A DNA stretch of 64,000 nt from Gracilibacillus orientalis (lineage in GTDB: Bacteria; Bacillota; Bacilli; Bacillales; Amphibacillaceae): positions 62,001 through 126,000 of the forward strand of contig NZ_FOTR01000008.1 in the NCBI RefSeq assembly GCF_900114645.1, written 5' to 3'. The position numbers and the translations under genes are program-made. Each line of letters begins with the position of its first letter. Positions within the stretch are counted from its first letter, which is position 1. Under the pieces are notes generated by a model, which was not told the origin of the DNA, ran no database searches, and saw only the letters and a list, made by a program, of their open reading frames with translations. Shown piece by piece: positions 1 to 64,000 of the stretch.

Positions 1-326
1 TATGGCTCAACCGCTGAAGGGTGGTTATGACTTTCGACTTTAAATACGACACCTTGGCCATCACCGATATCAACAACGCCAGCACCTTCACCAGGACCTT
101 GCACAACTTGTGGTCCTTCAGTCGGAAATTTCTTTAATAATGGTTTAGACGTTTTATAACTGCAGTGTTCCGACCACATTACTGAAAAAATGCCGATTTC
201 GGTAAAATTCGGGCGACGACCCATAATGTTTTTAATCATGTCATACTCTTTATCTGTTAAGCCCATTTCCTGATAGACTTTATCTTGTTCTACCAATTCA
301 GGAGTAATCTCAGGCGCCTGCAACAT
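1..326 (-). CDS. purL: Phosphoribosylformylglycinamidine synthase subunit PurL (N-terminal part, runs off the window)
   Basis: Large subunit of FGAM synthase, the ATP-dependent fourth step of de novo IMP synthesis; it works in the cytoplasm with PurQ and PurS. Reading leftward from an ATG at 326, the translation begins [14 protein letters not shown] and continues through the conserved MWSEHCSYK stretch (about residues 45-53) and a glycine-rich segment before [14 protein letters not shown], all typical of bacterial PurL. Only about 108 residues are inside the window; the catalytic remainder is beyond base 1. The start overlaps the last 17 bases of purQ, which indicates translational coupling in the purine operon. 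The family call is secure; the full length cannot be judged. Confidence 0.95.
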
Positions 327-993
327 AACGTTCCCTCCAGTTTTCTAGCATTGATTGGAATAATTTTAATCCGTCATCACTATTTAAAATGGCTTCAACC
401 GCACGTTCCGGGTGTGGCATCATTCCTAGTACGTTTCCTTGTTCATTGATGATTCCGGCAACATCACTAACCGAACCATTCGGATTATTTTGGTACGTAA
501 AGACGATTTGATTGTTTTCTTTTAATGTAGCAAGTGTCTCATCATCACAATAATAGTTTCCATCATGATGGGCGATCGGAATCGATATTACTTCGCCTTT
601 TTCATATTTCGATGTAAAAAGGGTGTCATTGTTTACCACGTTTAAGCTTTCAAAATGACACATGAATTTCAGATTCTTATTTCGTAGCATAGCACCTGGC
701 AATAGACCAGATTCTAATAATATTTGAAATCCGTTACAGACACCTAGAATGGGAACCCCTTTGTCTGCTTGTTCTCGTAACTGCACGACGATTTCCGATG
801 TAGAAGCAATCGCGCCGGAACGAAGATAATCACCATAAGAGAATCCACCTGGTAGTAAAATCGCATCATAGCCTTCCAAGTTTGCTTCCTGATACCAAAG
901 CATATCTGCTTCTTCGCCCAGTGCATCCTTTGCTGCATAGTACATATCGCGGTCACAGTTGGATCCAGGGAAGACAATCACAGCAAATTTCAC
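310..993 (-). CDS. purQ: Phosphoribosylformylglycinamidine synthase glutaminase subunit PurQ
   Basis: Class I glutamine amidotransferase that releases ammonia from glutamine and passes it to PurL for FGAM synthesis. The 227-residue length is normal for the short Bacillus-type PurQ. The nucleophile is Cys86 in GVCNGFQ and the partner residues are His193 and Glu195 in MPHPERA; PGSNCD near the N terminus is also characteristic. The start overlaps the end of purS by 4 bases (990-993) and the end overlaps purL by 17 bases, as in the B. subtilis operon. Expression is expected to follow the PurR/guanine-riboswitch control seen upstream of purE. Confidence 0.97.
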
Positions 994-1241
994 TGGGCAA
1001 CCCCCTCTTCTACTGTATACGAATAATTTTCGATAACTGGATTTGCGAGTAGTTTGTTACACATATCTTCAATTTCTGATTCGATATTCGCATCATCATG
1101 AACCGTTAACTCTAGATACTTGCCAACACGAACCTCTTTGACATTGTCATAACCTAGAGTATTTAATGATCCTTGCACTGCTTTCCCCTGTGGGTCTAAT
1201 ACGCCCTCTTTTAATGTAATGTGTACTTTTACTAGTTTCAT
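990..1241 (-). CDS. purS: FGAM synthase small subunit PurS
   Basis: Small structural subunit that bridges PurQ and PurL and helps ammonia channelling in the FGAM synthase complex. The 83-residue protein begins [21 protein letters not shown] and contains VRVGKYLEL, both hallmarks of the PurS family. It overlaps purC upstream and purQ downstream by 4 bases each, so the three genes are tightly coupled. Nothing unusual was seen. Confidence 0.96.
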
Positions 1242-1951
1242 TGTTTTGCCTCCAGTCTCGATAAAATATGGTCATATACAGTAACTAAGTCACCTAAGTC
1301 TTCTCTAAATACGTCTTTGTCCATTTTCTCTCCTGTTGCAATATCCCAAAGTCTGCAAGTGTCAGGACTCACTTCATCTGATAACACAATCTCGCCACTA
1401 GCATTGCGACCGAATTCCAATTTAAAATCGACAAGCTGCAAATTAATTTCTTTGAAGAAAGCTTGCAATTGTTCATTTACTTGAAGTGCCATTTTTTTAA
1501 TTTTTGTCAGATCTGTTTCGGTTGCATCCGTTAATAATAACGCATGGTCGTCATTGATTAATGGATCACCAAGCTCATCCTTTTTATAAAAAAGTTCCAC
1601 TAGCGGCGGATCGAAAATCGTTTTCTCTTCAATTCCTGTACGACGGACGATGCTTCCTGCCGCGACATTGCGAATAACAACCTCAAGCGGAATAATCGTT
1701 GTTTTCTCAACTAATTGCTCCGTTTCATTTAAAGCTTCTTTAAAATGACTGTTAATCCCCTGTTGATGGAGATATTCGAATACTTTAGCAGAAATTAAGT
1801 TGTTATAGCGTCCTTTCCCCTGAAATTCCGCTTTTTTTTCGCCGTTAAAGGCTGTTGCATCATTTTTGTAAGAAAGGACTAATAAATTCGAATTATCCGC
1901 TACCGTAAATACTTGCTTTGCTTTTCCTTCATATAACAGCTTGTCTTTCAT
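1238..1951 (-). CDS. purC: Phosphoribosylaminoimidazole-succinocarboxamide synthase (SAICAR synthetase) PurC
   Basis: Ligates aspartate to CAIR using ATP to give SAICAR, in de novo purine synthesis. The 237 residues match the usual length. The N terminus KLLYEGKAKQVF carries the nucleotide-binding loop, and LVDFKLEFG and DEVSPDTCRLWD in the second half are the SAICAR synthetase signatures. The start codon at 1951 lies 13 bases after the purB stop, preceded by a GGAGAGGA-type ribosome binding site. Confidence 0.97.
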   Translation of the reverse strand: MKDKLLYEGKAKQVFTVADNSNLLVLSYKNDATAFNGEKKAEFQGKGRYNNLISAKVFEYLHQQGINSHFKEALNETEQLVEKTTIIPLEVVIRNVAAGSIVRRTGIEEKTIFDPPLVELFYKKDELGDPLINDDHALLLTDATETDLTKIKKMALQVNEQLQAFFKEINLQLVDFKLEFGRNASGEIVLSDEVSPDTCRLWDIATGEKMDKDVFREDLGDLVTVYDHILSRLEAKQ

Positions 1952-1964
1952 TGGATTCCTCTCC

Positions 1965-3260
1965 TTATGCCAGGCCTATTTTTTTGAAAATCTGATCCAC
2001 ATTTTTTAAATGATACGTATAGTCAAAGCAATCGTCTAATTGCTCTTTTGATAAAGTATTGGTGATACGCTCTTCTTGTTCGATCAATTGGCGGAATGAT
2101 GTTGCTGTCTCCCATGCTTTCATCGCATTTGGCTGTACCATATCATATGCTTCCTCACGACTCATACCTTGATCTATAAGGGAAAGCAATACACGTTGTG
2201 AGAAAATAACACCATACGTGCGATCGATGTTCCGTTTCATATTTTCCGGAAATACTGTTAAGTTTTTCACGATATTGCCAAATCGATTCAACATATAATT
2301 CAGGGCAATTGTTGCATCCGGTAAAATAACACGCTCTGCTGAAGAGTGGGAAATATCACGTTCATGCCATAAGGACACATTTTCATAAGAAGTCATCATA
2401 TAACCACGGATGACACGTGCCATTCCTGTCATATTCTCAGAACCAATTGGGTTACGTTTATGTGGCATTGCTGAAGAACCTTTTTGACCTTTCGCAAAAA
2501 ATTCTTCCACTTCTCTTGTTTCTGTTTTTTGCAAGCCACGGATTTCGGTTGCGAATTTTTCGATCGAGCTTGCGACTAATGCCAGTGCAGACATATATTG
2601 AGCATGACGGTCACGCTGTAATGTTTGGGTCGATACCGGTGCCGGTTGCAATCCTAGTTGTTCACAAACATATTTTTCAACAAACGGATCGATATTAGCA
2701 TAGGTACCAACTGCACCTGATAATTTCCCTGTTTCAATTACTTTTGCTGCAGCATCAAAACGTTCGAGGTTTCGTTTCATTTCTTCATACCATAATGCCA
2801 ATTTCAGTCCGAAAGTCGTCGGCTCCGCATGAACACCATGTGTACGCCCCATCATAACGGTATTTTTATGCTCGATTGCTTTTTCTTTTAAAATCTCAAT
2901 AAAGTTCACAATATCACGACGGATAATTTGATTCGCTTGTTTTATCGTATATGAAAGTGCCGTATCTACAACATCTGTTGAAGTAAGGCCGTAGTGTACC
3001 CACTTTTTCTCATCACCTAATGTTTCGGAAACAGCACGGGTGAATGCAACCACATCATGGCGAGTCTCTTGCTCGATTTCAAAAATACGTTCGATATTAA
3101 AAGATGCATTTTCTCTAATTTTTTTGACATCTTCTTTTGGAATGATTCCTAATTCACTCCATGCTTCACATGCTAAAATTTCAACCTCAAGCCATGCGTT
3201 AAAGCGATTCTCATCTGTCCAGATATTTCCCATTTCTTCTCTTGTATAACGTTCGATCAT
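1965..3260 (-). CDS. purB: Adenylosuccinate lyase PurB
   Basis: Cleaves SAICAR to AICAR and adenylosuccinate to AMP, so it serves both IMP synthesis and the AMP branch. The 431-residue protein starts [14 protein letters not shown] as in Bacillus PurB and contains the fumarase/lyase superfamily signature [10 protein letters not shown] (about residue 260), whose serine is the catalytic residue, together with [11 protein letters not shown]. The preceding gene purK ends 12 bases upstream. Length and motifs are standard and there is no sign of damage. Confidence 0.97.
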
Positions 3261-3272
3261 AAATGTTTCCTC

Positions 3273-4400
3273 CTAGTTTTCGATTATCTTTTTTTCCACT
3301 AGTTCATTATATATGATTAAAGGATTGTCCCCAATAAATGTTACATGTCCCATTTTACGCAATGGCTTGTTTTCTGCTTTTCCGTACATATGAATGTGTG
3401 CATTAGGGTTATCATCTAATTGACTGAAAAAAGGATCTACGTCTTTTCCAAGTAAATTAACCATCACCGCTCCACCATGAGAATCGATAGAGATCAATGG
3501 CAATCCACAAATAGCCCGAATATGCTGTTCAAATTGCGATACATCACATGCTTCAATTGTAAAGTGTCCAGAGTTATGCGGCCTTGGTGCCAGTTCATTA
3601 ATTAAAATATCTTCGCCACTTACAAACATTTCGATTGCGAATGTTCCAACAACACCAATTGTTTCTGCAATTGCTTTTGCCGCCTGACGAGCTTTATCTG
3701 CTATTTGTTCGGAAACCCGTGCTGGTGCAATCGTCGCGTGTAAAATATGATCACGGTGAATGTTTTCTGCTACAGGGAAATAAGTGATATCTCCTGTTTG
3801 TGTTCTCGTAAAAACAATCGAGATTTCTTTATCAAAAGGTACCCATTTTTCTATAATTAAACGATCTGCTTGCTCAAGCATCTCCACTGCGGTTTCGATA
3901 TCCGCTTCACTTGAGAGCTTTGCTTGCCCTTTGCCATCATAACCGCCGCGACATGTTTTAGCGACTGAAGGATAACCGATTTTTTCAACTGCCGCCTGTA
4001 ATTCTGCAGTAGTTGTGACAATTGCAAAGTCTGCGACTGGCTGTTTACTGTCGATCATTGCTTTTTTCTCTAGTTCACGGTCTTGCGTAACTTTCAGTGA
4101 GTTGGCACCTTGCGGAAGAATGTCTGATTCTTCGAGAATTTGTGCTGCTGTTAAATCAACGTTTTCAAATTCGTATGTCACCACATCACTTTTCTCCGCT
4201 AACTGTTTAACTGCTGTTAAATCATCATATGCAGCGACGATTTGTTCATCTGCTACTTGTGCTGTCGGACAGTCTGGGGTTGGATCGAGTACCACGACAC
4301 GATATCCCATATGTTTGGCTACCGTAGTCATCATTCGCCCTAGCTGTCCACCACCAATAATCCCGATAGTAGAGCCGAATAATAGTTTATTGGTCTGCAA
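3273..4400 (-). CDS. purK: N5-carboxyaminoimidazole ribonucleotide synthase PurK
   Basis: ATP-grasp enzyme that carboxylates AIR with bicarbonate to N5-CAIR, the partner reaction of PurE. The 375 residues contain the N-terminal dinucleotide-like loop [11 protein letters not shown], the ATP-grasp segment [12 protein letters not shown] and the metal-binding region [13 protein letters not shown]. The gene overlaps the end of purE by 14 bases, the usual purE-purK coupling. The start at 4400 is preceded by a weak RBS inside purE. Confidence 0.97.
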
Positions 4401-4878
4401 GATTGTCCCTCATTTCTGCTACTTTTTCTTTTAGTTGGTTTTGATGGTTGGCTAATCGTGCTGCTGTTTCTTGATCACTTGTGCCAATGATTTGTGCTGC
4501 GAGAATACCTGCATTTTTGGCCCCTGCTTTGCCAATTGCGACGGTTGCAACTGGTACACCACCGGGCATTTGTACGATGGAATAGAGTGAATCTACACCG
4601 CTGAGTGTGCTTGTTTTAACAGGCACGCCGATGACAGGCAACGTAGTTTTCGCTGCGACCATGCCTGGTAGGTGGGCTGCGCCGCCTGCTCCTGCGATGA
4701 TAACTTTCAGACCTCTTTCTCTTGCAGTTTCGGCATATTTAAACATGTCTTCCGGAGTTCTGTGTGCGGAGATGATTTCTTTTTCATAACTGATTCCGAG
4801 TTCTTCCAACGCTTCACACGTATGCTCCATCGTTTTCCAATCGGATATACTTCCCATGATAACACCAACCTGTGCCAT
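4387..4878 (-). CDS. purE: N5-carboxyaminoimidazole ribonucleotide mutase PurE
   Basis: Class I PurE, which moves the carboxyl group of N5-CAIR to give CAIR. The 163-residue length is standard; [10 protein letters not shown] near the N terminus, SAHRTPE and [11 protein letters not shown] are the active-site motifs. It is the first gene of the purine operon; the start at 4878 has a GGAAGTGGGG ribosome binding site. Its leader is unusual: the riboswitch terminator lies almost 580 bases upstream because a repeat element sits in between, so the operon transcript must pass through that element. Confidence 0.97.
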
Positions 4879-4918
4879 ACAATCCCCACTTCCCTCTATA
4901 TAATATCTGCTCGAATCA

Positions 4919-5442
4919 CATAATTAATATAAACTACGAAGTAATTTTTCATTGAATTAGCTTTCGATCGTCCTTCCAAAGATAAGTGGTAGGAAATCGC
5001 TTTGGCAGAATACTTCGCTTTCCGTGGGCACGGCTTCAGCTAACTTGGTAAAGTAAGTCACTTTACCAAGTGGATCTTCAGCCCGTGCTGTTCCCACAGG
5101 AGTCTGCGTATTCTGCCTACGCTAGTTCTAATGTTTTGATTGTTGAAAGAAGATGACCATTGGAAATATAATGAATGAATTTCTTCTCATCTGATCAAAA
5201 AACTACACTAAGCTGCGGAAAAAATGCGAGACTCCTGTGGGAAAGGAACAGTCTGAAGACCCCACAGGAAGCGGTTTTGGCTTCCGAGGAGGCTGAAGCG
5301 TTCCCCACGGAAAGCGAGTGTTTTTTCCGCAGCGACGAGTTAGCCGTCACCTCCAGAAGAACGGAAAAACATCTCATCCAAAATGAATTTTCATTACTTC
5401 GCAGTTTGTATCTACTATAGGTGTTCAAGGTATAATTAATAA
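4919..5442. mobile_element. MITE-like element with two large stem-loops inside the purE leader
   Basis: A non-coding block made of one stem-loop at 5004-5117 (ends GGCAGAATAC / GTATTCTGCC, inner hairpin 5043-5071), a spacer of about 94 bases, and a second, inverted stem-loop at 5212-5333 (ends GCTGCGGAAAAA / TTTTTCCGCAGC). Outside these, imperfect terminal inverted repeats read AAACTACGAAGTAAT at about 4931 and, on the other strand, AAACTGCGAAGTAAT near 5393-5408. A 10-base direct repeat ATAATTAATA flanks the block at 4920-4929 and 5432-5441, a possible target duplication, though AT-rich. A related, partly truncated copy lies at 52846-53165. The open frames inside it are by-products of the stem-loops. 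Function unknown; non-autonomous transposition is inferred. Confidence 0.6.
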
Positions 5443-5451
5443 TAATAATAA

Positions 5452-5503
5452 GATATAAAAAAACCTACCCACTTCTCTATCAGGAGAGAAGATGAATAGG
5501 TGT
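5452..5503 (-). terminator. Riboswitch-controlled intrinsic terminator before purE
   Basis: On the minus strand the stem pairs ACCTA...TAGGT and CTTCTCT...AGAGAAG around a short loop and is followed by a run of seven or more U. It lies about 50 bases downstream of the guanine aptamer and is presumably the expression platform: guanine binding should favour this terminator. Confidence 0.85.
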
Positions 5504-5554
5504 GATTTCCATAACTATCCTGATGATTTTCGGATAAAATCATCGGTCATCTTC

Positions 5555-5620
5555 CCTCATAGTCCATCATTTACGGCGATGGGTAGAAACTTTTGAGCCA
5601 TATTCTCAAACTATATGAGG
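5555..5620 (-). promoter_or_regulatory. Purine riboswitch aptamer, guanine class, purE operon
   Basis: Minus-strand RNA shows P1 CCTCAT/ATGAGG, a P2 loop with AATATGG, the conserved junction GTTTCTACC, the P3 loop CCGTAAA and the 3' junction GGACTATGA. The base that pairs with the ligand is C (ACTATG, the position called C74 in the xpt riboswitch), so guanine or hypoxanthine is the expected ligand rather than adenine. It controls the operon from purE onward. Confidence 0.93.
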
Positions 5621-5686
5621 CAATTATTGTGTTAGATTTTTTTACTACACTGTTATGATAACAAGCGCACTCGAATCCTGTCAATA

Positions 5687-5731
5687 AAAATCGAACAATA
5701 AAATAATAGTTTATATCATCGTTCGGTTTTT
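5687..5731. promoter_or_regulatory. Paired PurBoxes (PurR operator) of the purine operon
   Basis: Two divergent copies of the PurBox pattern (AWWWCCGAACWWT): AAAATCGAACAAT on the plus strand at 5687-5699 and AAAACCGAACGAT on the minus strand at about 5718-5730. Spacing of the conserved CGAAC cores resembles known PurR operators. PurR would repress in low-PRPP conditions, in addition to the riboswitch. Confidence 0.8.
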
Positions 5732-5756
5732 GGTTAATTAGGAAGCGATATTAAAC

Positions 5757-5803
5757 ATAAAAAGGAGAGCCCGCTGACCTATTTGGTCCTGCAAGCTCTC
5801 ATT
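5757..5803 (-). terminator. Terminator after the secreted protein gene
   Basis: Minus-strand stem GAGAGCTTGC...GCGGGCTCTC with an inner ACC/GGT pairing, followed by CTTTT, directly after the stop codon at 5805. Confidence 0.75.
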
Positions 5804-5804
5804 T

Positions 5805-6494
5805 TTATATCGTCCACTCATCATTCACCAACGCAACTAGTTTCCATTCACCTTGTGCGTTTGGTTCAAAAACCACATACAAGCTGCTCCAATCAAGCTC
5901 TTCTTGTCCTTCTTTATAAAATTCTACAGAATGAAATTTCTGAAAGAATTCTTTAATATTATTAATCATGTTTCCTCGGCTATCGGTTTTATCAAATGTT
6001 ACCTCATCTGGGTTCAGAAAGTCAGCCTGATAGACGTATTCTTCATGGTATTCGACTGGAGTTAATTCAATTGGGAATCCACTCCCATCCTCCATTCCCC
6101 AGACATACTCTTCCGTGTCTTGTTTGAATGCCGCTACTTTACTTGGCTCAAATACAAGATCATTCTCGTTCACATTGACATATGGGGAATACAAGAGCCC
6201 TTTCTCCTCATGCACATAAGTTGCAAGTTCCTCAAAATTTTGGTCTTCTAATACTTCGAGGATTTGGTTTGCCTGCTCCTTTAATTTCGTTTCAACATCC
6301 TTTTCCTCTTCGCCTTTCTTATTAAAAAACACTGGAATACTCTCTTGCTTGTGATGCTCACTCAACGGTCTCATTTCAGCTGCACTTGCCCTTTCTGGAT
6401 TTGAGGCAGCAGGATTTAAAATACCAGTGTAGCTTAAAGCCATTAATGGTACTAAAAGAACAACACTAACTATCCCCCACTTAAAACGATTCAT
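5805..6494 (-). CDS. Secreted protein of unknown function with signal peptide
   Basis: Not recognised as a member of a known family. The protein (229 residues from the ATG at 6494) has an N-terminal hydrophobic segment with a likely signal peptidase site after ASA (about residue 39), then an acidic, glutamate-rich domain containing a coiled-coil-prone stretch (KLKEQANQILEVL) and the end VVFEPNAQGEWKLVALVNDEWTI. The start at 6494 is preferred over the ATG at 6500 because AAAGGAGG sits 6 bases before it. The gene stands alone with its own terminator between purE and yebG, a position occupied by no gene in B. subtilis. Extracytoplasmic location is inferred from the signal sequence; no function is proposed. 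Confidence 0.8.
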   Translation of the reverse strand: MNRFKWGIVSVVLLVPLMALSYTGILNPAASNPERASAAEMRPLSEHHKQESIPVFFNKKGEEEKDVETKLKEQANQILEVLEDQNFEELATYVHEEKGLLYSPYVNVNENDLVFEPSKVAAFKQDTEEYVWGMEDGSGFPIELTPVEYHEEYVYQADFLNPDEVTFDKTDSRGNMINNIKEFFQKFHSVEFYKEGQEELDWSSLYVVFEPNAQGEWKLVALVNDEWTI

Positions 6495-6600
6495 AATCAT
6501 CCTCCTTTTAATAATAGAATGCCTTCAAAATTATTATTTACAAGAGGATGATTATTATCATAAGTAAATTCCAAAAAATACAGAGTCAGCTAAGAGTCTG

Positions 6601-6825
6601 TTAATGTTCGTGTTTTACTAATTTTGTATCGAATACTATTTTTCTGTCTTTAGGAACTGGTTGCCCATTTTCTTCAGTGAAAATGGGTTCCTCTACACGC
6701 CTCGTTGGCTGATAACCTTCCTGTTTTATCCTTGCTAAACAATCATCAATCGTTTCGTTCTTCGTCACTTCGAACTTCTTCTTGGTTGGCTTCTTGCTGC
6801 TGTTGCTCTTCTGCTTTTTTGACAC
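6601..6825 (-). CDS. yebG: NETI-motif small protein (YebG-like)
   Basis: A 74-residue basic protein with the NETI motif at residues 23-26 and a tail of charged residues, matching the small Bacillaceae family that includes B. subtilis YebG. Its function is not known. It overlaps the 3' end of the yebE-like gene by 80 bases in another frame; the same adjacency occurs in B. subtilis upstream of purE, which supports the call. The lysine-rich start ([17 protein letters not shown]) is read across the Gln/Glu-rich tail of the upstream gene. Confidence 0.85.
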
Positions 6826-7366
6826 TTTTACGAATCCTCCCTCTCCTTACTTGTTTCACCCAGAACCCACCATGGATCTGTTTCGGTTCGTAGGCAATAA
6901 TAAAAGCCTTTGGATCAATGGATTTAATCGTTTCGTATAAATGCAGCTCATATTTTCTTGGTGATAGAATCTGTATCGATAACCGATCACCCTCCATACC
7001 GTAAGCGTACCAACTTGTCACTCCATAACCTTCATCTCTTAATTGTTTTGTAAATGAAATATCCGGATCCGAAGAAATCACATTGACTGTGATATATCCT
7101 AGCGCTAATTTTTCTTCTATTTTAGAACCGATGACTACACCAAGTCCATAACCTAAACCATAAGCCACCAAGTTTTGAATTTCTTCTAAATTATCTAATA
7201 CGATGCCAAGACCTACTATATAGATAACTACTTCAAATATACCGATGATTCCAGCGATATATCGTCTACCTTTTAATGTAAGAATTACTCTTATTGTAGA
7301 TAAAGATACATAGACGATATTGATAACCATAATAATAACAATCATAATAAACGCATTTTCAAGCAT
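6746..7366 (-). CDS. yebE: DUF2179/UPF0316 membrane protein (YebE-like)
   Basis: Member of the UPF0316 family: about three N-terminal transmembrane segments ([42 protein letters not shown] and a third) followed by a cytoplasmic DUF2179 domain with SRDxDISFTK-like and [19 protein letters not shown] segments. The start is placed at 7366, where GGAGGTG lies 7 bases upstream; an upstream in-frame start at 7396 lacks a ribosome binding site. The C-terminal tail is rich in Gln/Glu and overlaps yebG. Role unknown in the family. Conserved neighbour of purE in Bacillus. Confidence 0.88.
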
Positions 7367-7468
7367 TTTAAAACACCTCCGCTTATGCACAACCATTTGT
7401 ATGTGTCATATCTTATATTATTGCGAAACCATTTTACCACAGCAAAAAGAGAAAAGGGAGAGATAGTT

Positions 7469-7900
7469 TTGGATCCATTTCAACATATGCATGAATGGAA
7501 AAATAACTTAGACCAATTTTTCGGTGGCGACTTTTGGGACGACTTTGAACATATTGTAAAACCGCCCATTCCAGCCGTTAATATATACGAATTGGACAAT
7601 GAAATCATCGTTTATGTTAATTTGCCCGGAATTAAAGATCGTAAACAAGTGAAGGTATTTATTCATGATACTGTACTGGAATTAAAGGGTAATCTTTTCC
7701 CTGTAAAGCAATCAGGAAAAATGATCAAACAAGAGATTTTACAAGGAGAATTCTCTAGACAAATTGACTTACCTTTTCCAGTGAGGGAGGATCGTATTAC
7801 AGCAACATTAAAACAAGGATTGATGACCATTCAACTTCATCGTCTAGTGGATGCTAAGAAGAAGAAGCATTCAATAGACATTGAGGAATTTGAAGATTAA
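7469..7900 (+). CDS. Hsp20/alpha-crystallin family small heat-shock protein
   Basis: ATP-independent holdase chaperone family. From a TTG start at 7469 (AAAGGGAGAG just upstream at 7454-7463) the protein is 143 residues: DPFQHMHEW, an alpha-crystallin domain from about residue 40 (PAVNIYELDNEIIVYVNLPG) to 125, with the strand FSRQIDLPFPV and the end GLMTIQLHR. An ATG-containing longer frame begins at 7385 but has no ribosome binding site and overlaps the divergent yebE promoter. The typical C-terminal I-x-I/V anchor is replaced by SIDIEEFED. No CIRCE or other heat-shock operator was seen upstream. Confidence 0.88.
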   Translation: MDPFQHMHEWKNNLDQFFGGDFWDDFEHIVKPPIPAVNIYELDNEIIVYVNLPGIKDRKQVKVFIHDTVLELKGNLFPVKQSGKMIKQEILQGEFSRQIDLPFPVREDRITATLKQGLMTIQLHRLVDAKKKKHSIDIEEFED

Positions 7901-8016
7901 ACAATAAAAGAATAGTGGAAAACATTAGCTCACCAAATAAAGAATATAATTATTACACTTATTATATAACACATAGTCTGGCAGTATGAACTATTTAGAT
8001 AAATTCCACGTTGTCC

Positions 8017-8733
8017 CTAAACAATATCTCTTCGATTAGTTCTATAAATAAAGTGACAAGCTATTGCTACTCCCACAACAACAAGAATTATAGAGATAGG
8101 TGGTCTCGATCCATAGATCTCCACATTGTTTGGAGCATATATCGGTAAATAAACAATAAACGCTAATACAGCTGCTGCTACCATTGTAGCTATTACAGAC
8201 TTACGTATCATGCCAAAGAATAAAGGAATGAAACCGATGATCGCCGTCACAATTGCTTGGATGAAGACCTCCAAGAACAACCTTAACGATAAAAACGACG
8301 TAATCTGCTCTGTAATAACGACAGAATACAAATTTGCCATATAAATTAAACTAAAGGAAACTAAGGTCGTAGCTAGGAAGAAAAAGGTTGTCAGAATTCC
8401 AACTAGAAACATTTTTGATAAGAGTAACTTCCAACGTGGAATGGGATATAGAAAAAGAACCGATATCGTTTTGCTCTTGTATTCATTGATAATAAGATTC
8501 ACCAGAAAAATAGCTGCTGCAATCGTAGTCGAAATTCTTACAATCGTTAGGATAAATTGATAGACAAAGTGATAATCTGGATAACTCGGATAAAATACTT
8601 GTATATCGGCAGGATTAATCTCCTGTACTATTAGCCAAACCATGGAGGCGATGGCAATATTAATTATCACAAATCCGATCAGGTAAGACTTCCAGTGAAG
8701 CTTCGTTATATCCATCTTAAGTAATTGAATCAT
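8017..8733 (-). CDS. ABC-2 type transporter permease
   Basis: Membrane subunit of an ABC exporter, 238 residues with about six hydrophobic segments. It begins MIQLLKMDITKLHWKSYLIG and resembles the short permeases of BcrAB/LanFEG-type peptide-antibiotic exporters, not the large BceB type with an extracellular domain. It is the last gene of the four-gene minus-strand set (regulator, kinase, ATPase, permease); the ATPase stop lies 7 bases upstream. Resistance to a cell-wall-active peptide is inferred from context, not shown. Confidence 0.8.
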   Translation of the reverse strand: MIQLLKMDITKLHWKSYLIGFVIINIAIASMVWLIVQEINPADIQVFYPSYPDYHFVYQFILTIVRISTTIAAAIFLVNLIINEYKSKTISVLFLYPIPRWKLLLSKMFLVGILTTFFFLATTLVSFSLIYMANLYSVVITEQITSFLSLRLFLEVFIQAIVTAIIGFIPLFFGMIRKSVIATMVAAAVLAFIVYLPIYAPNNVEIYGSRPPISIILVVVGVAIACHFIYRTNRRDIV

Positions 8734-8740
8734 ATGTCAT

Positions 8741-9649
8741 CTACCCCTTATATGATTGTAAAATATAGTCTTCTAATGTATCTTGAGTTTGTTTAATTTC
8801 GTGTATCGCTATATCATGAGTAACTAGCATCTTCACAATTTGGTGTATTGGGATAGTTGATGTATCAATCCGGATAGAGGAGTCGCTAATCACTCGATAA
8901 TCTGACAGTTGAAGTTCGTTCTCCAATAAATGAGCCACTTGACTGCAAGAATCTATTTTCAATTCCGTATACCTAGAAAGATTTTCTTTGATATTATGCA
9001 CCGATACTTCCTCGATCAACTTGCCATCGTTAAGTACACCGATCGTATCGGCTAACTGTTCTAATTCTTCCATATGGTGACTCGAAATGATGACCGTCAT
9101 ATCATATTGTTGATTGAGCTTCTGGATGGTTTGGCGTAGAGTTTTTATTCCAACCGGATCCATACCGTTGGAAGGTTCATCGAGAATTAGCAATTTAGGC
9201 TTTAAGGCTATCGCTCTAATCAAACCTAACCTTTGCTTTACTCCAGCTGAATATGTACGAACTGGTTTTTGGACTTGATCTTGTATACCAACTCGATCGA
9301 TGGTTTCCGTGATAAGTTGTTGATCATAAAAACCCATGTAATCAAAATGCATCTGCAGATTCTCAAGTCCCGTTCGGTTCTCATAAAAAATGGGGTCTCC
9401 AATCATGCTACCAATTTGTTGTAAATATAAATAGGAGTTGTTCGTAATCCGTTCACCGAATATTTCTATTTCTCCTTGGCTAGGTTTCCATAAACCAGTG
9501 AGTAATTGAAATAGCGATGTCTTGCCTGCCCCATTCGGACCTACTAGACCATAAATTTCTCCCTGGCTCACGTGCATATTAACTTCTGAAATAATCGTTT
9601 GCTTATGCATCTGCTTACTGAGGTTTTTCGTCTTAACTATATAAGTCAT
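8741..9649 (-). CDS. ABC transporter ATP-binding protein (BcrA-type)
   Basis: ATPase of the exporter with the downstream permease. Walker A GPNGAGKT at residues 37-44, signature YSAGVKQRLG near 134 and Walker B LLILDEPSNGMDP near 155 are intact, followed by the H-loop SSHHMEE. The roughly 85-residue C-terminal extension is typical of BcrA/drug-export ATPases. The gene starts 12 bases after the sensor kinase with a GGAGGTGGT ribosome binding site. Confidence 0.9.
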   Translation of the reverse strand: MTYIVKTKNLSKQMHKQTIISEVNMHVSQGEIYGLVGPNGAGKTSLFQLLTGLWKPSQGEIEIFGERITNNSYLYLQQIGSMIGDPIFYENRTGLENLQMHFDYMGFYDQQLITETIDRVGIQDQVQKPVRTYSAGVKQRLGLIRAIALKPKLLILDEPSNGMDPVGIKTLRQTIQKLNQQYDMTVIISSHHMEELEQLADTIGVLNDGKLIEEVSVHNIKENLSRYTELKIDSCSQVAHLLENELQLSDYRVISDSSIRIDTSTIPIHQIVKMLVTHDIAIHEIKQTQDTLEDYILQSYKG

Positions 9650-9661
9650 ACCACCACCTCC

Positions 9662-10594
9662 TTAACTACTTTGGCATCGCTGTAACTTCACTGTGATACT
9701 TGTCTTGACAAAGGGAGTACTGGTTATCTCAATGTCTCCATGCATCTTTTCGACTAGCTGCTTGGTAATAGCCAGACCTAAGCCCGAACCTTGATTATGC
9801 TTGCCTTCCATCTTATCCTTTGTATACAGCCGTTCAAATACAAGCTCTTTATATGGTTCACTGATTCCCTTACCGCGATCCCATATTTCGATATAAACAA
9901 ATTGTTCATCCGCTCGAAGCTTCGTACCGATTACTTTTCCTTCGTCACCGTAACGAATCGCATTGGATAATAAATTTTGTAAGACTCGATCGAGGGCTTC
10001 TTTATTAGCTAAAGCATAGACAGGTCGATCTAGTAATTGGAGATCCATGTTCAACCCTTTTGCTTCGACTTGTTGATAGAAGCTTAGAACGTTCTCCTTA
10101 CACAATGCCGACAGGTCTAATTGTACAAGAGCAATATCTACATCATCTGACTCTAAACGCACTAATTCAAAAAAACGATTGATGCGTTGTACAATTTCTT
10201 GCGCTTTATTATGAATAAGTGACAGATACCTTGTTTTTTCTTTAAAATCCATAGCAGGATCTTGTAAAAGGGTTTCTGTTAGTCCAAGAACAACAGTAAG
10301 TGGTGTCCGCAGATCATGTGAAATGTTGGTTATCATCTTCTTCATTGCCAGCTCTTTCTGTGAAAAGGTTATGGAGGATTCCTGTTTCATCTGGAGCAGA
10401 CGATTGATTTCAACCAACAGTATTTTCAATGCCGGCTCATTTGTAGAATAATATAAAACATGAGATGATGGTTGATTCACCAAATCAGCCAACTGGCCTG
10501 CAATATGACGTAAGTCTCGCGCATGACGTATACGGGAATAGATGATATACGTTAACAACAAACAGATGACAACAATCAGTACACTATTTGCCAT
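9662..10594 (-). CDS. Sensor histidine kinase with one transmembrane segment
   Basis: A 310-residue kinase: one N-terminal membrane helix (residues about 3-20), a short linker, HisKA with the phospho-acceptor His93 in ISHDLRTP, and an HATPase_c domain with N box NLLSNAIRYG, G1 WDRGKGIS and G2 GSGLGLAITK. There is no extracellular sensor loop, a design seen in kinases that sense the activity of their partner ABC transporter; that link is inferred from the adjacent exporter genes. The start overlaps the response regulator by 11 bases. Confidence 0.9.
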   Translation of the reverse strand: MANSVLIVVICLLLTYIIYSRIRHARDLRHIAGQLADLVNQPSSHVLYYSTNEPALKILLVEINRLLQMKQESSITFSQKELAMKKMITNISHDLRTPLTVVLGLTETLLQDPAMDFKEKTRYLSLIHNKAQEIVQRINRFFELVRLESDDVDIALVQLDLSALCKENVLSFYQQVEAKGLNMDLQLLDRPVYALANKEALDRVLQNLLSNAIRYGDEGKVIGTKLRADEQFVYIEIWDRGKGISEPYKELVFERLYTKDKMEGKHNQGSGLGLAITKQLVEKMHGDIEITSTPFVKTSITVKLQRCQSS

Positions 10595-11279
10595 CCTGAT
10601 CTCCCCACTTATAACCGATACCCCAAATTGTTTTCACATATAGAGGAGACGAGGGATTATCTTCTATCTTCTCTCTTAGTCTGCTTATATGTACATTAAT
10701 AATATTCGCATCTTCATAGTAATCTTCTTTCCAGACACGCCTATAGATCTCTTCTTTGGTAAAAATCTTATTACGTTGTCCTATCAATAACTGCAAGATC
10801 TGGAACTCTTTTAATGTTAGTTGAATCGATTGATTGTTTTTCTTCACAGAATACGTAGCGGGTAAAATCTCCAGCCCATCCACTTTTGTCACTTGATCGT
10901 TTTGCTCTATTTGATAGCCAGCTCGGCGCAAAAGTGCTTTTACCCTTGCCAATAGTTCAGTCATAGAGAATGGCTTGGATAGATAATCATCTGCACCAAA
11001 GCCAAGTCCCAATGCCTTATCTAAATCAGATCCCTTCGCTGAAAGTATTATAATGGGAACCAAACTGTGCATTCTTATTGTTTTCAAACATTCTATTCCA
11101 TCCTTTTTCGGAAGCATCAAGTCCAGTATTAGTAAGTCAAAAGATTCTTGCTGAACGGTTTCAATAGCTTTCTCACCATCATATGCACAGACGATGGTAT
11201 ACCCTTCCTTACGTAAAAAGTTATCAACCATTTCACTAATATTTACATCATCTTCAATAAGCAATATGCGTTGTGACAC
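10584..11279 (-). CDS. OmpR/PhoB-family response regulator
   Basis: 231 residues: receiver domain with acidic pocket EDD (9-11), phospho-acceptor Asp53 in LLILDLMLP and Lys of LSAKGSD, then a winged-helix DNA-binding domain (about residues 130-228, LTLKEFQILQLL and NVHISRLREKI). It starts at a GTG with AAGGATGTGA upstream. First gene of the set with the kinase and ABC exporter, which it probably activates. The upstream 47 bases to the hydrolase gene hold no clear terminator. Confidence 0.93.
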   Translation of the reverse strand: MSQRILLIEDDVNISEMVDNFLRKEGYTIVCAYDGEKAIETVQQESFDLLILDLMLPKKDGIECLKTIRMHSLVPIIILSAKGSDLDKALGLGFGADDYLSKPFSMTELLARVKALLRRAGYQIEQNDQVTKVDGLEILPATYSVKKNNQSIQLTLKEFQILQLLIGQRNKIFTKEEIYRRVWKEDYYEDANIINVHISRLREKIEDNPSSPLYVKTIWGIGYKWGDQDGK

Positions 11280-11326
11280 GCTGGCATCACATCCTTATCC
11301 ATTGTATATGGATTCATTATATCATC

Positions 11327-12673
11327 TTATTGTAGTTGCTTATTAAGAAAACGAAGGGAAGCCTCATTAATCAGCTCATGAACCGCTTTCGGATCCCCTT
11401 TTGGCGCTAGAAGTAGTGGTGCATAAAGCGGAAGATCAGAGAAGCTAATGTGTGACGTATGCTCAAATACCACGGATTCAGCACCAGCTGCTAGTAAAAG
11501 CTCCCTACGCTTTTCTATTTCTTCCCTGTTGGTTCGGTGCCATTCTTTCGTATGTCCTGATTGTTCCATAACTTCCTCTTCACTATATTCATCGAGGGTT
11601 TGATAGAATGATTCTGAATCAAGCGATGAGTCTGCAGCCATAAGCATAAGTGGTTTGTCTAGCTTGACTGGGAAATCATCCAATCCAAAAATTCCGCCAT
11701 CCATATTAATAGCTGCTTTCACTCGATCATCATGCAATAACATATAGACAGCAGTAGATCCACCATAAGAATGACCTACCACCCCAATTCGATCCAAGTC
11801 CATCGCATTATTAAAACGTTCACTTTGGTTTAATAACTCAAGTTGATCAAGCACAAATTTACTATTAGATGCCCATCGATCCATATGCGTATCCAATTCA
11901 GAAGCTCCAGCACCAGCTAAATTCAGGTATTGGTTCTCAACGATTTCCCCGTCTGGAAAAACAGACGCCGCCGCATAATTAGGTTGATCAATCGCAATGA
12001 CAATGTAACCATGACTCGCTAACTCTTCTACTTGAAATGTATTCTGATTCCGTATTCCGCCCAATCCGTGAGAGAATAACAATACTGGATAAGATGTCTG
12101 TGTAGTGGAAATATCAGCGTCCAAGTAAGCATGAGTTCGAATTTCACCTAAATGACGTAATGCAAAATCTGGAAAACCTACCATTGTGGATAGGCTAGCG
12201 GTTACTTCTGGGACATCTAGAATATATGCTGCCCTTTGTTGATTATTTTTTGGTTCTGCTGGATACCAAGTTTGAACCATCAACTCGTTATCCCCTTCTT
12301 GTAAGTGCAAAACACCGGTCCCCACCTCTTCGTTTCCTGTTGGTTCAGCAAAAGTAAACGCAGGTAGCAAGGATGGAAGCATAAATGATATCACACTATA
12401 CAACAGGACTAGCCCTACGGATAGAAACTGTTTCCACCTTTTTGACTTACGAGTTGCCTTTCTATTCTGATAAATCATATACAAAAGGGTTAACACAGGC
12501 AGACAGTAAGTCGGAATCATCTGCCACCTTGCGCCCAGTATCACGTGAATAACGGTAATTATGGAAATGATACAAAAGAGCCCTATCTTCTTTTTGGTTA
12601 TAGATCTAGTTACTAACACCCACAATAGCATGCCTACATTCAAAACCAACACGACGATTTCTAAACTATTCAT
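11327..12673 (-). CDS. Membrane-anchored alpha/beta hydrolase (PAF-acetylhydrolase/dienelactone hydrolase-like)
   Basis: 448 residues: four hydrophobic N-terminal segments (about 1-105), then an extracytoplasmic alpha/beta-hydrolase domain. The nucleophile is Ser302 in GHSYGGS, the acid probably Asp325 in NMDGG, and the base a late His in FEHTSHISFSD. LFSHGLGG supplies the oxyanion strand. This layout matches bacterial relatives of platelet-activating-factor acetylhydrolase. Substrate unknown. It lies 47 bases upstream of the response regulator on the same strand, so it may be cotranscribed with the regulator-exporter set. Confidence 0.8.
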   Translation of the reverse strand: MNSLEIVVLVLNVGMLLWVLVTRSITKKKIGLFCIISIITVIHVILGARWQMIPTYCLPVLTLLYMIYQNRKATRKSKRWKQFLSVGLVLLYSVISFMLPSLLPAFTFAEPTGNEEVGTGVLHLQEGDNELMVQTWYPAEPKNNQQRAAYILDVPEVTASLSTMVGFPDFALRHLGEIRTHAYLDADISTTQTSYPVLLFSHGLGGIRNQNTFQVEELASHGYIVIAIDQPNYAAASVFPDGEIVENQYLNLAGAGASELDTHMDRWASNSKFVLDQLELLNQSERFNNAMDLDRIGVVGHSYGGSTAVYMLLHDDRVKAAINMDGGIFGLDDFPVKLDKPLMLMAADSSLDSESFYQTLDEYSEEEVMEQSGHTKEWHRTNREEIEKRRELLLAAGAESVVFEHTSHISFSDLPLYAPLLLAPKGDPKAVHELINEASLRFLNKQLQ

Positions 12674-12783
12674 TTCAAGCTCATCCTCTCGATCTTTTAT
12701 AAAGACAGTTTAGCAAGGAGAACTTTCTAGTTTATTTCGTAAATCTTACATATTTCTTAAGAAATTTTTATAAAAATGCAGCG

Positions 12784-12905
12784 AAAAAGTGGCTGTTTTG
12801 TGGACGATTAGCACAGTGATAAAGGAAACGAAACAAATAAATGTTACTTTCACCCAATGGTGTAAAGGTGACTAAGCCTCGTCAGCAATCCTAGTCCACC
12901 TTAAA
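12784..12905. repeat. Degenerate copies of two dispersed repeats
   Basis: The 298-base gap between the hydrolase and the dehydrogenase gene holds GGACGATTAGCAC at 12802-12814, a motif repeated at 30552-30564 and, inverted, at 38924-38936, and then ACTTTCACCCAATGG...GACTAAGCCTC...GTCAGCAA (about 12853-12894), which is a degenerate version of the repeat at 57130-57190. No coding potential was seen. Confidence 0.5.
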
Positions 12906-12924
12906 TCTCCGATATTTGGATGAC

Positions 12925-12959
12925 AAAAACAGGAGAAACATCTGCGGTGTCTCTCCTGC
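12925..12959 (-). terminator. Terminator of the xyloside operon
   Basis: Minus-strand stem CAGGAGAGAC...GTTTCTCCTG followed by TTTTTG, just after the last gene of the eight-gene operon. Confidence 0.85.
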
Positions 12960-12971
12960 TTCTTTTTCATT

Positions 12972-14135
12972 TTATTCAATTGATACCCAGGATTTGTTTT
13001 CTGATGATTTCTCTATTGCTTCTAGAATAATTTGGTTCTTGACTCCGTCGTCAAAGTTCGGTGCTGGTTGGTAATCCTCGGCAATACCTCGGAAAAATTC
13101 ATCGATTAAATGAATAAACGTATGCTCATACCCGATAATATGACCCGGTGGCCAGTATGCCCCTGCATATGGGTGGACTGCCTCTGTGCAATTGATAAGC
13201 CTGAAACCTTGAGTTCCTTCTTCATCATCCGCAAAGTAGACTTCTAAATTGTTCATGTTTTCCATATCCCAACGGATGGAGCCTTTTTCGCCGTTAATTT
13301 CAAATTTATTTTTATTGCGGTTTCCTCCAGCAAAACGAGTTGCCTCAAACGTACCTAATGCACCATTTTCAAAACGGGCAATAAAGAGAGCAGCATCATC
13401 CACTGTTACTTCACCCATTTCATTCGCATCCCCTTTGGCATTCAAGCCGCCAGTCATTTCTCCAACCGGACGTTGTTTAATAAATGTTTCCATCGTGCCG
13501 GTTACTTCCGCAAATTCACCTATTAAAAAGCGAGCAAGATCAATGCTGTGAGCACCAATATCCCCTAAAGCACCAGAGCCGGATACTTCTTTTTTTAGTC
13601 GCCATACTAGCGGAAAATTTGGATCCATAATAAAATCTTGTAAATAATTGGCACGATAATGATAGACACGTCCAATTTTGTTATCTTCAATTAATTTTTT
13701 CGCATATTGAACAGCTGGTACAAAGCGATAATTATGGCAAATCATATGTTTCACGCCATTTTCTTCAACCGCCTGAAGCATTTCTTTTGCTTCCTCTACT
13801 GTTAATGCCAATGGTTTTTCTGTAATAATATGTTTTCCAGCTTTTGCTGCAGCAATCGCAATTTCGGCATGGGTATGGTTAGGAGTTACAATGTCGATTA
13901 CATCTATATCGTCTCTTTCTATGACCTTTTTCCAATCCGTTTCATAGCTTTTCCAGCCCATTTTCTCTTGAGCTTCTTTTACCGCTTCTTCATTTCGACC
14001 GGCAATCACCGTTAATTCCGGTTTAAGTGGATTTTCAAAATAAAATGACAGGTCACGATAGGCATGGCTATGCGCTTTTCCCATAAATTGATAACCAATC
14101 ATTCCAATTCTTACTTTTTGGTTTACGCCCACCAC
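12972..14135 (-). CDS. Gfo/Idh/MocA family NAD(P)-dependent oxidoreductase
   Basis: Sugar dehydrogenase family. N-terminal Rossmann fold with RIGMIGYQFMGKAH (nucleotide loop), the family motif EKPLA near residue 105, and GDIGAHSIDLAR (about 195-206) with the probable catalytic His/Asp. 387 residues, standard. It is the last gene of the operon and overlaps the upstream isomerase by 13 bases; GTG start. Together with the isomerase, ThuA protein and the second dehydrogenase it resembles gene sets that oxidise sugars at C3, but the exact substrate cannot be read from sequence; a role as D-xylose dehydrogenase is another possibility. Confidence 0.9.
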   Translation of the reverse strand: MVGVNQKVRIGMIGYQFMGKAHSHAYRDLSFYFENPLKPELTVIAGRNEEAVKEAQEKMGWKSYETDWKKVIERDDIDVIDIVTPNHTHAEIAIAAAKAGKHIITEKPLALTVEEAKEMLQAVEENGVKHMICHNYRFVPAVQYAKKLIEDNKIGRVYHYRANYLQDFIMDPNFPLVWRLKKEVSGSGALGDIGAHSIDLARFLIGEFAEVTGTMETFIKQRPVGEMTGGLNAKGDANEMGEVTVDDAALFIARFENGALGTFEATRFAGGNRNKNKFEINGEKGSIRWDMENMNNLEVYFADDEEGTQGFRLINCTEAVHPYAGAYWPPGHIIGYEHTFIHLIDEFFRGIAEDYQPAPNFDDGVKNQIILEAIEKSSENKSWVSIE

Positions 14136-15100
14136 ATTTCACCAACCTTTTCTTTTATTAAAGCATTTTTCAGTAGCGCAACTGCTTTCTGGAAACCTTC
14201 CTCTACAGACATTAAACTGTCTTCATGTTCAATACTTATTGCCCCTTGATAACCGATCAACTGCAGGGCACTGATGATTCTTTTCCATTCTTCTTCACCA
14301 TGGCCATAGCCTACCGTACGGAAAATCCAAGATCGGTGTAACTCATCACTATATGGTTTCGTGTCCAAAACACCATTCGCTGCCGTATTTTGTGGATCAA
14401 TCGCTGTATCTTTAGCATGGAAATGGAACATTGCATCATGCTCACCAAGCTCTTTTATGCTTACAACAGGATCCATTTGCTGCCAGTATAAATGACTAGG
14501 ATCAAAATTGACACCGATATTTTTGCCACATGCTTCCCGTAATTTCAAAGCAGTTTCATTATTAAATACGACAAAGCCTGGATGTGGTTCGATTGCGATG
14601 CGGACATTATGTTCTGCAACAAAATCGTTTTGCTCTTTCCAGTATGGAATGACTTTTTCTTGCCATTGCCATTCTAAGACTTCTGGATGATCGTCCGGCC
14701 AGGCAGCAGTCACCCAAACTGGATTTCGGGAATACTCTGACTCTCCTGGACAACCGGAGAACGTAACAACTGTATCAACACCGATTTTTTCCGCTAATAA
14801 CACTGTGTCTTCAAACTGCTTATGATGCTGATTAGAAATATTCTTATTTGGATGTAATGGATTTCCATGGCAGCTAAGCGCACTAATTTCGATGTTTCTT
14901 TCGGTAAAAGCTTGTTGAAAGGCCTGTAATTTGGCTTCATCCGCTAAAAGCTCCTCGGGGTTACAGTGCGTATTTCCCGGATAACCTCCTGCACCAATTT
15001 CGACAGTTTCTAACCCAGCATCCTTCACCTGATCAAGCGCTTCTTCTAATGACTTATCTCCAAATAAAACAGCAAATACACCTAACTTCATTCCATTCAC
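14123..15100 (-). CDS. Sugar phosphate isomerase/epimerase (xylose isomerase-like TIM barrel)
   Basis: AP-endonuclease-2/xylose-isomerase-like TIM barrel, 325 residues (MKLGVFAVLFGDKSLEEALDQVKDAGLETVEIG). Metal-binding residues are likely in IAIEPHPGF, NFDPSHLYW, FHFHAKD and SIEHED. Close in layout to proteins such as IolE/YcjR relatives found beside Gfo/Idh/MocA dehydrogenases. It starts 103 bases after the preceding dehydrogenase and is coupled to the next one. Reaction unknown; epimerisation or hydrolysis of a keto-sugar intermediate is inferred from the neighbours. Confidence 0.85.
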   Translation of the reverse strand: MNGMKLGVFAVLFGDKSLEEALDQVKDAGLETVEIGAGGYPGNTHCNPEELLADEAKLQAFQQAFTERNIEISALSCHGNPLHPNKNISNQHHKQFEDTVLLAEKIGVDTVVTFSGCPGESEYSRNPVWVTAAWPDDHPEVLEWQWQEKVIPYWKEQNDFVAEHNVRIAIEPHPGFVVFNNETALKLREACGKNIGVNFDPSHLYWQQMDPVVSIKELGEHDAMFHFHAKDTAIDPQNTAANGVLDTKPYSDELHRSWIFRTVGYGHGEEEWKRIISALQLIGYQGAISIEHEDSLMSVEEGFQKAVALLKNALIKEKVGEMWWA

Positions 15101-15203
15101 CTCATTAAAATTATTTTTAAATCGGACAAAAGCTCTTTCTTACGCCATTCTAGTTCACAAAAATACTTTTATCGGGATTCGATCAGTTAAAAGACTCCAA
15201 TTC

Positions 15204-16322
15204 TCACTTTACTTGTACGTCCTTCTCTTTTGGTTGAAAAAATGCTTCATCAATGCCTATTGGTAATGGTTCGGGCTGCTGGCAGCTGCTTGCTAACACA
15301 TAATGTTTACTGTCTCGTGATGCTTCATGGACCCCGTGCATAATATCGAGTACATGGAAGGCCAGCTCTCCGTCTGTTCTTGCTACTCGTTTATTCTCAA
15401 TAGCATCAATCATTTCAGCGAGGCCTAAGCCACGGCTATTGTCACTAAAACCATGTGTCAGAGGTATTTCCGACCATTCTTTGTGCTCTTTTCTCCTGAC
15501 ATAGACAGGGCCACCGAATGTATTCGGGTCTGGAACAGAAATAGTTCCCTCTGTTCCATAAATTTCGATTTTGGGTAATTGATGGTGCCATGTATCAAAG
15601 CTGGTAATAATAGAAGCAACTGCACCAGATTCAAAATCGAGTACACCGTTAATTTGCGTCGGAACTTCTACTTGAATTTTTTTACCGTAATTCGGTTCAC
15701 TTGTGATCGTTCTCTCCTTATACGTCATTTGAGCTGACCCGGTAATGCGAGATACCGGTCCCATCAAATTAACAAGTGCCGTTAAATAGTATGGCCCCAT
15801 ATCAAACATTGGACCTCCACCTTCTTGATAATAAAAAGTAGCATCAGGATGCCAGCTTTCATGGCCCGGATTCATCATAAATGCCGTAGCGGAGACTGGT
15901 TTTCCAATCCAGCCGTCATCGATCAATTTACGTGAGGTTTGGATACCAGCACCTAAAAAAGTATCTGGTGCATTCCCAATATATAACCCTTTTTCTTTTG
16001 CTACTTCCAGCATCCGTTTGCCGTCTTCACGACTGACTGCTAATGGCTTTTCACCATAAACATGCTTGCCATTCTCTAAAGCATGAGTTGCGATTTCCGC
16101 ATGAACAGCTGGAATCGTCAAATTAATTACTAGCTCGATTTCCGGGTCAGCTAACAACTCTTCTGTTGTGTATGCTTTAGGAACACTGAATTCCTGTGCA
16201 CGCTCTTCTGCCCGTTCCCTAACGATATCTGCTACTGCTGCGATCTCATAATTGCCAAGCCGTGCTGCGTTTTGTAAATAAATACGACTGATATTGCCAC
16301 AACCTATAATTCCAACTTTCAC
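15204..16322 (-). CDS. Gfo/Idh/MocA family oxidoreductase (second copy)
   Basis: Start set at the GTG at 16322, with AAAGGGGGAAA directly upstream; the frame extends further but that extension would run back into the thuA-like gene. The 372-residue product begins with the Rossmann loop VGIIGCGNISRIY, has GEKPLAVS (about residue 92) and MFDMGPYYLTAL. It differs clearly from the first dehydrogenase (12972-14135), so the two are not a recent duplication. Probably acts on a sugar from the GH43/ABC importer system. Confidence 0.88.
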   Translation of the reverse strand: MKVGIIGCGNISRIYLQNAARLGNYEIAAVADIVRERAEERAQEFSVPKAYTTEELLADPEIELVINLTIPAVHAEIATHALENGKHVYGEKPLAVSREDGKRMLEVAKEKGLYIGNAPDTFLGAGIQTSRKLIDDGWIGKPVSATAFMMNPGHESWHPDATFYYQEGGGPMFDMGPYYLTALVNLMGPVSRITGSAQMTYKERTITSEPNYGKKIQVEVPTQINGVLDFESGAVASIITSFDTWHHQLPKIEIYGTEGTISVPDPNTFGGPVYVRRKEHKEWSEIPLTHGFSDNSRGLGLAEMIDAIENKRVARTDGELAFHVLDIMHGVHEASRDSKHYVLASSCQQPEPLPIGIDEAFFQPKEKDVQVK

Positions 16323-16336
16323 GTTAATTTCCCCCT

Positions 16337-16987
16337 TTATCGACTTGCCCAGGTCATTCCTTTTCTCATTAATTTCATCACTTGCGGTATCCGGACAATT
16401 TCTGCTACATGTCCTAAACCGCAATAATACACCTTTCCTTTTCCCCATTTTTTCGTCCAGACAACTGGCATATCCACTTCCCCATTTGTCTGATATGGTC
16501 CCTCTGCTACTGGAAAACGTGTTGTCACATGAACGTTTACAGCTGGATCAACATGCATATAATACTGTTCAGATGCTACCGTAAAATCCTCCATACCCTC
16601 TGTTAACGGGTGATCCGGATCTAAAATATGTACATTATAGGAAACACCATCATTACCTGGATGTGATACCCATTGGCCGCCGACCATAAATTGATAATCA
16701 ACCTCCCAACGGAAAGAGTCCCCCATACCACCATGTAAACCAGCTAACCCAGTGCCTTGTGCCACTGCGTCTAATAGTGGCTGTAGCTGTTCTTTTTCAA
16801 TCGTTCCTTGTGTCCAGTTTGGAATAATCAAATCATATTGTGTTAGATCATCTTCTTGTAATGTCGTTAACGTATCGGTTATTTTAACGTCGAATCCTTC
16901 TTCTCCAAGAATTTCTCCTAAAATGTCTGCTACTTCTTCTGGCTCATGTCCTTGCCAACCACCTTGAAAAATGAGTGCTTTCTTCAC
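16337..16987 (-). CDS. ThuA-domain protein (trehalose-utilisation type)
   Basis: 216 residues with a class I glutamine-amidotransferase-like fold, starting KKALIFQGGWQGHEPEEVADIL and containing GLAGLHGGMGDSF and WTKKWGKGKVYYCGLGH, which are typical of ThuA. ThuA proteins occur with Gfo/Idh/MocA dehydrogenases in 3-keto-sugar pathways. It sits between the xylosidase and the second dehydrogenase, with gaps of 13-14 bases. Catalytic role not established for the family in general. Confidence 0.88.
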   Translation of the reverse strand: MKKALIFQGGWQGHEPEEVADILGEILGEEGFDVKITDTLTTLQEDDLTQYDLIIPNWTQGTIEKEQLQPLLDAVAQGTGLAGLHGGMGDSFRWEVDYQFMVGGQWVSHPGNDGVSYNVHILDPDHPLTEGMEDFTVASEQYYMHVDPAVNVHVTTRFPVAEGPYQTNGEVDMPVVWTKKWGKGKVYYCGLGHVAEIVRIPQVMKLMRKGMTWASR

Positions 16988-17000
16988 GACTATCCCTCCA

Positions 17001-18584
17001 TTATTGATTGTTATCTATTATTTGATATTGAAAATAATCGAAATCAGCATATTTATGCTGACCGCTTAAATCCTGTGCTGCCATGCCAACGAAGGTTCCA
17101 GTAAATCGAATATATTCAGCGTCATCATCCGAAAGATGCCTTATATCTATGTGTTCGCCGATTGTCTGCCATTTCCCTTCTTCTATTGCGTAAAAAAATT
17201 GTAAAAGGTGACGATTAATCACAGCTTTTAAGTATATTTCAACATTTCCCGGTAATGCCACGTCTTGTTGCAGCAATTCATCATATTTACCGTATTTGGT
17301 TTCGATAATACCTAAACATCTACCATGTTCCTCGTGGTCAGTCACACGTAAATAGACATGATCATTAGTATCATAGAAAAGCATTAAGCCCGCCATTTGT
17401 TGAAAGTGCTCCGGATTGAAATCTATTTTTGTCTCGACTTCCACATCGAAATGTTCCAGTCTTCTCATCAACATACTTTGTCGATGGAACGAACTTATTG
17501 ATTCTTCTCCGTATAAACGCAAATAACCAGGTCTATCATTTAAAGAAAACCAATCCCCATCGAAGGTTCGTCTGAGTGCATTCCAATATTTTAATAGATT
17601 CGTTTGATTAAAATCATCATAGTTTGGCAGTTTTTCAGGCTTAAATTCCGGTAGATCTGGGGCTTCAACTGTCATACTTGGACTTGGTCCATCTACTACT
17701 CTGATCCAATTATCCTCTGTCCAATAGCATTTCTGAATAGCCGTTTCTCTCCCCAAAATACATTTGTCATCGATAACAGGACGACCACACAAATGGGCGA
17801 TATACCATTCACCGTTTTGCGTTTCTACCAAACAACCATGCCCCGCTTTTTGCAACTGATCTTCTTTCGATTGATCAGAAGTAAGAATCGGATTAGTAGG
17901 ATCAACTTCATACGGACCATCAATCGATTTCGATCGTGCTACCGATGCTGCATGTGTATACCATGTCCCACCTTCAGCAGTTAATAAATAATAGTAGCCG
18001 TTTCGTTTATATAAATGTGGCGCCTCGGTTAATCCTAGTGCTGTTCCTTTAAAGATATTCTTTATTGGACCAACTAATTTTTGTTCAGCAGGCGAATATT
18101 CCTGTAAGGCAGTACCTGCGAAAGAATTGGTTCCTTTACGATGATCCCAAATCATATTGACGAGCCATTTCTTGCCATCCTCATCATGAAACAAGGAAGG
18201 ATCAAAACCACTACTGTTGAGATAAACAGGCTCTGACCATGGACCGTCCACATTTTCAGCTGTCACTAAATAATTATGGGTATCTTTAAATGCACCCTGC
18301 CTACTTTTTACATCAGTATAGATCAGATAAAAAACACCATCAGAATAGGATAAGCATGGTGCCCAAACCCCTCCTGAATTAACATTACCTATCATATTTA
18401 ATTGGGAAGATCTCGTTAACGGATAGCCTGTCAGCTCCCAATTCACAAGATCTTTAGAATGACAGATTTGTACACCGGGAAACCACTCAAATGTGGAAAC
18501 CGCAATATAATAATCCTCTCCCACTCGTACAATTGACGGATCAGGATGATAGCCGGGTAATACCGGATTTGTTATCGTTTTCAT
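17001..18584 (-). CDS. Glycoside hydrolase family 43 beta-xylosidase
   Basis: 527 residues, the two-domain GH43 layout of Bacillus XynB-type beta-xylosidases. The base is Asp in YHPDPSI (residue about 15), the pKa modulator Asp in SGFDPSLFHD, and the acid Glu in LTEAPHLY; the C-terminal beta-sandwich starts near residue 325. There is no signal peptide, so it works on imported xylo-oligosaccharides inside the cell. It follows the permeases by 12 bases, placing import and hydrolysis in one operon. Arabinofuranosidase activity is also possible in this family. Confidence 0.92.
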   Translation of the reverse strand: MKTITNPVLPGYHPDPSIVRVGEDYYIAVSTFEWFPGVQICHSKDLVNWELTGYPLTRSSQLNMIGNVNSGGVWAPCLSYSDGVFYLIYTDVKSRQGAFKDTHNYLVTAENVDGPWSEPVYLNSSGFDPSLFHDEDGKKWLVNMIWDHRKGTNSFAGTALQEYSPAEQKLVGPIKNIFKGTALGLTEAPHLYKRNGYYYLLTAEGGTWYTHAASVARSKSIDGPYEVDPTNPILTSDQSKEDQLQKAGHGCLVETQNGEWYIAHLCGRPVIDDKCILGRETAIQKCYWTEDNWIRVVDGPSPSMTVEAPDLPEFKPEKLPNYDDFNQTNLLKYWNALRRTFDGDWFSLNDRPGYLRLYGEESISSFHRQSMLMRRLEHFDVEVETKIDFNPEHFQQMAGLMLFYDTNDHVYLRVTDHEEHGRCLGIIETKYGKYDELLQQDVALPGNVEIYLKAVINRHLLQFFYAIEEGKWQTIGEHIDIRHLSDDDAEYIRFTGTFVGMAAQDLSGQHKYADFDYFQYQIIDNNQ

Positions 18585-18596
18585 TTTTCAACCTCC

Positions 18597-19418
18597 TTAA
18601 CCTTTCACAGAACCTGCTGCAAGTCCTGTTACTATTTTCTCCTGTGCTATAAAGTATACCAATAAAAGGGGTAGACTTCCAAGTGTAAGGGCTGCCATAA
18701 TCCCAGGAATATTAACCGAAAATTCACCATAAAATTCTCTCAAACCAATTGGGAGAGTTGCATTTTGACTAGAATTCGTTAATACTAATGCAAAAATAAA
18801 TTCATTCCAAATATGAATAAAATTATATATAGCAACTGTGGCCACAGCTGGTGTCAGTAAAGGAAAAATGATGTTCCAAAACAATCTTAAATGACTACAC
18901 CCATCTATTTTAGCTGATTCTTCCAATTCCTTTGGTATATCTCGCATAAACTGCGTGAATATGACAACAGATATCGGCAGTGCGAATGCGATATAAGGAC
19001 CGATCAGACCAATTAGAGAATCATACAATCCCATTTTGTTTGTTAAGATAAAAATCGGAACAAGTGTCGTATGAATTGGTATCATCATCCCGACCATAAA
19101 CAAGATAAAAATGGGCCTATTCAAACGGAATTTTAACCTTGCTAATGGATAACTAGCCATCGCAGAAATAATAATAACAATGACTACCGAGACAACCGCT
19201 ACAATTAAACTGTTCACAAAATACCCAAAAAACTCAAGTTCTACTAAAAGCAAGTAGTTGTCCAACGAAAAACTTTCCGGAATAGACCACGGTGAGGTCA
19301 TGAACTCCATTTGACCTTTAAATGATGTTAGAAGCATGATCACAAAAGGAAGACCCATAACAATCAAAATGATGATCGCTAATAGATATAACGGCATACT
19401 TTTTATCATTCTTATCAT
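18597..19418 (-). CDS. Carbohydrate ABC transporter permease (MalG type)
   Basis: 273 residues, six membrane segments, with the EAA loop PKELEESAKIDGCSHLRLFWNIIFPL. It forms a heterodimer with the preceding permease, whose stop overlaps by one base. No ATPase gene is present in the operon, so a shared MsmX/UgpC-like ATPase elsewhere is required, as in many Bacillus sugar importers. Confidence 0.93.
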   Translation of the reverse strand: MIRMIKSMPLYLLAIIILIVMGLPFVIMLLTSFKGQMEFMTSPWSIPESFSLDNYLLLVELEFFGYFVNSLIVAVVSVVIVIIISAMASYPLARLKFRLNRPIFILFMVGMMIPIHTTLVPIFILTNKMGLYDSLIGLIGPYIAFALPISVVIFTQFMRDIPKELEESAKIDGCSHLRLFWNIIFPLLTPAVATVAIYNFIHIWNEFIFALVLTNSSQNATLPIGLREFYGEFSVNIPGIMAALTLGSLPLLLVYFIAQEKIVTGLAAGSVKG

Positions 19419-20365
19419 TATTCATTCCCCCTTCTTGATCTGTCACCTAATAAAATGAAGACCGTTACAATTAAAGCAATGATAAACATGGAGAAAGAAA
19501 TACTGCTGCCATAGCCCATATTAAAATTCGTAAACGTTTGTTTATACATATAGGTAGCCATTAATTCAGTTGAGTTGTTTGGTCCACCGCCAGTCATGAC
19601 ATAAATTAGATCAAAGTATTTTAATGACCCAATTACAGATAAAATCGCGGAGGTAATAATAATAGGCATTAATAATGGTAATGTAATGCTTTTAAATCTT
19701 TGCCATCCGCTGGCTCCATCAATATCAGCCGCTTCATATAATTCTTCTGGTATACCAACAATGGTTGCTCTGAAAAGGATCATATAAAACGGTGCAAACT
19801 GCCAACAAACGGTTGCGATAACTGCCCAAATTGCCGTACTTTCTTTACCAATCCATGCAGTTTGCAAGGATTCTAAGCCAATTGCTCCCAATACAGCATT
19901 TAATAGACCGTAATTACCTTCATAAATGAAGATAAAGAGAATACCGATGGCTACTGTTGACATCAAGAACGGCATAAAATAAACGGATCTAAATAACCGC
20001 ATCCCCTTAATTGGGCTGAAAAGTAATAACGCCATAATTAAACCAATTGGCAACTGAGTAAATAGTGATGCAATAACTAGCAGAAAGTTGTTTTGAATAG
20101 AAGTCCAAAACACACCATCCTGAAATAAACGGACATAATTTTCTAAACCTAAGAAAACCATATTAGCATCGATACCAGTCCAGTCAAACATACTGTAATA
20201 GAACGTCATAAAAATCGAATAAATGACATATACACCATAAATAATAAAAGCCGGTGCAATAAACCCAATGATTGCCCAGGTATCTTTATTTTTCTTCTTT
20301 TTACGAACACCACTACGAACTGTATCTAAACTTACTTCTTGTGACCTATTCATACCAATCACCAC
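19418..20365 (-). CDS. Carbohydrate ABC transporter permease (MalF type)
   Basis: 315 residues, six membrane helices after a basic N terminus (GVRKKKKNKDTW), EAA loop PEELYEAADIDGASGWQRFKSITLPLL. Partner of the MalG-type permease. Located 57 bases after the binding-protein gene. Substrate probably xylo-oligosaccharide, inferred from the GH43 gene. Confidence 0.93.
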   Translation of the reverse strand: MVIGMNRSQEVSLDTVRSGVRKKKKNKDTWAIIGFIAPAFIIYGVYVIYSIFMTFYYSMFDWTGIDANMVFLGLENYVRLFQDGVFWTSIQNNFLLVIASLFTQLPIGLIMALLLFSPIKGMRLFRSVYFMPFLMSTVAIGILFIFIYEGNYGLLNAVLGAIGLESLQTAWIGKESTAIWAVIATVCWQFAPFYMILFRATIVGIPEELYEAADIDGASGWQRFKSITLPLLMPIIITSAILSVIGSLKYFDLIYVMTGGGPNNSTELMATYMYKQTFTNFNMGYGSSISFSMFIIALIVTVFILLGDRSRRGNE

Positions 20366-20422
20366 CTGGTTGATAATTAGAGAACTACATCAAACATCCT
20401 CCTTAATGTAGCTCTCAAAAGA

Positions 20423-21775
20423 TTATTCTTCTATTACTTCTTGAGCTGATGCTTCTACTTCAGCCATCGCTTCTTCCGGGGTCGTCGACAATCCAAATAA
20501 AGCTTGGGTTGTATCTAAGTGTACCTGTGCTAATTCTGGCGGCAATGTTTGGTCATAGTAGGTTTGCATTGCTTCCGAGCTTTCTAATAATTCACTCATC
20601 TCTTGAATATAGGAATCCTCATATTCTACGCCATTCACAGCTGAGATAGAGCCAGCATTATTAGACATTTCCGTTGCAGTTTCCAGACTGGCTAGTTCAT
20701 TCACTAACTCAGCGGCTATTTCCGGGTGTTCTGATTGCTGAGCAACAGAAAATACTGGAGATACACCACCAACTACATGGTTTTTCGCACCTTCTCCCCC
20801 CTCAACGGATGGGAATAAGAAGAAACCTAATTTTTCTTCAAACTCAGGCATCTCATCACGTACGTTGTTTACTAACCATCCACCCATTGTCATCATTGCA
20901 GCACTTTCTGTATAAAGCATTTGACGAGATTGACCAGTATCATAGTTCATCCCATTGACACCTTCAGGAAATGCACCCATGTCTACTAATTCCTGAATTT
21001 TACTGCCTGCTTCAACATAAGCTTCGTCATCAAACGTACGTCCTGAACGCTCAAATGCTTCATTAAATAACTCTGGCCCACCAATTCGCTCCGCTAAATA
21101 CATTAAATAGAAAGAGCCTGTCCATTTTGTTTGGTTTGCCAGTGCAAATGGAGTTACATCGTTATCCGTCAATGTTTGGACAATATCTAATAAATCTTGA
21201 TAGGTTTCCGGTTCTTCTAAGCCGTATTCTTCAAACATGTCTTTGTTATAGAAAACCGGTACTACGTCCATACTTACTGGCGCACCATAAATTTGGTCAT
21301 CAAAAGTAGATACGGATAGTGCAGCTTCGTTGTAAATACTTGCATCAACAGAGTCAGTAATATCCACTACTTGATCAGAATCTACGAATTGCTTCAACCA
21401 ACCGCCACCCCAAGAATGGAATATATCTGGCGGGTTACCTCCACCCATGGCAACACTTAATTGAGATTTATACGGATCATTTTCTTGTTGTGAAACTTCA
21501 ACCGTTACATTTGGATTATTTTCTTCAAAGCGTTGCACTGCTGTTTCAATAGCTTCTTCAGACGGACCTGTTTCAATATGCCACAAGGTTAATGTAGCCT
21601 CTTCACTTTCCGCTTCCATTTCATTATCTTCACTACCTTCTTCCGTTTCTGTGGCTGTATCTTCTGTGGAATTATCAGGTGTATCCTCCGTATCAGCTGA
21701 ATCAGATGGGCCACAAGCAGCGAAAATCAAAAGAATTGCTGCTAACATCATCCAAAGTAATTTTTTGTTGAACAT
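20423..21775 (-). CDS. Sugar ABC transporter substrate-binding lipoprotein
   Basis: 450-residue extracellular solute-binding protein of family 1. Lipobox FAAC with Cys21, then a long acidic linker of Asp/Glu/Thr (about 25-60), typical of salt-adapted Bacillaceae, and a binding domain starting TLTLWHIETGPSEEAIE. First gene of the eight-gene operon. A strong promoter, a cre site and an IclR-type palindrome lie upstream. Confidence 0.93.
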   Translation of the reverse strand: MFNKKLLWMMLAAILLIFAACGPSDSADTEDTPDNSTEDTATETEEGSEDNEMEAESEEATLTLWHIETGPSEEAIETAVQRFEENNPNVTVEVSQQENDPYKSQLSVAMGGGNPPDIFHSWGGGWLKQFVDSDQVVDITDSVDASIYNEAALSVSTFDDQIYGAPVSMDVVPVFYNKDMFEEYGLEEPETYQDLLDIVQTLTDNDVTPFALANQTKWTGSFYLMYLAERIGGPELFNEAFERSGRTFDDEAYVEAGSKIQELVDMGAFPEGVNGMNYDTGQSRQMLYTESAAMMTMGGWLVNNVRDEMPEFEEKLGFFLFPSVEGGEGAKNHVVGGVSPVFSVAQQSEHPEIAAELVNELASLETATEMSNNAGSISAVNGVEYEDSYIQEMSELLESSEAMQTYYDQTLPPELAQVHLDTTQALFGLSTTPEEAMAEVEASAQEVIEE

Positions 21776-21798
21776 AAATACAACTCCTTTTCAGGTTT

Positions 21799-21812
21799 TG
21801 TCAACGCTTACA
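21799..21812. promoter_or_regulatory. cre site before the sugar importer operon
   Basis: TGTAAGCGTTGACA on the minus strand matches the CcpA consensus TGNAARCGNWNNCA at every fixed position. It lies 24 bases before the start codon, well downstream of the promoter at 21961-21989, so CcpA would act as a roadblock. Confidence 0.8.
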
Positions 21813-21924
21813 TTTAGCTATTGAAAATACTTCGTACTCCCTCCTTTAGATCCTGTTTTTTTATCATACTAAGTTTATTCATAGAATAAATTAGTTATCC
21901 GTTAAATATAATTATATAAAACAA

Positions 21925-21943
21925 TGTTTATCATTATAAAACT
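21925..21943. promoter_or_regulatory. Putative IclR-type operator, site D (degenerate)
   Basis: TGTTTATCATTATAAAACT: the right half TATAAAACT is identical to the other sites, the left half is degenerate. It lies just downstream of the -10 of the importer promoter, a position for repression. Confidence 0.5.
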
Positions 21944-21960
21944 ATCAATAATTTATTGTT

Positions 21961-21989
21961 ATTATATCTAGCGAATAATAGATTGTCAA
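21961..21989 (-). promoter_or_regulatory. Promoter of the sugar importer operon
   Basis: Minus strand: TTGACA (21984-21989), 17-base spacer, TATAAT (21961-21966); a perfect sigma-A promoter. Confidence 0.8.
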
Positions 21990-21997
21990 CAGTAAGA

Positions 21998-22011
21998 TGT
22001 AAGCGTTTTAT
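21998..22011. promoter_or_regulatory. cre-like site in the divergent control region
   Basis: TGTAAGCGTTTTAT, close to the cre consensus except at the 3' CA. It lies between the two divergent promoters. Confidence 0.5.
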
Positions 22012-22019
22012 ACTTAATT

Positions 22020-22038
22020 AGTTCTATAATATAAAACT
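22020..22038. promoter_or_regulatory. Putative IclR-type operator, site A
   Basis: AGTTCTATAATATAAAACT, a 19-base palindrome (AGTTYTATAWTATARAACT) that also occurs before the FAH gene (26654-26672) and, as a variant, before the iclR gene (27524-27543). It lies just upstream of the -35 of the dehydratase promoter. Confidence 0.65.
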
Positions 22039-22051
22039 TATTTTTATATTA

Positions 22052-22107
22052 TTGACACTATTACTCATACCTTCTATACTTATACCATTAAGATGTAAAC
22101 GTTTTTA
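22052..22107 (+). promoter_or_regulatory. Promoter and cre-like site of the xylonate dehydratase gene
   Basis: TTGACA at 22052-22057, 17-base spacer, TATACT at 22075-22080. TGTAAACGTTTTTA at 22094-22107 resembles a cre site (one mismatch near the 3' end) and would overlap the early transcribed region. Confidence 0.75.
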
Positions 22108-22124
22108 AAGGAGAGGTGTTCTTT

Positions 22125-24113
22125 ATGGTTAAAATGGATCATTTGATGCAACATCCCGAAGATATTTTTGATATTAAAACCGTTGCAAGGGGACCGATCG
22201 GCAAATTACCCTTAACTGACAATATGCTTAAAAAATCTCCAAGTGGAAATTTATTTGGACTGTCACAAAATGTCGGAATGGGTTGGAATCCAAATATGTT
22301 AGATGGAAAACAAGTATTATTGTTAAGTACGCAAGGTGGTTTAAAGGATGAGGATGGTAACCCGTTGGCATTAGGTTACCACACAGGGCATTGGGAAGTA
22401 GACATTTTGATGAAAGAAGCAGCTAATGAAGTCAGTCAACATGCAGGTATACCTTTTGCTGCATATGTCAGCGATCCTTGTGACGGAAGATCTCAAGGGA
22501 CAACTGGAATGTTCGATTCCTTTCCCTTTCGCAACGATGCCGCTATGGTATATCGTCGCTTGATACGTTCATTACCAACTCGAGATGCTGTACTCGGTAT
22601 AGGTACTTGTGATAAAGGATTACCAGCCATGACTATCGCCTTAGCATCAATGCATGATTTACCTACTGTTGTTATACCAGGAGGGGTAACATTACCACCG
22701 CTATACGGAGAAGATGCAGGGAAAGTACAAACTATCGGCGCAAGATATTCAAATGATGAATTATCATTAGAAGAAGCTGCAGAATTAGGATGTATGGCAT
22801 GTGCCACTCCTGGTGGTGGATGTCAATTCCTCGGTACAGCAGCTACAGCACAAGTGGTTGCCGAAGCGTTAGGTATGACCGTGCCTCATGCTGCACTAGC
22901 TCCATCCGGACAAAAAGTATGGAAAGAAATGGCCCGACAATCCTCAAGAGCAATTATTGCGATGGAAGAAGAGGCACTTACCACAAAAGATATCGTGACA
23001 GATGATGCGATTCATAATGCAATGGTAGTACATGCTGCATTCGGTGGATCTACCAATCTATTATTACACATACCCGCTATTGCGCATGCAGCAAAATGCA
23101 AGATTCCTTCCATTGAAGATTGGCATAGAGTCAATAAAGAGACACCACGTCTTGTAAGTGTATTACCAAATGGGCCAATTCCACACCCAACCATCCGTGC
23201 CTTTCTGGCAGGTGGAGTTCCTGAAGTAATGTTACACCTTCGTGATTTAGGTTTATTACGAGAGCACGTAATGACCGTTACTGGTCACACGCTTAAAGAA
23301 AACTTGGATTGGTGGGCGCAATCAGAACGTCGTCAAAAAATGAAACAAAAATTAATAGAAGCTGATCAAATCGAGGCTGACGAAGTGATAATGTCAAAAG
23401 AAAAGGCGAAGGAACGTGGATTAACCTCTACCGTTACATTTCCTTCCGGTAATATTGCACCAGAAGGAGCAGTTATTAAATCTACATCTATTGATCCATC
23501 TAGATTAGACGAGAATCTAGTTTATTACCACAAAAGTGAGGCTAAAATTTTCACCAAAGAGGCAAGCGCCATTGAAGCAATCAAAACGAAGCAAATAAAA
23601 AAAGGTGATATTATGATTCTTACTGGCTGCGGACCTTTAGGTACAGGAATGGAAGAAACATACCAAGTTACCTCTGCCTTAAAGCACTTATCTTATGGTA
23701 AATATGTCACCTTAATTACCGACGCTCGTTTTTCAGGCGTATCTACAGGTGCATGTATTGGTCATGTCGGGCCAGAAGGTTTAGCGGACGGACCCATCGG
23801 TAAATTACAAGATGGAGATCTCATAGAAGTTAGAATCGATGCTAAACATCTAGAAGGTTCGATTAACTTTGTAGGTCAGCCCGAACAAGAGGTTTCTCCT
23901 GAAGAAGGTGCTCATGTTCTTGCATCAAGAGAAGTTAATACTGCTATTAAACCGTCTGAGCATTTACCTGATGATACACGTCTTTGGGCTGCTTTACAAA
24001 AGGTAAGTGGTGGTACTTGGAAAGGTAGTGTATATGATGTCGATCGGATTATTGAAGTGTTGGAAGCCGGGGAGAATGTGCTGAAGCAAAGTAAAGCGAC
24101 TCATCCTATGTAA
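22125..24113 (+). CDS. D-xylonate dehydratase (IlvD/Edd family, YjhG/YagF type)
   Basis: Fe-S dehydratase that converts D-xylonate to 2-keto-3-deoxy-D-xylonate. The ATG at 22125 is chosen because AAAGGAGAGG ends 8 bases before it; a GTG at 22116 lies inside that ribosome binding site. At 662 residues it is longer than IlvD (about 560) and matches the YjhG/YagF subfamily. Cys in [19 protein letters not shown] and [14 protein letters not shown] fit the cluster-binding positions; [13 protein letters not shown] and [18 protein letters not shown] are the C-terminal signatures. The gene is divergent from the importer operon and convergent with the semialdehyde dehydrogenase gene. The xylonate assignment rests on subfamily and context. 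Confidence 0.9.
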
Positions 24114-24180
24114 TAGGACCAAACGCTCTTTTCATGTCACATATTCTGGTAGCGAATTGATATGACATAATAAACTAGTA

Positions 24181-24222
24181 GAAACCCGTTTCATTTATAT
24201 AATGAACGGGTTTCTATCTTTT
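24181..24222. terminator. Bidirectional terminator between dehydratase and aldehyde dehydrogenase
   Basis: Perfect stem GAAACCCGTT...AACGGGTTTC with U-rich sequence on the plus side (CTATCTTTT), between two convergent genes. Confidence 0.8.
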
Positions 24223-24251
24223 CTGGACGATTTAAAATGAACTCTTATTTG

Positions 24252-25706
24252 TTACCCTTTCAAAAAAACTGTCTTCATCGTAGTAAAAAATTCTTTCGCT
24301 GCCTGTCCCTGCTCTCTTGAATAGGAACTTGATGCTTTCATACCACCGAATGGTGCTTGCAATTCAACACCTGCTGTTTCTGAATTGATACGAACCAAGC
24401 CTGCTTCAATATCATCGATAAAGGAAAGGATATGATCAATATTTTTGGAGAAGATCGAAGCACTCAGTCCGAAATCAACATCATTTGCTAATTCGATCGC
24501 TTCTTCTACAGTATCTACCTTCATTAAAGCCAATACCGGTCCAAAAATTTCTTCCTGTGCAATGGTCATATCGGTTGTTACATCATCAAAAATTGTTGGT
24601 TCGATATAGTAACCATCTTTTAGTTTTCCATCAGTTAACTGATTACCACCTAATACCAACGTTGCCCCTTCTTCTTTCCCCTTGGCAATATAATGTTTGA
24701 CTGTATTAAATTGTCCTTCACTTGCACAAGGCCCCATCCACGTGGAAGCATCCATACCATCGCCTACTGTAATTTCTTTGGCTTTTTCGATTAATCGTTC
24801 TTTGAATTGGTCATAGATGCTCGATTGTACAATGACACGACTGCTGCACGTACATTTTTGTCCGGTGGATTTCAAACCACCACTTAAGGTTGCATCAACT
24901 GCTGCTTCGATATCTGCATCTTCAGTTATGATGATCGGGTTCTTCCCACCCATTTCTAATTGATATTTACCGCCACGTGCTGCAACAATTTTTCCTATGT
25001 TTTTCCCTACATTGTTAGAACCGGTAAAAGTTACGGCACTGACATCGGTATGCTCAGCCAAGCCTTGGCCGATAACAGAACCGCTTCCTGATACAAAATT
25101 AACAACACCAGCTGGAAAACCTGCCTTTTCAAAGCATTCGATTACCTTTGCTGCGGTCACTACTCCTTCCGTTGCTGGCTTTAATACAACCGTATTACCG
25201 TAAATTAGAGCAGGTGCCATTTTCCAAATCGGAATCGCTACTGGAAAATTCCACGGTGTAATAACTCCGACAACTCCGATTGGTACTCGTTTGCTAAACA
25301 TCAGTGCACTGGCATCTGTTGATGGTATCACATCACCATCAGATCGCATCCCTTCACCTGCATAATATTTAAGAATTTGAATACCACGAGTGGTTTCCCC
25401 TTTTGCTTCGGGCAGGGATTTCCCCATTTCCTTCGTCATTGTCTTTGCAATATCATCCAAGTTTTCTTCTAACATAGCTGCCGCTTGATACAGATAATTG
25501 CCTCTTTCTGCTCCAGCTAATTTTCGCCAGGCTTTTTGTGCATTCTTAGCATGTGCTACTGCCTCATCTAAATCCCCTCTTGCCGACTTTTGCACACTGC
25601 CTACTACTTCATTTTTCTTCGCTGGATTGTAGCTTTCCAATACTTCACCTGATGCAGATGCTTTCCATTCTCCGCCAATATAATTTAAAAATGCATTTTC
25701 ACTCAT
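24252..25706 (-). CDS. 2,5-dioxopentanoate (alpha-ketoglutaric semialdehyde) dehydrogenase
   Basis: Aldehyde dehydrogenase superfamily, 484 residues. Motifs: [22 protein letters not shown], catalytic Glu in LEMGGKNP and catalytic Cys in [12 protein letters not shown] (about residue 285). The [10 protein letters not shown] context fits the ketoglutarate-semialdehyde dehydrogenase group (GucD-like). It would oxidise 2,5-dioxopentanoate to 2-oxoglutarate, the last step of the Weimberg route. The start overlaps the stop of the FAH-family gene by 4 bases, so both are cotranslated. Confidence 0.9.
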
Positions 25707-26602
25707 TTACTACTCTCCTTTGTTAAAATATTGCTGGCTAATTTAACTGAGTTTCTTAATACGCCAATCGATTCAATTTCTATTTCGATAACATCTCCCT
25801 CCTGTAAAGTGAAGCTATCATCTGGAATGATACATGTTCCTGTAAGTAAGGTTGTTCCATCTAAAATATCATTATCTTTAATTAAATAGGAAACTAATTC
25901 GTTATAAGACCTTTTCAACATAGACGTATTCGCGCTTCCTTTTGACACTATTTCGCCATCACGCTGTATACGACATTCAATTTCTAGTTTATAAGGGTCA
26001 TCGATTGTATCCGCTAACAAAATAGCTGGGCCAATTGAACAAGAATGCTTCCACATTTTTGCCTGTGGTAAATAAAGCGGATTTTCCCCCTCAATATCAC
26101 GACTACTCATATCATTTCCTATTGTATAGCCTAAAATTTCACCATCTGCTTTCACAACTAATGCTAATTCTGGTTCAGGTATTTGCCAATTGGAATCTGT
26201 TCTAATTCCAACAGGCACATCAGGACCTATTAATCTTCTAGCAGTAGATTTCATGAAAATTTCAGGCCTCTCTGCATCGTACACTTTATCATAAAAAGAA
26301 TTAGTTTGGACGTTAGCTTCTCTATTTCTTGCTTCTTTACTTTTTGAGTACGTTACTCCTGCTGCCCATACTTCATCTGACACAACAGGTACTAACAGCT
26401 CTAATTCTGATAATTCCTGTGGGATCGGTTGTTTATTCTTTATTTCCGCTTCGATTATTTGACTACAACTCTTGTTGTCTTTGTCCGCTTTACTTATTAA
26501 ATCTTGAAAAGAATCTACAGTTAATTCAAAGATATTATCATCATTAGTAACTACAGCTAACTGTTCCACGTTCATTTTTTTCTTAAATCTAATTATCCTC
26601 AT
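25703..26602 (-). CDS. Fumarylacetoacetate hydrolase-family protein, probable 2-keto-3-deoxy-pentonate dehydratase
   Basis: 299 residues; C-terminal FAH fold with metal-binding motif [12 protein letters not shown] and [22 protein letters not shown], which is the signature of FAH-type 2-keto-3-deoxy-D-pentonate dehydratases. It is predicted to dehydrate 2-keto-3-deoxy-D-xylonate to 2,5-dioxopentanoate. The first gene of a two-gene operon; GGAGGAGG upstream. An IclR-type palindrome lies 52 bases before the start codon. The general fold is certain; the substrate is inferred from the dehydratase and dehydrogenase next to it. Confidence 0.85.
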
Positions 26603-26653
26603 TTTTTCCTCCTCCTATCATGTAAATAAAAGGTACGCATCCTTCCCTCCTTT

Positions 26654-26672
26654 TGTTTTATATTATAAAACT
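26654..26672. promoter_or_regulatory. Putative IclR-type operator, site B
   Basis: TGTTTTATATTATAAAACT, nearly perfect 19-base palindrome matching site A at 22020-22038. It contains a minus-strand TATAAT that could be the -10 of the FAH operon, so binding there would block transcription. Confidence 0.65.
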
Positions 26673-26692
26673 TAGTTCTTTAATATAGTTAA

Positions 26693-26728
26693 TAAAAAAT
26701 TTATCTTTTTACAGATAAATTTTTTTAT
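26693..26728 (-). terminator. Terminator of the iclR gene
   Basis: Minus-strand stem AAATTTATCTG...AGATAAATTT followed by TTTTATT, overlapping the last codons of the regulator gene. Confidence 0.7.
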
Positions 26729-27473
26729 TACCTAATGCTTTAGAAATTTCTAAACAGGTTTGTTTCAGCGTACTTACAATTTCTTGTTCTAATTCTGATG
26801 TAACGGTTTGTTTTGTAGTAGAAATACTAATAGCCGCAACTACTTGATTTGTATGATCAAATATTGGCACCGCAATACAGTAAATACCAGGTTCATTTTC
26901 TTCATTATCAATAGAATAACCTTGCACTCTGACTTTCGCTAATTCATCTATATATACTTGTTTGTCTGTCATAGTGTTGGCCGTTTGTGTAAAAAACTCA
27001 TAACCTTGTAACAGTTCTTCTATTTCTTCTCGTTGTCTAAATGCTATTAGTGACTTGCCAACAGCACTGCTATGAATAGGAACTCTTTTTCCTATTCGGG
27101 AATAAACGATAGCCGACGCGCCCTCGACTTTATCAATATAGACGCCATACAGACCTTCTAGTATAACTAAATGGGTGGTTTGCCCAGTTATGACAGAAAG
27201 ATCAATCAAATATTTTCGGGCAATCTCTCTTATGTCCATACTATTTAGCAAATATTGGCCTCGTTCCAGCAGTTTTAAGCCTAAACTATATTTGCCACTG
27301 TCCGTATCCTGTTTAATATAATTGTGTTCTTTTAATGTTTTAAGCAATGAGTGAGTTGTACTTTTGTTTAAATCTAGTTTTCTGCTGATTTCCGTGATTT
27401 TCATTTCACTGTATTGTTCATTAAATAAATCAAGGATTTTTAATGCTCTATCGACTGACTGGATGATCGGCAT
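26709..27473 (-). CDS. IclR-family transcriptional regulator of pentonate catabolism
   Basis: 254 residues. N-terminal winged helix (VDRALKILDLFNEQ, KITEISRKLDLNKSTTHSLLKTL) and C-terminal IclR effector domain (SAVGKSLIAF, SIDNEENEPGIYCIAVPIFD). IclR proteins often control sugar-acid catabolism and bind keto-acid effectors. The gene lies directly upstream of the FAH operon on the same strand, with a variant of the shared palindrome 51 bases before its start, which suggests autoregulation. Confidence 0.92.
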   Translation of the reverse strand: MPIIQSVDRALKILDLFNEQYSEMKITEISRKLDLNKSTTHSLLKTLKEHNYIKQDTDSGKYSLGLKLLERGQYLLNSMDIREIARKYLIDLSVITGQTTHLVILEGLYGVYIDKVEGASAIVYSRIGKRVPIHSSAVGKSLIAFRQREEIEELLQGYEFFTQTANTMTDKQVYIDELAKVRVQGYSIDNEENEPGIYCIAVPIFDHTNQVVAAISISTTKQTVTSELEQEIVSTLKQTCLEISKALGNKKIYL

Positions 27474-28096
27474 AGTTATGTAACCTCTTTCATTCGTTTA
27501 CTTTGCTAAGATTATATCATATTAGTTTTATATAATCAAAACTATTTTAAAATAGTTGAACTTATTAGGATCAAAGAGTAACAATCTTGTGCTAAATTTA
27601 AGCTTATACTAGTTTCTAACCTTTTCCCCGTTTGGGTGAACATGCCCCTAAAACCCACACTTATAAGAAGCAAAGAGGCATATAGATTGAGATGAGGAAA
27701 AATCCCACGGAAGCCGCGCTTCATTATTACAAAACTATTTTGCCTAAATTGAAGCTTATCTACTATATATGTCCATATCATTTCTAACCATACGCATACA
27801 ATACTAAGACTACAGGAATGAGGAAGAAAAAGTTTATATCCCGTTCATTTCTAAAGACAGTCTATTTTAAGATCTTCTTTATTATATAGAGAGGTAGGTT
27901 ATATATACAAATACAACTACGAAAAACATTCCTGTAACGTAGTAAAATGTGAGGAAAATTTTCGATTATTTTCATTTTTAATAACAGCTATTGCCACAGT
28001 CTTTTTCTTCCTTCAAATTCAAGCGAGAGGGTGAGTAATGCTCATTTGGAAAGTACTCACTCATTCTGCCTGTATTGTTTCCTACCTCTATACAAG
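27474..28096. other. Intergenic region, no confident gene; iclR operator variant and a weak inverted repeat
   Basis: At 27524-27543, AGTTTTATATAATCAAAACT is a 20-base variant of the IclR-type palindrome. Farther on, GAGAGGTAGG (about 27889-27899) and CCTACCTC (28080-28088) form an inverted repeat about 180 bases apart. An open frame at 27542-27781 has no family resemblance or ribosome binding site, and a 28-codon frame at 27978-28064 (minus, MSEYFPNEHYSPSRLN...) follows the Ena-like gene but has no clear ribosome binding site. Confidence 0.5.
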
Positions 28097-28600
28097 TTAA
28101 AGCTTACTCATCACTTGAATCAATTGGATTTCCATGTTTGTCCGATAAAAAGCATGTAACATTTTTTGGTTTTTTTCTGATTTAATTTCTGCACAAATCA
28201 GATAATGAACAACTATATTTAGTGTTCCTTCACAAATAATTCCATCTAAACAATCATTAACGCATAAAACAGAAAGTCTCTCCAAGTCTCCGACTGTTCC
28301 ACTAAAGGTATTACCTTGTGATAACCGCGATATTTCTTCATCATTGGCTAATATAACCCAATCACAAGAACATGTCCCTTCGTGTTCAATAGAAAATGTG
28401 GCTGCACTTATTTTATCTCCAACTGCTTGCCAAATAGTAGTTGGGGTATCACTCTGACAATTGACATTAAAGTTAATACAGATACAGTCCTCCAATTGCT
28501 TGACATTACTTCCTAATGGAATTAATTTGCATTTCCTTATCTCTTCATCTATAGTAATCCAATCATAAACAATTGGTACTTTCATACAATGTTCGGACAT
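28097..28600 (-). CDS. Probable S-Ena/DUF3992-type spore appendage or coat protein
   Basis: Start at 28600, after AGGGAGCG; the frame extends to 28705 without a ribosome binding site. The 167-residue protein has a Cys-bearing N-terminal arm (SEHCMKVPIVYDWITIDEEIRKCKLIP), then a beta-rich domain with CICINFNVNC, TFSIEHEGTCSCDW, VGDLERLSVLC, and ending NIVVHYLI, which resembles the jellyroll subunit of Bacillus endospore appendages (Ena). Paired cysteines would allow intersubunit disulfides. CATATACTA 34 bases upstream of the start (28634-28642) matches a sigma-K -10, which supports late mother-cell expression. The family call rests on pattern, not on a search. Confidence 0.6.
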   Translation of the reverse strand: MSEHCMKVPIVYDWITIDEEIRKCKLIPLGSNVKQLEDCICINFNVNCQSDTPTTIWQAVGDKISAATFSIEHEGTCSCDWVILANDEEISRLSQGNTFSGTVGDLERLSVLCVNDCLDGIICEGTLNIVVHYLICAEIKSEKNQKMLHAFYRTNMEIQLIQVMSKL

Positions 28601-28633
28601 TTGGATACGCTCCCTATCAACTAAGTTTATTAA

Positions 28634-28642
28634 TAGTATATG
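28634..28642 (-). promoter_or_regulatory. Possible sigma-K -10 element
   Basis: CATATACTA on the minus strand fits the sigma-K -10 pattern CATANNNTA, at a suitable distance from the Ena-like gene. No firm -35 AC element was assigned. Confidence 0.4.
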
Positions 28643-28860
28643 AATGTCTATCATAGCCTGTGTAGGGAGTCTATCATGGCTTGCGTTAAAATAGATAACT
28701 ATCATAAGGTATGGCGAGGCGAAATGAAGGAAATATCAAGGTGCTAGCTTATTATTATTCGACTAGCATACACTTATCATGATGATAATAGCGGAAAAAT
28801 GGTAGGAATACTAGGTTTCGTGTCAATTACCCTTGTTCACCTGACTCATTTCAGCATTTT

Positions 28861-28893
28861 AAAAAGGCTTTGGCGTATAACCAAAGCCTTTCG
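28861..28893 (-). terminator. Terminator of pbuG
   Basis: Stem AAAGGCTTTGG...CCAAAGCCTTT followed by TTTAAAA on the minus strand, 6 bases after the pbuG stop. Confidence 0.85.
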
Positions 28894-28898
28894 ATATT

Positions 28899-30200
28899 TT
28901 AGTTTAAGAATGCTAGGTACAGGATGAAGATGACAAATAGGAACCACATGACTGGGTTAATTTCTTTTGCTTTACCTTTAGCAACCATTGTAATTGGGTA
29001 GAAGATAAAGCCTACTGCGATACCTGTTGCAATACTATATGTCATTGGCATGGTAACAACAGTTAAGAATGCTGGTACTGCGATATCGAATTCATCCCAT
29101 GGAATGTCTTTCAGGGATGATGCCATTAAAACACCCACGATAATTAAAGCTGGTGCCGTCACCGATGAAGTAACTACTCCTAATAATGGTGAAAAGAATA
29201 ATGCTAAGATAAACAATATAGCAGTTACTACTGATGCGAAACCAGAACGTCCACCCGCACCAACACCTGTTGCTGATTCTACATAAGAAGTTGTTGTTGA
29301 TGTACCTAGTGTAGCACCTACTACAGTAGCAGCCGAATCTGACATTAAAGCTTTGCCTGCTCTTGGCAATTTATTATCCTTTAATATACCAGCTTTTGAA
29401 GCAACTGCAACTAATGTACCTGCCGTATCAAAAAAGTCTACGAATAAGAATGTTAAAATTACCACTAACATTTCTAAGGTAAATACTTCACCTAAGTGAG
29501 CAAATGCTGCACCAAATGTCGGAGCCATACTTGGAACTGGCGCAACAATTCCATCAGGAGTTGGCACTTGGCTAAAGATCATCCCTACAATTGCCGTAAT
29601 AATCATTCCATAAAACACGCCACCTTTTAATCCTATGGTAAGTAAAATTACTGTCACGATAATACCAAAAACAGCTAATAATGTCGGACCTGCTGTAAGG
29701 TCACCTAATGCAACGATTGTTGATGGATCAGCAACAATAATATTTGATTTCTGAAAGCCAATAAATGCAATAAACAAACCAATACCGGCTCCTACAGCCA
29801 TTTTTAAAACAGGAGGAATGGCATTAATTACTTTCTCCCGAAGGCCTGTTAGCGTCAAAATAATAAAGATAATACCTGATACAAAGACACCGGCTAATGC
29901 TGTTTCCCACGGGATTCCATGATCTAAAACAACTGTATAGGTAAAAAATGCGTTTAACCCCATTCCTGGAGCAAGTGCAATGGGATATTTTGCAAAGATC
30001 CCCATAACCAACGTACCAACCGCTGCTGCTAGAGCTGTGGCAACAAATACAGCATCTTTATCCATACCTGTTCCTTCAGTAGCTAACATGTCAGGATTAA
30101 CAAATAAAATATAGGCCATAGCTAAGAAGGTTGTAAAACCTGCTACTGTTTCTGTTCGATAATTTGTTCCCAATTGATCAAATTCAAAATACTTTCTCAC
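28899..30200 (-). CDS. pbuG: NCS2-family guanine/hypoxanthine permease PbuG
   Basis: 433-residue purine transporter of the AzgA-like branch of NCS2, with about 12-14 membrane segments. Signatures: LGTNYRTETVAGFTTFLAMAYILFVNP at the N terminus, ALAPGMGLNAFFTYTVV, and FFDTAGTLVAVASKAG. The expected ligands (hypoxanthine, guanine, perhaps adenine) fit the guanine-type riboswitch and PurBoxes upstream. In B. subtilis pbuG follows guaA; here more than 16 kb of zinc-related genes separate them. Confidence 0.94.
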   Translation of the reverse strand: MRKYFEFDQLGTNYRTETVAGFTTFLAMAYILFVNPDMLATEGTGMDKDAVFVATALAAAVGTLVMGIFAKYPIALAPGMGLNAFFTYTVVLDHGIPWETALAGVFVSGIIFIILTLTGLREKVINAIPPVLKMAVGAGIGLFIAFIGFQKSNIIVADPSTIVALGDLTAGPTLLAVFGIIVTVILLTIGLKGGVFYGMIITAIVGMIFSQVPTPDGIVAPVPSMAPTFGAAFAHLGEVFTLEMLVVILTFLFVDFFDTAGTLVAVASKAGILKDNKLPRAGKALMSDSAATVVGATLGTSTTTSYVESATGVGAGGRSGFASVVTAILFILALFFSPLLGVVTSSVTAPALIIVGVLMASSLKDIPWDEFDIAVPAFLTVVTMPMTYSIATGIAVGFIFYPITMVAKGKAKEINPVMWFLFVIFILYLAFLN

Positions 30201-30231
30201 TTTACCTTTCCCCCTTTTTTATTCATCGACC

Positions 30232-30276
30232 GAAACAAAAGAAAGAACACTCTTAACAATTCAAGAGTGTTCTTTA
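30232..30276 (-). terminator. Riboswitch terminator before pbuG
   Basis: Minus-strand stem AAGAACACTCTT...AAGAGTGTTCTT with a U-rich tail (TCTTTTGTTT). It lies between the aptamer and the pbuG start and is presumably stabilised when guanine is bound. Confidence 0.8.
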
Positions 30277-30326
30277 CAATTCGGTGTAGTCTTAATGAGA
30301 AATAAATCTTATATCCTACATCCTCC

Positions 30327-30392
30327 TCGTAGTCAGAGCGATTTACGGTGCTCTGGTAGAAACTCTTGGGCCTTATTCCCAATATTATACGA
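30327..30392 (-). promoter_or_regulatory. Purine riboswitch aptamer, guanine class, pbuG
   Basis: Minus-strand P1 TCGTA/TACGA, P2 TTGGG/CCCAA, junction GTTTCTACC, P3 AGAGC/GCTCT with loop ACCGTAAATC, then GACTACGA with C at the ligand-pairing position. Supports guanine/hypoxanthine binding. An 74-codon frame across it is an artefact. Confidence 0.92.
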
Positions 30393-30466
30393 CGAATGAT
30401 TATGATTTTATTAAGTTCCATTCATACCTTACTATATTACTAGGCTACTTTCATTTAGTCAAGACT

Positions 30467-30510
30467 AAATCCGAATGTTCGCATAACTTTATATAGTATT
30501 GTTCGCTTTT
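30467..30510. promoter_or_regulatory. Paired PurBoxes upstream of pbuG
   Basis: AAATCCGAATGTT at 30467-30479 and, on the minus strand, AAAAGCGAACAAT at 30498-30510, divergent as at the purE promoter. One mismatch each from the PurBox pattern. Confidence 0.65.
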
Positions 30511-30527
30511 AATCCCTCATAAAGTAA

Positions 30528-30572
30528 GACTTCCAACAGTTGGGGTTTTAAGGACAATTAGCACCATGATAA
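30528..30572 (+). repeat. Short dispersed repeat with GGACAATTAGCAC
   Basis: AGACTTCCAACAGTTGGGG, TTTTA, then GGACAATTAGCAC and ATGATAAAG. The inverted copy at 38920-38962 and the partial copy at 12790-12822 share most positions. The CCAACAGTTGG / CCCCCAGTGGGG part followed by TTTTA is terminator-like. Confidence 0.5.
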
Positions 30573-30636
30573 AGAGTTAACGCTTGTGAAGTAAGTACAA
30601 TTTTGGAGTACAGATATTTTATAAAACATTATTTAA

Positions 30637-30771
30637 CAACAGAACGAGTATCAAACATCCGATCAATTAGTTCAAGCAATTGTGGAATATATCCATTTCT
30701 ATAATTTTGAGCGATACAAACAAAGATTAAACGACCTCAGTCCTGTGGAATACAGAACTAAGGCCGCATAA
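30637..30771 (+). pseudogene. IS3-family transposase (OrfB) C-terminal remnant
   Basis: The frame reads ...VEYIHFYNFERYKQRL then NDLSPVEYRTKAA and a stop, which is the characteristic end of IS3/IS150-group transposases. Only 44 codons remain; the catalytic DDE core and the start are missing, and an in-frame stop lies immediately upstream. It marks the pbuG-side edge of the zinc island. Gap 30201-30957 otherwise contains the pbuG leader and a possible 40-codon frame on the minus strand (about 30825-30947) that I could not assign. Confidence 0.8.
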
Positions 30772-30957
30772 ATCCTTGTATCTTTAGTCTTTAAAGTTCT
30801 ACTACTTCTACCAACATCAAACAGTATAGTCCTCTACAATAGGCAACAACATCACCATTTCATCTGCTAATTCGTAAATAGATAGTTTTCTTCTCAATCT
30901 TGAATTAGAAAAAAGTATGTTGTTGCTTTGATCATTCAACTACGTGCTCTTTTTAAA

Positions 30958-32634
30958 TTAATGCTCCATCATCTCATGGGCAATATCATGGCCGCTCATT
31001 TCTGATGGGTAGTAGGTTGGCCAGTTAGTGACTTCATCCAGTAAAGTCTCCCGATCATCTCCCCAATACAAGTGATAATGACCGGCTTCAGTCGGATAGA
31101 TACTATGATCACTAAATTGTATATACTGAGGAAGCCATTCAGCTTCTTCTGCTAGCTGAAATATGTATCTAACTCCTCTATTTCCCGCATCATACGTTAA
31201 AATTTCATAACCATCATAGGTATACTCTCCAGACTTTTCTTCACCATTCTTAAAGAAAGTTACTGTATTTCCTTCGATCAAGATACGGTCAACTTCTGTT
31301 TTATACCCCACCTCATAATATTCCTTATATTCTTCTGCTGTTTTATCTCCATTATGTTCTGCTTTATGGGCAAAAACCTCATCAAGCGTACCATCTTGAA
31401 GCAGTGGGTAAACAGATTGCCAGTCCCCTTCCCAATCAGAAAGTGAGCGATCCTTCACTTCGTTATCTTCGAAATATCCTTCATAAATTTTCACTGTTTT
31501 TTCGTCATGAGCATGGCTATGATCATGATTGTGTTCGTGTTCACTCTCTGACGTCTCAGTGGAGTCATCTGAAACTGCTGGAGGTTCAGATAAAGCTTTT
31601 GTTAAAACCTCTAAATTGGACTGCATGAGTGTTAAATAATCCTCATCGTTCTCTATATCTTCTTCCGTTAAAACAGATAAATTGTGAATGCGCAAAGTCT
31701 CCGCATCAATTTCTTTCCTAACAACATCTGCCACTTTAGGGGTTACATTCTGCTCAAAAAACACATATTTTAACCCATGTTTTTCTGCAATTTCTATGAT
31801 ATTTTGTAACTCTTTTTGTGAAGGTTCATTTGTTGGGCTTAAACCAGAAATAGGAATTTGCTCAATGCCATAGGACTGCTCCCAATACCCGTAAGCAGCA
31901 TGAGATACAATAATCTCATTTCCTGGTAAACTCTCAAGTTGCTCATGAAACTCTTTGTCTAAATTTTCAAGGTTTCCTTTAAGCTCTTCAAAGTTCTTAT
32001 TAAATGCCTCTTCTGAATCAGGCTGAAGTACTACAAGGGTATCCTTAATATTCTCAGCTAACCGAATAGAGCGAATTGGATCCAACCAAACGTGTGGATC
32101 TTTGTCTCCGTGATGATGTCCAGCATGCTCGTCTTCTTGATTGTCTTCTTCTCCCTCATGATCATGCTTGTGAATGTCCTCTTCTCCTTCGTGATCATGA
32201 TCGTGACTTTCCTCTTCTCCATGGCTATGGTCGTGAACGTGCTCTATAAAATCAATTCCTGTTGAAGCTTCTACTATTTTCACATCTTCGGATTGGATAG
32301 AATCTGAGATTTGTTTAGCATAAGGTTCTAAACCTGCTCCGTTATAAACGAAAGCGTCCGCTTCAGCAATTTTCACTATTTCTTCTGATGTTGGTTCATA
32401 GTTATGAGGATTTGAACCAGGTGGTAAGATTGACTCAACGGAAGCTTTATCTCCAGCAATCTGTTCAGCAAAATACTTAAGAGGATAAACAGTAGTATAT
32501 AATGTCAGATCTTCATTTGATTTCTGGAGATTGTCACTTGCTTCACCGCTTTTTCTACCTCCATCCTCATTACACGCAGCAATTACAAAAATTAGTGTGA
32601 ACAAAATTAAAATTCCTATTATTTTTTTAAACAT
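30958..32634 (-). CDS. adcA: Zinc ABC transporter binding lipoprotein AdcA with C-terminal ZinT domain
   Basis: 558-residue two-domain zinc receptor. Lipobox IAAC with Cys21; ZnuA-like cluster A-1 domain (residues about 40-345) with metal histidines around NPHNYEPT, DPHVWLDP and SHAAYGY; a His/Asp/Glu-rich loop (about 125-170) with many HDH repeats; a second His-rich linker (HEHNHDHSHAHDEK, about 360); and a ZinT/YodA domain to the end (IYEGYFEDNEVKDRSLSDWEGDW, EAGHYHLYWGDD). The fused ZinT domain is typical of AdcA. It has its own promoter with a perfect Zur palindrome 34 bases upstream, separate from the permease and ATPase genes. Confidence 0.93.
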   Translation of the reverse strand: MFKKIIGILILFTLIFVIAACNEDGGRKSGEASDNLQKSNEDLTLYTTVYPLKYFAEQIAGDKASVESILPPGSNPHNYEPTSEEIVKIAEADAFVYNGAGLEPYAKQISDSIQSEDVKIVEASTGIDFIEHVHDHSHGEEESHDHDHEGEEDIHKHDHEGEEDNQEDEHAGHHHGDKDPHVWLDPIRSIRLAENIKDTLVVLQPDSEEAFNKNFEELKGNLENLDKEFHEQLESLPGNEIIVSHAAYGYWEQSYGIEQIPISGLSPTNEPSQKELQNIIEIAEKHGLKYVFFEQNVTPKVADVVRKEIDAETLRIHNLSVLTEEDIENDEDYLTLMQSNLEVLTKALSEPPAVSDDSTETSESEHEHNHDHSHAHDEKTVKIYEGYFEDNEVKDRSLSDWEGDWQSVYPLLQDGTLDEVFAHKAEHNGDKTAEEYKEYYEVGYKTEVDRILIEGNTVTFFKNGEEKSGEYTYDGYEILTYDAGNRGVRYIFQLAEEAEWLPQYIQFSDHSIYPTEAGHYHLYWGDDRETLLDEVTNWPTYYPSEMSGHDIAHEMMEH

Positions 32635-32667
32635 CTTTTCTCCTCCTTTAATTCAACAAAAGATCAT

Positions 32668-32684
32668 ATCGTAATGATTACGAT
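32668..32684. promoter_or_regulatory. Zur box upstream of adcA
   Basis: ATCGTAATGATTACGAT, a perfect palindrome with the core TCGTAATNATTACGA of Bacillus Zur operators. Confidence 0.88.
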
Positions 32685-32867
32685 TTATACTTTAAAGATA
32701 GATAACCGTTATCTAAAAAAGAACTTGTCTCCAGACGGTATGGCCCTAATATTTGAATTATAGGACACGCCATTTGAAGTTTCTAATTTACATCCGTTTA
32801 CAAGGGTGTTTTTAATTTGCGAGATGATACCCTTTTGTTTTGCATTTGATTTGTTTGTTCGAAATCA

Positions 32868-33725
32868 TCATGCTCTTCTCTTTGTCCAAAAAAATTGTAT
32901 ACTTACCTTTTTAAGTGCTGTAGTCAAAATAAGAATAAGAATTGCTATCATCACAATGGTTCCACCAGGGGGGACACCTAGGTGATAAGCCGAAACTAAA
33001 CCGACAATAACAGAAATTTCACCAAATAATACCGACAAAACAATGGTTTGCTTAAAACTCTTAGTTATCCTTAATGCTGAAGCTACGGGTAATGTCATTA
33101 AGGCTGAAACAAGTAGAATTCCCACTACTTGCATAGAGGAAGCTATAACTAATGCTACCATTAAAATAAATAGAAGATGAATCCATTTTCCTTTAACACC
33201 TGAAACTGTGGCATGTTCTTCATCAAACGACAAAACAAATAATTCTTTGTAAAATAAGAATACGATGATGATTACAATACAAGTGATAAATAGTACTGTC
33301 CACATGTTTGAACGACTCACTGCTGCTACACTTCCAAACAGATAGCTAAATAGATCTGTGTTGAAGCCATCTGCTAGAGAAATTAAAAGCACTCCTAATC
33401 CTATACCTCCAGACAAGATAATAGGAATAGCTAACTCTTCATAATTTTTATACAATTTTCGTATCCATTCAATTAAAACTGCCCCTAAAACTGAAAATGC
33501 CATCCCCAAGAATACAGGATTCAAATCGTTTATTCCGGATACTTTCTTTTCTAGTAATAGACTGGCTGCAATTCCCGTTAATGTAATATGAGAAAGGGCA
33601 TCAGCAATTAAGGAGAGTCTACGAACAACAATAAAAACACCCAGTAACGGTGCAACCAAACCAATTAATATTCCTGTCATTGCTGCATTTTGCAAGAAAT
33701 CATATCTAAAAAAGGCTTCGAACAT
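32868..33725 (-). CDS. adcB: Zinc ABC transporter permease AdcB/ZnuB
   Basis: 285 residues, ABC-3 family with about eight membrane helices, beginning MFEAFFRYDFLQNAAMTGILIGLVAPLLG and containing RRLSLIADALSHITLTGIA and MQVVGILLVSALMTLPVASA. It overlaps the ATPase gene by one base and is the second gene of the operon from 34501. Works with AdcC and AdcA for zinc import. Confidence 0.93.
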   Translation of the reverse strand: MFEAFFRYDFLQNAAMTGILIGLVAPLLGVFIVVRRLSLIADALSHITLTGIAASLLLEKKVSGINDLNPVFLGMAFSVLGAVLIEWIRKLYKNYEELAIPIILSGGIGLGVLLISLADGFNTDLFSYLFGSVAAVSRSNMWTVLFITCIVIIIVFLFYKELFVLSFDEEHATVSGVKGKWIHLLFILMVALVIASSMQVVGILLVSALMTLPVASALRITKSFKQTIVLSVLFGEISVIVGLVSAYHLGVPPGGTIVMIAILILILTTALKKVSIQFFWTKRRA

Positions 33726-34501
33726 CAGGATGTCACCTCCACATAGTTATTACGGATTAATTGCTGATCCATGTGTTCATACGATGGCTTCAAATCCTGT
33801 TCATTGTATTGATTGTATTCATCGGAAGTTCCATGAAAACTTATAGTCTTATTCATGCAAGCTATGTGAGTCGCATGCTTCGTAATAGTATCTATATCGT
33901 GTGTGATCATAAGAAGAGTGATGCCAGTTTTTTTATTCAATCTGCCCAGTAAATCGTAAAAATCAGTGACATGCTTCGCGTCAATTCCCACTGTAGGCTC
34001 ATCAAGAATTAATAGTGATGGGGCACTAATCAGAGCTCGGGCAATAAATACTCTTTGCAATTGGCCACCTGACAGTTCTCCTATACTAGATCTCGCAAAT
34101 TCCTCCATTTCTACGACCTTTAACGCCTCCAAAGCTTTTTGCGTATGCTCACGTTTTAGAAAACGAAACATACCTAACCTAGAAACAAGCCCAGATTTCA
34201 CTACTTCCAAAACACTCGCTGGAAAGCCCGCGTTGAAACTGTTGGATTTTTGTGAAATATATCCAATTTCCTGCCAATTATTGAATCGTTTAATTAATTC
34301 ATTAAATACTTGAATACTTCCAACGGTAGGCTTAATGAGTCCAAGGATCAATTTAACCAAAGTAGATTTTCCAGAACCATTAGGTCCAATCAATGCAACG
34401 AATTGTCCCTTGTCTAATGAAAAATTCACATGCTCAACTGCCCACTCTTTTTCATACTTAAAAGAAACGTTTTTTACTTCTACAATTTTGCAATCACTCA
34501 T
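33725..34501 (-). CDS. adcC: Zinc ABC transporter ATP-binding protein AdcC/ZnuC
   Basis: 258 residues: Walker A GPNGSGKST, signature LSGGQLQRV, Walker B LLILDEPTVGID, and D/H loops. The ZnuC/AdcC group is indicated by its neighbours and by the Zur palindrome 17 bases before the start. The intergenic Zur box separates this operon from the upstream cobW gene. Confidence 0.93.
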   Translation of the reverse strand: MSDCKIVEVKNVSFKYEKEWAVEHVNFSLDKGQFVALIGPNGSGKSTLVKLILGLIKPTVGSIQVFNELIKRFNNWQEIGYISQKSNSFNAGFPASVLEVVKSGLVSRLGMFRFLKREHTQKALEALKVVEMEEFARSSIGELSGGQLQRVFIARALISAPSLLILDEPTVGIDAKHVTDFYDLLGRLNKKTGITLLMITHDIDTITKHATHIACMNKTISFHGTSDEYNQYNEQDLKPSYEHMDQQLIRNNYVEVTS

Positions 34502-34517
34502 TCTATCTCCTCCCCAG

Positions 34518-34532
34518 TAGTAATGATTACTA
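34518..34532. promoter_or_regulatory. Zur box upstream of adcCB
   Basis: TAGTAATGATTACTA, palindromic, with the TAATGATTA centre of the other Zur sites. Confidence 0.78.
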
Positions 34533-34565
34533 AAAGCCTATCGGTTCATTGAACTGTACTTTGTT

Positions 34566-35753
34566 TTAAATCTCACTATCGGTAAATGCCGGCAATGGAT
34601 CATGAAGTTTACTCCAATCCTGTTTCATCTCTTCATCTGTTAGCAAGCTTTGATCCAATCCCTTGATGATCTCTTCCTCATCCATATCGATGCCGATAAA
34701 CACCAACTCTGTCAAACGATCTCCATATTCGTCGTCCCAACGCCTGGCTAACTCTGGTTCTTTGCTCAAGACTTCCACTCTTTCCTGTTCAGGATAATTA
34801 GCGATCCACTCTCCTACACCTTGGATAGCAAGAGATGTTCCTGCCTGTGATAATAAACCAGACACCTCATTTCTTGAAGCTAACCAAAAGAACCCTTTGG
34901 CTCGAACAATACCTGCCGGCCAATTTTCTAACCATTTCATCCACCGTTCAGGATGGAACGGCCTCTTCCTTCGATAAACAAAGGAGTAAATACCGTATTC
35001 CTCACTTTCAGGAACGTGTTCCTCATTTAATTCTTTGATCCATCCTGCTCCCTGACTTACTTTTTCAAATTTAAATAATCCCGTATTCAATACAGAGTCC
35101 AGCGGAACCCTGCCATAAGTAGTATCGATAATATGAGTTTCAGGGTTTAATTGCTTCAGAACTGCTGTTAATGCTTCTTTATCGATGTTTTTTACTAAAT
35201 CCACTTTATTTAAAAGGAGAACGTTTGCGAATTCAATTTGATCAATTAAAAGGTCAATTACTTCTCTAGCATCTTCCTCGTCTGCCCCTTGACTACGATC
35301 GAGTAAGCTTTCTCCTGATCCATAATCCTCCCAAAAACAACTTGCATCTACTACTGTCACCATGGTATCCAATCGACAATACTGATCAAGGTTGATTCCA
35401 AGCTCTTTGTCTTCATAAGTGAAGCTTTGAGCAACAGGGATTGGCTCTGATATCCCAGTCGATTCAATCACAATATAATCGATATCCAGCTTGGAAAGCT
35501 CCGCTACCTCTTTTATTAAATCCTCCCTTAAAGTACAGCAAATACAGCCGTTCTGTAGTTCGACCAGCTTTTCTTCAGTACGGCTGAACCCGCCTTGTTT
35601 CACCATATCAGCATCTATGTTGACTTCACTCATATCATTCACGATCACGGCTATTTTAAGATCCTCTCTATTGTGTAACAAATGATTTAATAATGTGGTT
35701 TTTCCTGACCCCAAATAACCACTTAGTACGGTAACTGGTATTTTATTTTTCAA
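34566..35753 (-). CDS. COG0523 (CobW/ZagA/YciC) zinc-related GTPase, copy 1
   Basis: 395 residues. G1 [10 protein letters not shown] at 11-20, the COG0523 metal motif CICC at 70-73, [15 protein letters not shown], and a CobW C-terminal domain with [16 protein letters not shown]. Very like the second copy at 37709-38899 in layout and length. Homologues of the YciC/ZagA group are Zur-controlled zinc metallochaperones; ZagA supports FolE under zinc limitation in B. subtilis. TTG start with TTAGGAGGG upstream, 11 bases after the flavoprotein gene. Last gene of the long operon from 41744. Confidence 0.9.
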
Positions 35754-35764
35754 TTTTTTCCCTC

Positions 35765-36907
35765 CTAAGCGTTTTGCGCAATACGTTCAGCTACTTTTCT
35801 TGCCCCTGCTATATTTCTAGATACAGGGCCGATTTCCAGTTCAGCAAGAGTACCAGCAACAAATAGTCCTCGTGTCCATTCTAATGAAGGTTGAACTATT
35901 GGGAAACCGCAAGGTGAACAGGGGAGATCCAATTGTTCAATCACAGGTTGCAACCACTTTTCGCCTGGTATGTTTGTCTCTGTCCCCGTAGCAAGTAGCA
36001 AAGAATGAGCTGAAATGATCTTACCATTCGTTAATAAGAGTTCCACAGAATTATCTCTACTTTGAGCATCCTCAATTTCACCTGTATAGAAGTTCAGCCT
36101 GCCCGCGTTCTCTTGTCGTTTTAATTTCAGATAAAGTTCTCTTGTTAAAGAACCCCGGTGTCTTGCTTGTCGGATAAGTCTTCGCCGTTTCTCATAGCAA
36201 TCGACTTGATGAAAATTTCTAAGATATTTTGGACCTAACCAGCCAGGATCACTATCAAAGTCATGAATCCGAAAAGGATGGCGTTTCACCAACGTAACTG
36301 AGTGAATAGTTGAAAGAGTATAAGAAAGGTGCGCTGCTGTCATACCCCCGCCTAAGATGACAACATCTCCCTCATCAGGAAGAGATGCCTCTATATCAAA
36401 CACATGACTTATAGACCCCTTACTGCATTTAAAGACCCAGTCCGGGTAATGTGGTTTTTGGTTCATGCCCATAGCAAGAACAACTCGTTCTCCTTGAATC
36501 ACTTGATTATTGGATAGTGTTACTTTCCACTCCCCTCCAGAACAGGAAAGTCCCTCCACTGTTCCTTGTTTCCAACATTCTTGCACGCCTACCTCGTCCA
36601 TTTTGTCCAAGCTGTGCTGATTAAACATATCCAAACGTGGCCTCGCATATCTCCCTTTGAATGGTTGAGCATAGTCGTTTGATCGTGCGTATTTCTTTAA
36701 GCTGAATGGATCTATAGCTATATGATGGACCGATGGAGATCTTAAATAAGACATGCCGATTTTTTTCGTCAATGTTCGCCATATCTGCATTGGCTCTGGA
36801 TAGGAATCAATAATCAAAAGATCAGCTTTGTTGACTTTTTCTAGTAGCAGGCGAGTGGCCACACAGCACCCCTGAACCCCTCCACCTATAATGATCCACT
36901 TATACAT
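35765..36907 (-). CDS. FAD/NAD(P)-binding oxidoreductase of unknown substrate (first flavoprotein)
   Basis: 380 residues, two dinucleotide-binding motifs: [14 protein letters not shown] near the N terminus for FAD and [14 protein letters not shown] near residue 185 for NAD(P)H; the closing [10 protein letters not shown] and [25 protein letters not shown] are typical of flavin monooxygenase-like proteins (SidA/CzcO-like). Cysteine pairs occur at CSPCG. It sits between two COG0523/dCTP deaminase genes in the Zur-controlled operon. The role is unknown; a link to metal handling is inferred only from the context. Confidence 0.8.
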
Positions 36908-37140
36908 ATAAACACACTGCCCTTTCTTTTTTATCAGCTTGATTTTTTCACACTAGGGATTTACCTTTTAGCGTATATTTCTAAAAGCAATCCGAGACAG
37001 GTTGATTTTCACCTATATCCCCGAGACCTGCCTGTAAAACATGATGATGAAAAATCACTGAATGGATAACTCATTTCGCCTCTAGCTCTTTTCGTAGTTC
37101 GGCATCTTGTTATACTAATTAATTTAAGTTCAGAAAATGA

Positions 37141-37692
37141 TTACTCTTCCTCCTCTTTGTCTTGATCCATATACACCCGACTAGGTGTAGCACCCTCTTG
37201 AAATAAATACTTTCCACTATAACCTTCGGTAGCTTGATCAATTTGTGCTATAACCAATTGACACACTCGCATACCGACTTTTAATTGCACAGGAACACGA
37301 TTTGCATTAAATAACTCTAAAGTGATCTGGCCGGAGAAGCCCGGATCGATCCATCCAGCATTTTGAATAAACACACCAAGCCTTCCGATAGAACTTCTCC
37401 CTTCAACAAAGGCCGTTAAATTGTCAGGTAAACGAATTTGCTCAAATGTTGTTCCTAACATAAAAGTTTTAGGCGGAATCGTGATAACTTCTCCCTCCAT
37501 TACTTGCATTTCATGATAATTTGCCGGCTTGTTGACTGATAATAAAGTGGTAGACATGTCATCTACTACTAAGAAATGCTTTCCTAAACATAGATCAATG
37601 GACGCTGGTTGTATGCTAAAATCCTTATAAGGAGTAATAGAAATTCGTTCATCATATATGAATTGTTTAATCGTTTGTCCTGATAAAATCAC
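37141..37692 (-). CDS. dcd: dCTP deaminase
   Basis: 183 residues with FSIQPASIDLCLG, the substrate loop EGRSSIGRLGVF and AGWIDPGFSGQITLEL, in which the Glu is the catalytic residue of dCTP deaminases. It needs no zinc for catalysis, unlike dCMP and cytidine deaminases. Some family members also cleave dUTP; this could not be decided here. GTG start with CAGGAGTGAG upstream, 16 bases after the second COG0523 gene. Its presence within a zinc-starvation operon suggests it supplies dUMP when zinc-dependent deaminases fail (inference). The 233-base gap to the next gene has no Zur box. Confidence 0.88.
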   Translation of the reverse strand: MILSGQTIKQFIYDERISITPYKDFSIQPASIDLCLGKHFLVVDDMSTTLLSVNKPANYHEMQVMEGEVITIPPKTFMLGTTFEQIRLPDNLTAFVEGRSSIGRLGVFIQNAGWIDPGFSGQITLELFNANRVPVQLKVGMRVCQLVIAQIDQATEGYSGKYLFQEGATPSRVYMDQDKEEEE

Positions 37693-37708
37693 CTGTTCTC
37701 ACTCCTGA

Positions 37709-38899
37709 TTATGAAATTCGCCAATTGAATGGATTTCTGAATTGTGACCAGTCTTCCTCCATCTCTGACTCCGTTAATAGACAACGATCTAGCTCACTAG
37801 TTATCTCCTCAACCTCCAAGTCCATCCCGATGAAAACAAGCTTTGTATGGCGATCTCCATATTCAGGATCCCATAAATCTTTGACTTCAGGATTATTCTT
37901 TAAAATTTCCTTTTGCTGTTCTATTGGTAATGAATCGACCCAATAGGCTAATGGTTCAACAGCTACTGATGGACCAGCTTGCGATAACAATAAAGCCATA
38001 TCATAATGAGTCGCACACCACATCACACCTTTTAACCGAACAATTTCTTTCGGTAGATCTTGATACCAGCTCATTAATCGTTCCGTGTGAAAAGGCAGTC
38101 TTGATGTATAGATGAACGAACTAATTCCGTACTCCTCTGTTTCCGGGGTATGATTTTCTACTCCAGCATTGAGTTCCTTCAACCAACCTGCTGATTCACT
38201 AGCTTTCTCAAAGTCAAATAAACGAGTATTTACTATTTCTTTTGGATCTACCTTACAATGTTGGGTTCGGATAATTTTCGCTTCAGGCTGTAACTTACGT
38301 ATGACTTTCTCTAACTTCTGAAAATCTTCCTCTTTCACTAAATCTGTTTTATTCAAAATAAGAACATTACAGAATTCAATTTGGTCAAGTAATAAATCGG
38401 CAATATTGCGCGTATCTTCTTCACCCACTGCTTGTTGCCTTTCCAGTAAGCTGTCTCCTGAACCGAAGTCATGCCAAAAGCGATTAGCATCGACAACTGT
38501 AACCATCGTATCCAAGCTGCAATATTTCGTTAGATCAATTCCCATCTCTTCATCAATGTAAGAGAAGGTTTGTGCAACTGGGACAGGCTCACTTATTCCG
38601 GATGACTCAATCAAAATATAATCAACATCACCTTTTTTCACGAGACTTTCCACTTCCACCAATAAATCCTCTCGTAATGTACAGCAAATACAGCCATTAG
38701 ACATTTCCACTAATTTTTCTTCGGTACGGGAAAAACTGCCTTGTGATTGAACTAGCTCACTATCAATATTTACTTCACTCATGTCATTGACAATCACTGC
38801 CACCTTCAGGCCTTCTCGATTATGTAAGACATGATTCAATAACGAAGTTTTTCCAGCACCTAAATATCCACTTAGTACAGTTACAGGGATTTTTTTCAT
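37709..38899 (-). CDS. COG0523 (CobW/ZagA/YciC) zinc-related GTPase, copy 2
   Basis: 396 residues; SGYLGAGKTS at 10-19, [30 protein letters not shown], and the CobW C-terminal domain ending TKLVFIGMDLEVEEI. It is a clear paralogue of copy 1 (same indel pattern, same EEYGI(S/Y)SF segment), so tandem expansion within the island is likely. Positioned between the FeoB-like gene and dcd. Confidence 0.9.
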   Translation of the reverse strand: MKKIPVTVLSGYLGAGKTSLLNHVLHNREGLKVAVIVNDMSEVNIDSELVQSQGSFSRTEEKLVEMSNGCICCTLREDLLVEVESLVKKGDVDYILIESSGISEPVPVAQTFSYIDEEMGIDLTKYCSLDTMVTVVDANRFWHDFGSGDSLLERQQAVGEEDTRNIADLLLDQIEFCNVLILNKTDLVKEEDFQKLEKVIRKLQPEAKIIRTQHCKVDPKEIVNTRLFDFEKASESAGWLKELNAGVENHTPETEEYGISSFIYTSRLPFHTERLMSWYQDLPKEIVRLKGVMWCATHYDMALLLSQAGPSVAVEPLAYWVDSLPIEQQKEILKNNPEVKDLWDPEYGDRHTKLVFIGMDLEVEEITSELDRCLLTESEMEEDWSQFRNPFNWRIS

Positions 38900-38919
38900 T
38901 TATTACTCCTCCTTTTTGT

Positions 38920-38962
38920 AACAGTGCTAATCGTCCGTAAAACCCCACTGGGGGAAGTCTCA
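38920..38962 (-). repeat. Short dispersed repeat, inverted copy, terminator-like
   Basis: On the minus strand AGACTTCCCCCAGTGGGG, TTTTA, then CGGACGATTAGCACTGT; same repeat as 30528-30572. The CCCC-CAGT-GGGG-TTTT part, just after the FeoB-like stop, may act as a weak terminator that lowers expression of downstream genes. Confidence 0.5.
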
Positions 38963-38964
38963 CT

Positions 38965-40638
38965 TTATGATAAAAAATATAGTCCTGCAGCAAGGAAAGC
39001 TGCACTAACAACACTTGTCAGCATTTGCTTTAATCCAATTGATAAAGCGTTCTTCCAACTTAGTTCTCTGCCGATAGTAAATAACGTAACAAGGCAAGCT
39101 GATAGTGTTGATGCTAAGTAAACAAGAATAAATATTTGACTGATTGACATATCCATTAACAAACTGCCCTGCCCCTCATTTAAGACAAGTAATCCATCCT
39201 TTCTAATAAAGGAAAAGATCAATCCAGGTGCTGCATCTGTTGGTAATGAAAATAGATATAATAACGGCATTGCAAGCCAACTCAAAATGGATAATCCCCC
39301 TACTGTTTCTAGTACAGATGCAATCAAACAAATCAACAAGAAAATCGGCATAGCTTGAAGTAAAAATTGTTTAATCACGCCAGAAACCTTCCACCAAAAT
39401 GAACTCCAATTGATTCCTTGTAAATAAGGTAAGGGGGCAATTCTAGTTAGCTCATTAGTGGTGTTTCTGTTCCAAATCCTTGTATGAATAGCTCCGACTA
39501 CAAATAGTAAAAACAAATACGGAATAAATAGAAAAGGAACATGAGCTGCATTGAAAATAGATAAAGTTGCTCCAATTTGATAACTGCAGGCTGAACCAAA
39601 AGCAAGCATGGAAACACAAGATACTCGGGTGCAGCTGCTACAGCTTCTGCTTTGCATGACTGCGACAACATTACAACCAAAACCAGTGATAACAGGAAGC
39701 AAGTCTCTCCCTGTTAATCCGATTTTACGAAGCCATGGATCTAACGCATTTGTTAAGTGTTCTTGTATACCTATCTCTTCTGTAATAGTTGTAGTTATGC
39801 TGATCATTAAAACAACAGGAAAAGCCCATAGAAATGAATACCAACCTAAAGTGATGACTCCATAATCACCTATCAATACATTCGCTAAAAAAGCTGGTAT
39901 CTGCTCCAACCATACAATTATCGGCGTAAGCAAATATTGCTCTGTAATCGGTTCGAACCAACTGACAAATAAGTAGGCTGCAAATACTGGCAAGGCAAAC
40001 ATAGCCATGATAATAAGACAAACTAATATTGGACCTACTACCCTCAAACGGAACATCGGAATTAGTTTATTAACAGGAATAGGTGTTGAAGGCAGAAAGC
40101 TAACAATACTTGTAGTAACAGCCCAAATCCTGGCTTGCTCGATACATGTGATTACTTTTTCTTGTTCTTCCTGATCCATCTTTCTGGCATTAATCCAGAC
40201 AACTGGTACTTGTAATAGCTCTTGTACTCTTTTTTGTTCAGCATTAGAAGGCTGGTATTTATCCTGGTGAGTTGCAACAATAGCTACTTGTTTACCTTTC
40301 AAATTCAATTCTTTCTGCAGCTGGGTTAACTCCTCTTTCAGTTCCGTTGCCTTCACAACTAATAGTAGGGTTTGTTCCCCCTCTAAACGATCTAAAGTAA
40401 GTTGAGTACTTTTACTGTCCATATCGAATTGAAGTCCTGGCAAGTCTGTTAATCGTATATTATTGTTTAATTTACAGGTTGCAGTTAAGGCAGCTATTGT
40501 TGTCCCTTTTACACTGCTTGTCAACGCTCGCTTTTCGCCAGTCAAATGGCGGAACAAACCTGATTTCCCAACAGATTCACAACCTACTAGCACCACATCT
40601 ATTGGATGGGCAAGGGCAGATTGCACGCTTTCTAGCAT
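38965..40638 (-). CDS. Divergent FeoB-like GTPase-transporter in a Zur-controlled operon
   Basis: 557 residues from the ATG at 40638 (GAGAGGTG upstream). N-terminal G domain: G1 GCESVGKS at 19-26, G3 DLPGL, and THQD where NKxD is usual; then about eight membrane segments with two Gate-like regions (GFGCNVVAVMQSRSCSSCTR and ASVLETVGG...). The first Gate has extra cysteines (CSSC, RVSC, GSAC). It is shorter than FeoB (about 650-700) and overlaps the flavoprotein stop by 7 bases. No FeoA or FeoC gene is nearby. The genomic setting suggests import of zinc or another metal under zinc starvation; this is inference. Confidence 0.82.
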   Translation of the reverse strand: MLESVQSALAHPIDVVLVGCESVGKSGLFRHLTGEKRALTSSVKGTTIAALTATCKLNNNIRLTDLPGLQFDMDSKSTQLTLDRLEGEQTLLLVVKATELKEELTQLQKELNLKGKQVAIVATHQDKYQPSNAEQKRVQELLQVPVVWINARKMDQEEQEKVITCIEQARIWAVTTSIVSFLPSTPIPVNKLIPMFRLRVVGPILVCLIIMAMFALPVFAAYLFVSWFEPITEQYLLTPIIVWLEQIPAFLANVLIGDYGVITLGWYSFLWAFPVVLMISITTTITEEIGIQEHLTNALDPWLRKIGLTGRDLLPVITGFGCNVVAVMQSRSCSSCTRVSCVSMLAFGSACSYQIGATLSIFNAAHVPFLFIPYLFLLFVVGAIHTRIWNRNTTNELTRIAPLPYLQGINWSSFWWKVSGVIKQFLLQAMPIFLLICLIASVLETVGGLSILSWLAMPLLYLFSLPTDAAPGLIFSFIRKDGLLVLNEGQGSLLMDMSISQIFILVYLASTLSACLVTLFTIGRELSWKNALSIGLKQMLTSVVSAAFLAAGLYFLS

Positions 40639-41744
40639 TGACACCTCTCCCCACACATCGAAAGATCATCAAGATAGAAGTTCTCACGTTTGTACTCTTC
40701 TAATATGGATAAATCTAAGCCTAACTCTTGACCAATCGTTTCTGCTATGACAGAAAAGCGCTGGCGGAATTTGTAAATATAACAAAAAATATGGTCATCG
40801 TGGCGAAGTTCCGGTCCAGCTAAAAATAAACCAGGAGTCGTTATAGCTTCATCTTTTTCATTGACAAGAACTTCGTCATGCTTACCACGTGTCACTAGAT
40901 TTTCTATCGTCGTTGTGCTACCTGAGAAACCACTAGCTAATATTGGTCTCTCCATTGTAAAATAAACTTTTCCACTACTCGTATAGACGTCATACCCTGA
41001 GGGTACTGCTTCCATTCGTGTCACTGCTGTATTGCCTACACTCATTAATAAGTCGGAATCAAGCAAGTGACGAATACGACCATATGTATAGGTTGACAGG
41101 GCAATACTTGGATCACTATTGTCTAGCTCCCACGTATTCGTTTTAGCTATTACAGTCGTTTTTTTACCTAAACGTCCTAAATGAAATGCGGCATCCATAC
41201 CACTTTCATAACCTCCGATGATAATAAAGTCATCACCTTCTAGCTCTCGCCAAGATGGAATCAAGCTATTGTGCACGCCAAGCTCTGCACCTGGGAAGGG
41301 CTTTAAATCGGGATATTGGTATTGCCCTGCTGCCCAGATAACATAGCGACTTCGATATGTCCCTTGGGTAGTATCTATCAAAAAAATACCATCTTTTTTA
41401 TGGATTTGATCTACTTGTACTCCTTTTTCAATAGGAAGCGTAAAATGATCTGCCACTATATCTAGATAATCTGCATATGCTTCACCAGTAGGATGTTCCA
41501 TATCTAACGTATAAGCTGGCGAAGATTTCGGTACAATGGCATTTAAATCTGTCTGTCCAAACCCCTGCGCTGGAAACGAGGGTGTTATAAATCTCATTTC
41601 CTTAGGCCAACGCAGAAAAGATGCTCCTACTTCTTCTTTTTCTAATACCAAATAGGAAGTACAATTCATTTGTTGTAATAAAGCGGCGACACCAATTCCC
41701 GAAGGTCCTGCTCCTACAACAATGACATCATATACTTTACTCAT
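40632..41744 (-). CDS. FAD/NAD(P)-binding oxidoreductase with Cys-rich tail (second flavoprotein)
   Basis: 370 residues from the ATG at 41744; the ATG at 41747 is only 3 bases after the AAGAGGTG ribosome binding site. FAD motif VVVGAGPSGIGVAALLQQ, NAD(P) motif FIIIGGYESGMDAAFHL, closing TTPGLFLAGPELRHDDHIFCYIYKFRQRF. The last residues CGERCQC could bind a metal or form disulfides. Resembles YpdA/CzcO-type pyridine nucleotide-disulfide oxidoreductases. First gene of the operon that continues into the FeoB-like, COG0523 and dcd genes; a Zur box lies 17 bases upstream. Function unknown. Confidence 0.82.
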   Translation of the reverse strand: MSKVYDVIVVGAGPSGIGVAALLQQMNCTSYLVLEKEEVGASFLRWPKEMRFITPSFPAQGFGQTDLNAIVPKSSPAYTLDMEHPTGEAYADYLDIVADHFTLPIEKGVQVDQIHKKDGIFLIDTTQGTYRSRYVIWAAGQYQYPDLKPFPGAELGVHNSLIPSWRELEGDDFIIIGGYESGMDAAFHLGRLGKKTTVIAKTNTWELDNSDPSIALSTYTYGRIRHLLDSDLLMSVGNTAVTRMEAVPSGYDVYTSSGKVYFTMERPILASGFSGSTTTIENLVTRGKHDEVLVNEKDEAITTPGLFLAGPELRHDDHIFCYIYKFRQRFSVIAETIGQELGLDLSILEEYKRENFYLDDLSMCGERCQC

Positions 41745-41758
41745 CATTACCACCTCTT

Positions 41759-41779
41759 AAATCATAATCATTACGATTT
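41759..41779. promoter_or_regulatory. Zur box upstream of the flavoprotein-FeoB-cobW-dcd operon
   Basis: AAATCATAATCATTACGATTT; centre differs by one base from a perfect palindrome. It lies between the third COG0523 gene and the second flavoprotein gene. Confidence 0.82.
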
Positions 41780-41793
41780 ACATCGCAAAAAAA

Positions 41794-42759
41794 TTAAGCA
41801 AGACAATATTGGAAACCTCTCTCTAATTCCTGATAGTCGAGATTCTTCCCAATAAATACTATCTCACTTTGCCGCTTTTCATTATTCGCCCATTTAAAAC
41901 CTTCAGTACCTGCAAATAACATATGTACACCTTGAAAAACAACTCTTTTATTAAGGTGTTTTATATAGAGCACTCCTTTATAACGATATAATTGTTCTCC
42001 TTTAAACTGGACTAAATAGGAGAACCATTTATTTACTTTTTCTAAATCAAGCGGACGATCGTCTCGAAAAACAAAAGATGTGACTTGATCATTATGATGA
42101 TGGTGATGTGTTTCCACTAATAGATTTGGATCTATTTTTAATATATTACCTAATTCAAAGGATTTTTTCCCTATTAAATCTTGGCTATCTATATCTGCAT
42201 ATGTAGTGTAAATCCGTTTTGCATGTGGATTCATGTTAATCAATTGTTGTGCCAGCTCGTTTTTTTCATCTTCCGTAATCAAATCCATTTTATTTAATAG
42301 CAGAACATCAGCAAAAGCGATTTGTTGCCCAGGTTCTTCTTCTTTTAAATGTTGCCAGATATGCTTGGCATCGACCATCGTAATCACACTATCCATTTCG
42401 AATGATTTTGCTGTTTGTTCATCCATTAAAAAAGTTTGAATAACTGGGGCTGGATTAGCCATACCTGTTGTCTCAATGACAATACGATCTATTTTTTCTT
42501 CCTGTTCGATCAAATTACTTAAGATGTTAATTAAATCACCTCGTACATTACAACAAATACAACCACTGTTTATTTCAATGATTTCTTCCTTTGTTGATAC
42601 CACCAAATGACTATCAATAGATGTGTCACCAAATTCATTGATGATGACAGCAACTTTTTGTTCAGGTATGTCCTTTAATAAGTTATTAAGCAATGTTGTT
42701 TTACCTGCACCCAAAAATCCAGTTAAAATGGTTACCGGTATGGTGTGTTCTTTTGACAA
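41794..42759 (-). CDS. COG0523 (CobW-family) GTPase, copy 3, with His-rich segment
   Basis: Start set at the TTG at 42759, where GGAGGG precedes by a good distance; this gives MSKEHTIPVTILTGFLGAGKTT. 321 residues, shorter than copies 1 and 2 and of a different subgroup (CICCNVRGDL, ETTGMANPAPV, NKMDLI). A run of His (THHHHHNDQ, about residue 210) is a typical metal-binding loop of COG0523 proteins. It follows rpsN by about 115 bases from the start codon chosen here, probably in the same Zur-controlled transcript. Confidence 0.88.
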   Translation of the reverse strand: MSKEHTIPVTILTGFLGAGKTTLLNNLLKDIPEQKVAVIINEFGDTSIDSHLVVSTKEEIIEINSGCICCNVRGDLINILSNLIEQEEKIDRIVIETTGMANPAPVIQTFLMDEQTAKSFEMDSVITMVDAKHIWQHLKEEEPGQQIAFADVLLLNKMDLITEDEKNELAQQLINMNPHAKRIYTTYADIDSQDLIGKKSFELGNILKIDPNLLVETHHHHHNDQVTSFVFRDDRPLDLEKVNKWFSYLVQFKGEQLYRYKGVLYIKHLNKRVVFQGVHMLFAGTEGFKWANNEKRQSEIVFIGKNLDYQELERGFQYCLA

Positions 42760-42874
42760 CAGGCTTTCCCTCCTCTTGCTATGTACAACTAAATTTTTAG
42801 TCAAAGAATAGGACAGGAACAACACTTCAAGATGCCCCTGTTACTTATTTTAATTCTTCAAACTTGATAAACTC

Positions 42875-43144
42875 TTACCAACTAGATTTCTTCACGCCAG
42901 GTATTTGTCCTTTATGAGCATAGTCTCTAAAGGCAATACGGGACATATTGAATTTCCGCATGTAGCCACGCGGTCTTCCTGTAAGCTCGCAACGGTTTTT
43001 TAAGCGAGTTGGTGAAGAGTCCCGTGGCAATTTACGAAGCGCTTCATAATCACCTTTTGCTTTTAACTCTTTTCTTAATGCTGCATATTGTTCAACCATT
43101 TTCTGGCGTTTTTTCTCTTTTGCAATTTTAGACTTTTTAGCCAT
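42875..43144 (-). CDS. rpsN: Ribosomal protein S14, zinc-independent paralogue
   Basis: 89 residues, long C-minus form of S14 ([19 protein letters not shown]...[22 protein letters not shown]). It lacks the CxxC...CxxC zinc ribbon of the housekeeping 61-residue form. Such C-minus paralogues replace the zinc-binding S14 during zinc starvation, releasing zinc from ribosomes. The promoter is flanked by two Zur palindromes, which fits that role. RBS AAGGGAG upstream. Confidence 0.95.
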
Positions 43145-43197
43145 TTGATCTTACTCCCTTCGATCATTAGAATTTACCTCTATATTCAAATAACTTT

Positions 43198-43271
43198 TAA
43201 ATCGTAATGATTACGTATTACATATCATTATAGGATACTATTACTGAAATGTAAATAGTAATGATTACGAT
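43198..43271 (-). promoter_or_regulatory. rpsN promoter between two Zur boxes
   Basis: Minus strand: -35 TTTACA (about 43250-43255), 17-base spacer, -10 TATAAT (43227-43232). One Zur palindrome (TAGTAATGATTACGA, 43256-43270) overlaps the -35 side and another (ATCGTAATGATTACGT, 43201-43216) lies downstream of the -10, bracketing the promoter. Confidence 0.85.
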
Positions 43272-43351
43272 TTATTGCTTGGTTGGTATTACATCATCTA
43301 AAGCTTTCTCGGGGATAAAAAAATGGTTTTGCAAGAATGACCTTTTTCCAA

Positions 43352-43762
43352 CTACACTCTGCATCCATCACAATAGCCATAAACCTCAAATTTATGATGT
43401 GTAATAGTAAAACCTTCAGGAGTATTAGATATAACATCCATTGGGCACATATTTATATTTTTCGTTGCACCACAATCAGCACAAATGATATAGTGATGAT
43501 GCTCATCTGAATTTTTAAAGCGATAATGTTTATTTCCTTTTAATTCTGTTGATTCTATAATATTAAGTTCTTCAAATAATTTTATATTACGGTAGATCGT
43601 ATCTACACTTAAATAGGGATAATCCTTAACGATTAATTTTAAAATGTCTTTGGCAGATAAATATCGGTTTTCTTCAACGAATATTTCCAACATTCTTTCT
43701 CTTCTCCTTGTTAATTTATACCTTTCCTTCTTCAAAATATTTAATACATCAGAAATATTCAT
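43352..43762 (-). CDS. zur: Fur-family zinc repressor, probable Zur
   Basis: 136 residues: N-terminal winged helix (LTRRRERMLEIF, LSVDTIYRNIKLFEELNI) and a C-terminal dimerisation domain with His-rich segment DEHHHYIICADCG and two cysteine pairs, CADC and CDGC, forming the structural zinc site typical of Zur/Fur. Its place among seven Zur-box-like sites makes Zur the most likely member. No Zur box precedes its own start, so it may be constitutive. Confidence 0.88.
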   Translation of the reverse strand: MNISDVLNILKKERYKLTRRRERMLEIFVEENRYLSAKDILKLIVKDYPYLSVDTIYRNIKLFEELNIIESTELKGNKHYRFKNSDEHHHYIICADCGATKNINMCPMDVISNTPEGFTITHHKFEVYGYCDGCRV

Positions 43763-43828
43763 TAAAAATCTCCTCTCTACTCTTCTCAGAAACCTTTACA
43801 TCTCAACACATTCCGCAAATTGAATGTG

Positions 43829-44005
43829 TCAACGGTCATATGATATACAGATTCCTTTATCTGTTTGAGGAATGGTTAGATCACAGTATCTATTAATTAG
43901 GAAAGTTGGAATACCTGCACATTCCAAATCATCCGGTTCAAATCCAAAAACACCATAGGTTACAAGCAAATCAGCTTCTGTACCAATAATCAGCTCATGA
44001 GACAT
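43829..44005 (-). pseudogene. Fragment resembling an iron/B12-type ABC substrate-binding protein
   Basis: In-frame minus-strand stretch just after the stop of the hydrolase gene reads SHELIIGTEADLLVTYGVFG, EPDDLECAGIPTFLIN and stops after 58 codons. The pattern 'NPDLLV.Y' and 'L...GIPTF.I' is like the FecB/BtuF periplasmic-binding fold (residues about 90-140 of a normal protein). No signal peptide, no remaining domain. I infer a decayed metal or siderophore receptor; the family call is tentative. Confidence 0.4.
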
Positions 44006-44020
44006 ATCTGTTGTAGCACT

Positions 44021-44812
44021 TTAATCATTCTGAAGAACAATTGGAATCCATTCCCATCTGCCACTTTCTTCCCTTACATACCCTAGTCCTGGAAAAGGAT
44101 AGTGGCAAGCAAATACTAGAGCTTTTCTATCCACTGTATCTTGTAAGAACTTTCTTCGGGTTTCTAACCCTTGTCGAGGTGAAACCTCCGCACGAATATG
44201 AGAAGGAAGATATTGCAAAGTTCTCGGGTCATTTAATATATCGGAAGCCACCAATAAAGATGTTCCTTCCGAATGGATATAAAGACACAGATGTCCGACT
44301 GTATGTCCTGGAGCATGAATGAGATAAATACCTGGAAAAATTTCCACATCTGATGTAATCAAAGTTATTCGATCTTCTACATCCTTTAGTTTCCGACATT
44401 CATTGGACTGTGGATGATTTTCCCAGAAATCCCATTCTTCTTTTCGCATGATATATTCTGCATTAGGAAAAACTGGTTTTCCATTATTAGAAAGTCCTCC
44501 AATATGATCCATATGTGCATGTGTTATAATGATTGTATCAATATCTTCTGGATAAATTCCTTGTGTTTTTATATGATTAAGCAATTGACCAGCTGTTGAT
44601 AGGGTTTTTCCAAATCCAACATCTACTAATATCTGCTTATCTCCTGTATCAATATGTAAAAAATTTAATGGTGCATCAAAGTTGGGTGGAATGTCTTGAA
44701 TAATGTCCTCTGGTGTGTTAGCAAAAAAGAATTCCTTTGAAACTGGAAAAGCACCATCCGATATGGACATCAATTTTAGTGTTCCTAGTTGAAACGTATA
44801 TAGTTTAGACAT
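44021..44812 (-). CDS. Metallo-beta-lactamase-fold hydrolase (lactonase-like)
   Basis: 263 residues. Zinc motif THAHMDHIGG near residue 98, plus HAPGHTVGH, the Asp of VASDILND and a late His in FACHYPFPG complete the binuclear metal site. The size and order of motifs match N-acyl-homoserine lactonase-like MBL proteins. It is 43 bases downstream of the SufU-like gene, so the two form an operon. A zinc enzyme inside a zinc-starvation island is unusual; its substrate is not evident. Confidence 0.85.
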   Translation of the reverse strand: MSKLYTFQLGTLKLMSISDGAFPVSKEFFFANTPEDIIQDIPPNFDAPLNFLHIDTGDKQILVDVGFGKTLSTAGQLLNHIKTQGIYPEDIDTIIITHAHMDHIGGLSNNGKPVFPNAEYIMRKEEWDFWENHPQSNECRKLKDVEDRITLITSDVEIFPGIYLIHAPGHTVGHLCLYIHSEGTSLLVASDILNDPRTLQYLPSHIRAEVSPRQGLETRRKFLQDTVDRKALVFACHYPFPGLGYVREESGRWEWIPIVLQND

Positions 44813-44855
44813 TAGTAACTCCTCCTTACTAATCTTATAAGTATTATTGAGTAAA

Positions 44856-45296
44856 CTAGAAAAAAGTGTACTCTTTTGTATCTTTCAATATTTTATCTAA
44901 AGCTTGCCATGTCATTAATGCACAATTATGTCTTGCTTTTAACCGGTGGACCCCTTGCAATGATAGACTATCCCCTAAGTCAACCTTATCTGGTTCTTCA
45001 CCATGGCGGATTAAATCTTCAAATCCTTGTCTTAGAGAAGCAACTTCTATTAATGGTTTATTTTTGATCAATTCTGTCATCATAGATGCAGAAGCCATAC
45101 TAATACTACAACCTTCACCAAGGAAGGTCGCTTTTCTTACTCGATCATCTTCCAGATCTAAAAATAAAGTCATAACATCGCCGCAAGTCGGGTTTTTATA
45201 GTGAACCTTTAAAATATTTTCTCCTTCTATTTCTTCAAAATTTCGCTTATATTTATAATGATCCATAATCACTTTTCGGTATAAGTCATCAAGCAT
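44856..45296 (-). CDS. SufU/IscU-like Fe-S scaffold or zinc-dependent sulfur acceptor
   Basis: 146 residues, IscU fold (LYRKVIMDHYKYKRN). The SufU residues are all kept: Cys and Asp in NPTCGDV, Cys in GEGCSISMASASMM and Cys in RHNCALM; B. subtilis SufU binds zinc with these. The SufU-type insertion between the second and third Cys appears present (LRQGFEDLIRHGEEPDKV). It stands away from any suf operon, so it is probably a second copy. Upstream lie the rpsN remnant and two Zur boxes, from which it may be transcribed. Confidence 0.85.
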   Translation of the reverse strand: MLDDLYRKVIMDHYKYKRNFEEIEGENILKVHYKNPTCGDVMTLFLDLEDDRVRKATFLGEGCSISMASASMMTELIKNKPLIEVASLRQGFEDLIRHGEEPDKVDLGDSLSLQGVHRLKARHNCALMTWQALDKILKDTKEYTFF

Positions 45297-45656
45297 TATG
45301 AACTCTTCCCCCTTCGTTGTGAGTGATCTTCAATCAACTTTCTTTATCCTAAGTATTTGATAATTGTTTCTTTTCAAATGAATACTTACCTCTTTTCAAT
45401 TTCAATTACTTTGATACTCTAAATACTCTTTCTTTGTCTTTAGAAATACCTGAATTAATACTTAACATACCTTGAAGCATTGGTCCCGAAAGAGTGGCTA
45501 CTTTCTATGTATAATCCTCATCGACAAGAAGTGATTAATAAGACAAGTTGCTTCCATATTACTCAAATCCCATGTCGCCATTATAAAAACCCCCAAACAT
45601 TATAATTAATTTCATATTGTTATAGACCCAACAGATTTATGGAATATGTGCTCTGC

Positions 45657-45758
45657 TTACAAACTTACTAATCCTCCTATTACCTTTAGCTCTTTTCTCA
45701 TGCCAACACATTGTACATGTATTTTCTTCTCTTTTGAGAATTTAAAGTTTTTAGCCAT
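45657..45758 (-). pseudogene. Decayed second copy of zinc-independent rpsN
   Basis: The minus-strand frame reads MAKNFKFSKEKKIHVQCVG then MRKELKVIGGL and stops at codon 34. It aligns with the start of the intact S14 ([19 protein letters not shown]...LRKELKAKG). The remainder is frameshifted or lost. The upstream region has the same two-Zur-box promoter geometry as the intact gene. Hence the rpsN module was duplicated and one copy decayed. Confidence 0.75.
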
Positions 45759-45808
45759 TCAAAACTTACCCCTTACTATTATCAGCTATCCAAAGAAATC
45801 TTTATTTC

Positions 45809-45882
45809 AAATCGTAATCTTTTCGATTTAAGTAATATTATAAACCATTAAAGCTAAAAAATAAATAGTAATGATTACGATT
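45809..45882 (-). promoter_or_regulatory. Relict rpsN promoter with two Zur boxes
   Basis: Minus strand: Zur palindrome TAGTAATGATTACGA (45866-45880), then TTTATT, 17 bases, TATAAT, then the degenerate box ATCGTAATCTTTTCGAT (45811-45827). Box spacing (about 54 bases) matches the intact rpsN promoter at 43198-43271. It could now drive the SufU-like and MBL genes. Confidence 0.75.
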
Positions 45883-45962
45883 TATGTATTGTATAATACT
45901 ATAAATTTGTTCGCGCGTTGACCATTTTTGTAAAGGATGGGACAGGAGTAGTCGATTTACGA

Positions 45963-45998
45963 CAAAACACGACCATCATAATTGATGGTCGTGTTTTT
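45963..45998. terminator. Bidirectional terminator-like hairpin
   Basis: AAAACACGACCAT...ATGGTCGTGTTTT, 13-bp perfect stem with A/T runs on both sides. It separates the zinc island from the guaA region. Confidence 0.75.
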
Positions 45999-46215
45999 AT
46001 TCCTTGAAAAAGTATTATTCTTCCTTGGATAAAGGCATATATCTAAGAAGAACAACCAGATATCCAGAGAAGGGCGGTAATCGAATTCGTTTTTTGAATG
46101 TTCGATTTCCCAAAATATTATCTATGTTGTCCCACCAGTAAAAAGGGAGTGCTTTTACACAATTTCTCTTTTTTAGAGCACATTTTTCACTGATTTTAGA
46201 GTATTCTCTCTTTCG

Positions 46216-46233
46216 ATTGTCACTGGTGGCTTA
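46216..46233 (+). repeat. Copy of the guaA 3' end (possible relict attachment site)
   Basis: ATTGTCACTGGTGGCTTA matches guaA 46375-46392 (ATTGTCGCTGGTGGCTTA) at 17 of 18 bases in the same orientation. It lies 141 bases beyond the end of guaA, in the gap 46000-46361, which otherwise shows no gene. Confidence 0.55.
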
Positions 46234-46361
46234 TGTCGCTACAGATCCTATCTCATACAGAATGTGTATAAGCATAGATTGCTTTATTTCTTAATAACAT
46301 ATTATTCTCATTCAGCATACCTATTGGTAGTATTTTTTGAGGACACAACTAAGTTTTGTTA

Positions 46362-47909
46362 TTACTCCCACTCAATTGTCGCTGGTGGCTTACTAGTTAC
46401 GTCATAAAGTACTCGGTTGACATAATCTACTTCATTCACAAATCGTGTAGATATTTTCTCCAAAACATCCCATGGGATTCGTGCCCAGTCGGATGTCATA
46501 CCATCAATTGAGGTTACGGCACGGATACCAATCGCGTAATCATACGTACGCGCGTCACCCATAACACCAACACTGCGGATGTCCGGTAATACCGTGAAGT
46601 ACTGCCAGATATCACGATCTAATCCAGCTTTTTTAATTTCCTCACGTAAGATCGCATCTGATTCACGAACAATCTCTACTTTTTCTGGAGTGATTTCACC
46701 AAGTACACGGATACCAAGGCCAGGGCCTGGGAATGGTTGACGCCAAACAATATCATCCGGCACTCCAAGTTCTGTACCTAAGGCACGTACTTCATCTTTA
46801 AACAATGTATTTAATGGTTCAATCAATTGAAATTCCATATCTTCTGGTAATCCGCCAACATTGTGGTGAGATTTAATCGTTTGTGCTGTTTCTGTACCAC
46901 TTTCCACAATGTCAGTATAAAGCGTTCCTTGTGCTAAGAAATCCATTTTTTCTAGTTTTCCAGCTTCATCATCAAATACATAAATAAATTCATTTCCGAT
47001 GATTTTACGCTTCTGTTCTGGATCGGATATACCTTTTAGCTTGGACAAGAATCGTTCCTGCGCATCTACTCTAATAATATTCATTTTAAACTGATCACGG
47101 AAAGCCTTCATTACGGTATCTCCTTCATTTTTCCGTAATAGTCCATGATCAACAAAAATACAAGTCAACTGATCACCAATTGCTTTATGAATAAGTGCAG
47201 CAACTACAGAAGAATCAACACCACCACTTAGTGCACATAGGACATTGCTGTTACCGACTTGCTCTCTAATCTTATCTACTTCCATATCAATGAAGTTTGC
47301 CATTGTCCAATCGCCTGTACAATCACATGCTTGGAAGACGAAAGATTTTAATACGTCAATTCCATACTCTGTATTACGTACTTCAGGGTGGAATTGCACA
47401 CCATATAGATGCTTGTCTTTATTACTCATTGCAGCAACTGGTGTAGATGTGCTTGTTGCTTCTATATCAAAATCTTTTGGTGCTTCGATAATTTTATCGC
47501 TATGGCTCATCCACACTACTTGTTCTTCCGGTGTTCCTTCAAATAATAATGCTCCTTCTTTTACATGGATGTCTGCTTTTCCATATTCACGCTGGTTGGC
47601 ACGTTCCACCACACCACCGAAATGATGGGTCATTAACTGCATACCATAACAAATACCTAAAATCGGAATGCCCAAATCAAAAATTCGCTCATCGCAACGG
47701 AAACTATTTTCACCGTATACGCTGTGTGGACCACCAGATAATATAATTCCTTTTGGATTCATTTCTTTTATTTCATCGATTGTTAAGCGATGAGAATGAA
47801 GTTCACTATATACTCCGAATTCACGGATGCGACGCGTAATCAATTGATTATATTGACTACCAAAATCTAACACTAAAATCATTTCATTGTTTACTTCCAA
47901 GTTGTCCAC
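46362..47909 (-). CDS. guaA: GMP synthase (glutamine-hydrolysing)
   Basis: 515 residues: N-terminal class I amidotransferase with Cys in [11 protein letters not shown] and His/Glu in VQFHPEV, then the ATP pyrophosphatase domain with the P-loop LSGGVDSSV (about 227) and the dimerisation domain ending [10 protein letters not shown]. Converts XMP to GMP. Controlled by a guanine-type riboswitch in its leader. In B. subtilis it is followed by pbuG; the zinc island interrupts that order. Its 3' end is repeated downstream. Confidence 0.97.
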
Positions 47910-48011
47910 TCCTTCAGTTTAATTCCATTCTATATAATAAAAGTGACGATATCATCACAAAGATGGTAACTCTTTTCAAACATATCCTGTCTTCACACTA
48001 AATCCCGCTTT

Positions 48012-48056
48012 GTTAAAATAAAAATCTGCCTTTCTTATAAGAAACAGAAAGGCAGA
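48012..48056 (-). terminator. Riboswitch terminator before guaA
   Basis: Minus-strand stem TCTGCCTTTC...GAAAGGCAGA followed by TTTTTATTTT, 20 bases downstream of the aptamer. Confidence 0.87.
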
Positions 48057-48075
48057 AATCTTGACAAGACCCCCG

Positions 48076-48146
48076 CCTTCATAGTCCGAACATTCATGGT
48101 GTTCAAGTAGAAACGTTTGAGCCTTATTCTCAAACATATATGAAGG
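48076..48146 (-). promoter_or_regulatory. Purine riboswitch aptamer, guanine class, guaA
   Basis: P1 CCTTCATA/TATGAAGG, P2 TTTGAG/CTCAAA, junction CGTTTCTAC, P3 GAACA/TGTTC, then GGACTATGAAGG with C at the ligand position. The P3 loop reads CCATGAA instead of the usual CCGTAAA and P3 is offset, so loop-loop contacts may be weaker than in the other two copies. The gap 47910-48255 holds only this leader. Confidence 0.88.
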
Positions 48147-48255
48147 TGATGTGATGATGCAAGGAAGACTGCATCAATTACTTTGAGTACCATTACAAAA
48201 CTATTCAAATACTCGTTTTAATTTTTATCTATTCTATCAATCGATACAATACTGG

Positions 48256-50472
48256 TCAAGCAAATATTTGATCAATCATTCGTTGAAATAAGCTTTGTAA
48301 TCGCTTGTTATCCTTTAATGATGACGTTTGGTTACGATACAAGTATTCTTCATATGCTAGCGTAATATCATACATTTCTGAAGTGCCTAATCGTTGATCA
48401 ACTTCTATTGCATACCGTCGTAATGTTTGTCCTTTACTTCGATGTACCCCTCTTTTTTCTAGGATTTCCAGTAAATAGACATAAGCTACTTCTATTTCTA
48501 ATTTCTCTATTAATCGATGCCATTTCTTCAGCATATACCAATCTCTTAGCTCATAGCGTTTAAGGTAAATGATAATTGCCAGAATCACAAAGATAAGAGT
48601 CAGAGCCCCTATCCAGTAATATATTCCACCATTTCCTCCATTTTCATTATTTGCACCGCCAACTGCACTGTCATCTTCTGCTGGATTGAGCGCTTCACTT
48701 TCCTGCTCTTCTTCGCTTAATTCTTCTCCACTTTCTTCTTCCGTTTCCTCATCATCTATCATATAATCTTCGGTGTTAATATCACTGCTGGTTTCTTGAT
48801 AAAAATCAGTTGGGTTGGTAAATCCACTCGTTGGTTCAAAAGGTACCCAGCCACTTTCAGGAAAATACACCTCTACCCATGAATGTGCGTTATTATTCGT
48901 CACTTCATACAAGGAGTAATCGTCTGGAAGAGAAGGCTGATCTACGGCTTCCGTACCACCAGTGAACCCTTTCACCCACCGTGCCGGGATATCTAAGGAG
49001 CGAAGCATGACTACCATAGAGGTAGAAAAATTATCACAATAACCGATTCTTGTCTCGAATAGAAATTGATCAACGTAATCTTCGCCTTCTTCCGGTACAG
49101 ATACATCTTCAATTTGATACACATATCCATTCGCAGAGAAAAAGCCTTCTATCGCCTGCGCTTTATCGTATCTATTGTCTTCGCCCGTGGTTACTTCTGT
49201 TGCTAGTTCCTGAACACGATCAGGTAAACTATCCGGTAATTGTAAATACTGTTCTTTAATCTCTACAGGATCATCTTCTGAATTGCTCCTCAATTCATTA
49301 ATTGAAAAGGAAGGAGCTTCATAATCAATGGAATAAGACAGATTTTGAATCTGTTCTGCTGATTCTGATTCGATCAAACCATAAGTACTATCCGTAAAAA
49401 ACGGATCCTGTTCAGATGACATGATATGATGAATGCCATAAGGATACACTATCTTTGATAACTGATTTTGAGTCACCGGTCGTACTGTGGCACTGTATGA
49501 AGTTGTTTCTATTTGTTGACGCAGAAATGTACTCCATTCTATGTCCCCATTGTTTGATTCTTGGAAGTCTAGCTCTGTTGAACGCTCCCACCCTTTGCCG
49601 GTATACAAATCTTTTGATTCAATCCGCCAATAAATATCATCATGGGCAATGGCCTCAAACACCGGAGAATCATCCTGCACAAAAGATCCTCCTAATTGTG
49701 AATCGTCTTCGCCATAGCCAACTTTTTGCACCGGACCATTGCTAAAACCAACATGTCCCGCTGTACTTTGAATAAAAGGAACGGGATCAGGCCATTGTGG
49801 GTTTAACTTTGGTGAATAGATCCCTAGTACGGTGGCGAACAGTACAATAACAATAATCGGTGTCATCCAACTCCATACGTGTTTCTTATGATTATCTCTT
49901 TCCACATTGTCCATCAGCTTTACATATCTACTGAGCCCAAGTACCAAGAAAGATACAACAAACGTTCTGACCATTGCTAATTGCGCATCGTATATCGTAT
50001 ACGTATCTAAAACTGTTAAATAAATGAACGTTAATACAACAAACAGAAAAAATTTGTTAGCTATCATAAACCAATAATGTAATAAATAGCTCATCAGCCA
50101 TAACAATAACAAGAATAACATGCTTCTGGCAAAAGCAGTCATTAATCCCCAATCGTTCTCCAACACCGCTTCAAGATTAAATCTCAGCTCCAAAGTCAAG
50201 GTCTGTATCCATTCAGGGGATAATAAGGTAGCATTGATAAATAAATAATCAAGTATAAATAACAGTGAGAAAAACTTGACCACGAACTTCGCCCATAAGT
50301 TCCTCGTAAAAAAAGAAGTGACAAAACAAATGGCAGTGTAAATGACAAATAAATAGACATTACCTGTATCCGTGATTTCTTCCAGCGGACGTAACCATTC
50401 CCAGAACAACATAAAACCTGCTAATAATAGAATAAAAGAAGATACAGATTCTAAAGATATACTTTTTTTCAT
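48256..50472 (-). CDS. Transglutaminase-like membrane protein (YebA/TgpA type)
   Basis: 738 residues from the ATG at 50472 (AGGTG upstream; ATGA overlap with the DUF58 gene). About six membrane helices up to residue 195, an extracytoplasmic transglutaminase core with Cys in RIGYCDNFSTSMVVML, His in NNAHSWVEVYF and the Asp further on, an acidic linker (EEETEEESGEELSEEEQES), a last helix and a DUF4129-like tail. Works with the MoxR ATPase and DUF58 protein in an unknown cell-envelope process. B. subtilis has the same three genes before guaA. Confidence 0.9.
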   Translation of the reverse strand: MKKSISLESVSSFILLLAGFMLFWEWLRPLEEITDTGNVYLFVIYTAICFVTSFFTRNLWAKFVVKFFSLLFILDYLFINATLLSPEWIQTLTLELRFNLEAVLENDWGLMTAFARSMLFLLLLWLMSYLLHYWFMIANKFFLFVVLTFIYLTVLDTYTIYDAQLAMVRTFVVSFLVLGLSRYVKLMDNVERDNHKKHVWSWMTPIIVIVLFATVLGIYSPKLNPQWPDPVPFIQSTAGHVGFSNGPVQKVGYGEDDSQLGGSFVQDDSPVFEAIAHDDIYWRIESKDLYTGKGWERSTELDFQESNNGDIEWSTFLRQQIETTSYSATVRPVTQNQLSKIVYPYGIHHIMSSEQDPFFTDSTYGLIESESAEQIQNLSYSIDYEAPSFSINELRSNSEDDPVEIKEQYLQLPDSLPDRVQELATEVTTGEDNRYDKAQAIEGFFSANGYVYQIEDVSVPEEGEDYVDQFLFETRIGYCDNFSTSMVVMLRSLDIPARWVKGFTGGTEAVDQPSLPDDYSLYEVTNNNAHSWVEVYFPESGWVPFEPTSGFTNPTDFYQETSSDINTEDYMIDDEETEEESGEELSEEEQESEALNPAEDDSAVGGANNENGGNGGIYYWIGALTLIFVILAIIIYLKRYELRDWYMLKKWHRLIEKLEIEVAYVYLLEILEKRGVHRSKGQTLRRYAIEVDQRLGTSEMYDITLAYEEYLYRNQTSSLKDNKRLQSLFQRMIDQIFA

Positions 50473-51737
50473 TGGGATGCCTGCACCTCCCATTGCTCTT
50501 GCATTAATTGCTTTTCTGTTACTGTTTGCACACTAATATTTTTCAAACGAAGTGACCGGATATATTGCTCTTTTTTGACATCCAGTTGCTTTTCCGGGAT
50601 AACATAGCAAACTACTATTGTATAATCTTGTTTTTTCCAATTGGATAGTCTCTCTACTACTAACTCATCTAAGTGATGAATAACAAACAAAATGACACTC
50701 CCTCTTGATAGCTCCTTCATTGGTACTGCCATTCGTTCTGCTAATGATACTTGTTCTTGTTTTACGGTTGATAGGTAGTTTTGTACTGCTGGAAATTGGA
50801 ACTGTAATTGCTGATTAGAGAAAAATCTCTCTGATTTTCCAAATGTATAAAAAGAGGTGCTTTGATCTTTCTTACGAAGTGATTGCAAAACAGATGCTGT
50901 CCATTCCACAACAGCTTCGAAAACTAATGGTTGAGGTTGTTGTAATCCACCCACATCTAAAATGACGACAATTTTGGAGTCCTTTTCCTGTTCAAACTCT
51001 TTTGTCATCACTGTATTTTTTCGCGCGGTTGTTTTCCAATCAATCCATGAAAAACGATCCCCAGGAATATATTCACGAACACCTGATACAACATTTGTCA
51101 GTTTTTCATCATGGACATGAGAGGAAGTAGAACCTTCTTCTAAACTCATAGATTGCTGCTTCCACTTCAATTCTTGGATGGCAGGGTAAACAAAAAAATC
51201 TTTTGCAACATAAAAGCGGTGCTTACAATCAACAAAACCGAATGGATCACCTATTCTTAGATGGATATTGGACAAGTGATGTTTTCCTCTTGGTAAATGT
51301 TCTATTCGGTAATGAATAGTGAAATCTTTCTGAAAACCTGGATATATTACTTTTTTTACATGACGTTTTCTATTATACGATTGCTGATCGGAAAGGTACT
51401 GATATTTTTTCTTTCCAATATCTTCATACTGAAGTGTTTCTGGAAATTCTTCTTCCAAAACTAAAAAGAAAATGGGAAAACGTAATTTCCGTTTAATCGT
51501 AATGGCTACCTCTATATTTCTACCCGTTTTCAAATACCGGTCCGACAGCTTTCTATCTATCTTCCAATTACTAATTGGATAGAATGGGATGAACAGCATA
51601 TAGAGAATAATCGGCAACATACTATAAAATAAAAACCAGCTGACAAAACCACCTTGAAACATCGCAAATACAAATAGTATCCCTAGTAAAAGAAGTAGTT
51701 GTAGTTCTTTTACAATTTTTCGAATCATAGATTTCAT
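50469..51737 (-). CDS. DUF58 domain protein (YeaD-like)
   Basis: 422 residues with two N-terminal membrane helices and a DUF58/vWA-like domain containing VVSGVREYIPGDRFSWIDWKTTARKN, the family signature. Partner of the upstream MoxR ATPase (ATGA overlap at 51734-51737) and of the transglutaminase-like protein. No direct function known. Confidence 0.9.
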   Translation of the reverse strand: MKSMIRKIVKELQLLLLLGILFVFAMFQGGFVSWFLFYSMLPIILYMLFIPFYPISNWKIDRKLSDRYLKTGRNIEVAITIKRKLRFPIFFLVLEEEFPETLQYEDIGKKKYQYLSDQQSYNRKRHVKKVIYPGFQKDFTIHYRIEHLPRGKHHLSNIHLRIGDPFGFVDCKHRFYVAKDFFVYPAIQELKWKQQSMSLEEGSTSSHVHDEKLTNVVSGVREYIPGDRFSWIDWKTTARKNTVMTKEFEQEKDSKIVVILDVGGLQQPQPLVFEAVVEWTASVLQSLRKKDQSTSFYTFGKSERFFSNQQLQFQFPAVQNYLSTVKQEQVSLAERMAVPMKELSRGSVILFVIHHLDELVVERLSNWKKQDYTIVVCYVIPEKQLDVKKEQYIRSLRLKNISVQTVTEKQLMQEQWEVQASQ

Positions 51738-52684
51738 CCATGCAATTCCTTTCGCACAGGTACATCGATTTCTTCTAATATTTGTGTAATAAGAGAAGAT
51801 TGGGTAACACCTTCATACCTTGCTTCCGGACGTAATATTACCCGGTGTGATAAGACATAAGGTGCTAAATAAACGATGTCATCTGGAATCACATAATCAC
51901 GTTTTTCAATATAGGCATATGCTTTAGCTGCTTTCATTAATGCGATCGAACCACGTGGACTTACCCCTAGTTGAACATAAGGGCTTTTTCTCGTTTGTGA
52001 TACCAGTTGAACAATATAACGCTTTACTGTGTCATCCACATAGAGACTTTCTACTTCTTTTTGCATCTTCAGTAATTGTTCTTTATTTATAACTGCTTCT
52101 ATCTCATCAATTGGATGTTCACGATCTGTTCGATTTAACATTTCTAATTCATCCACTTCATTTGGATATCCCATGCTTAATTTCATAAGAAAGCGGTCAA
52201 GTTGTGCTTCCGGTAATGGATATGTTCCTTCATAGTCCACAGGGTTTTGGGTCGCCATCACAAAGAAAGGATTGTGTAGTGATTTCGTTATACCATCAAC
52301 TGTTACGTTCATTTCTTCCATTGCTTCCAGTAAAGCGGACTGTGTTTTGGGTGAGGTTCTATTAATTTCATCGGCTAATACAATATCACCAAAAATAGGA
52401 CCACTTCGGAATTCAAACACCATTTCTTTTGGATTATATATTGAAACACCTGTTACATCCGAAGGTAATAAATCAGGTGTGAACTGAATCCGTTTAAAAT
52501 CACAATTTAATGATTTTGAAAGTGCACGTACCATCATGGTTTTACCTACACCGGGTACGTCTTCCAGTAATACATGCCCGTCAGCTAACAAAGCTACGAG
52601 ACTAAGTGTTACTTCATGTTTCTTTCCTATCATGACTTTTTCAATGTTCTCTAGGATTTGCGCAACTTTATTTCCATAATCCAT
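51734..52684 (-). CDS. MoxR-family AAA ATPase (YeaC-like)
   Basis: 316 residues: Walker A EDVPGVGKT, Walker B VLADEINRTSP, sensor ATQNPVDYEGTYPLPEAQLDRF, typical of MoxR. MoxR ATPases act as chaperones for vWA or DUF58 partners, here encoded next. First gene of the three-gene operon, with GGAGGCGG upstream. Confidence 0.93.
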   Translation of the reverse strand: MDYGNKVAQILENIEKVMIGKKHEVTLSLVALLADGHVLLEDVPGVGKTMMVRALSKSLNCDFKRIQFTPDLLPSDVTGVSIYNPKEMVFEFRSGPIFGDIVLADEINRTSPKTQSALLEAMEEMNVTVDGITKSLHNPFFVMATQNPVDYEGTYPLPEAQLDRFLMKLSMGYPNEVDELEMLNRTDREHPIDEIEAVINKEQLLKMQKEVESLYVDDTVKRYIVQLVSQTRKSPYVQLGVSPRGSIALMKAAKAYAYIEKRDYVIPDDIVYLAPYVLSHRVILRPEARYEGVTQSSLITQILEEIDVPVRKELHG

Positions 52685-52845
52685 TTTTCCGCCTCCATTC
52701 TGCTCACTACATAACCGAAACTATTTCTACCTATAACTATACTATACTTAAGCCCCCTTTTCCTACTGATTAATCTAGGCGAATGAAGAAAATCTTGGAT
52801 TTTTCCAGTGTAGGTAGGATTGTAGTTTTGATTTCGAATGAAGTA

Positions 52846-53165
52846 CAAACTGCGCAACAGTGAAAATTCTGTTTAGTGTGGCTTTCTACCATTCTGATTA
52901 TAGTTGAGTGCTTGGAAACGCTCTGGCAGAATACTGCGCTTTCCATGGGTACGGCCTTAGCCTCTTCAGACAACAAAAAGCGTTTTCTTACGGGGTCTTC
53001 GGCTCGCGCTGTTCCCATAGGAGTCTCCGTATTCTGCCATCACTCATTTTAGTTTACTGATTATTGATAATATACAATTCACGGAACTTTTAATTTTGGG
53101 TTTCCTGCTTTTTAACAAAACACTATTTTAAGCTGCGGAAAAATGCGACACTCCTGTGGGAACTC
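52846..53165. repeat. Second, truncated copy of the two-stem-loop MITE-like element
   Basis: TACAAACTGCGCAACAGTGAAAATT (edge) leads to a stem-loop at 52925-53038 with the ends GGCAGAATAC / GTATTCTGCC, a 92-base spacer, and only the left half of the second stem-loop (GCTGCGGAAAAATGCGACACTCCTGTGGG, 53132-53160), after which unrelated sequence begins. Same order and spacing as 4919-5442. The 567-base gap 52685-53251 contains nothing else recognisable except the terminator at 53221-53251. Confidence 0.6.
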
Positions 53166-53220
53166 ACGCGATCAAGATTCACAGATTTTCTTTACCAAGT
53201 TATTCTATATTTTTATTCCA

Positions 53221-53251
53221 AAAAAATAACCCCAGACTAATGGCCTTGGGG
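53221..53251 (-). terminator. Terminator of the first ktrB
   Basis: Minus-strand stem GCCCCAAGG...CTGGGGT followed by TATTTTTTT, immediately after the stop codon. Confidence 0.75.
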
Positions 53252-54619
53252 CTATCCGATAATAACTCGTTCAGTTGGGTAGTGGAAACGGTCTTTTGTT
53301 TCATCACCACGTATGATAAACAGGAACGTAAAGACACCGATACGACCGATGAACATGAGACACATGATTAAACATTTACCAAAAGTCGATAAATCCGGAG
53401 TAATTCCCATTGATAAACCGGTAGTACCAAATGCAGAGGTTACTTCAAAAATAATCTCCATCAGACTAAAAGGTTCTGTCATATTTAAAACAATAATAGA
53501 AGCTCCACAAAGCATTAACGCAGTGGTGATGACAATAAAGGATCGTAAAGTATCTTCTTGGTGAATCTCACGTCCGAACACTTTCACACTCGAATTCCCT
53601 TTTGCATAATTCCAAATCGTCAAGAGCATGATGGCAAAAGTCGTTGTACGAATCCCGCCACCAACACTACTTGGAGAAGCACCAATAAACATTAATGCAC
53701 TGATTAAGAATAGCGTAGCCACCGAAAACTCGGAAACATCCATTGTTGCCAAACCACCACTTCTACTGGTAACCGACTGAAATAAACTATAGAAGAAAGT
53801 TTCATGCCATGTTTTACCCGCAAAAAAGGCGTTTCTTTCCAGCAAGAAGATCAACAATGCCCCAATTACAACCAACCAAAAGAAGGTTACCGTCGTGATT
53901 TTGGTAAACAAAGAAAATTTATGCCGGTCATTAATAACCTGGGTTCTTCCTTTTAGAACTTCCTTTACTTCTACTAATACCGGAAAACCAATTGCTCCTA
54001 ATACAATCAAAATGATATTAATAAATTGAACAAAATAGTCATCAGCAAACGGGATCAAAGAAGCACCAGTAATATCCAGACCACCATTGGTAGTCGCACT
54101 GACAGCTCCAAATAAGCCGTTTAAGGCAGCCTCCCCGAAAGTATCAAAATAATTGAGAAAATGTATGGATAAAATGGCGGCGCCTACTAACTCAATCAGT
54201 AAGATTAGTTTAAAGATAGCAAGCATTAATTTAACAAGACCTGATAATGTTTTACTGTTTTGTTCGACCATAATCATTTTCCGACTGCGAATACCAATCT
54301 TTTTACCAAGCACCACCCAGATAAAGGTTCCCATTGCCATAATCCCTATACCACCAAGGTGGAGAATAACCGCAATCGCTATCTGACCTGCGGGGTTAAA
54401 CACATCTGGGATGGTAATAACCGTTAACCCTGTCACGCTTATCGAGGTAACCGCAGTGAACATAGCGTCAATAAACGATAACTCAACCCCTGGTTTATGA
54501 AAAATTGGCAAACTAACAATAATAGTCCCAATAATTACTGCTAATAAATAATAGATAACGATATGATGAATGGCTGTCCATTGTTTCGTCCAATATTTCA
54601 TTTTATACATGCTAATCAT
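53252..54619 (-). CDS. ktrB: TrkH/KtrB-family potassium uptake protein, copy 1
   Basis: 455 residues, four M1-P-M2 repeats; selectivity-filter-like stretches include AVTSISVTGLTV, SATTNGGLDITG, SVTSRSGGLATMD and SAFGTTGLSMGIT, each with the conserved Gly. Membrane subunit of Ktr K+ (or Na+-coupled K+) uptake. The regulatory KtrA subunit is not nearby. A second copy lies directly upstream. Ends in HYPTERVIIG. Confidence 0.92.
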   Translation of the reverse strand: MISMYKMKYWTKQWTAIHHIVIYYLLAVIIGTIIVSLPIFHKPGVELSFIDAMFTAVTSISVTGLTVITIPDVFNPAGQIAIAVILHLGGIGIMAMGTFIWVVLGKKIGIRSRKMIMVEQNSKTLSGLVKLMLAIFKLILLIELVGAAILSIHFLNYFDTFGEAALNGLFGAVSATTNGGLDITGASLIPFADDYFVQFINIILIVLGAIGFPVLVEVKEVLKGRTQVINDRHKFSLFTKITTVTFFWLVVIGALLIFLLERNAFFAGKTWHETFFYSLFQSVTSRSGGLATMDVSEFSVATLFLISALMFIGASPSSVGGGIRTTTFAIMLLTIWNYAKGNSSVKVFGREIHQEDTLRSFIVITTALMLCGASIIVLNMTEPFSLMEIIFEVTSAFGTTGLSMGITPDLSTFGKCLIMCLMFIGRIGVFTFLFIIRGDETKDRFHYPTERVIIG

Positions 54620-54669
54620 CTCATTGACCCCTTAGTGTGACTCAAACTAGAGGATAGTTTATCATAGAT

Positions 54670-56049
54670 TTATCCAATTATCATCTTTTCTTTTGGATAA
54701 TGATAGCGATCATGGACATCATCTCCACGAATTAAGAATAGAAAGGAGAAAATTCCAATTCGCCCGATAAACATCATCAAAATGATCACTATTTTTCCAA
54801 TTGCCGATAAATCAGGTGTTATCCCCAGCGACAGCCCTGTCGTACCAAAAGCTGAAAACACTTCAAAAACAATTGCCATATTCGATAAAGGTTCTAACCA
54901 AATCAAAAATACAATAGCACTGCCACATAACATGATAGCTGTAATTGCAACGATAAATGACCTTGTGACATCATCTGGATCAACCTCACGTTTAAACACT
55001 TTTATCGTATTATGACCTTTTGCATAATGAAAAATTGCCAGCATCATAATGGCAAACGTTGTGGTACGAATCCCTCCACCAACACTACTAGGTGATGCCC
55101 CAATAAACATTAGTGCGCACAATAGTAATAAGGTAGGAGTCGTAAATTCTGCAACATCCATTGTTGCCAAACCACCATTTCGTGTTGTTACAGACTGAAA
55201 GAGACTGTAAAATAACGACTCATGCCAGGACTTATCCTGTAAGAAATGATTATGTTCAAATAAAAAGATGCCTAATGCTCCGATTACAATTAATATAAAA
55301 AACGTAACCGTTGTAACTTTAGCAAATAACGAGAATTGATATTTCCACTTTAAATCGCGGTATCTGCCCCAAAGCAGTTCCTGTACTTCTAATAATACCG
55401 GAAAACCAATCGCTCCTAGAACTAAAAGAAGGATATTAATAAACTGGACAAAATAGTCATGTGCAAAAGGCTCCAGAGATGTACCTGTAATATCAAAACC
55501 TGCATTCGTTGTTGCACTAACTGCTGCGAAAACCCCTTGTACTATCGATTCCTGCCATGAATCAAAGTACTTCAAATAATAAATAGATAGAACGATAGCA
55601 CCAACTAATTCGATAGCAAGAACCGTTCTTAAAATTTTCAGCATTAATTGGACTAATCCAGCTAACGTGTTGCGATTTTGATCAATTTGAATCAATCGCC
55701 TTGTCCGTATCCCGATCTTTTTACCAAGCAAGATATAAACAAATGTTCCCAGCGTCATAATTCCTATACCACCAAATTGCAACACAAACGCTAATGCGAA
55801 ATAACCAAAAGTATTAAACGTATCCGCTGTAGAGACAACGGTCAACCCTGTTACACTAATGGCACTAACTGCTGTAAAAATACTATCTAGCCATGATACC
55901 TCGACACCTTCACGGTAGAAGAACGGGATACTCAATAATAATGTAGATAATAATGCGGCCGAACAATAAAATAATACAATCAGATGAATACCAGATAAAT
56001 TACTTAATTTATGGTAGAAAACACTTAACTTTTTACGCACAGTAGTCAC
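54670..56049 (-). CDS. ktrB: TrkH/KtrB-family potassium uptake protein, copy 2
   Basis: 459 residues with the same four filter segments (AVSAISVTGLTV, SATTNAGFDITG, SVTTRNGGLATMD, SAFGTTGLSLGIT). Closely related in sequence to copy 1, 50 bases apart on the same strand, so this is a tandem duplication. Two KtrB genes suggest graded or salt-dependent potassium uptake, in keeping with a salt-tolerant host (inference). It has an N-terminal basic stretch not seen in copy 1. Confidence 0.92.
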   Translation of the reverse strand: MTTVRKKLSVFYHKLSNLSGIHLIVLFYCSAALLSTLLLSIPFFYREGVEVSWLDSIFTAVSAISVTGLTVVSTADTFNTFGYFALAFVLQFGGIGIMTLGTFVYILLGKKIGIRTRRLIQIDQNRNTLAGLVQLMLKILRTVLAIELVGAIVLSIYYLKYFDSWQESIVQGVFAAVSATTNAGFDITGTSLEPFAHDYFVQFINILLLVLGAIGFPVLLEVQELLWGRYRDLKWKYQFSLFAKVTTVTFFILIVIGALGIFLFEHNHFLQDKSWHESLFYSLFQSVTTRNGGLATMDVAEFTTPTLLLLCALMFIGASPSSVGGGIRTTTFAIMMLAIFHYAKGHNTIKVFKREVDPDDVTRSFIVAITAIMLCGSAIVFLIWLEPLSNMAIVFEVFSAFGTTGLSLGITPDLSAIGKIVIILMMFIGRIGIFSFLFLIRGDDVHDRYHYPKEKMIIG

Positions 56050-56254
56050 TTCTTTCTATTTTCTAGTGCTTCAACTGACATTATAGCAAAAACTAGAAAT
56101 TGTATCCTAATTAATTTTAAAATTACTAACATGTCGTTTCATTTATACCGATTCCTTTACTAATATTGCCTTAAGTTTGTGTTTATCCTATTTTCATTTT
56201 AAAATAATTTTGATAGCTACAATGTTATTTGTTACATAGAAAAGGAGAAATCGA

Positions 56255-57034
56255 ATGAATGCATTAAGACAATTTGTTATGGATAAACGATTCAATTGGT
56301 TTATTACAGGTTTAATTATATTTAATGCGATATTAATTGGCCTTGAAACTTTCCCCAATATATATGAAGACTATCATCATTACTTTGTAGTGATTGATAT
56401 TATTATTCTCATCATTTTTGCATTAGAGGTTATTTTGAAAATAATGGTATTGAGAAAAAGTTTTTTCTCTAATCCTTGGAATATTTTTGACTTAGTTATT
56501 GTCCTTGGAAGCGTGATTTTATACAGTACCCCTTTTGTTAGTGTGTTACGTATCTTCCGTGTTTTAAGAGTCTTCCGTACGATTACCGTTATTCCGACAT
56601 TAAGACGAATTGTTGCGGCATTATTTATGGCTGTTCCTACCATAAGCAGTGTGTTATTAATTATGCTGATCATATTCTATGTATATGCCATTCTGGGAAC
56701 ATCTTTTTATGGTGATATTGCGCCCGAATATTTCGGTGATATCTTTTTAAGCTTTGTTACATTGTTCCAGATCTTCACTTTGGAATCTTGGGCTAGTGGA
56801 ATCTTTCGCCCGATTTTTGCAGAGGAACCATGGTCATGGCTGTACTTCCTATCGTTTATTGTGATCGCTACGTTTATCATGATTAATTTAATCGTGGGGG
56901 AAATCGTCAATAATGCACAAAAAATTACCGACGATATTGAAGAAGACACCGATGAAATCAAAGAAGATACAAATGAAATAAAAGAGTTAAGAAAAGAAAT
57001 CCGGGAAATCAAAGAAATGTTGCAAGATAAATAA
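56255..57034 (+). CDS. Single-domain voltage-gated sodium channel (NaChBac/BacNav family)
   Basis: 259 residues, six membrane helices. S4 carries arginines at positions 99, 102, 105 and 108 every third residue; the pore filter is TLESWAS at 175-181, identical to NaChBac, and S6 has MINLIVGEIVNNAQ. The C terminus (about 222-259) is a glutamate/lysine-rich coiled coil with two TDEIKEDT-like heptads, which would form the tetramer bundle. Such channels support sodium signalling, motility and pH balance in alkaliphilic and halophilic bacilli. RBS AAAGGAG upstream. Confidence 0.93.
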   Translation: MNALRQFVMDKRFNWFITGLIIFNAILIGLETFPNIYEDYHHYFVVIDIIILIIFALEVILKIMVLRKSFFSNPWNIFDLVIVLGSVILYSTPFVSVLRIFRVLRVFRTITVIPTLRRIVAALFMAVPTISSVLLIMLIIFYVYAILGTSFYGDIAPEYFGDIFLSFVTLFQIFTLESWASGIFRPIFAEEPWSWLYFLSFIVIATFIMINLIVGEIVNNAQKITDDIEEDTDEIKEDTNEIKELRKEIREIKEMLQDK

Positions 57035-57044
57035 TTACTAGAAA

Positions 57045-57200
57045 ATCTCAGGATCGCCCGCTTAAAACAAGAGCGACTGGACCGAAGCAACTGAGATAAA
57101 TGATCACGGTGAACTTGCGAACCAATGATGACTTTCACCCAAGGGCATAAGGGCGACTAGGCCTCTGGTTTCACCAGTCAGCAAGTCGCCTAGCTTTTGG
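57045..57200. repeat. Dispersed structured repeat (GCGACTAGGCCTC type)
   Basis: Contains ACTGGACCGAAGCAACTGAG, GGTGAACTTGCGAACC and ACTTTCACCCAAGGGCATAA, then GGGCGACTAGGCCTC and CAGCAAGTCGCC. The last two can pair (GGGCGACT/AGTCGCC). A degenerate partial copy is at 12853-12894. No coding sequence was found. Confidence 0.5.
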
Positions 57201-57484
57201 AGCTAGACATCTCCGTCTACTCCCTCTCCTTTAATAATAAAGAAATTGGGATTTTTTCGTTCAGCCTGTAGTTTCCTATGCCATGGTGTTTATGGACTAG
57301 CAATCACACAGACAACAAAAACATCGCCATATAATTCTACCCTTGCTTATCTGTGAGCTCTCCTTGTATACTGCCAACATACGAACGAGTATCTAAATCC
57401 AGTTCGTCTTCGATCATTAAATCTCCACTCATCACTTGATCTAACCATTTCTTGTGTTTTCTCATTCTCAATTCAACGGATTTG

Positions 57485-57637
57485 ATTTTTGTGACAAATC
57501 TCCACTCAATACGATTAGATTTGTCTGTTATATCAATTTTTGTGACAAATCTTTAGCCTTGCTCATGAGATTTGTCAGTTATATCTGTTTTTGTGACAAA
57601 TCTTTAGCCTTGCTCACTAGATTTGTCAGTTATATCA
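57485..57637. repeat. Three 51-bp tandem repeats, each an inverted repeat
   Basis: Copies begin at GTGACAAATC 57491, 57542 and 57593, exactly 51 bases apart. Each has TGACAAATCT and AGATTTGTC(A/T) separated by 14-16 bases, so each folds to a hairpin. Copies 2 and 3 are nearly identical. A related hairpin AACAAATCT...AGATTTGTTG lies at about 57738-57770. The rest of 57201-57823 shows no gene. Confidence 0.85.
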
Positions 57638-57823
57638 ATTTTAAACACATATTCCCTCATTCTTAATAGATTTATTGTTATCTGGGTAGCGATCGAGGCG
57701 ATCAAACCCGATATATACAAGGTCAGATAATCAACAAATCTTTTATCTGGTTACTTAGATTTGTTGTTTATCCGTTATCTGAATTATCTTTTCCACTAAA
57801 AAACATCACCACAATTGTTACTT

Positions 57824-58498
57824 TCACTTAATTTCCCAATCTATTGCTTGCTGACCGTTTTGTTCGAGAATTTGATTGGTTTCGGAAAATGGTTTGCTGC
57901 CGAAGAATCCTTTATATGCTGATAATGGACTGGGATGGGGAGATTTGAGCACATAATGTTTGGATAAATCAATCAATGCTTGTTTTTTCTGTGCTGCTGC
58001 TCCCCAGAGAATATATACGACAGGTGTTTCTTTTTGATTCAACGTCGTAATCACTTGATCAGTAAATTGCTCCCATCCCATACCACGATGAGAATGCGCT
58101 TGCCCCTGTCTAACCGTCAATACATTGTTAAGCAATAACACTCCTTGTTCTGCCCATTGCACAAGGTAACCGTGATCAGGAATCGGACAACCAATATCTG
58201 CATGTAATTCCTTATATATATTTTTTAATGAAGGTGGAATAACAACCTCCGGCTTAACCGAAAAACTTAAACCATGTGCCTGATTCGGACCATGATAAGG
58301 ATCCTGGCCAAGAATCACCACTTTCACTTGATGAAAAGGTGTGTAGTGTAACGCATTATAAATATCGTACATAGTAGGATATATCGTGTAGTTCTGATAC
58401 TCGGTTTTCAGAAATTCACGCAATTGTAAATAATAATCCTGTTGGAATTCTGTTTCTAATTTCTCTGCCCAATCATTTTTTAATATATTTGTAGTCAT
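57824..58498 (-). CDS. ung: Uracil-DNA glycosylase
   Basis: 224 residues from the ATG at 58498, whose ribosome binding site AAAGG lies in the end of rbsK. Family 1 motifs: [18 protein letters not shown] (catalytic Asp, water-activating) and the uracil-binding/minor groove loop [14 protein letters not shown] (His). Removes uracil from DNA in base-excision repair. Coupled to the ribokinase gene with 5 bases between stop and start; the association with nucleoside salvage appears coincidental but conserved orientation suggests cotranscription. Confidence 0.95.
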
Positions 58499-58503
58499 CA
58501 CAA

Positions 58504-59373
58504 TCAACCTTTTTCAAAAAATTGTTCTACTTGTTCTCTAGTAGGCATTCCACCCTGTGCACCTATCTTACCGACGGATAACGCTGCCGCTGCGTTCGCA
58601 AAAGTAACTGCTTCCGTTACGGATTGTCCTTCTGCTAATGCCACTGCCAATGCTCCATTAAATGTATCGCCTGCACCTGTTGTATCCACAACATCTACAG
58701 CGTAACCACCTACTTCTTGCTCTTTACCAGCTTCGATAAGCGATACGCCTTGCTTGCCTTTGGTCGTAATTAATTTCTCATTTCGCTGTTTAGTAAATAG
58801 TTGTTGCCGCTCAGTTTCATTCGGTGTAATGTATGTAGCTTTTTCCCATATCGTCTTATCCAATTCCATAGCTGGTGCAGGATTAACGATAACGGGAATT
58901 TCATGTTTATGACATAATTCGATACTGTATTCAATTGTTTCTTTCGGAATTTCAAATTGAAGTAAGACATAATCACTCTCAAGAATGGCAGCTTTCGTCT
59001 GTTCTATATAATCTGTTGTCACATTACCATTAGCGCCGGCGATAATAATGATTCGATTATCTTGTTCCGATAAAATAATATTGGCCAAACCGGATGGTGT
59101 GTTAGGTACACGATCTATATTATCTACTTGAATGGTTTCCTTACGTAGGTGATCCATTAATACATCACCAAATTGATCGTCACCGACGCGACCAACCATC
59201 GTCACTTCTGCTCCAAGTCGAGCTGCCGCTACTGCCTGGTTCGCACCTTTTCCACCAGGAACCGTTTGAAAATTCATTCCTCTCACTGTTTCCCCTTGGA
59301 CAGGTACAACATCTGTTTCCGTGACTAAGTCCATATTAATACTGCCAATCACCGTTATTTTTGGTTGATGCAT
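58504..59373 (-). CDS. rbsK: Ribokinase
   Basis: 289 residues from the ATG at 59373 (GGAGGACAAAGG upstream); a longer frame to 59460 overlaps the nucleoside hydrolase. PfkB motifs: [25 protein letters not shown], and [15 protein letters not shown] with the catalytic Asp. It phosphorylates ribose to ribose 5-phosphate. The nucleoside hydrolase just upstream would supply the ribose. Confidence 0.93.
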
Positions 59374-59389
59374 TCCTTTGTCCTCCTCT

Positions 59390-60322
59390 TTAGTCAGAGT
59401 AAGATTCCATCGCTTTTTTGAATAATCTCCAAAATTTCCCCTGATCAAGTCCTGTAGCAAAATAAGTATTCGGTTCTCTACCAGTTACACCTAATCGGTC
59501 GACAGCCGTCATCCCATATGTGTGCTCTCCTTTGGTCTCAATTGCAACATGAACGTGTTCAAATTCAAAAATGGTTGGATCAAGGAGATGCGCGACCGTA
59601 CAAGCATCATGAATCGGACCACCTGGAAAGTCAAAATGGTCTTTATACGCTTGCATAAAAAAGACTAATAACTCTGCCACAAACTCACTAACAGGATTGT
59701 TGATTTCTCTTAAATGTCCTACTGTTTCCTTTGTAGCTAATACCTGATGTGTCACGTCCAGGCCAAACATCCGAATCAGAATACCACTCTCAAAAACGAC
59801 TTTCGCCGCTTCTGCATCAACATAAATATTAAATTCTGCTGCCGGTGTCCAATTACCAAAGGTACCGCCACCCATTAAGACAATTTCGTTTATATTTTTC
59901 TTAATAGAAGGATCTTTTACTAAAGCCATCGCAATATTAGTTAATGGGCCTGTAGGAACTAGTGTAATCGGCTCTGCTGAATTATGTAATTGTTCAATGA
60001 TAAAATCAATCGCATGCTGGCTTGTCGCTGCTTTTTTTGGAGTCAATGGCAGATTTGGTCCGTCTAAACCTGTTTCTCCATGAATTTCTTCTGCTATTTC
60101 CGATTTTTTCACCATCGGTCTTGTTGCTCCTTGCGCTACCGGGACATCATCTAGACCGATAATATCACAAATCTTCAATGCATTTAAGGTATTCTTTTCT
60201 ACTTCTACATTTCCCGAGACAGTTGTAATACCGACAATATCTAACGGACTAATCTTAGATGCTGCCAGTATAATGGCAATCGCATCATCATGCCCCGGAT
60301 CACAATCCAGAATTACTTTCAT
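59390..60322 (-). CDS. Inosine-uridine preferring nucleoside hydrolase
   Basis: 310 residues, IUNH family. Calcium-binding motif DCDPGHDDA at residues 6-14, VTTVSGNV, and the late Asp of FPGGPIHDAC. Hydrolyses ribonucleosides to base and ribose. First gene of the three-gene set with rbsK and ung, so the released ribose can be phosphorylated. The pbuG and guaA genes elsewhere in the window handle purine bases. Confidence 0.93.
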   Translation of the reverse strand: MKVILDCDPGHDDAIAIILAASKISPLDIVGITTVSGNVEVEKNTLNALKICDIIGLDDVPVAQGATRPMVKKSEIAEEIHGETGLDGPNLPLTPKKAATSQHAIDFIIEQLHNSAEPITLVPTGPLTNIAMALVKDPSIKKNINEIVLMGGGTFGNWTPAAEFNIYVDAEAAKVVFESGILIRMFGLDVTHQVLATKETVGHLREINNPVSEFVAELLVFFMQAYKDHFDFPGGPIHDACTVAHLLDPTIFEFEHVHVAIETKGEHTYGMTAVDRLGVTGREPNTYFATGLDQGKFWRLFKKAMESYSD

Positions 60323-60351
60323 TTACATCACTCCTTCTTCTATATTATACA

Positions 60352-60385
60352 AAAAAACTGCGAAGCATCTACTCCACAGTTTAAC
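60352..60385 (-). terminator. Terminator-like hairpin after the HxlR gene
   Basis: Minus-strand ACTG...AAGCATCTACT...CAGT stem ending in TTTTTTTG. Short stem, so moderate support. Confidence 0.5.
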
Positions 60386-60407
60386 TTCCGTTTATCCCGG
60401 GTATGAA

Positions 60408-60746
60408 TTATACAAATGATTGTTTTTCTATTTCCATCCAGCCGTCTGCCCATTCTTGGATGCTTTCTAATACTGGTTTTAGAGCCATCCCTTTTTCTGT
60501 CAGGTCATATTCAATTCTGACCGGTGTTTCATCATAGACATGGCGTTTAACGATACCTTGTTTTTCCAAATCCTTTAACCTTTCTGATAAAACACGTCCA
60601 CTAATACCGATTGTTGCTTCAATGGTAGAAAAACGCTGTGCACCTTCTAATAATTGAAAAATGATCAACCCAGTCCAGCGTTTATTTATTATATTTAATG
60701 CCGATTCAAACTTCGGACAAATCGTTTGGTCTGCCATAGTTCTCAC
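60408..60746 (-). CDS. HxlR-family transcriptional regulator
   Basis: 112 residues, winged helix with Cys near the N terminus (DQTICPKFESALNIINKRWTGLIIFQLL), ALNIINKRWT and SGRVLSERLKDLEKQGIVKR typical of HxlR/YodB. Many relatives sense electrophiles or redox state through this N-terminal Cys. Divergent from the YceI gene, whose promoter overlaps the intergenic palindromic sequence; control of yceI is likely. Confidence 0.9.
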   Translation of the reverse strand: MRTMADQTICPKFESALNIINKRWTGLIIFQLLEGAQRFSTIEATIGISGRVLSERLKDLEKQGIVKRHVYDETPVRIEYDLTEKGMALKPVLESIQEWADGWMEIEKQSFV

Positions 60747-60800
60747 CTCTTTATATATAGTATAGCAAATTTTTTTACAGAAATAAAATAATTAAATTAC

Positions 60801-60829
60801 TTGACGTAACCAATTAATGTTTGTATACT
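60801..60829 (+). promoter_or_regulatory. Promoter of the YceI gene
   Basis: TTGACG, 17 bases, TATACT. Repeated GTAAC/GTTAC elements (TTGACGTAACC, AGTTACATAAAGTAAG) around it could be the HxlR operator. Confidence 0.7.
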
Positions 60830-60874
60830 TAGTTACATAAAGTAAGTTAATTTTATTAGGGAGGAATTTTAAAA

Positions 60875-61405
60875 ATGGCTAAAGTAACTTTAGACAAAGT
60901 ACACAGTGCATTAAACTTTGAAGTAAAACATATGATGGTTTCTAAAGCAAAAGGGGAATTCCAAAATTTTGATATTGATTTCAATGGTGACTTTGACAAT
61001 ATTGAAAATGCTAGTGTAAAAGTAACGATTGATGTAGCATCTATCGAAACGAATAATGATGACCGTAATGGACACTTGAAATCAGAGGATTTCTTCAATG
61101 TTGAAGAATATCCAAACATTACGTTTGTAAGTAAAAAAATCACAAAAGTAAGTGATTCTGAATTTAAATTAACCGGTGATGTAACGATCAAAGGTGTAAC
61201 AAATGAAGAAACATTTACAGTAGAATACAATGGAAAAGCAAAAGACCCTATGCAAGGCAATACAATTGCTGGTGCGGACATAACAGGCAAATTAAACCGT
61301 GAAGATTATGCTTTAACTTGGAATGCTCCACTTGAAACTGGTGGCGTATTAATCGGTAAAGAAGTTAAATTCACTGGTGGATTAGAATTTGTTGTAGAAG
61401 AATAA
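60875..61405 (+). CDS. YceI-family lipid-binding-like protein
   Basis: 176 residues with KVTLDKVHSALNFEVKHMMVSKAKGEF at the N terminus, DRNGHLKSEDFFNVEEYPNITF and a closing GVLIGKEVKFTGGLEFV, all YceI signatures; the fold is a lipocalin-like barrel that binds polyisoprenoids. There is no signal peptide, so it is cytoplasmic, like other Bacillus YceI proteins. RBS AGGGAGGA upstream. Confidence 0.93.
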   Translation: MAKVTLDKVHSALNFEVKHMMVSKAKGEFQNFDIDFNGDFDNIENASVKVTIDVASIETNNDDRNGHLKSEDFFNVEEYPNITFVSKKITKVSDSEFKLTGDVTIKGVTNEETFTVEYNGKAKDPMQGNTIAGADITGKLNREDYALTWNAPLETGGVLIGKEVKFTGGLEFVVEE

Positions 61406-61415
61406 AATCATTTCA

Positions 61416-61449
61416 AAAAAACCAACGTGTCTTTACACGTTGGTTTTTT
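61416..61449. terminator. Bidirectional terminator between yceI and MFS gene
   Basis: AACCAACGTGT-CTTT-ACACGTTGGTT, perfect stem with A and T runs at both ends, between convergent genes. Confidence 0.9.
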
Positions 61450-62695
61450 AACTTTTTCCAGGCTTGTTAGCTAATAATGCTGCAATTACCCCTACAAAAG
61501 GAAATACTAGAGAGATTAGTAATACAGGTGTATAACTATGGAAAATATCATATCCTACACCAAATGGTAATGGGCCAAATGCGGAGGCAGCAACCATCAC
61601 TGTTGCTCCAACTCCATTAATGCTTCCGATATGTTTCCTACCAAAATAATCTGGCCAAATCACATTTGTTGCAATTCGCCCAAATCCATTCGCAATCCCC
61701 CAAAGGATTCCGATTGTAATTGCGATAAAAGTATTAGCTAAAAGGATTAATAACACTAGGATAATGAGCTCTAGGATAAAAATAATGACAAATAAATAAT
61801 TGGTTTTTATTTTTTCGGTAATAAAACCAGATACTAGCGACATAGGTATACCAACCACCGCCATTAAACTCAATACAGTCGCAGCAATTTCTGATCGTAA
61901 TTCATGAAAGGTGAAAATTGAAATAATATGAAAGGTAACCCCAGTATTAACAAGAGCTGGAATGCCAATACAAATGAGGATCATCCAAAATGCCCGTGTT
62001 TTATTTGCTTCCCTTAGCTTCCAATTAATTTCCGATACTGGTTTTTGGTTAACTGTACTATTATTATCTTTTTTCTTTTCAAAACCATCTGGGACAAGAC
62101 CAACATCTTCTGGACGATTCCTAACACCGAATAAAGCCATTGGAACAAACACTATCAGGAGGATGATTCCCCAGAAACGCCACGCAAATTGCCAATCCCA
62201 AGTCTGGATTAACCATGTGTTCATAATAGGAAAAAGCATTGCACTGGCAAAACTGCCAAGTGAAACTAAACTAACTGCTCGCCCTCTTTTTTCAATAAAC
62301 CATTGAGCAACAAGTGTGTTTGGAATTAATGTCATACTTCCTTGCCCTAGAAGCCTAATCAAGAAAAAACCGATTACAAACATCCACATCGTTGAAACAA
62401 CACTATTAAAAAAACAGGCTAAACTAAACAGTAAACCTACAGTTACCATCATTGTACGCTGACCGAAACGATCGATAAACCTTCCGACAATCATCATCAC
62501 GAATCCTGCAATTAAAGTCGCAACCGAATATAATCCGGATACTTCTGAACGAGACCAGCCGAATGCATCAATATACTCGTCGACAAAAATGGAATTTGAA
62601 TACGTCTGACCAGGACCGGAAAAAAAGACACCGAAAGCAGCAATTACAACGATTACCCAGCCATAATAAAATTTTTCAAAAATTTGTTTTGTCAT
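61448..62695 (-). CDS. MFS transporter (OFA/monocarboxylate-like)
   Basis: 415 residues, 12 membrane segments (FYYGWVIVVIAAFGVFFSGPGQTYSNSIFVDEYI), with the intracellular loop GRFIDRFGQR in the first half. The GWVIV...GPGQ(T/S) N terminus is typical of OFA-type carboxylate transporters. Substrate unknown. A LacI-type operator TGTAAATGCTTTCA is 32-45 bases upstream. Confidence 0.88.
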   Translation of the reverse strand: MTKQIFEKFYYGWVIVVIAAFGVFFSGPGQTYSNSIFVDEYIDAFGWSRSEVSGLYSVATLIAGFVMMIVGRFIDRFGQRTMMVTVGLLFSLACFFNSVVSTMWMFVIGFFLIRLLGQGSMTLIPNTLVAQWFIEKRGRAVSLVSLGSFASAMLFPIMNTWLIQTWDWQFAWRFWGIILLIVFVPMALFGVRNRPEDVGLVPDGFEKKKDNNSTVNQKPVSEINWKLREANKTRAFWMILICIGIPALVNTGVTFHIISIFTFHELRSEIAATVLSLMAVVGIPMSLVSGFITEKIKTNYLFVIIFILELIILVLLILLANTFIAITIGILWGIANGFGRIATNVIWPDYFGRKHIGSINGVGATVMVAASAFGPLPFGVGYDIFHSYTPVLLISLVFPFVGVIAALLANKPGKS

Positions 62696-62726
62696 GTTGC
62701 ATCACCTATGCCATTATATCTAAAAT

Positions 62727-62740
62727 TGAAAGCATTTACA
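62727..62740. promoter_or_regulatory. LacI-type operator upstream of the MFS gene
   Basis: TGTAAATGCTTTCA on the minus strand, half-sites TGTAAA and CTTTCA, of the LacI/CcpA pattern TGNAAN-NNTTNCA. It overlaps the stop codon of the LacI-family gene. Confidence 0.6.
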
Positions 62741-63692
62741 CTGTATTTCTCTCAATCAATGTAACGGAAAGTTTTTCATGAGGTTCGTTTACTATTCCTA
62801 ACACATGCAAGAATAATCTTTCTCCCATTGTCACGATTGGGATTTCAAATGTGGTGATGCCCATCATTTTCGTCATCGGTTGATTATCAAAGCCAACCAG
62901 CGCAATATCACCTGGTATATCAATATTGGCATTTTGACAAGCAGTAAAAATGCCGGCAGCCACCACGTCACTGGTCACTAGTAATGCATCTGGTTTATGT
63001 GTTGATTGTGTGATTTGATCGATAATTTTTTGTCCATCTTCGAAATAGTAATTTTCCGTAAAAACGAATTCATGTTGTGGATGCTGCTTGAGGAAGTCTT
63101 GATAAGCTCGATGTCGAAAATAACTATTGGAACCTGATTCACGGCCTATACAATAACCTAATTGCCGATATCCCTTTTGGTAAAGATAGGTTAAAGCATC
63201 GGTAAAACTTTGATAATGGTCGACATATACAGATTCTACCTGTTGATTAGCCTCTGCATTTTCACAAACGACGATGGTTCCGTATGATTGGTATGGCTCA
63301 ATCTCTGTTAAGTCCATGATATGTGAACATATAATAAGACCGTCTATTTGTTTATGTTTTAGCATATCTAACGCTTCTTGTTCGCGAGATTTTTCATAAT
63401 TGGTTTGTATTAAAACAAAATGGTAGTGATTTTCGACCGCTTGCTTTGCTATTCCTTCGATCAGTAATCCGAAAAAAGGATGTTTTGCAAAAGGAACCAC
63501 CACACCAATTAAATGTGCTCTTCCCTGACTCAGACTTACTGCCGTACGATTAACCTGATAATCTACTTCTTCCATCACTTGTAATACGGCTTTTCTTTTT
63601 TTCTCGCTTACGTAAGGGTGTTCGTTAATCACCCGGGATACAGTCGTTACGGATACCCCGGCCATTTTTGCAATATCACGAATGTTTGCCAT
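62736..63692 (-). CDS. LacI-family transcriptional regulator
   Basis: 318 residues from the ATG at 63692 (AGGTGAGA upstream). N-terminal HTH IRDIAKMAGVSVTTVSRVINEHPYVS, then the periplasmic-binding-like domain (IGVVVPFAKHPFFGLLIEGI, LVGFDNQPMTKMM). Probably controls the MFS transporter downstream, 40 bases away, via the LacI-type operator; its ligand is unknown. Confidence 0.92.
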   Translation of the reverse strand: MANIRDIAKMAGVSVTTVSRVINEHPYVSEKKRKAVLQVMEEVDYQVNRTAVSLSQGRAHLIGVVVPFAKHPFFGLLIEGIAKQAVENHYHFVLIQTNYEKSREQEALDMLKHKQIDGLIICSHIMDLTEIEPYQSYGTIVVCENAEANQQVESVYVDHYQSFTDALTYLYQKGYRQLGYCIGRESGSNSYFRHRAYQDFLKQHPQHEFVFTENYYFEDGQKIIDQITQSTHKPDALLVTSDVVAAGIFTACQNANIDIPGDIALVGFDNQPMTKMMGITTFEIPIVTMGERLFLHVLGIVNEPHEKLSVTLIERNTV

Positions 63693-63856
63693 ATATCTCA
63701 CCTTTTTTCAAAAAAACTTGGTTTATCGTTAAGTACTGGCGAAAGCCTTCATTTTACTTATACTTTGTAGATTCAAAATTTTCACTACATCGAATTACTA
63801 CCCTGCTAAAATTTTATATGCTAACGCACAAAAAAGTTCTTGATCTGAAACGCGTT

Positions 63857-63896
63857 CCATCATCTAAGCTACTGAGTAAGGAGGTTTAGATGATGG
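63857..63896 (+). promoter_or_regulatory. Hairpin that encloses the start codon of the last gene
   Basis: CCATCATCTAA (63857-63867) pairs perfectly with TTAGATGATGG (63886-63896), 11 bp, hiding both ATG codons in the stem with AAGGAGG in the 18-base loop. Confidence 0.6.
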
Positions 63897-64000
63897 ATAT
63901 TTTATTTGGTATGTTTGTCTGGTTGTTCATGTGCAGTAGTATTCTTATTTTAGCATCATTAGCAAGTCGGTTAGAAGGAGAACAGGAAAAGTATAAATCA
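63890..64000 (+). CDS. Small membrane protein, partial at the window edge
   Basis: After AAGGAGG, an ATG at 63890 (or 63893) opens a frame to the window end: MMDILFGMFVWLFMCSSILI then LASLASRLEGEQEKYKS. One membrane helix and a polar stretch; not recognised. The start codons lie in the hairpin described above. Confidence 0.55.
   Translation, partial: MMDILFGMFVWLFMCSSILILASLASRLEGEQEKYKS

Follow-up and report, generated by a model that had tools for sequence, protein, structure and literature searches.

Gene content of the block

The window analyzed here is a stretch of 64,000 nucleotides from Gracilibacillus orientalis (contig NZ_FOTR01000008.1, positions 62,001 to 126,000). Between positions 30528 and 45900 it carries a block of predicted zinc-starvation genes on the minus strand (Table 1). 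A first-pass annotation had placed here adcA with a ZinT domain, adcBC, three COG0523 GTPases, a Fur-type gene, a FeoB-like gene, two flavoproteins, a dCTP deaminase, and SufU-like and metallo-β-lactamase-fold (MBL) proteins, all of which were found at this location. Its cysteine-free S14 had to be corrected: the S14 sequence carries one Cys, and what is missing are the zinc CxxC pairs. Both ZigA-like GTPases match NF038288 over their full length with scores below the equivalog cut-off of 600 bits, and are close relatives of that family. Relatives of FadA occur in zinc loci of genomes G073 (53%) and G011 (68%), and a 49% relative of the MBL-fold hydrolase adjoins dcd and folE2 in G353.

Table 1. 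Features of the zinc-starvation block, in window coordinates. The labels fadB and feoL are introduced in this report.
Feature	Position	Strand	Basis
adcA, zinc-binding lipoprotein ending in a ZinT domain	30958..32634	-	PF01297 and PF09223
Zur-type site, promoter unit 5, upstream of adcA	32667..32685	-	perfect 15-mer
adcB, ABC permease of zinc uptake	32868..33725	-	PF00950
adcC, ABC ATPase of zinc uptake	33725..34501	-	PF00005; best NCBIfam match zinc AztA, below cut-off
Zur-type site, promoter unit 4, upstream of adcC	34518..34532	-	2 mismatches
COG0523 GTPase, ZigA-like, copy 1	34566..35753	-	NF038288, 525 bits
fadA, second FAD/NAD(P)-binding protein	35765..36907	-	PF13454
Second S14 gene remnant	36930..37120	-	blastx E 0.001
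dcd, dCTP deaminase similar to bifunctional, dUMP-forming enzymes	37141..37692	-	TIGR02274 above cut-off
COG0523 GTPase, ZigA-like, copy 2	37709..38899	-	NF038288, 504 bits
feoL, FeoB-like permease, degenerate G domain and two Gate domains	38965..40656	-	PF02421, PF07670
fadB, FAD/NAD(P) flavoprotein with C-terminal CxxxCxC tail	40632..41753	-	PF13738
Zur-type site, promoter unit 3, directly upstream of fadB	41760..41778	-	1 mismatch
COG0523 GTPase, YjiA type	41794..42825	-	PF02492, PF07683
S14 ribosomal protein without zinc CxxC pairs	42875..43144	-	NF006477 above cut-off; zinc-type NF005974 just below
Zur-type site pair, promoter unit 2 (S14, YjiA-type COG0523)	43200..43272	-	54 bp apart
zur2, probable second Zur-type Fur-family repressor	43352..43762	-	PF01475
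MBL-fold hydrolase, lactonase-like	44021..44812	-	PF00753
sufU2, second SufU-like gene	44856..45296	-	TIGR01994 above cut-off
Ferredoxin-like gene remnant	45409..45590	-	tblastn 56% over 43 aa, E 8e-9
Zur-type site pair, promoter unit 1 (weak S14-like remnant, ferredoxin-like remnant, sufU2, MBL, zur2)	45810..45882	-	2 and 1 mismatches, 54 bp apart

The gene first described as a Fur-type repressor does belong to the Fur family, and this assignment could be refined. Its product is 50% identical to that of a Fur-family gene in an adcC-adcB operon of the same genome, presumably the canonical Zur, and it probably represents a second Zur (zur2). No curated model passed its threshold, and NCBIfam ranks a Fur model first. 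Among 156 genomes of the family a close copy (76%) was found in G014 only, the other matches lying at 44-52%. The main sufU gene of the genome is located elsewhere; SufU2 is 88% identical to a copy in the guaA-pbuG interval of G014. A role of SufU2 as a zinc-free replacement was ruled out because it keeps the residues at what we take to be the zinc-ligand positions of SufU. Not all genes of the island are thus zinc-sparing.

Several remnants lie between the intact genes. The ferredoxin-like gene is intact beside sufU2 in G014, where it was called ferredoxin-like by eye; a Pfam search with this neighbor gave no match. At the position of the S14 remnant near 37.0 kb, G073 has a live S14 gene, and a weaker S14-like remnant occurs near 45.7 kb (E 0.06-0.5). 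An IS3-like frame and a binding-protein-like frame were recognized by eye only, and the latter, at 43.9 kb, gave no match to a binding protein of G003. A reading of the block as a defense system was discarded since PADLOC returned weak partial matches only.

Zur-type sites and genomic context

Zur-type sites were scored by their mismatches to TCGTAATnATTACGA, with the reversed pattern as a control. The seven palindromes reported earlier are all present, at 32667, 34518, 41760, 43200, 43254, 45810 and 45864, with two mismatches in those at 34518 and 45810. The spacing of site pairs of the unit 2 type is 51-54 bp in eight relatives and 102 bp in G088. Genome-wide, 45 sites with at most two mismatches were found versus 62 for the reversed pattern. 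Such a scan was rejected as proof of Zur sites as it does not rise above the control, and we therefore put weight only on one-mismatch sites and on recurrence across loci. Seven of the 45 sites fall inside the 15-kb block; if its density matched that of the remaining 38 sites spread across 4.6 Mb, it would hold about 0.12. At one mismatch or fewer, the genome has eight sites, five of them in the block.

The whole block had been read as an insertion between pbuG and guaA. Comparison of this interval within the genus showed that the two genes are adjacent in only 7 of 13 resolvable congeners. In the remaining six the interval is interrupted, by zinc genes in three and by non-zinc genes in three. 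The insertion proposal, which had leaned on the adjacency of the two genes in B. subtilis, holds in part: the interval is a hot spot of variation, with zinc genes in three other members of the genus. In two relatives the operon occupies a different site, and at that site the genome of the window has only a Zur-site pair and an S14 copy, with the same flanking genes.

The FadB-FeoL pair

The previously unassigned genes of the block proved to form a conserved operon with fadB and feoL as its apparently unstudied core, the feoL reading frame overlapping fadB. Of 398 Bacilli genomes, 23 encode FadB and the same 23 encode FeoL, with the two genes next to each other; FadB lies directly upstream of FeoL in 41 of 43 loci. 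In 35 of these 43 loci the operon is preceded by a Zur-type site with one mismatch or none (reversed control 0/43), and allowing two mismatches raises this to 40 (control 1). The site count covers 43 of 46 distinct loci, with G208, G357 and G410 left out; G463 and G372, which have split genes, were scored as site-less since the start rule failed, and a site is visible in both. These two were also excluded from the FeoL alignment, G463 was excluded from the FadB alignment, and a match of 32% over 87 residues (L027) was disregarded. Two observations count against the pair model: FeoL without FadB upstream in two Shouchella genomes, and the split pair genes of G463 and G372.

Zinc-sparing partners recur beside the operon, including S14, FolE2, COG0523 proteins, cysS and DksA, with folE2 accompanying the pair in G313 and G353. 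The pair is joined by COG0523 and S14 genes on a Paenibacillus plasmid and on a plasmid of the haloarchaeon Halocatena. On a Klebsiella plasmid it occurs with folE2, cysS, a single-cysteine DksA, two Fur-family proteins and two COG0523 proteins. When this stretch was scanned with what we take to be the enterobacterial Zur consensus, the best sites had 4 mismatches, before dksA, and 7, one of the latter lying before fadB. The best control site also had 7, which makes the result no more than suggestive. FeoL taken alone was found with at least 80% query coverage in 520 plasmid records. The recurrent Zur-type sites and zinc-sparing neighbors together strongly support the zinc-starvation reading that had been proposed from the window alone.

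FadB ends in a CxxxCxC tail that all 40 aligned Bacilli homologues share and that is also found in a solved relative, 3d1c, which is named a putative flavin monooxygenase. Its matches to disulfide reductases stay below cut-off; with the YpdA/Bdr model TIGR04018 it scored 84.9 bits (cut-off 339.9). FeoL scored 92.4 bits with the FeoB model TIGR00437 (cut-off 315.65). The cysteines C328, C339xxC342, C347 and C357 of FeoL are invariant in 41 of 41 sequences. Among full-length FeoL members Gate was detected in 24 of 24 and FeoB_N in 23 of 24, and FeoB_C (PF07664) was not matched in any of the 24 at E 0.01. The f25 short forms, which lack the G domain in the alignment, lie outside this set of 24. 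In most f25 members the G domain is degenerate (G4) or missing, which counts against GTP as a clear energy source. The AlphaFold models of FadB and FeoL were too poor to read (pLDDT 52 and 41.5).

dCTP deaminase and a probable route to dUMP

Dcd scored 183.3 bits with TIGR02274 (cut-off 92.8). The nearest solved chains are 4xjc (1.6e-65) and 2qxx (9e-31), which we take to be bifunctional, dUMP-forming enzymes, followed by 1ogh (4e-24), which is named as bifunctional. The E. coli enzyme 1xs1 is more distant (6e-17), and Dcd is thus closer to the dUMP-forming type. The gene is rare: 16 of the 398 genomes have it, and feoL is also present in 11 of these (Fisher p 6e-12, uncorrected for kinship). 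A zinc context, that is a COG0523 neighbor and/or a Zur-type site, was found in 13 of the 16. Against a zinc role count G376 and G445, where no zinc context was found within 1.5 kb of dcd, and several f25 genomes in which the sole site beside dcd is of the two-mismatch kind. The genome also encodes ComEB with the HAE and PCxxC zinc motifs, and Dcd probably bypasses this zinc enzyme. A literature search for a zinc role of bifunctional dCTP deaminases found none. If the bypass operates, DNA precursor synthesis joins the functions shielded from zinc loss, which is a possible reason why some Bacilli have two routes to dUMP.

Proposed mechanism and alternative explanations

Taken together, the data make it probable (about 0.6) that the block acts as a composite zinc-starvation island under Zur control, combining AdcABC import, the Dcd bypass and an uptake and delivery unit of FadB and FeoL. 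It is known that zinc enters through AdcA-ZinT and AdcBC, and that an S14 lacking the zinc site takes the place of the zinc-binding form in newly made ribosomes. When cellular zinc falls, Zur, together with the probable Zur2, would leave its operators and the five promoter units would open. Zinc would then be brought in by AdcA-ZinT with AdcBC, the S14 protein of the island would enter new ribosomes, and Dcd would convert dCTP directly to dUMP without zinc, freeing thymidylate synthesis from ComEB.

FadB and FeoL would act as one two-component unit for metal uptake and delivery. FeoL is predicted to be a FeoB-related permease with a thiolate route for Zn(II), which the conserved GxGCN, CxxC and further Cys residues may line or guard; in Halocatena a Thr takes the place of the third cluster Cys, which counts against this model. 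FadB would use NAD(P)H and FAD to keep thiols reduced, and its tail may pick up the metal on the cytosolic side and hand it on to the COG0523 GTPases. The sequences show the genes, the Zur-type sites, the strict pairing and the conserved cysteines, from which Zur binding, transport, the metal and the handover are deduced. With less than even confidence we suggest that the pair represents a new class of system for taking up and delivering zinc, spread over Bacilli, Enterobacteria and haloarchaea, in which a FeoB-derived permease no longer needs GTP hydrolysis and a thiolate-tail flavoprotein links metal entry and handover to the redox state of NAD(P)H.

The imported metal could instead be iron, cobalt or manganese, replacing zinc in tolerant enzymes while FadB holds it reduced. 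FeoL is nearest to the ferrous transporter FeoB in its G and Gate domains, CobN-like genes adjoin it in several loci (one confirmed by Pfam), and a flavin reductase suits a redox metal better than zinc. However, the sites preceding feoL are of the Zur type (the scan covered that pattern only), the invariant CxxC and Cys clusters suit a thiophilic metal, and the partners of FeoL are zinc-handling or zinc-sparing proteins. We regard this as an unlikely alternative to zinc import. We find it still less probable that the pair serves to mobilize metal or to export it, or that its cargo is a metallophore or nucleoside, with FadB as an N- or S-oxygenase. The name of 3d1c, the nucleoside-recognition name of the Gate domains and the sub-threshold reductase matches would fit such roles, but both the unvarying cysteine tail and the strict association with a FeoB relative speak for metal handling, and no metallophore-synthesis gene was noticed on viewing the loci.

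A further alternative is that the genes accumulated by chance at a hot spot of insertion, the extra ones being passengers that have no zinc role. Interruption of the guaA-pbuG interval by non-zinc genes, the gene remnants and the IS3-like fragment would fit it. Since operon order and Zur-type sites are kept in differing contexts across several families, we consider this very improbable, and prefer the Zur-controlled island.

Relation to known systems

The literature that our searches listed showed no description of these genes as one unit, in agreement with the first-pass annotation. The Zur regulon of Bacillus subtilis, listed as znuACB, yciC, rpsNB, folEB, zinT and rpmEB (PMC5007448), resembles the island in placing a zinc ABC importer, ZinT, a COG0523 protein and an S14 that does not depend on zinc under Zur. 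It comprises several operons rather than one island, and Dcd, FadB, FeoL, FadA, SufU2 or a second Zur do not appear among the six operons named there. Haas 2009 marks a cluster on the Klebsiella plasmid pLVPK as Zur-regulated; its main text does not contain FeoB, dCTP or nucleoside-recognition terms. On the single Klebsiella plasmid viewed, a cluster that may correspond to that of pLVPK resembles the island in combining COG0523, FolE2, DksA, CysS, carbonic anhydrase and Fur-family proteins with FadB and FeoL; the 15.6 kb covered there contain no Dcd.

At the protein level, FeoL has the two Gate domains and the GxGCN motif of FeoB and, at its N terminus, a G domain in which G1 and G3 are present. 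It differs by its shorter length (563 aa), the CxxC-C cluster, a near-obligate flavoprotein partner and loss of the G domain in part of one lineage. Dcd has its best solved matches among bifunctional dCTP deaminase-dUTPases but lies in an operon with Zur-type sites and zinc chaperones, and FadB differs from its distant relative YpdA/Bdr, a bacillithiol disulfide reductase, by the C-terminal tail. In public records FeoL appears as "nucleoside recognition domain-containing protein" or "ferrous iron transporter B" and FadB as "NAD(P)/FAD-dependent oxidoreductase", names that give way here to a nearly inseparable, zinc-linked pair in Bacilli that is also found on the enterobacterial and haloarchaeal plasmids viewed. 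If the pair moves zinc, it would constitute an overlooked metal-uptake route, and the solved 3d1c would gain a testable role. Zur-regulated zinc-starvation genes on a genomic island are also described for VSP-II of Vibrio, in a paper whose title stresses chemotaxis and congregation (PMC8248653).

Organization of the guaA-pbuG interval

We read the island as a Zur-linked zinc programme, which is close to certain; within it Dcd is quite probably a zinc-sparing bypass, and for FadB-FeoL a role as zinc importer and delivery pair stands at about even odds. The statement that combines these three parts has a probability of roughly 0.6. The source genome of the window comprises 4.6 Mb in 29 contigs and, by its relatives, belongs to Gracilibacillus. 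Its guaA-pbuG gap holds 14 intact genes, all on the minus strand, in five units (transcript membership assigned from spacing), with one or two Zur-type sites ahead of each unit. The gene names fadB, feoL, fadA, sufU2 and zur2 were coined here. The siderophore-type remnant beyond the metallo-beta-lactamase (MBL) gene gave no match to the binding protein of congener G003.

Features of the block, its flanks and adjoining remnants (positions in the window)
Feature	Position (nt)	Strand	Description
Endospore appendage gene	28097-28705		Enas, PF13157; adjoins pbuG
pbuG	28899-30200		one flank of block
IS3-type transposase fragment	30560-30960	plus	C-terminal part of frame, adjoins pbuG (by eye, three-frame translation)
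Remnant frame	43870-44000		after MBL gene; like end of metal-siderophore substrate-binding protein (by eye)
guaA	46362-47909		other flank of block
Unit 1			weak S14-like remnant, ferredoxin-like remnant, sufU2, metallo-beta-lactamase-fold protein, zur2
Unit 2			S14, COG0523 (yjiA type)
Unit 3			fadB, feoL, zigA2, dcd, S14 remnant, fadA, zigA1
Unit 4			adcC, adcB
Unit 5			adcA with ZinT

The first-pass annotation had taken the block to be an insertion between pbuG and guaA. Sixteen congeners were compared, and the interval was resolvable in 13 (G005 and G015 lay at contig edges, and G008 yielded no guaA). The two genes were about 1 kb or less apart in only seven of the 13 (G012, G011, G006, G010, G013, G004 and G001), among them G012, the nearest relative by guaA, and stood apart in six, so that general adjacency did not hold but variability of the interval did, with zinc genes in three cases: a zinc ABC system in G007, about 19 kb including sufU2, zur2 and a zinc ABC system among others in G014, and 42 kb with the feoL operon in G003. 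In G002, G009 and G016 non-zinc genes part guaA from pbuG. These variable contents in congeners mark the interval as a hot spot in which zinc genes gather.

Two of the congeners, G012 and G014, carry the feoL operon elsewhere, following a siderophore-type ABC cluster. At the corresponding place the window's genome shares the upstream genes (five neighbouring proteins at 85-92%); the site pair comes next, with a copy of S14 (96% and 92%), and then other genes; of the same downstream genes it shares one with G014 and two with G012. Since the flanks are the same while the operon body is missing there, the body probably moved within the lineage, the direction of the move being our reading. In G003 a siderophore-type ABC system has its own pair of Zur-type sites.

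Zur-type sites

Sites were counted with the 15-mer pattern TCGTAATnATTACGA on one strand of the whole genome, with the reversed pattern as control. With up to 2 mismatches 45 sites were found against 62 for the control, and because the control was no rarer, single sites of this class mean little. Seven of the 45 sit inside the 15-kb island, in agreement with the seven palindromes originally noted there. With at most 1 mismatch the genome has 8 sites, 5 of them in the island; those outside precede an adcC-adcB-Fur-family operon on contig C12, taken as the canonical Zur operon, an S14 gene on C11 and a PF03773 permease/DUF1980 pair on C6. At the last position (L031, C6:255000-265000) the site has the permease with its DUF1980 partner on one side and a gene for a transporter-like protein of 485 aa on the other, and this is likely a further pair under zinc control. 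Paired sites are spaced by 54 bp in both window pairs, by 53 bp at the C11 site, by 51-54 bp in eight relatives and by 102 bp in G088.

Across 43 operon loci, in which same-genus loci are not independent, the range from −2500 to +120 around the fadB (or feoL) start contained a site with ≤1 mismatch in 35 (reversed control 0/43) and with ≤2 mismatches in 40 (control 1/43). Two loci with split genes, G463 and G372, were counted as misses since the start rule failed, and sites are nonetheless visible there. Elsewhere in these loci, over 696 kb, 8 sites with ≤1 mismatch (control 0) and 17 with ≤2 (control 5) were counted.

The fadB-feoL operon in Bacilli and on plasmids

FeoL is encoded by 22 of the 159 family genomes at E≤1e-80 and, at E≤1e-60, by 23 of the 398 from Bacilli; a separate FadB search (E≤1e-45) returned exactly the same 23, on the same contigs and adjoining. 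Seven named full-length FeoL loci, four of them duplicates of family genomes, were added, G. suaedae FeoL being 91% identical to that of the window, and 43 of 46 distinct loci were examined. FadB lies immediately upstream of FeoL in 41 of 43, both exceptions being Shouchella, and in 39 of the 41 the two reading frames share 1 to 71 nt (longest-ORF starts), the genes being split in G463 and G372. Amphibacillaceae-type loci usually follow the order [S14] [yjiA] fadB feoL [zigA2] dcd zigA1, with local changes. Genome G073 has dcd-S14-fadA-zigA1 in the order of the window, its live S14 corresponding to the S14 remnant; in G131 and G129 the pair stands alone, with or without a binding-protein gene. 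In locus L117 (G463) feoL is interrupted by an ORF of 408 aa that looks like a transposase by eye, and the locus keeps a Zur-type site upstream of the fadB fragment. CobN-like chelatase genes lie upstream of the operon in several relatives (L060 2094-5759, L182, also L021, L023 and L069); one was confirmed by Pfam, and ChlID-like partners of some were seen by eye.

Plasmid records matching FeoL numbered 544 at E≤1e-5, of which 520 matched over ≥80% of its length; 499 were from Klebsiella, and all plasmid matches were below 60% identity. Four neighbourhoods were viewed. The one Klebsiella plasmid has the pair amid carbonic anhydrase, folE2, cysS and a single-cysteine DksA, in the same stretch as two COG0523 proteins (one annotated zigA) and two Fur-family proteins. 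Halocatena has FadB, S14 and FeoL with COG0523 divergent from them, Paenibacillus the order COG0523, S14, FadB, FeoL, and Staphylococcus arlettae FadB and a short FeoL, from which the genes for COG0523 and for a binding protein of a zinc ABC system run divergently. FolE2 also follows the pair in genome G313 and is near it in G353. In Haas 2009 (PMC2770081) a cluster on plasmid pLVPK is marked Zur-regulated; this may differ from the Klebsiella cluster viewed here.

Properties of FadB and FeoL

FadB is a flavoprotein with two dinucleotide folds (PF13738). Among the Bacilli homologues aligned, 40 of 40 end in the seven-residue tail CxxxCxC, and Cys324 is a fourth invariant cysteine; the tail recurs in FadB from Klebsiella, Paenibacillus and S. 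arlettae, and Halocatena FadB ends CxxxxCxC. Solved chain 3d1c (E 1.7e-72 against the FadB of the window), presumably from Staphylococcus aureus and deposited as a putative flavin-containing monooxygenase, also has the tail; after it, among solved structures, come reductases of the Bdr/YpdA type (1e-26). Mercuric reductase has a C-terminal cysteine tail, which that of FadB recalls, but the profile match was weak and limited to 4 of 23 FadB members.

FeoL combines an N-terminal FeoB_N-like G domain, with G1 and G3 kept and G4 degenerate (by eye), and two Gate domains. It differs from FeoB in that its score of 92 against the curated family does not reach the cut-off of 316; a FeoB_C domain was found in none of 24 FeoL members, nor anywhere in the window's genome. 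In Bacilli, 41 of 41 proteins share GxGCN, C339xxC342, C347, C357, C443 and C521 without exception. In a 24-protein set including Klebsiella and Halocatena, full conservation is lost at C347 and C443, Halocatena having Thr at the third cysteine-cluster position. Of eight FeoL proteins fetched from the presumed Staphylococcus lineage f25, seven are just 444-454 aa long and have no G domain, which the eighth, G284, retains. Because these seven keep the membrane core, GTP hydrolysis is probably dispensable. Structure models of FadB and FeoL were of too low quality to use. No description of the pair was found, though papers covering both FeoB and Zur might mention it, and open-licence PMC literature gave no paper on Zur with a nucleoside-recognition protein.

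Dcd and SufU2

The nearest solved chain to Dcd is 4xjc (1.6e-65), which we take to be the bifunctional enzyme of Bacillus halodurans, followed by 2qxx, presumably dUMP-forming, and 1ogh, which is named as dUMP-forming; E. coli 1xs1 is far behind. From what is known of its family, Dcd is predicted to offer a zinc-free bypass to dUMP. The window's genome retains a single dCMP deaminase resembling ComEB, in which the zinc motifs HAE and PCxxC are present (assigned by eye). In open-licence PMC literature nothing relevant, judged by title, was found for Zur with dCTP deaminase and zinc, and no paper that joins Zur, dCMP deaminase and zinc limitation.

At E≤1e-30, dcd is confined to 16 of the 398 Bacilli genomes, and 11 of the 16 carry FeoL as well (Fisher p 6e-12, two draws of 398 genomes being taken as the same by their handles); six of the 11 belong to a single genus, which makes the true weight less than this value suggests. 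In 13 of 16, dcd is accompanied by an adjacent COG0523 gene, by a Zur-type site with at most 2 mismatches, or by both; two of the more distant COG0523 neighbours were confirmed by Pfam, and the others were assigned by BLASTP to the window copies. Neither was found within 1.5 kb of dcd in G376 and G445, and in G385 its neighbours are instead sufU2 and a ferredoxin-like gene.

SufU2 of the window retains the SufU zinc ligands. Elsewhere sufU2 keeps company with a small ferredoxin-like protein and dcd in L138 (G385), with dcd in L139 (G404), and with a ferredoxin-like protein and zur2 in L079 (G014).
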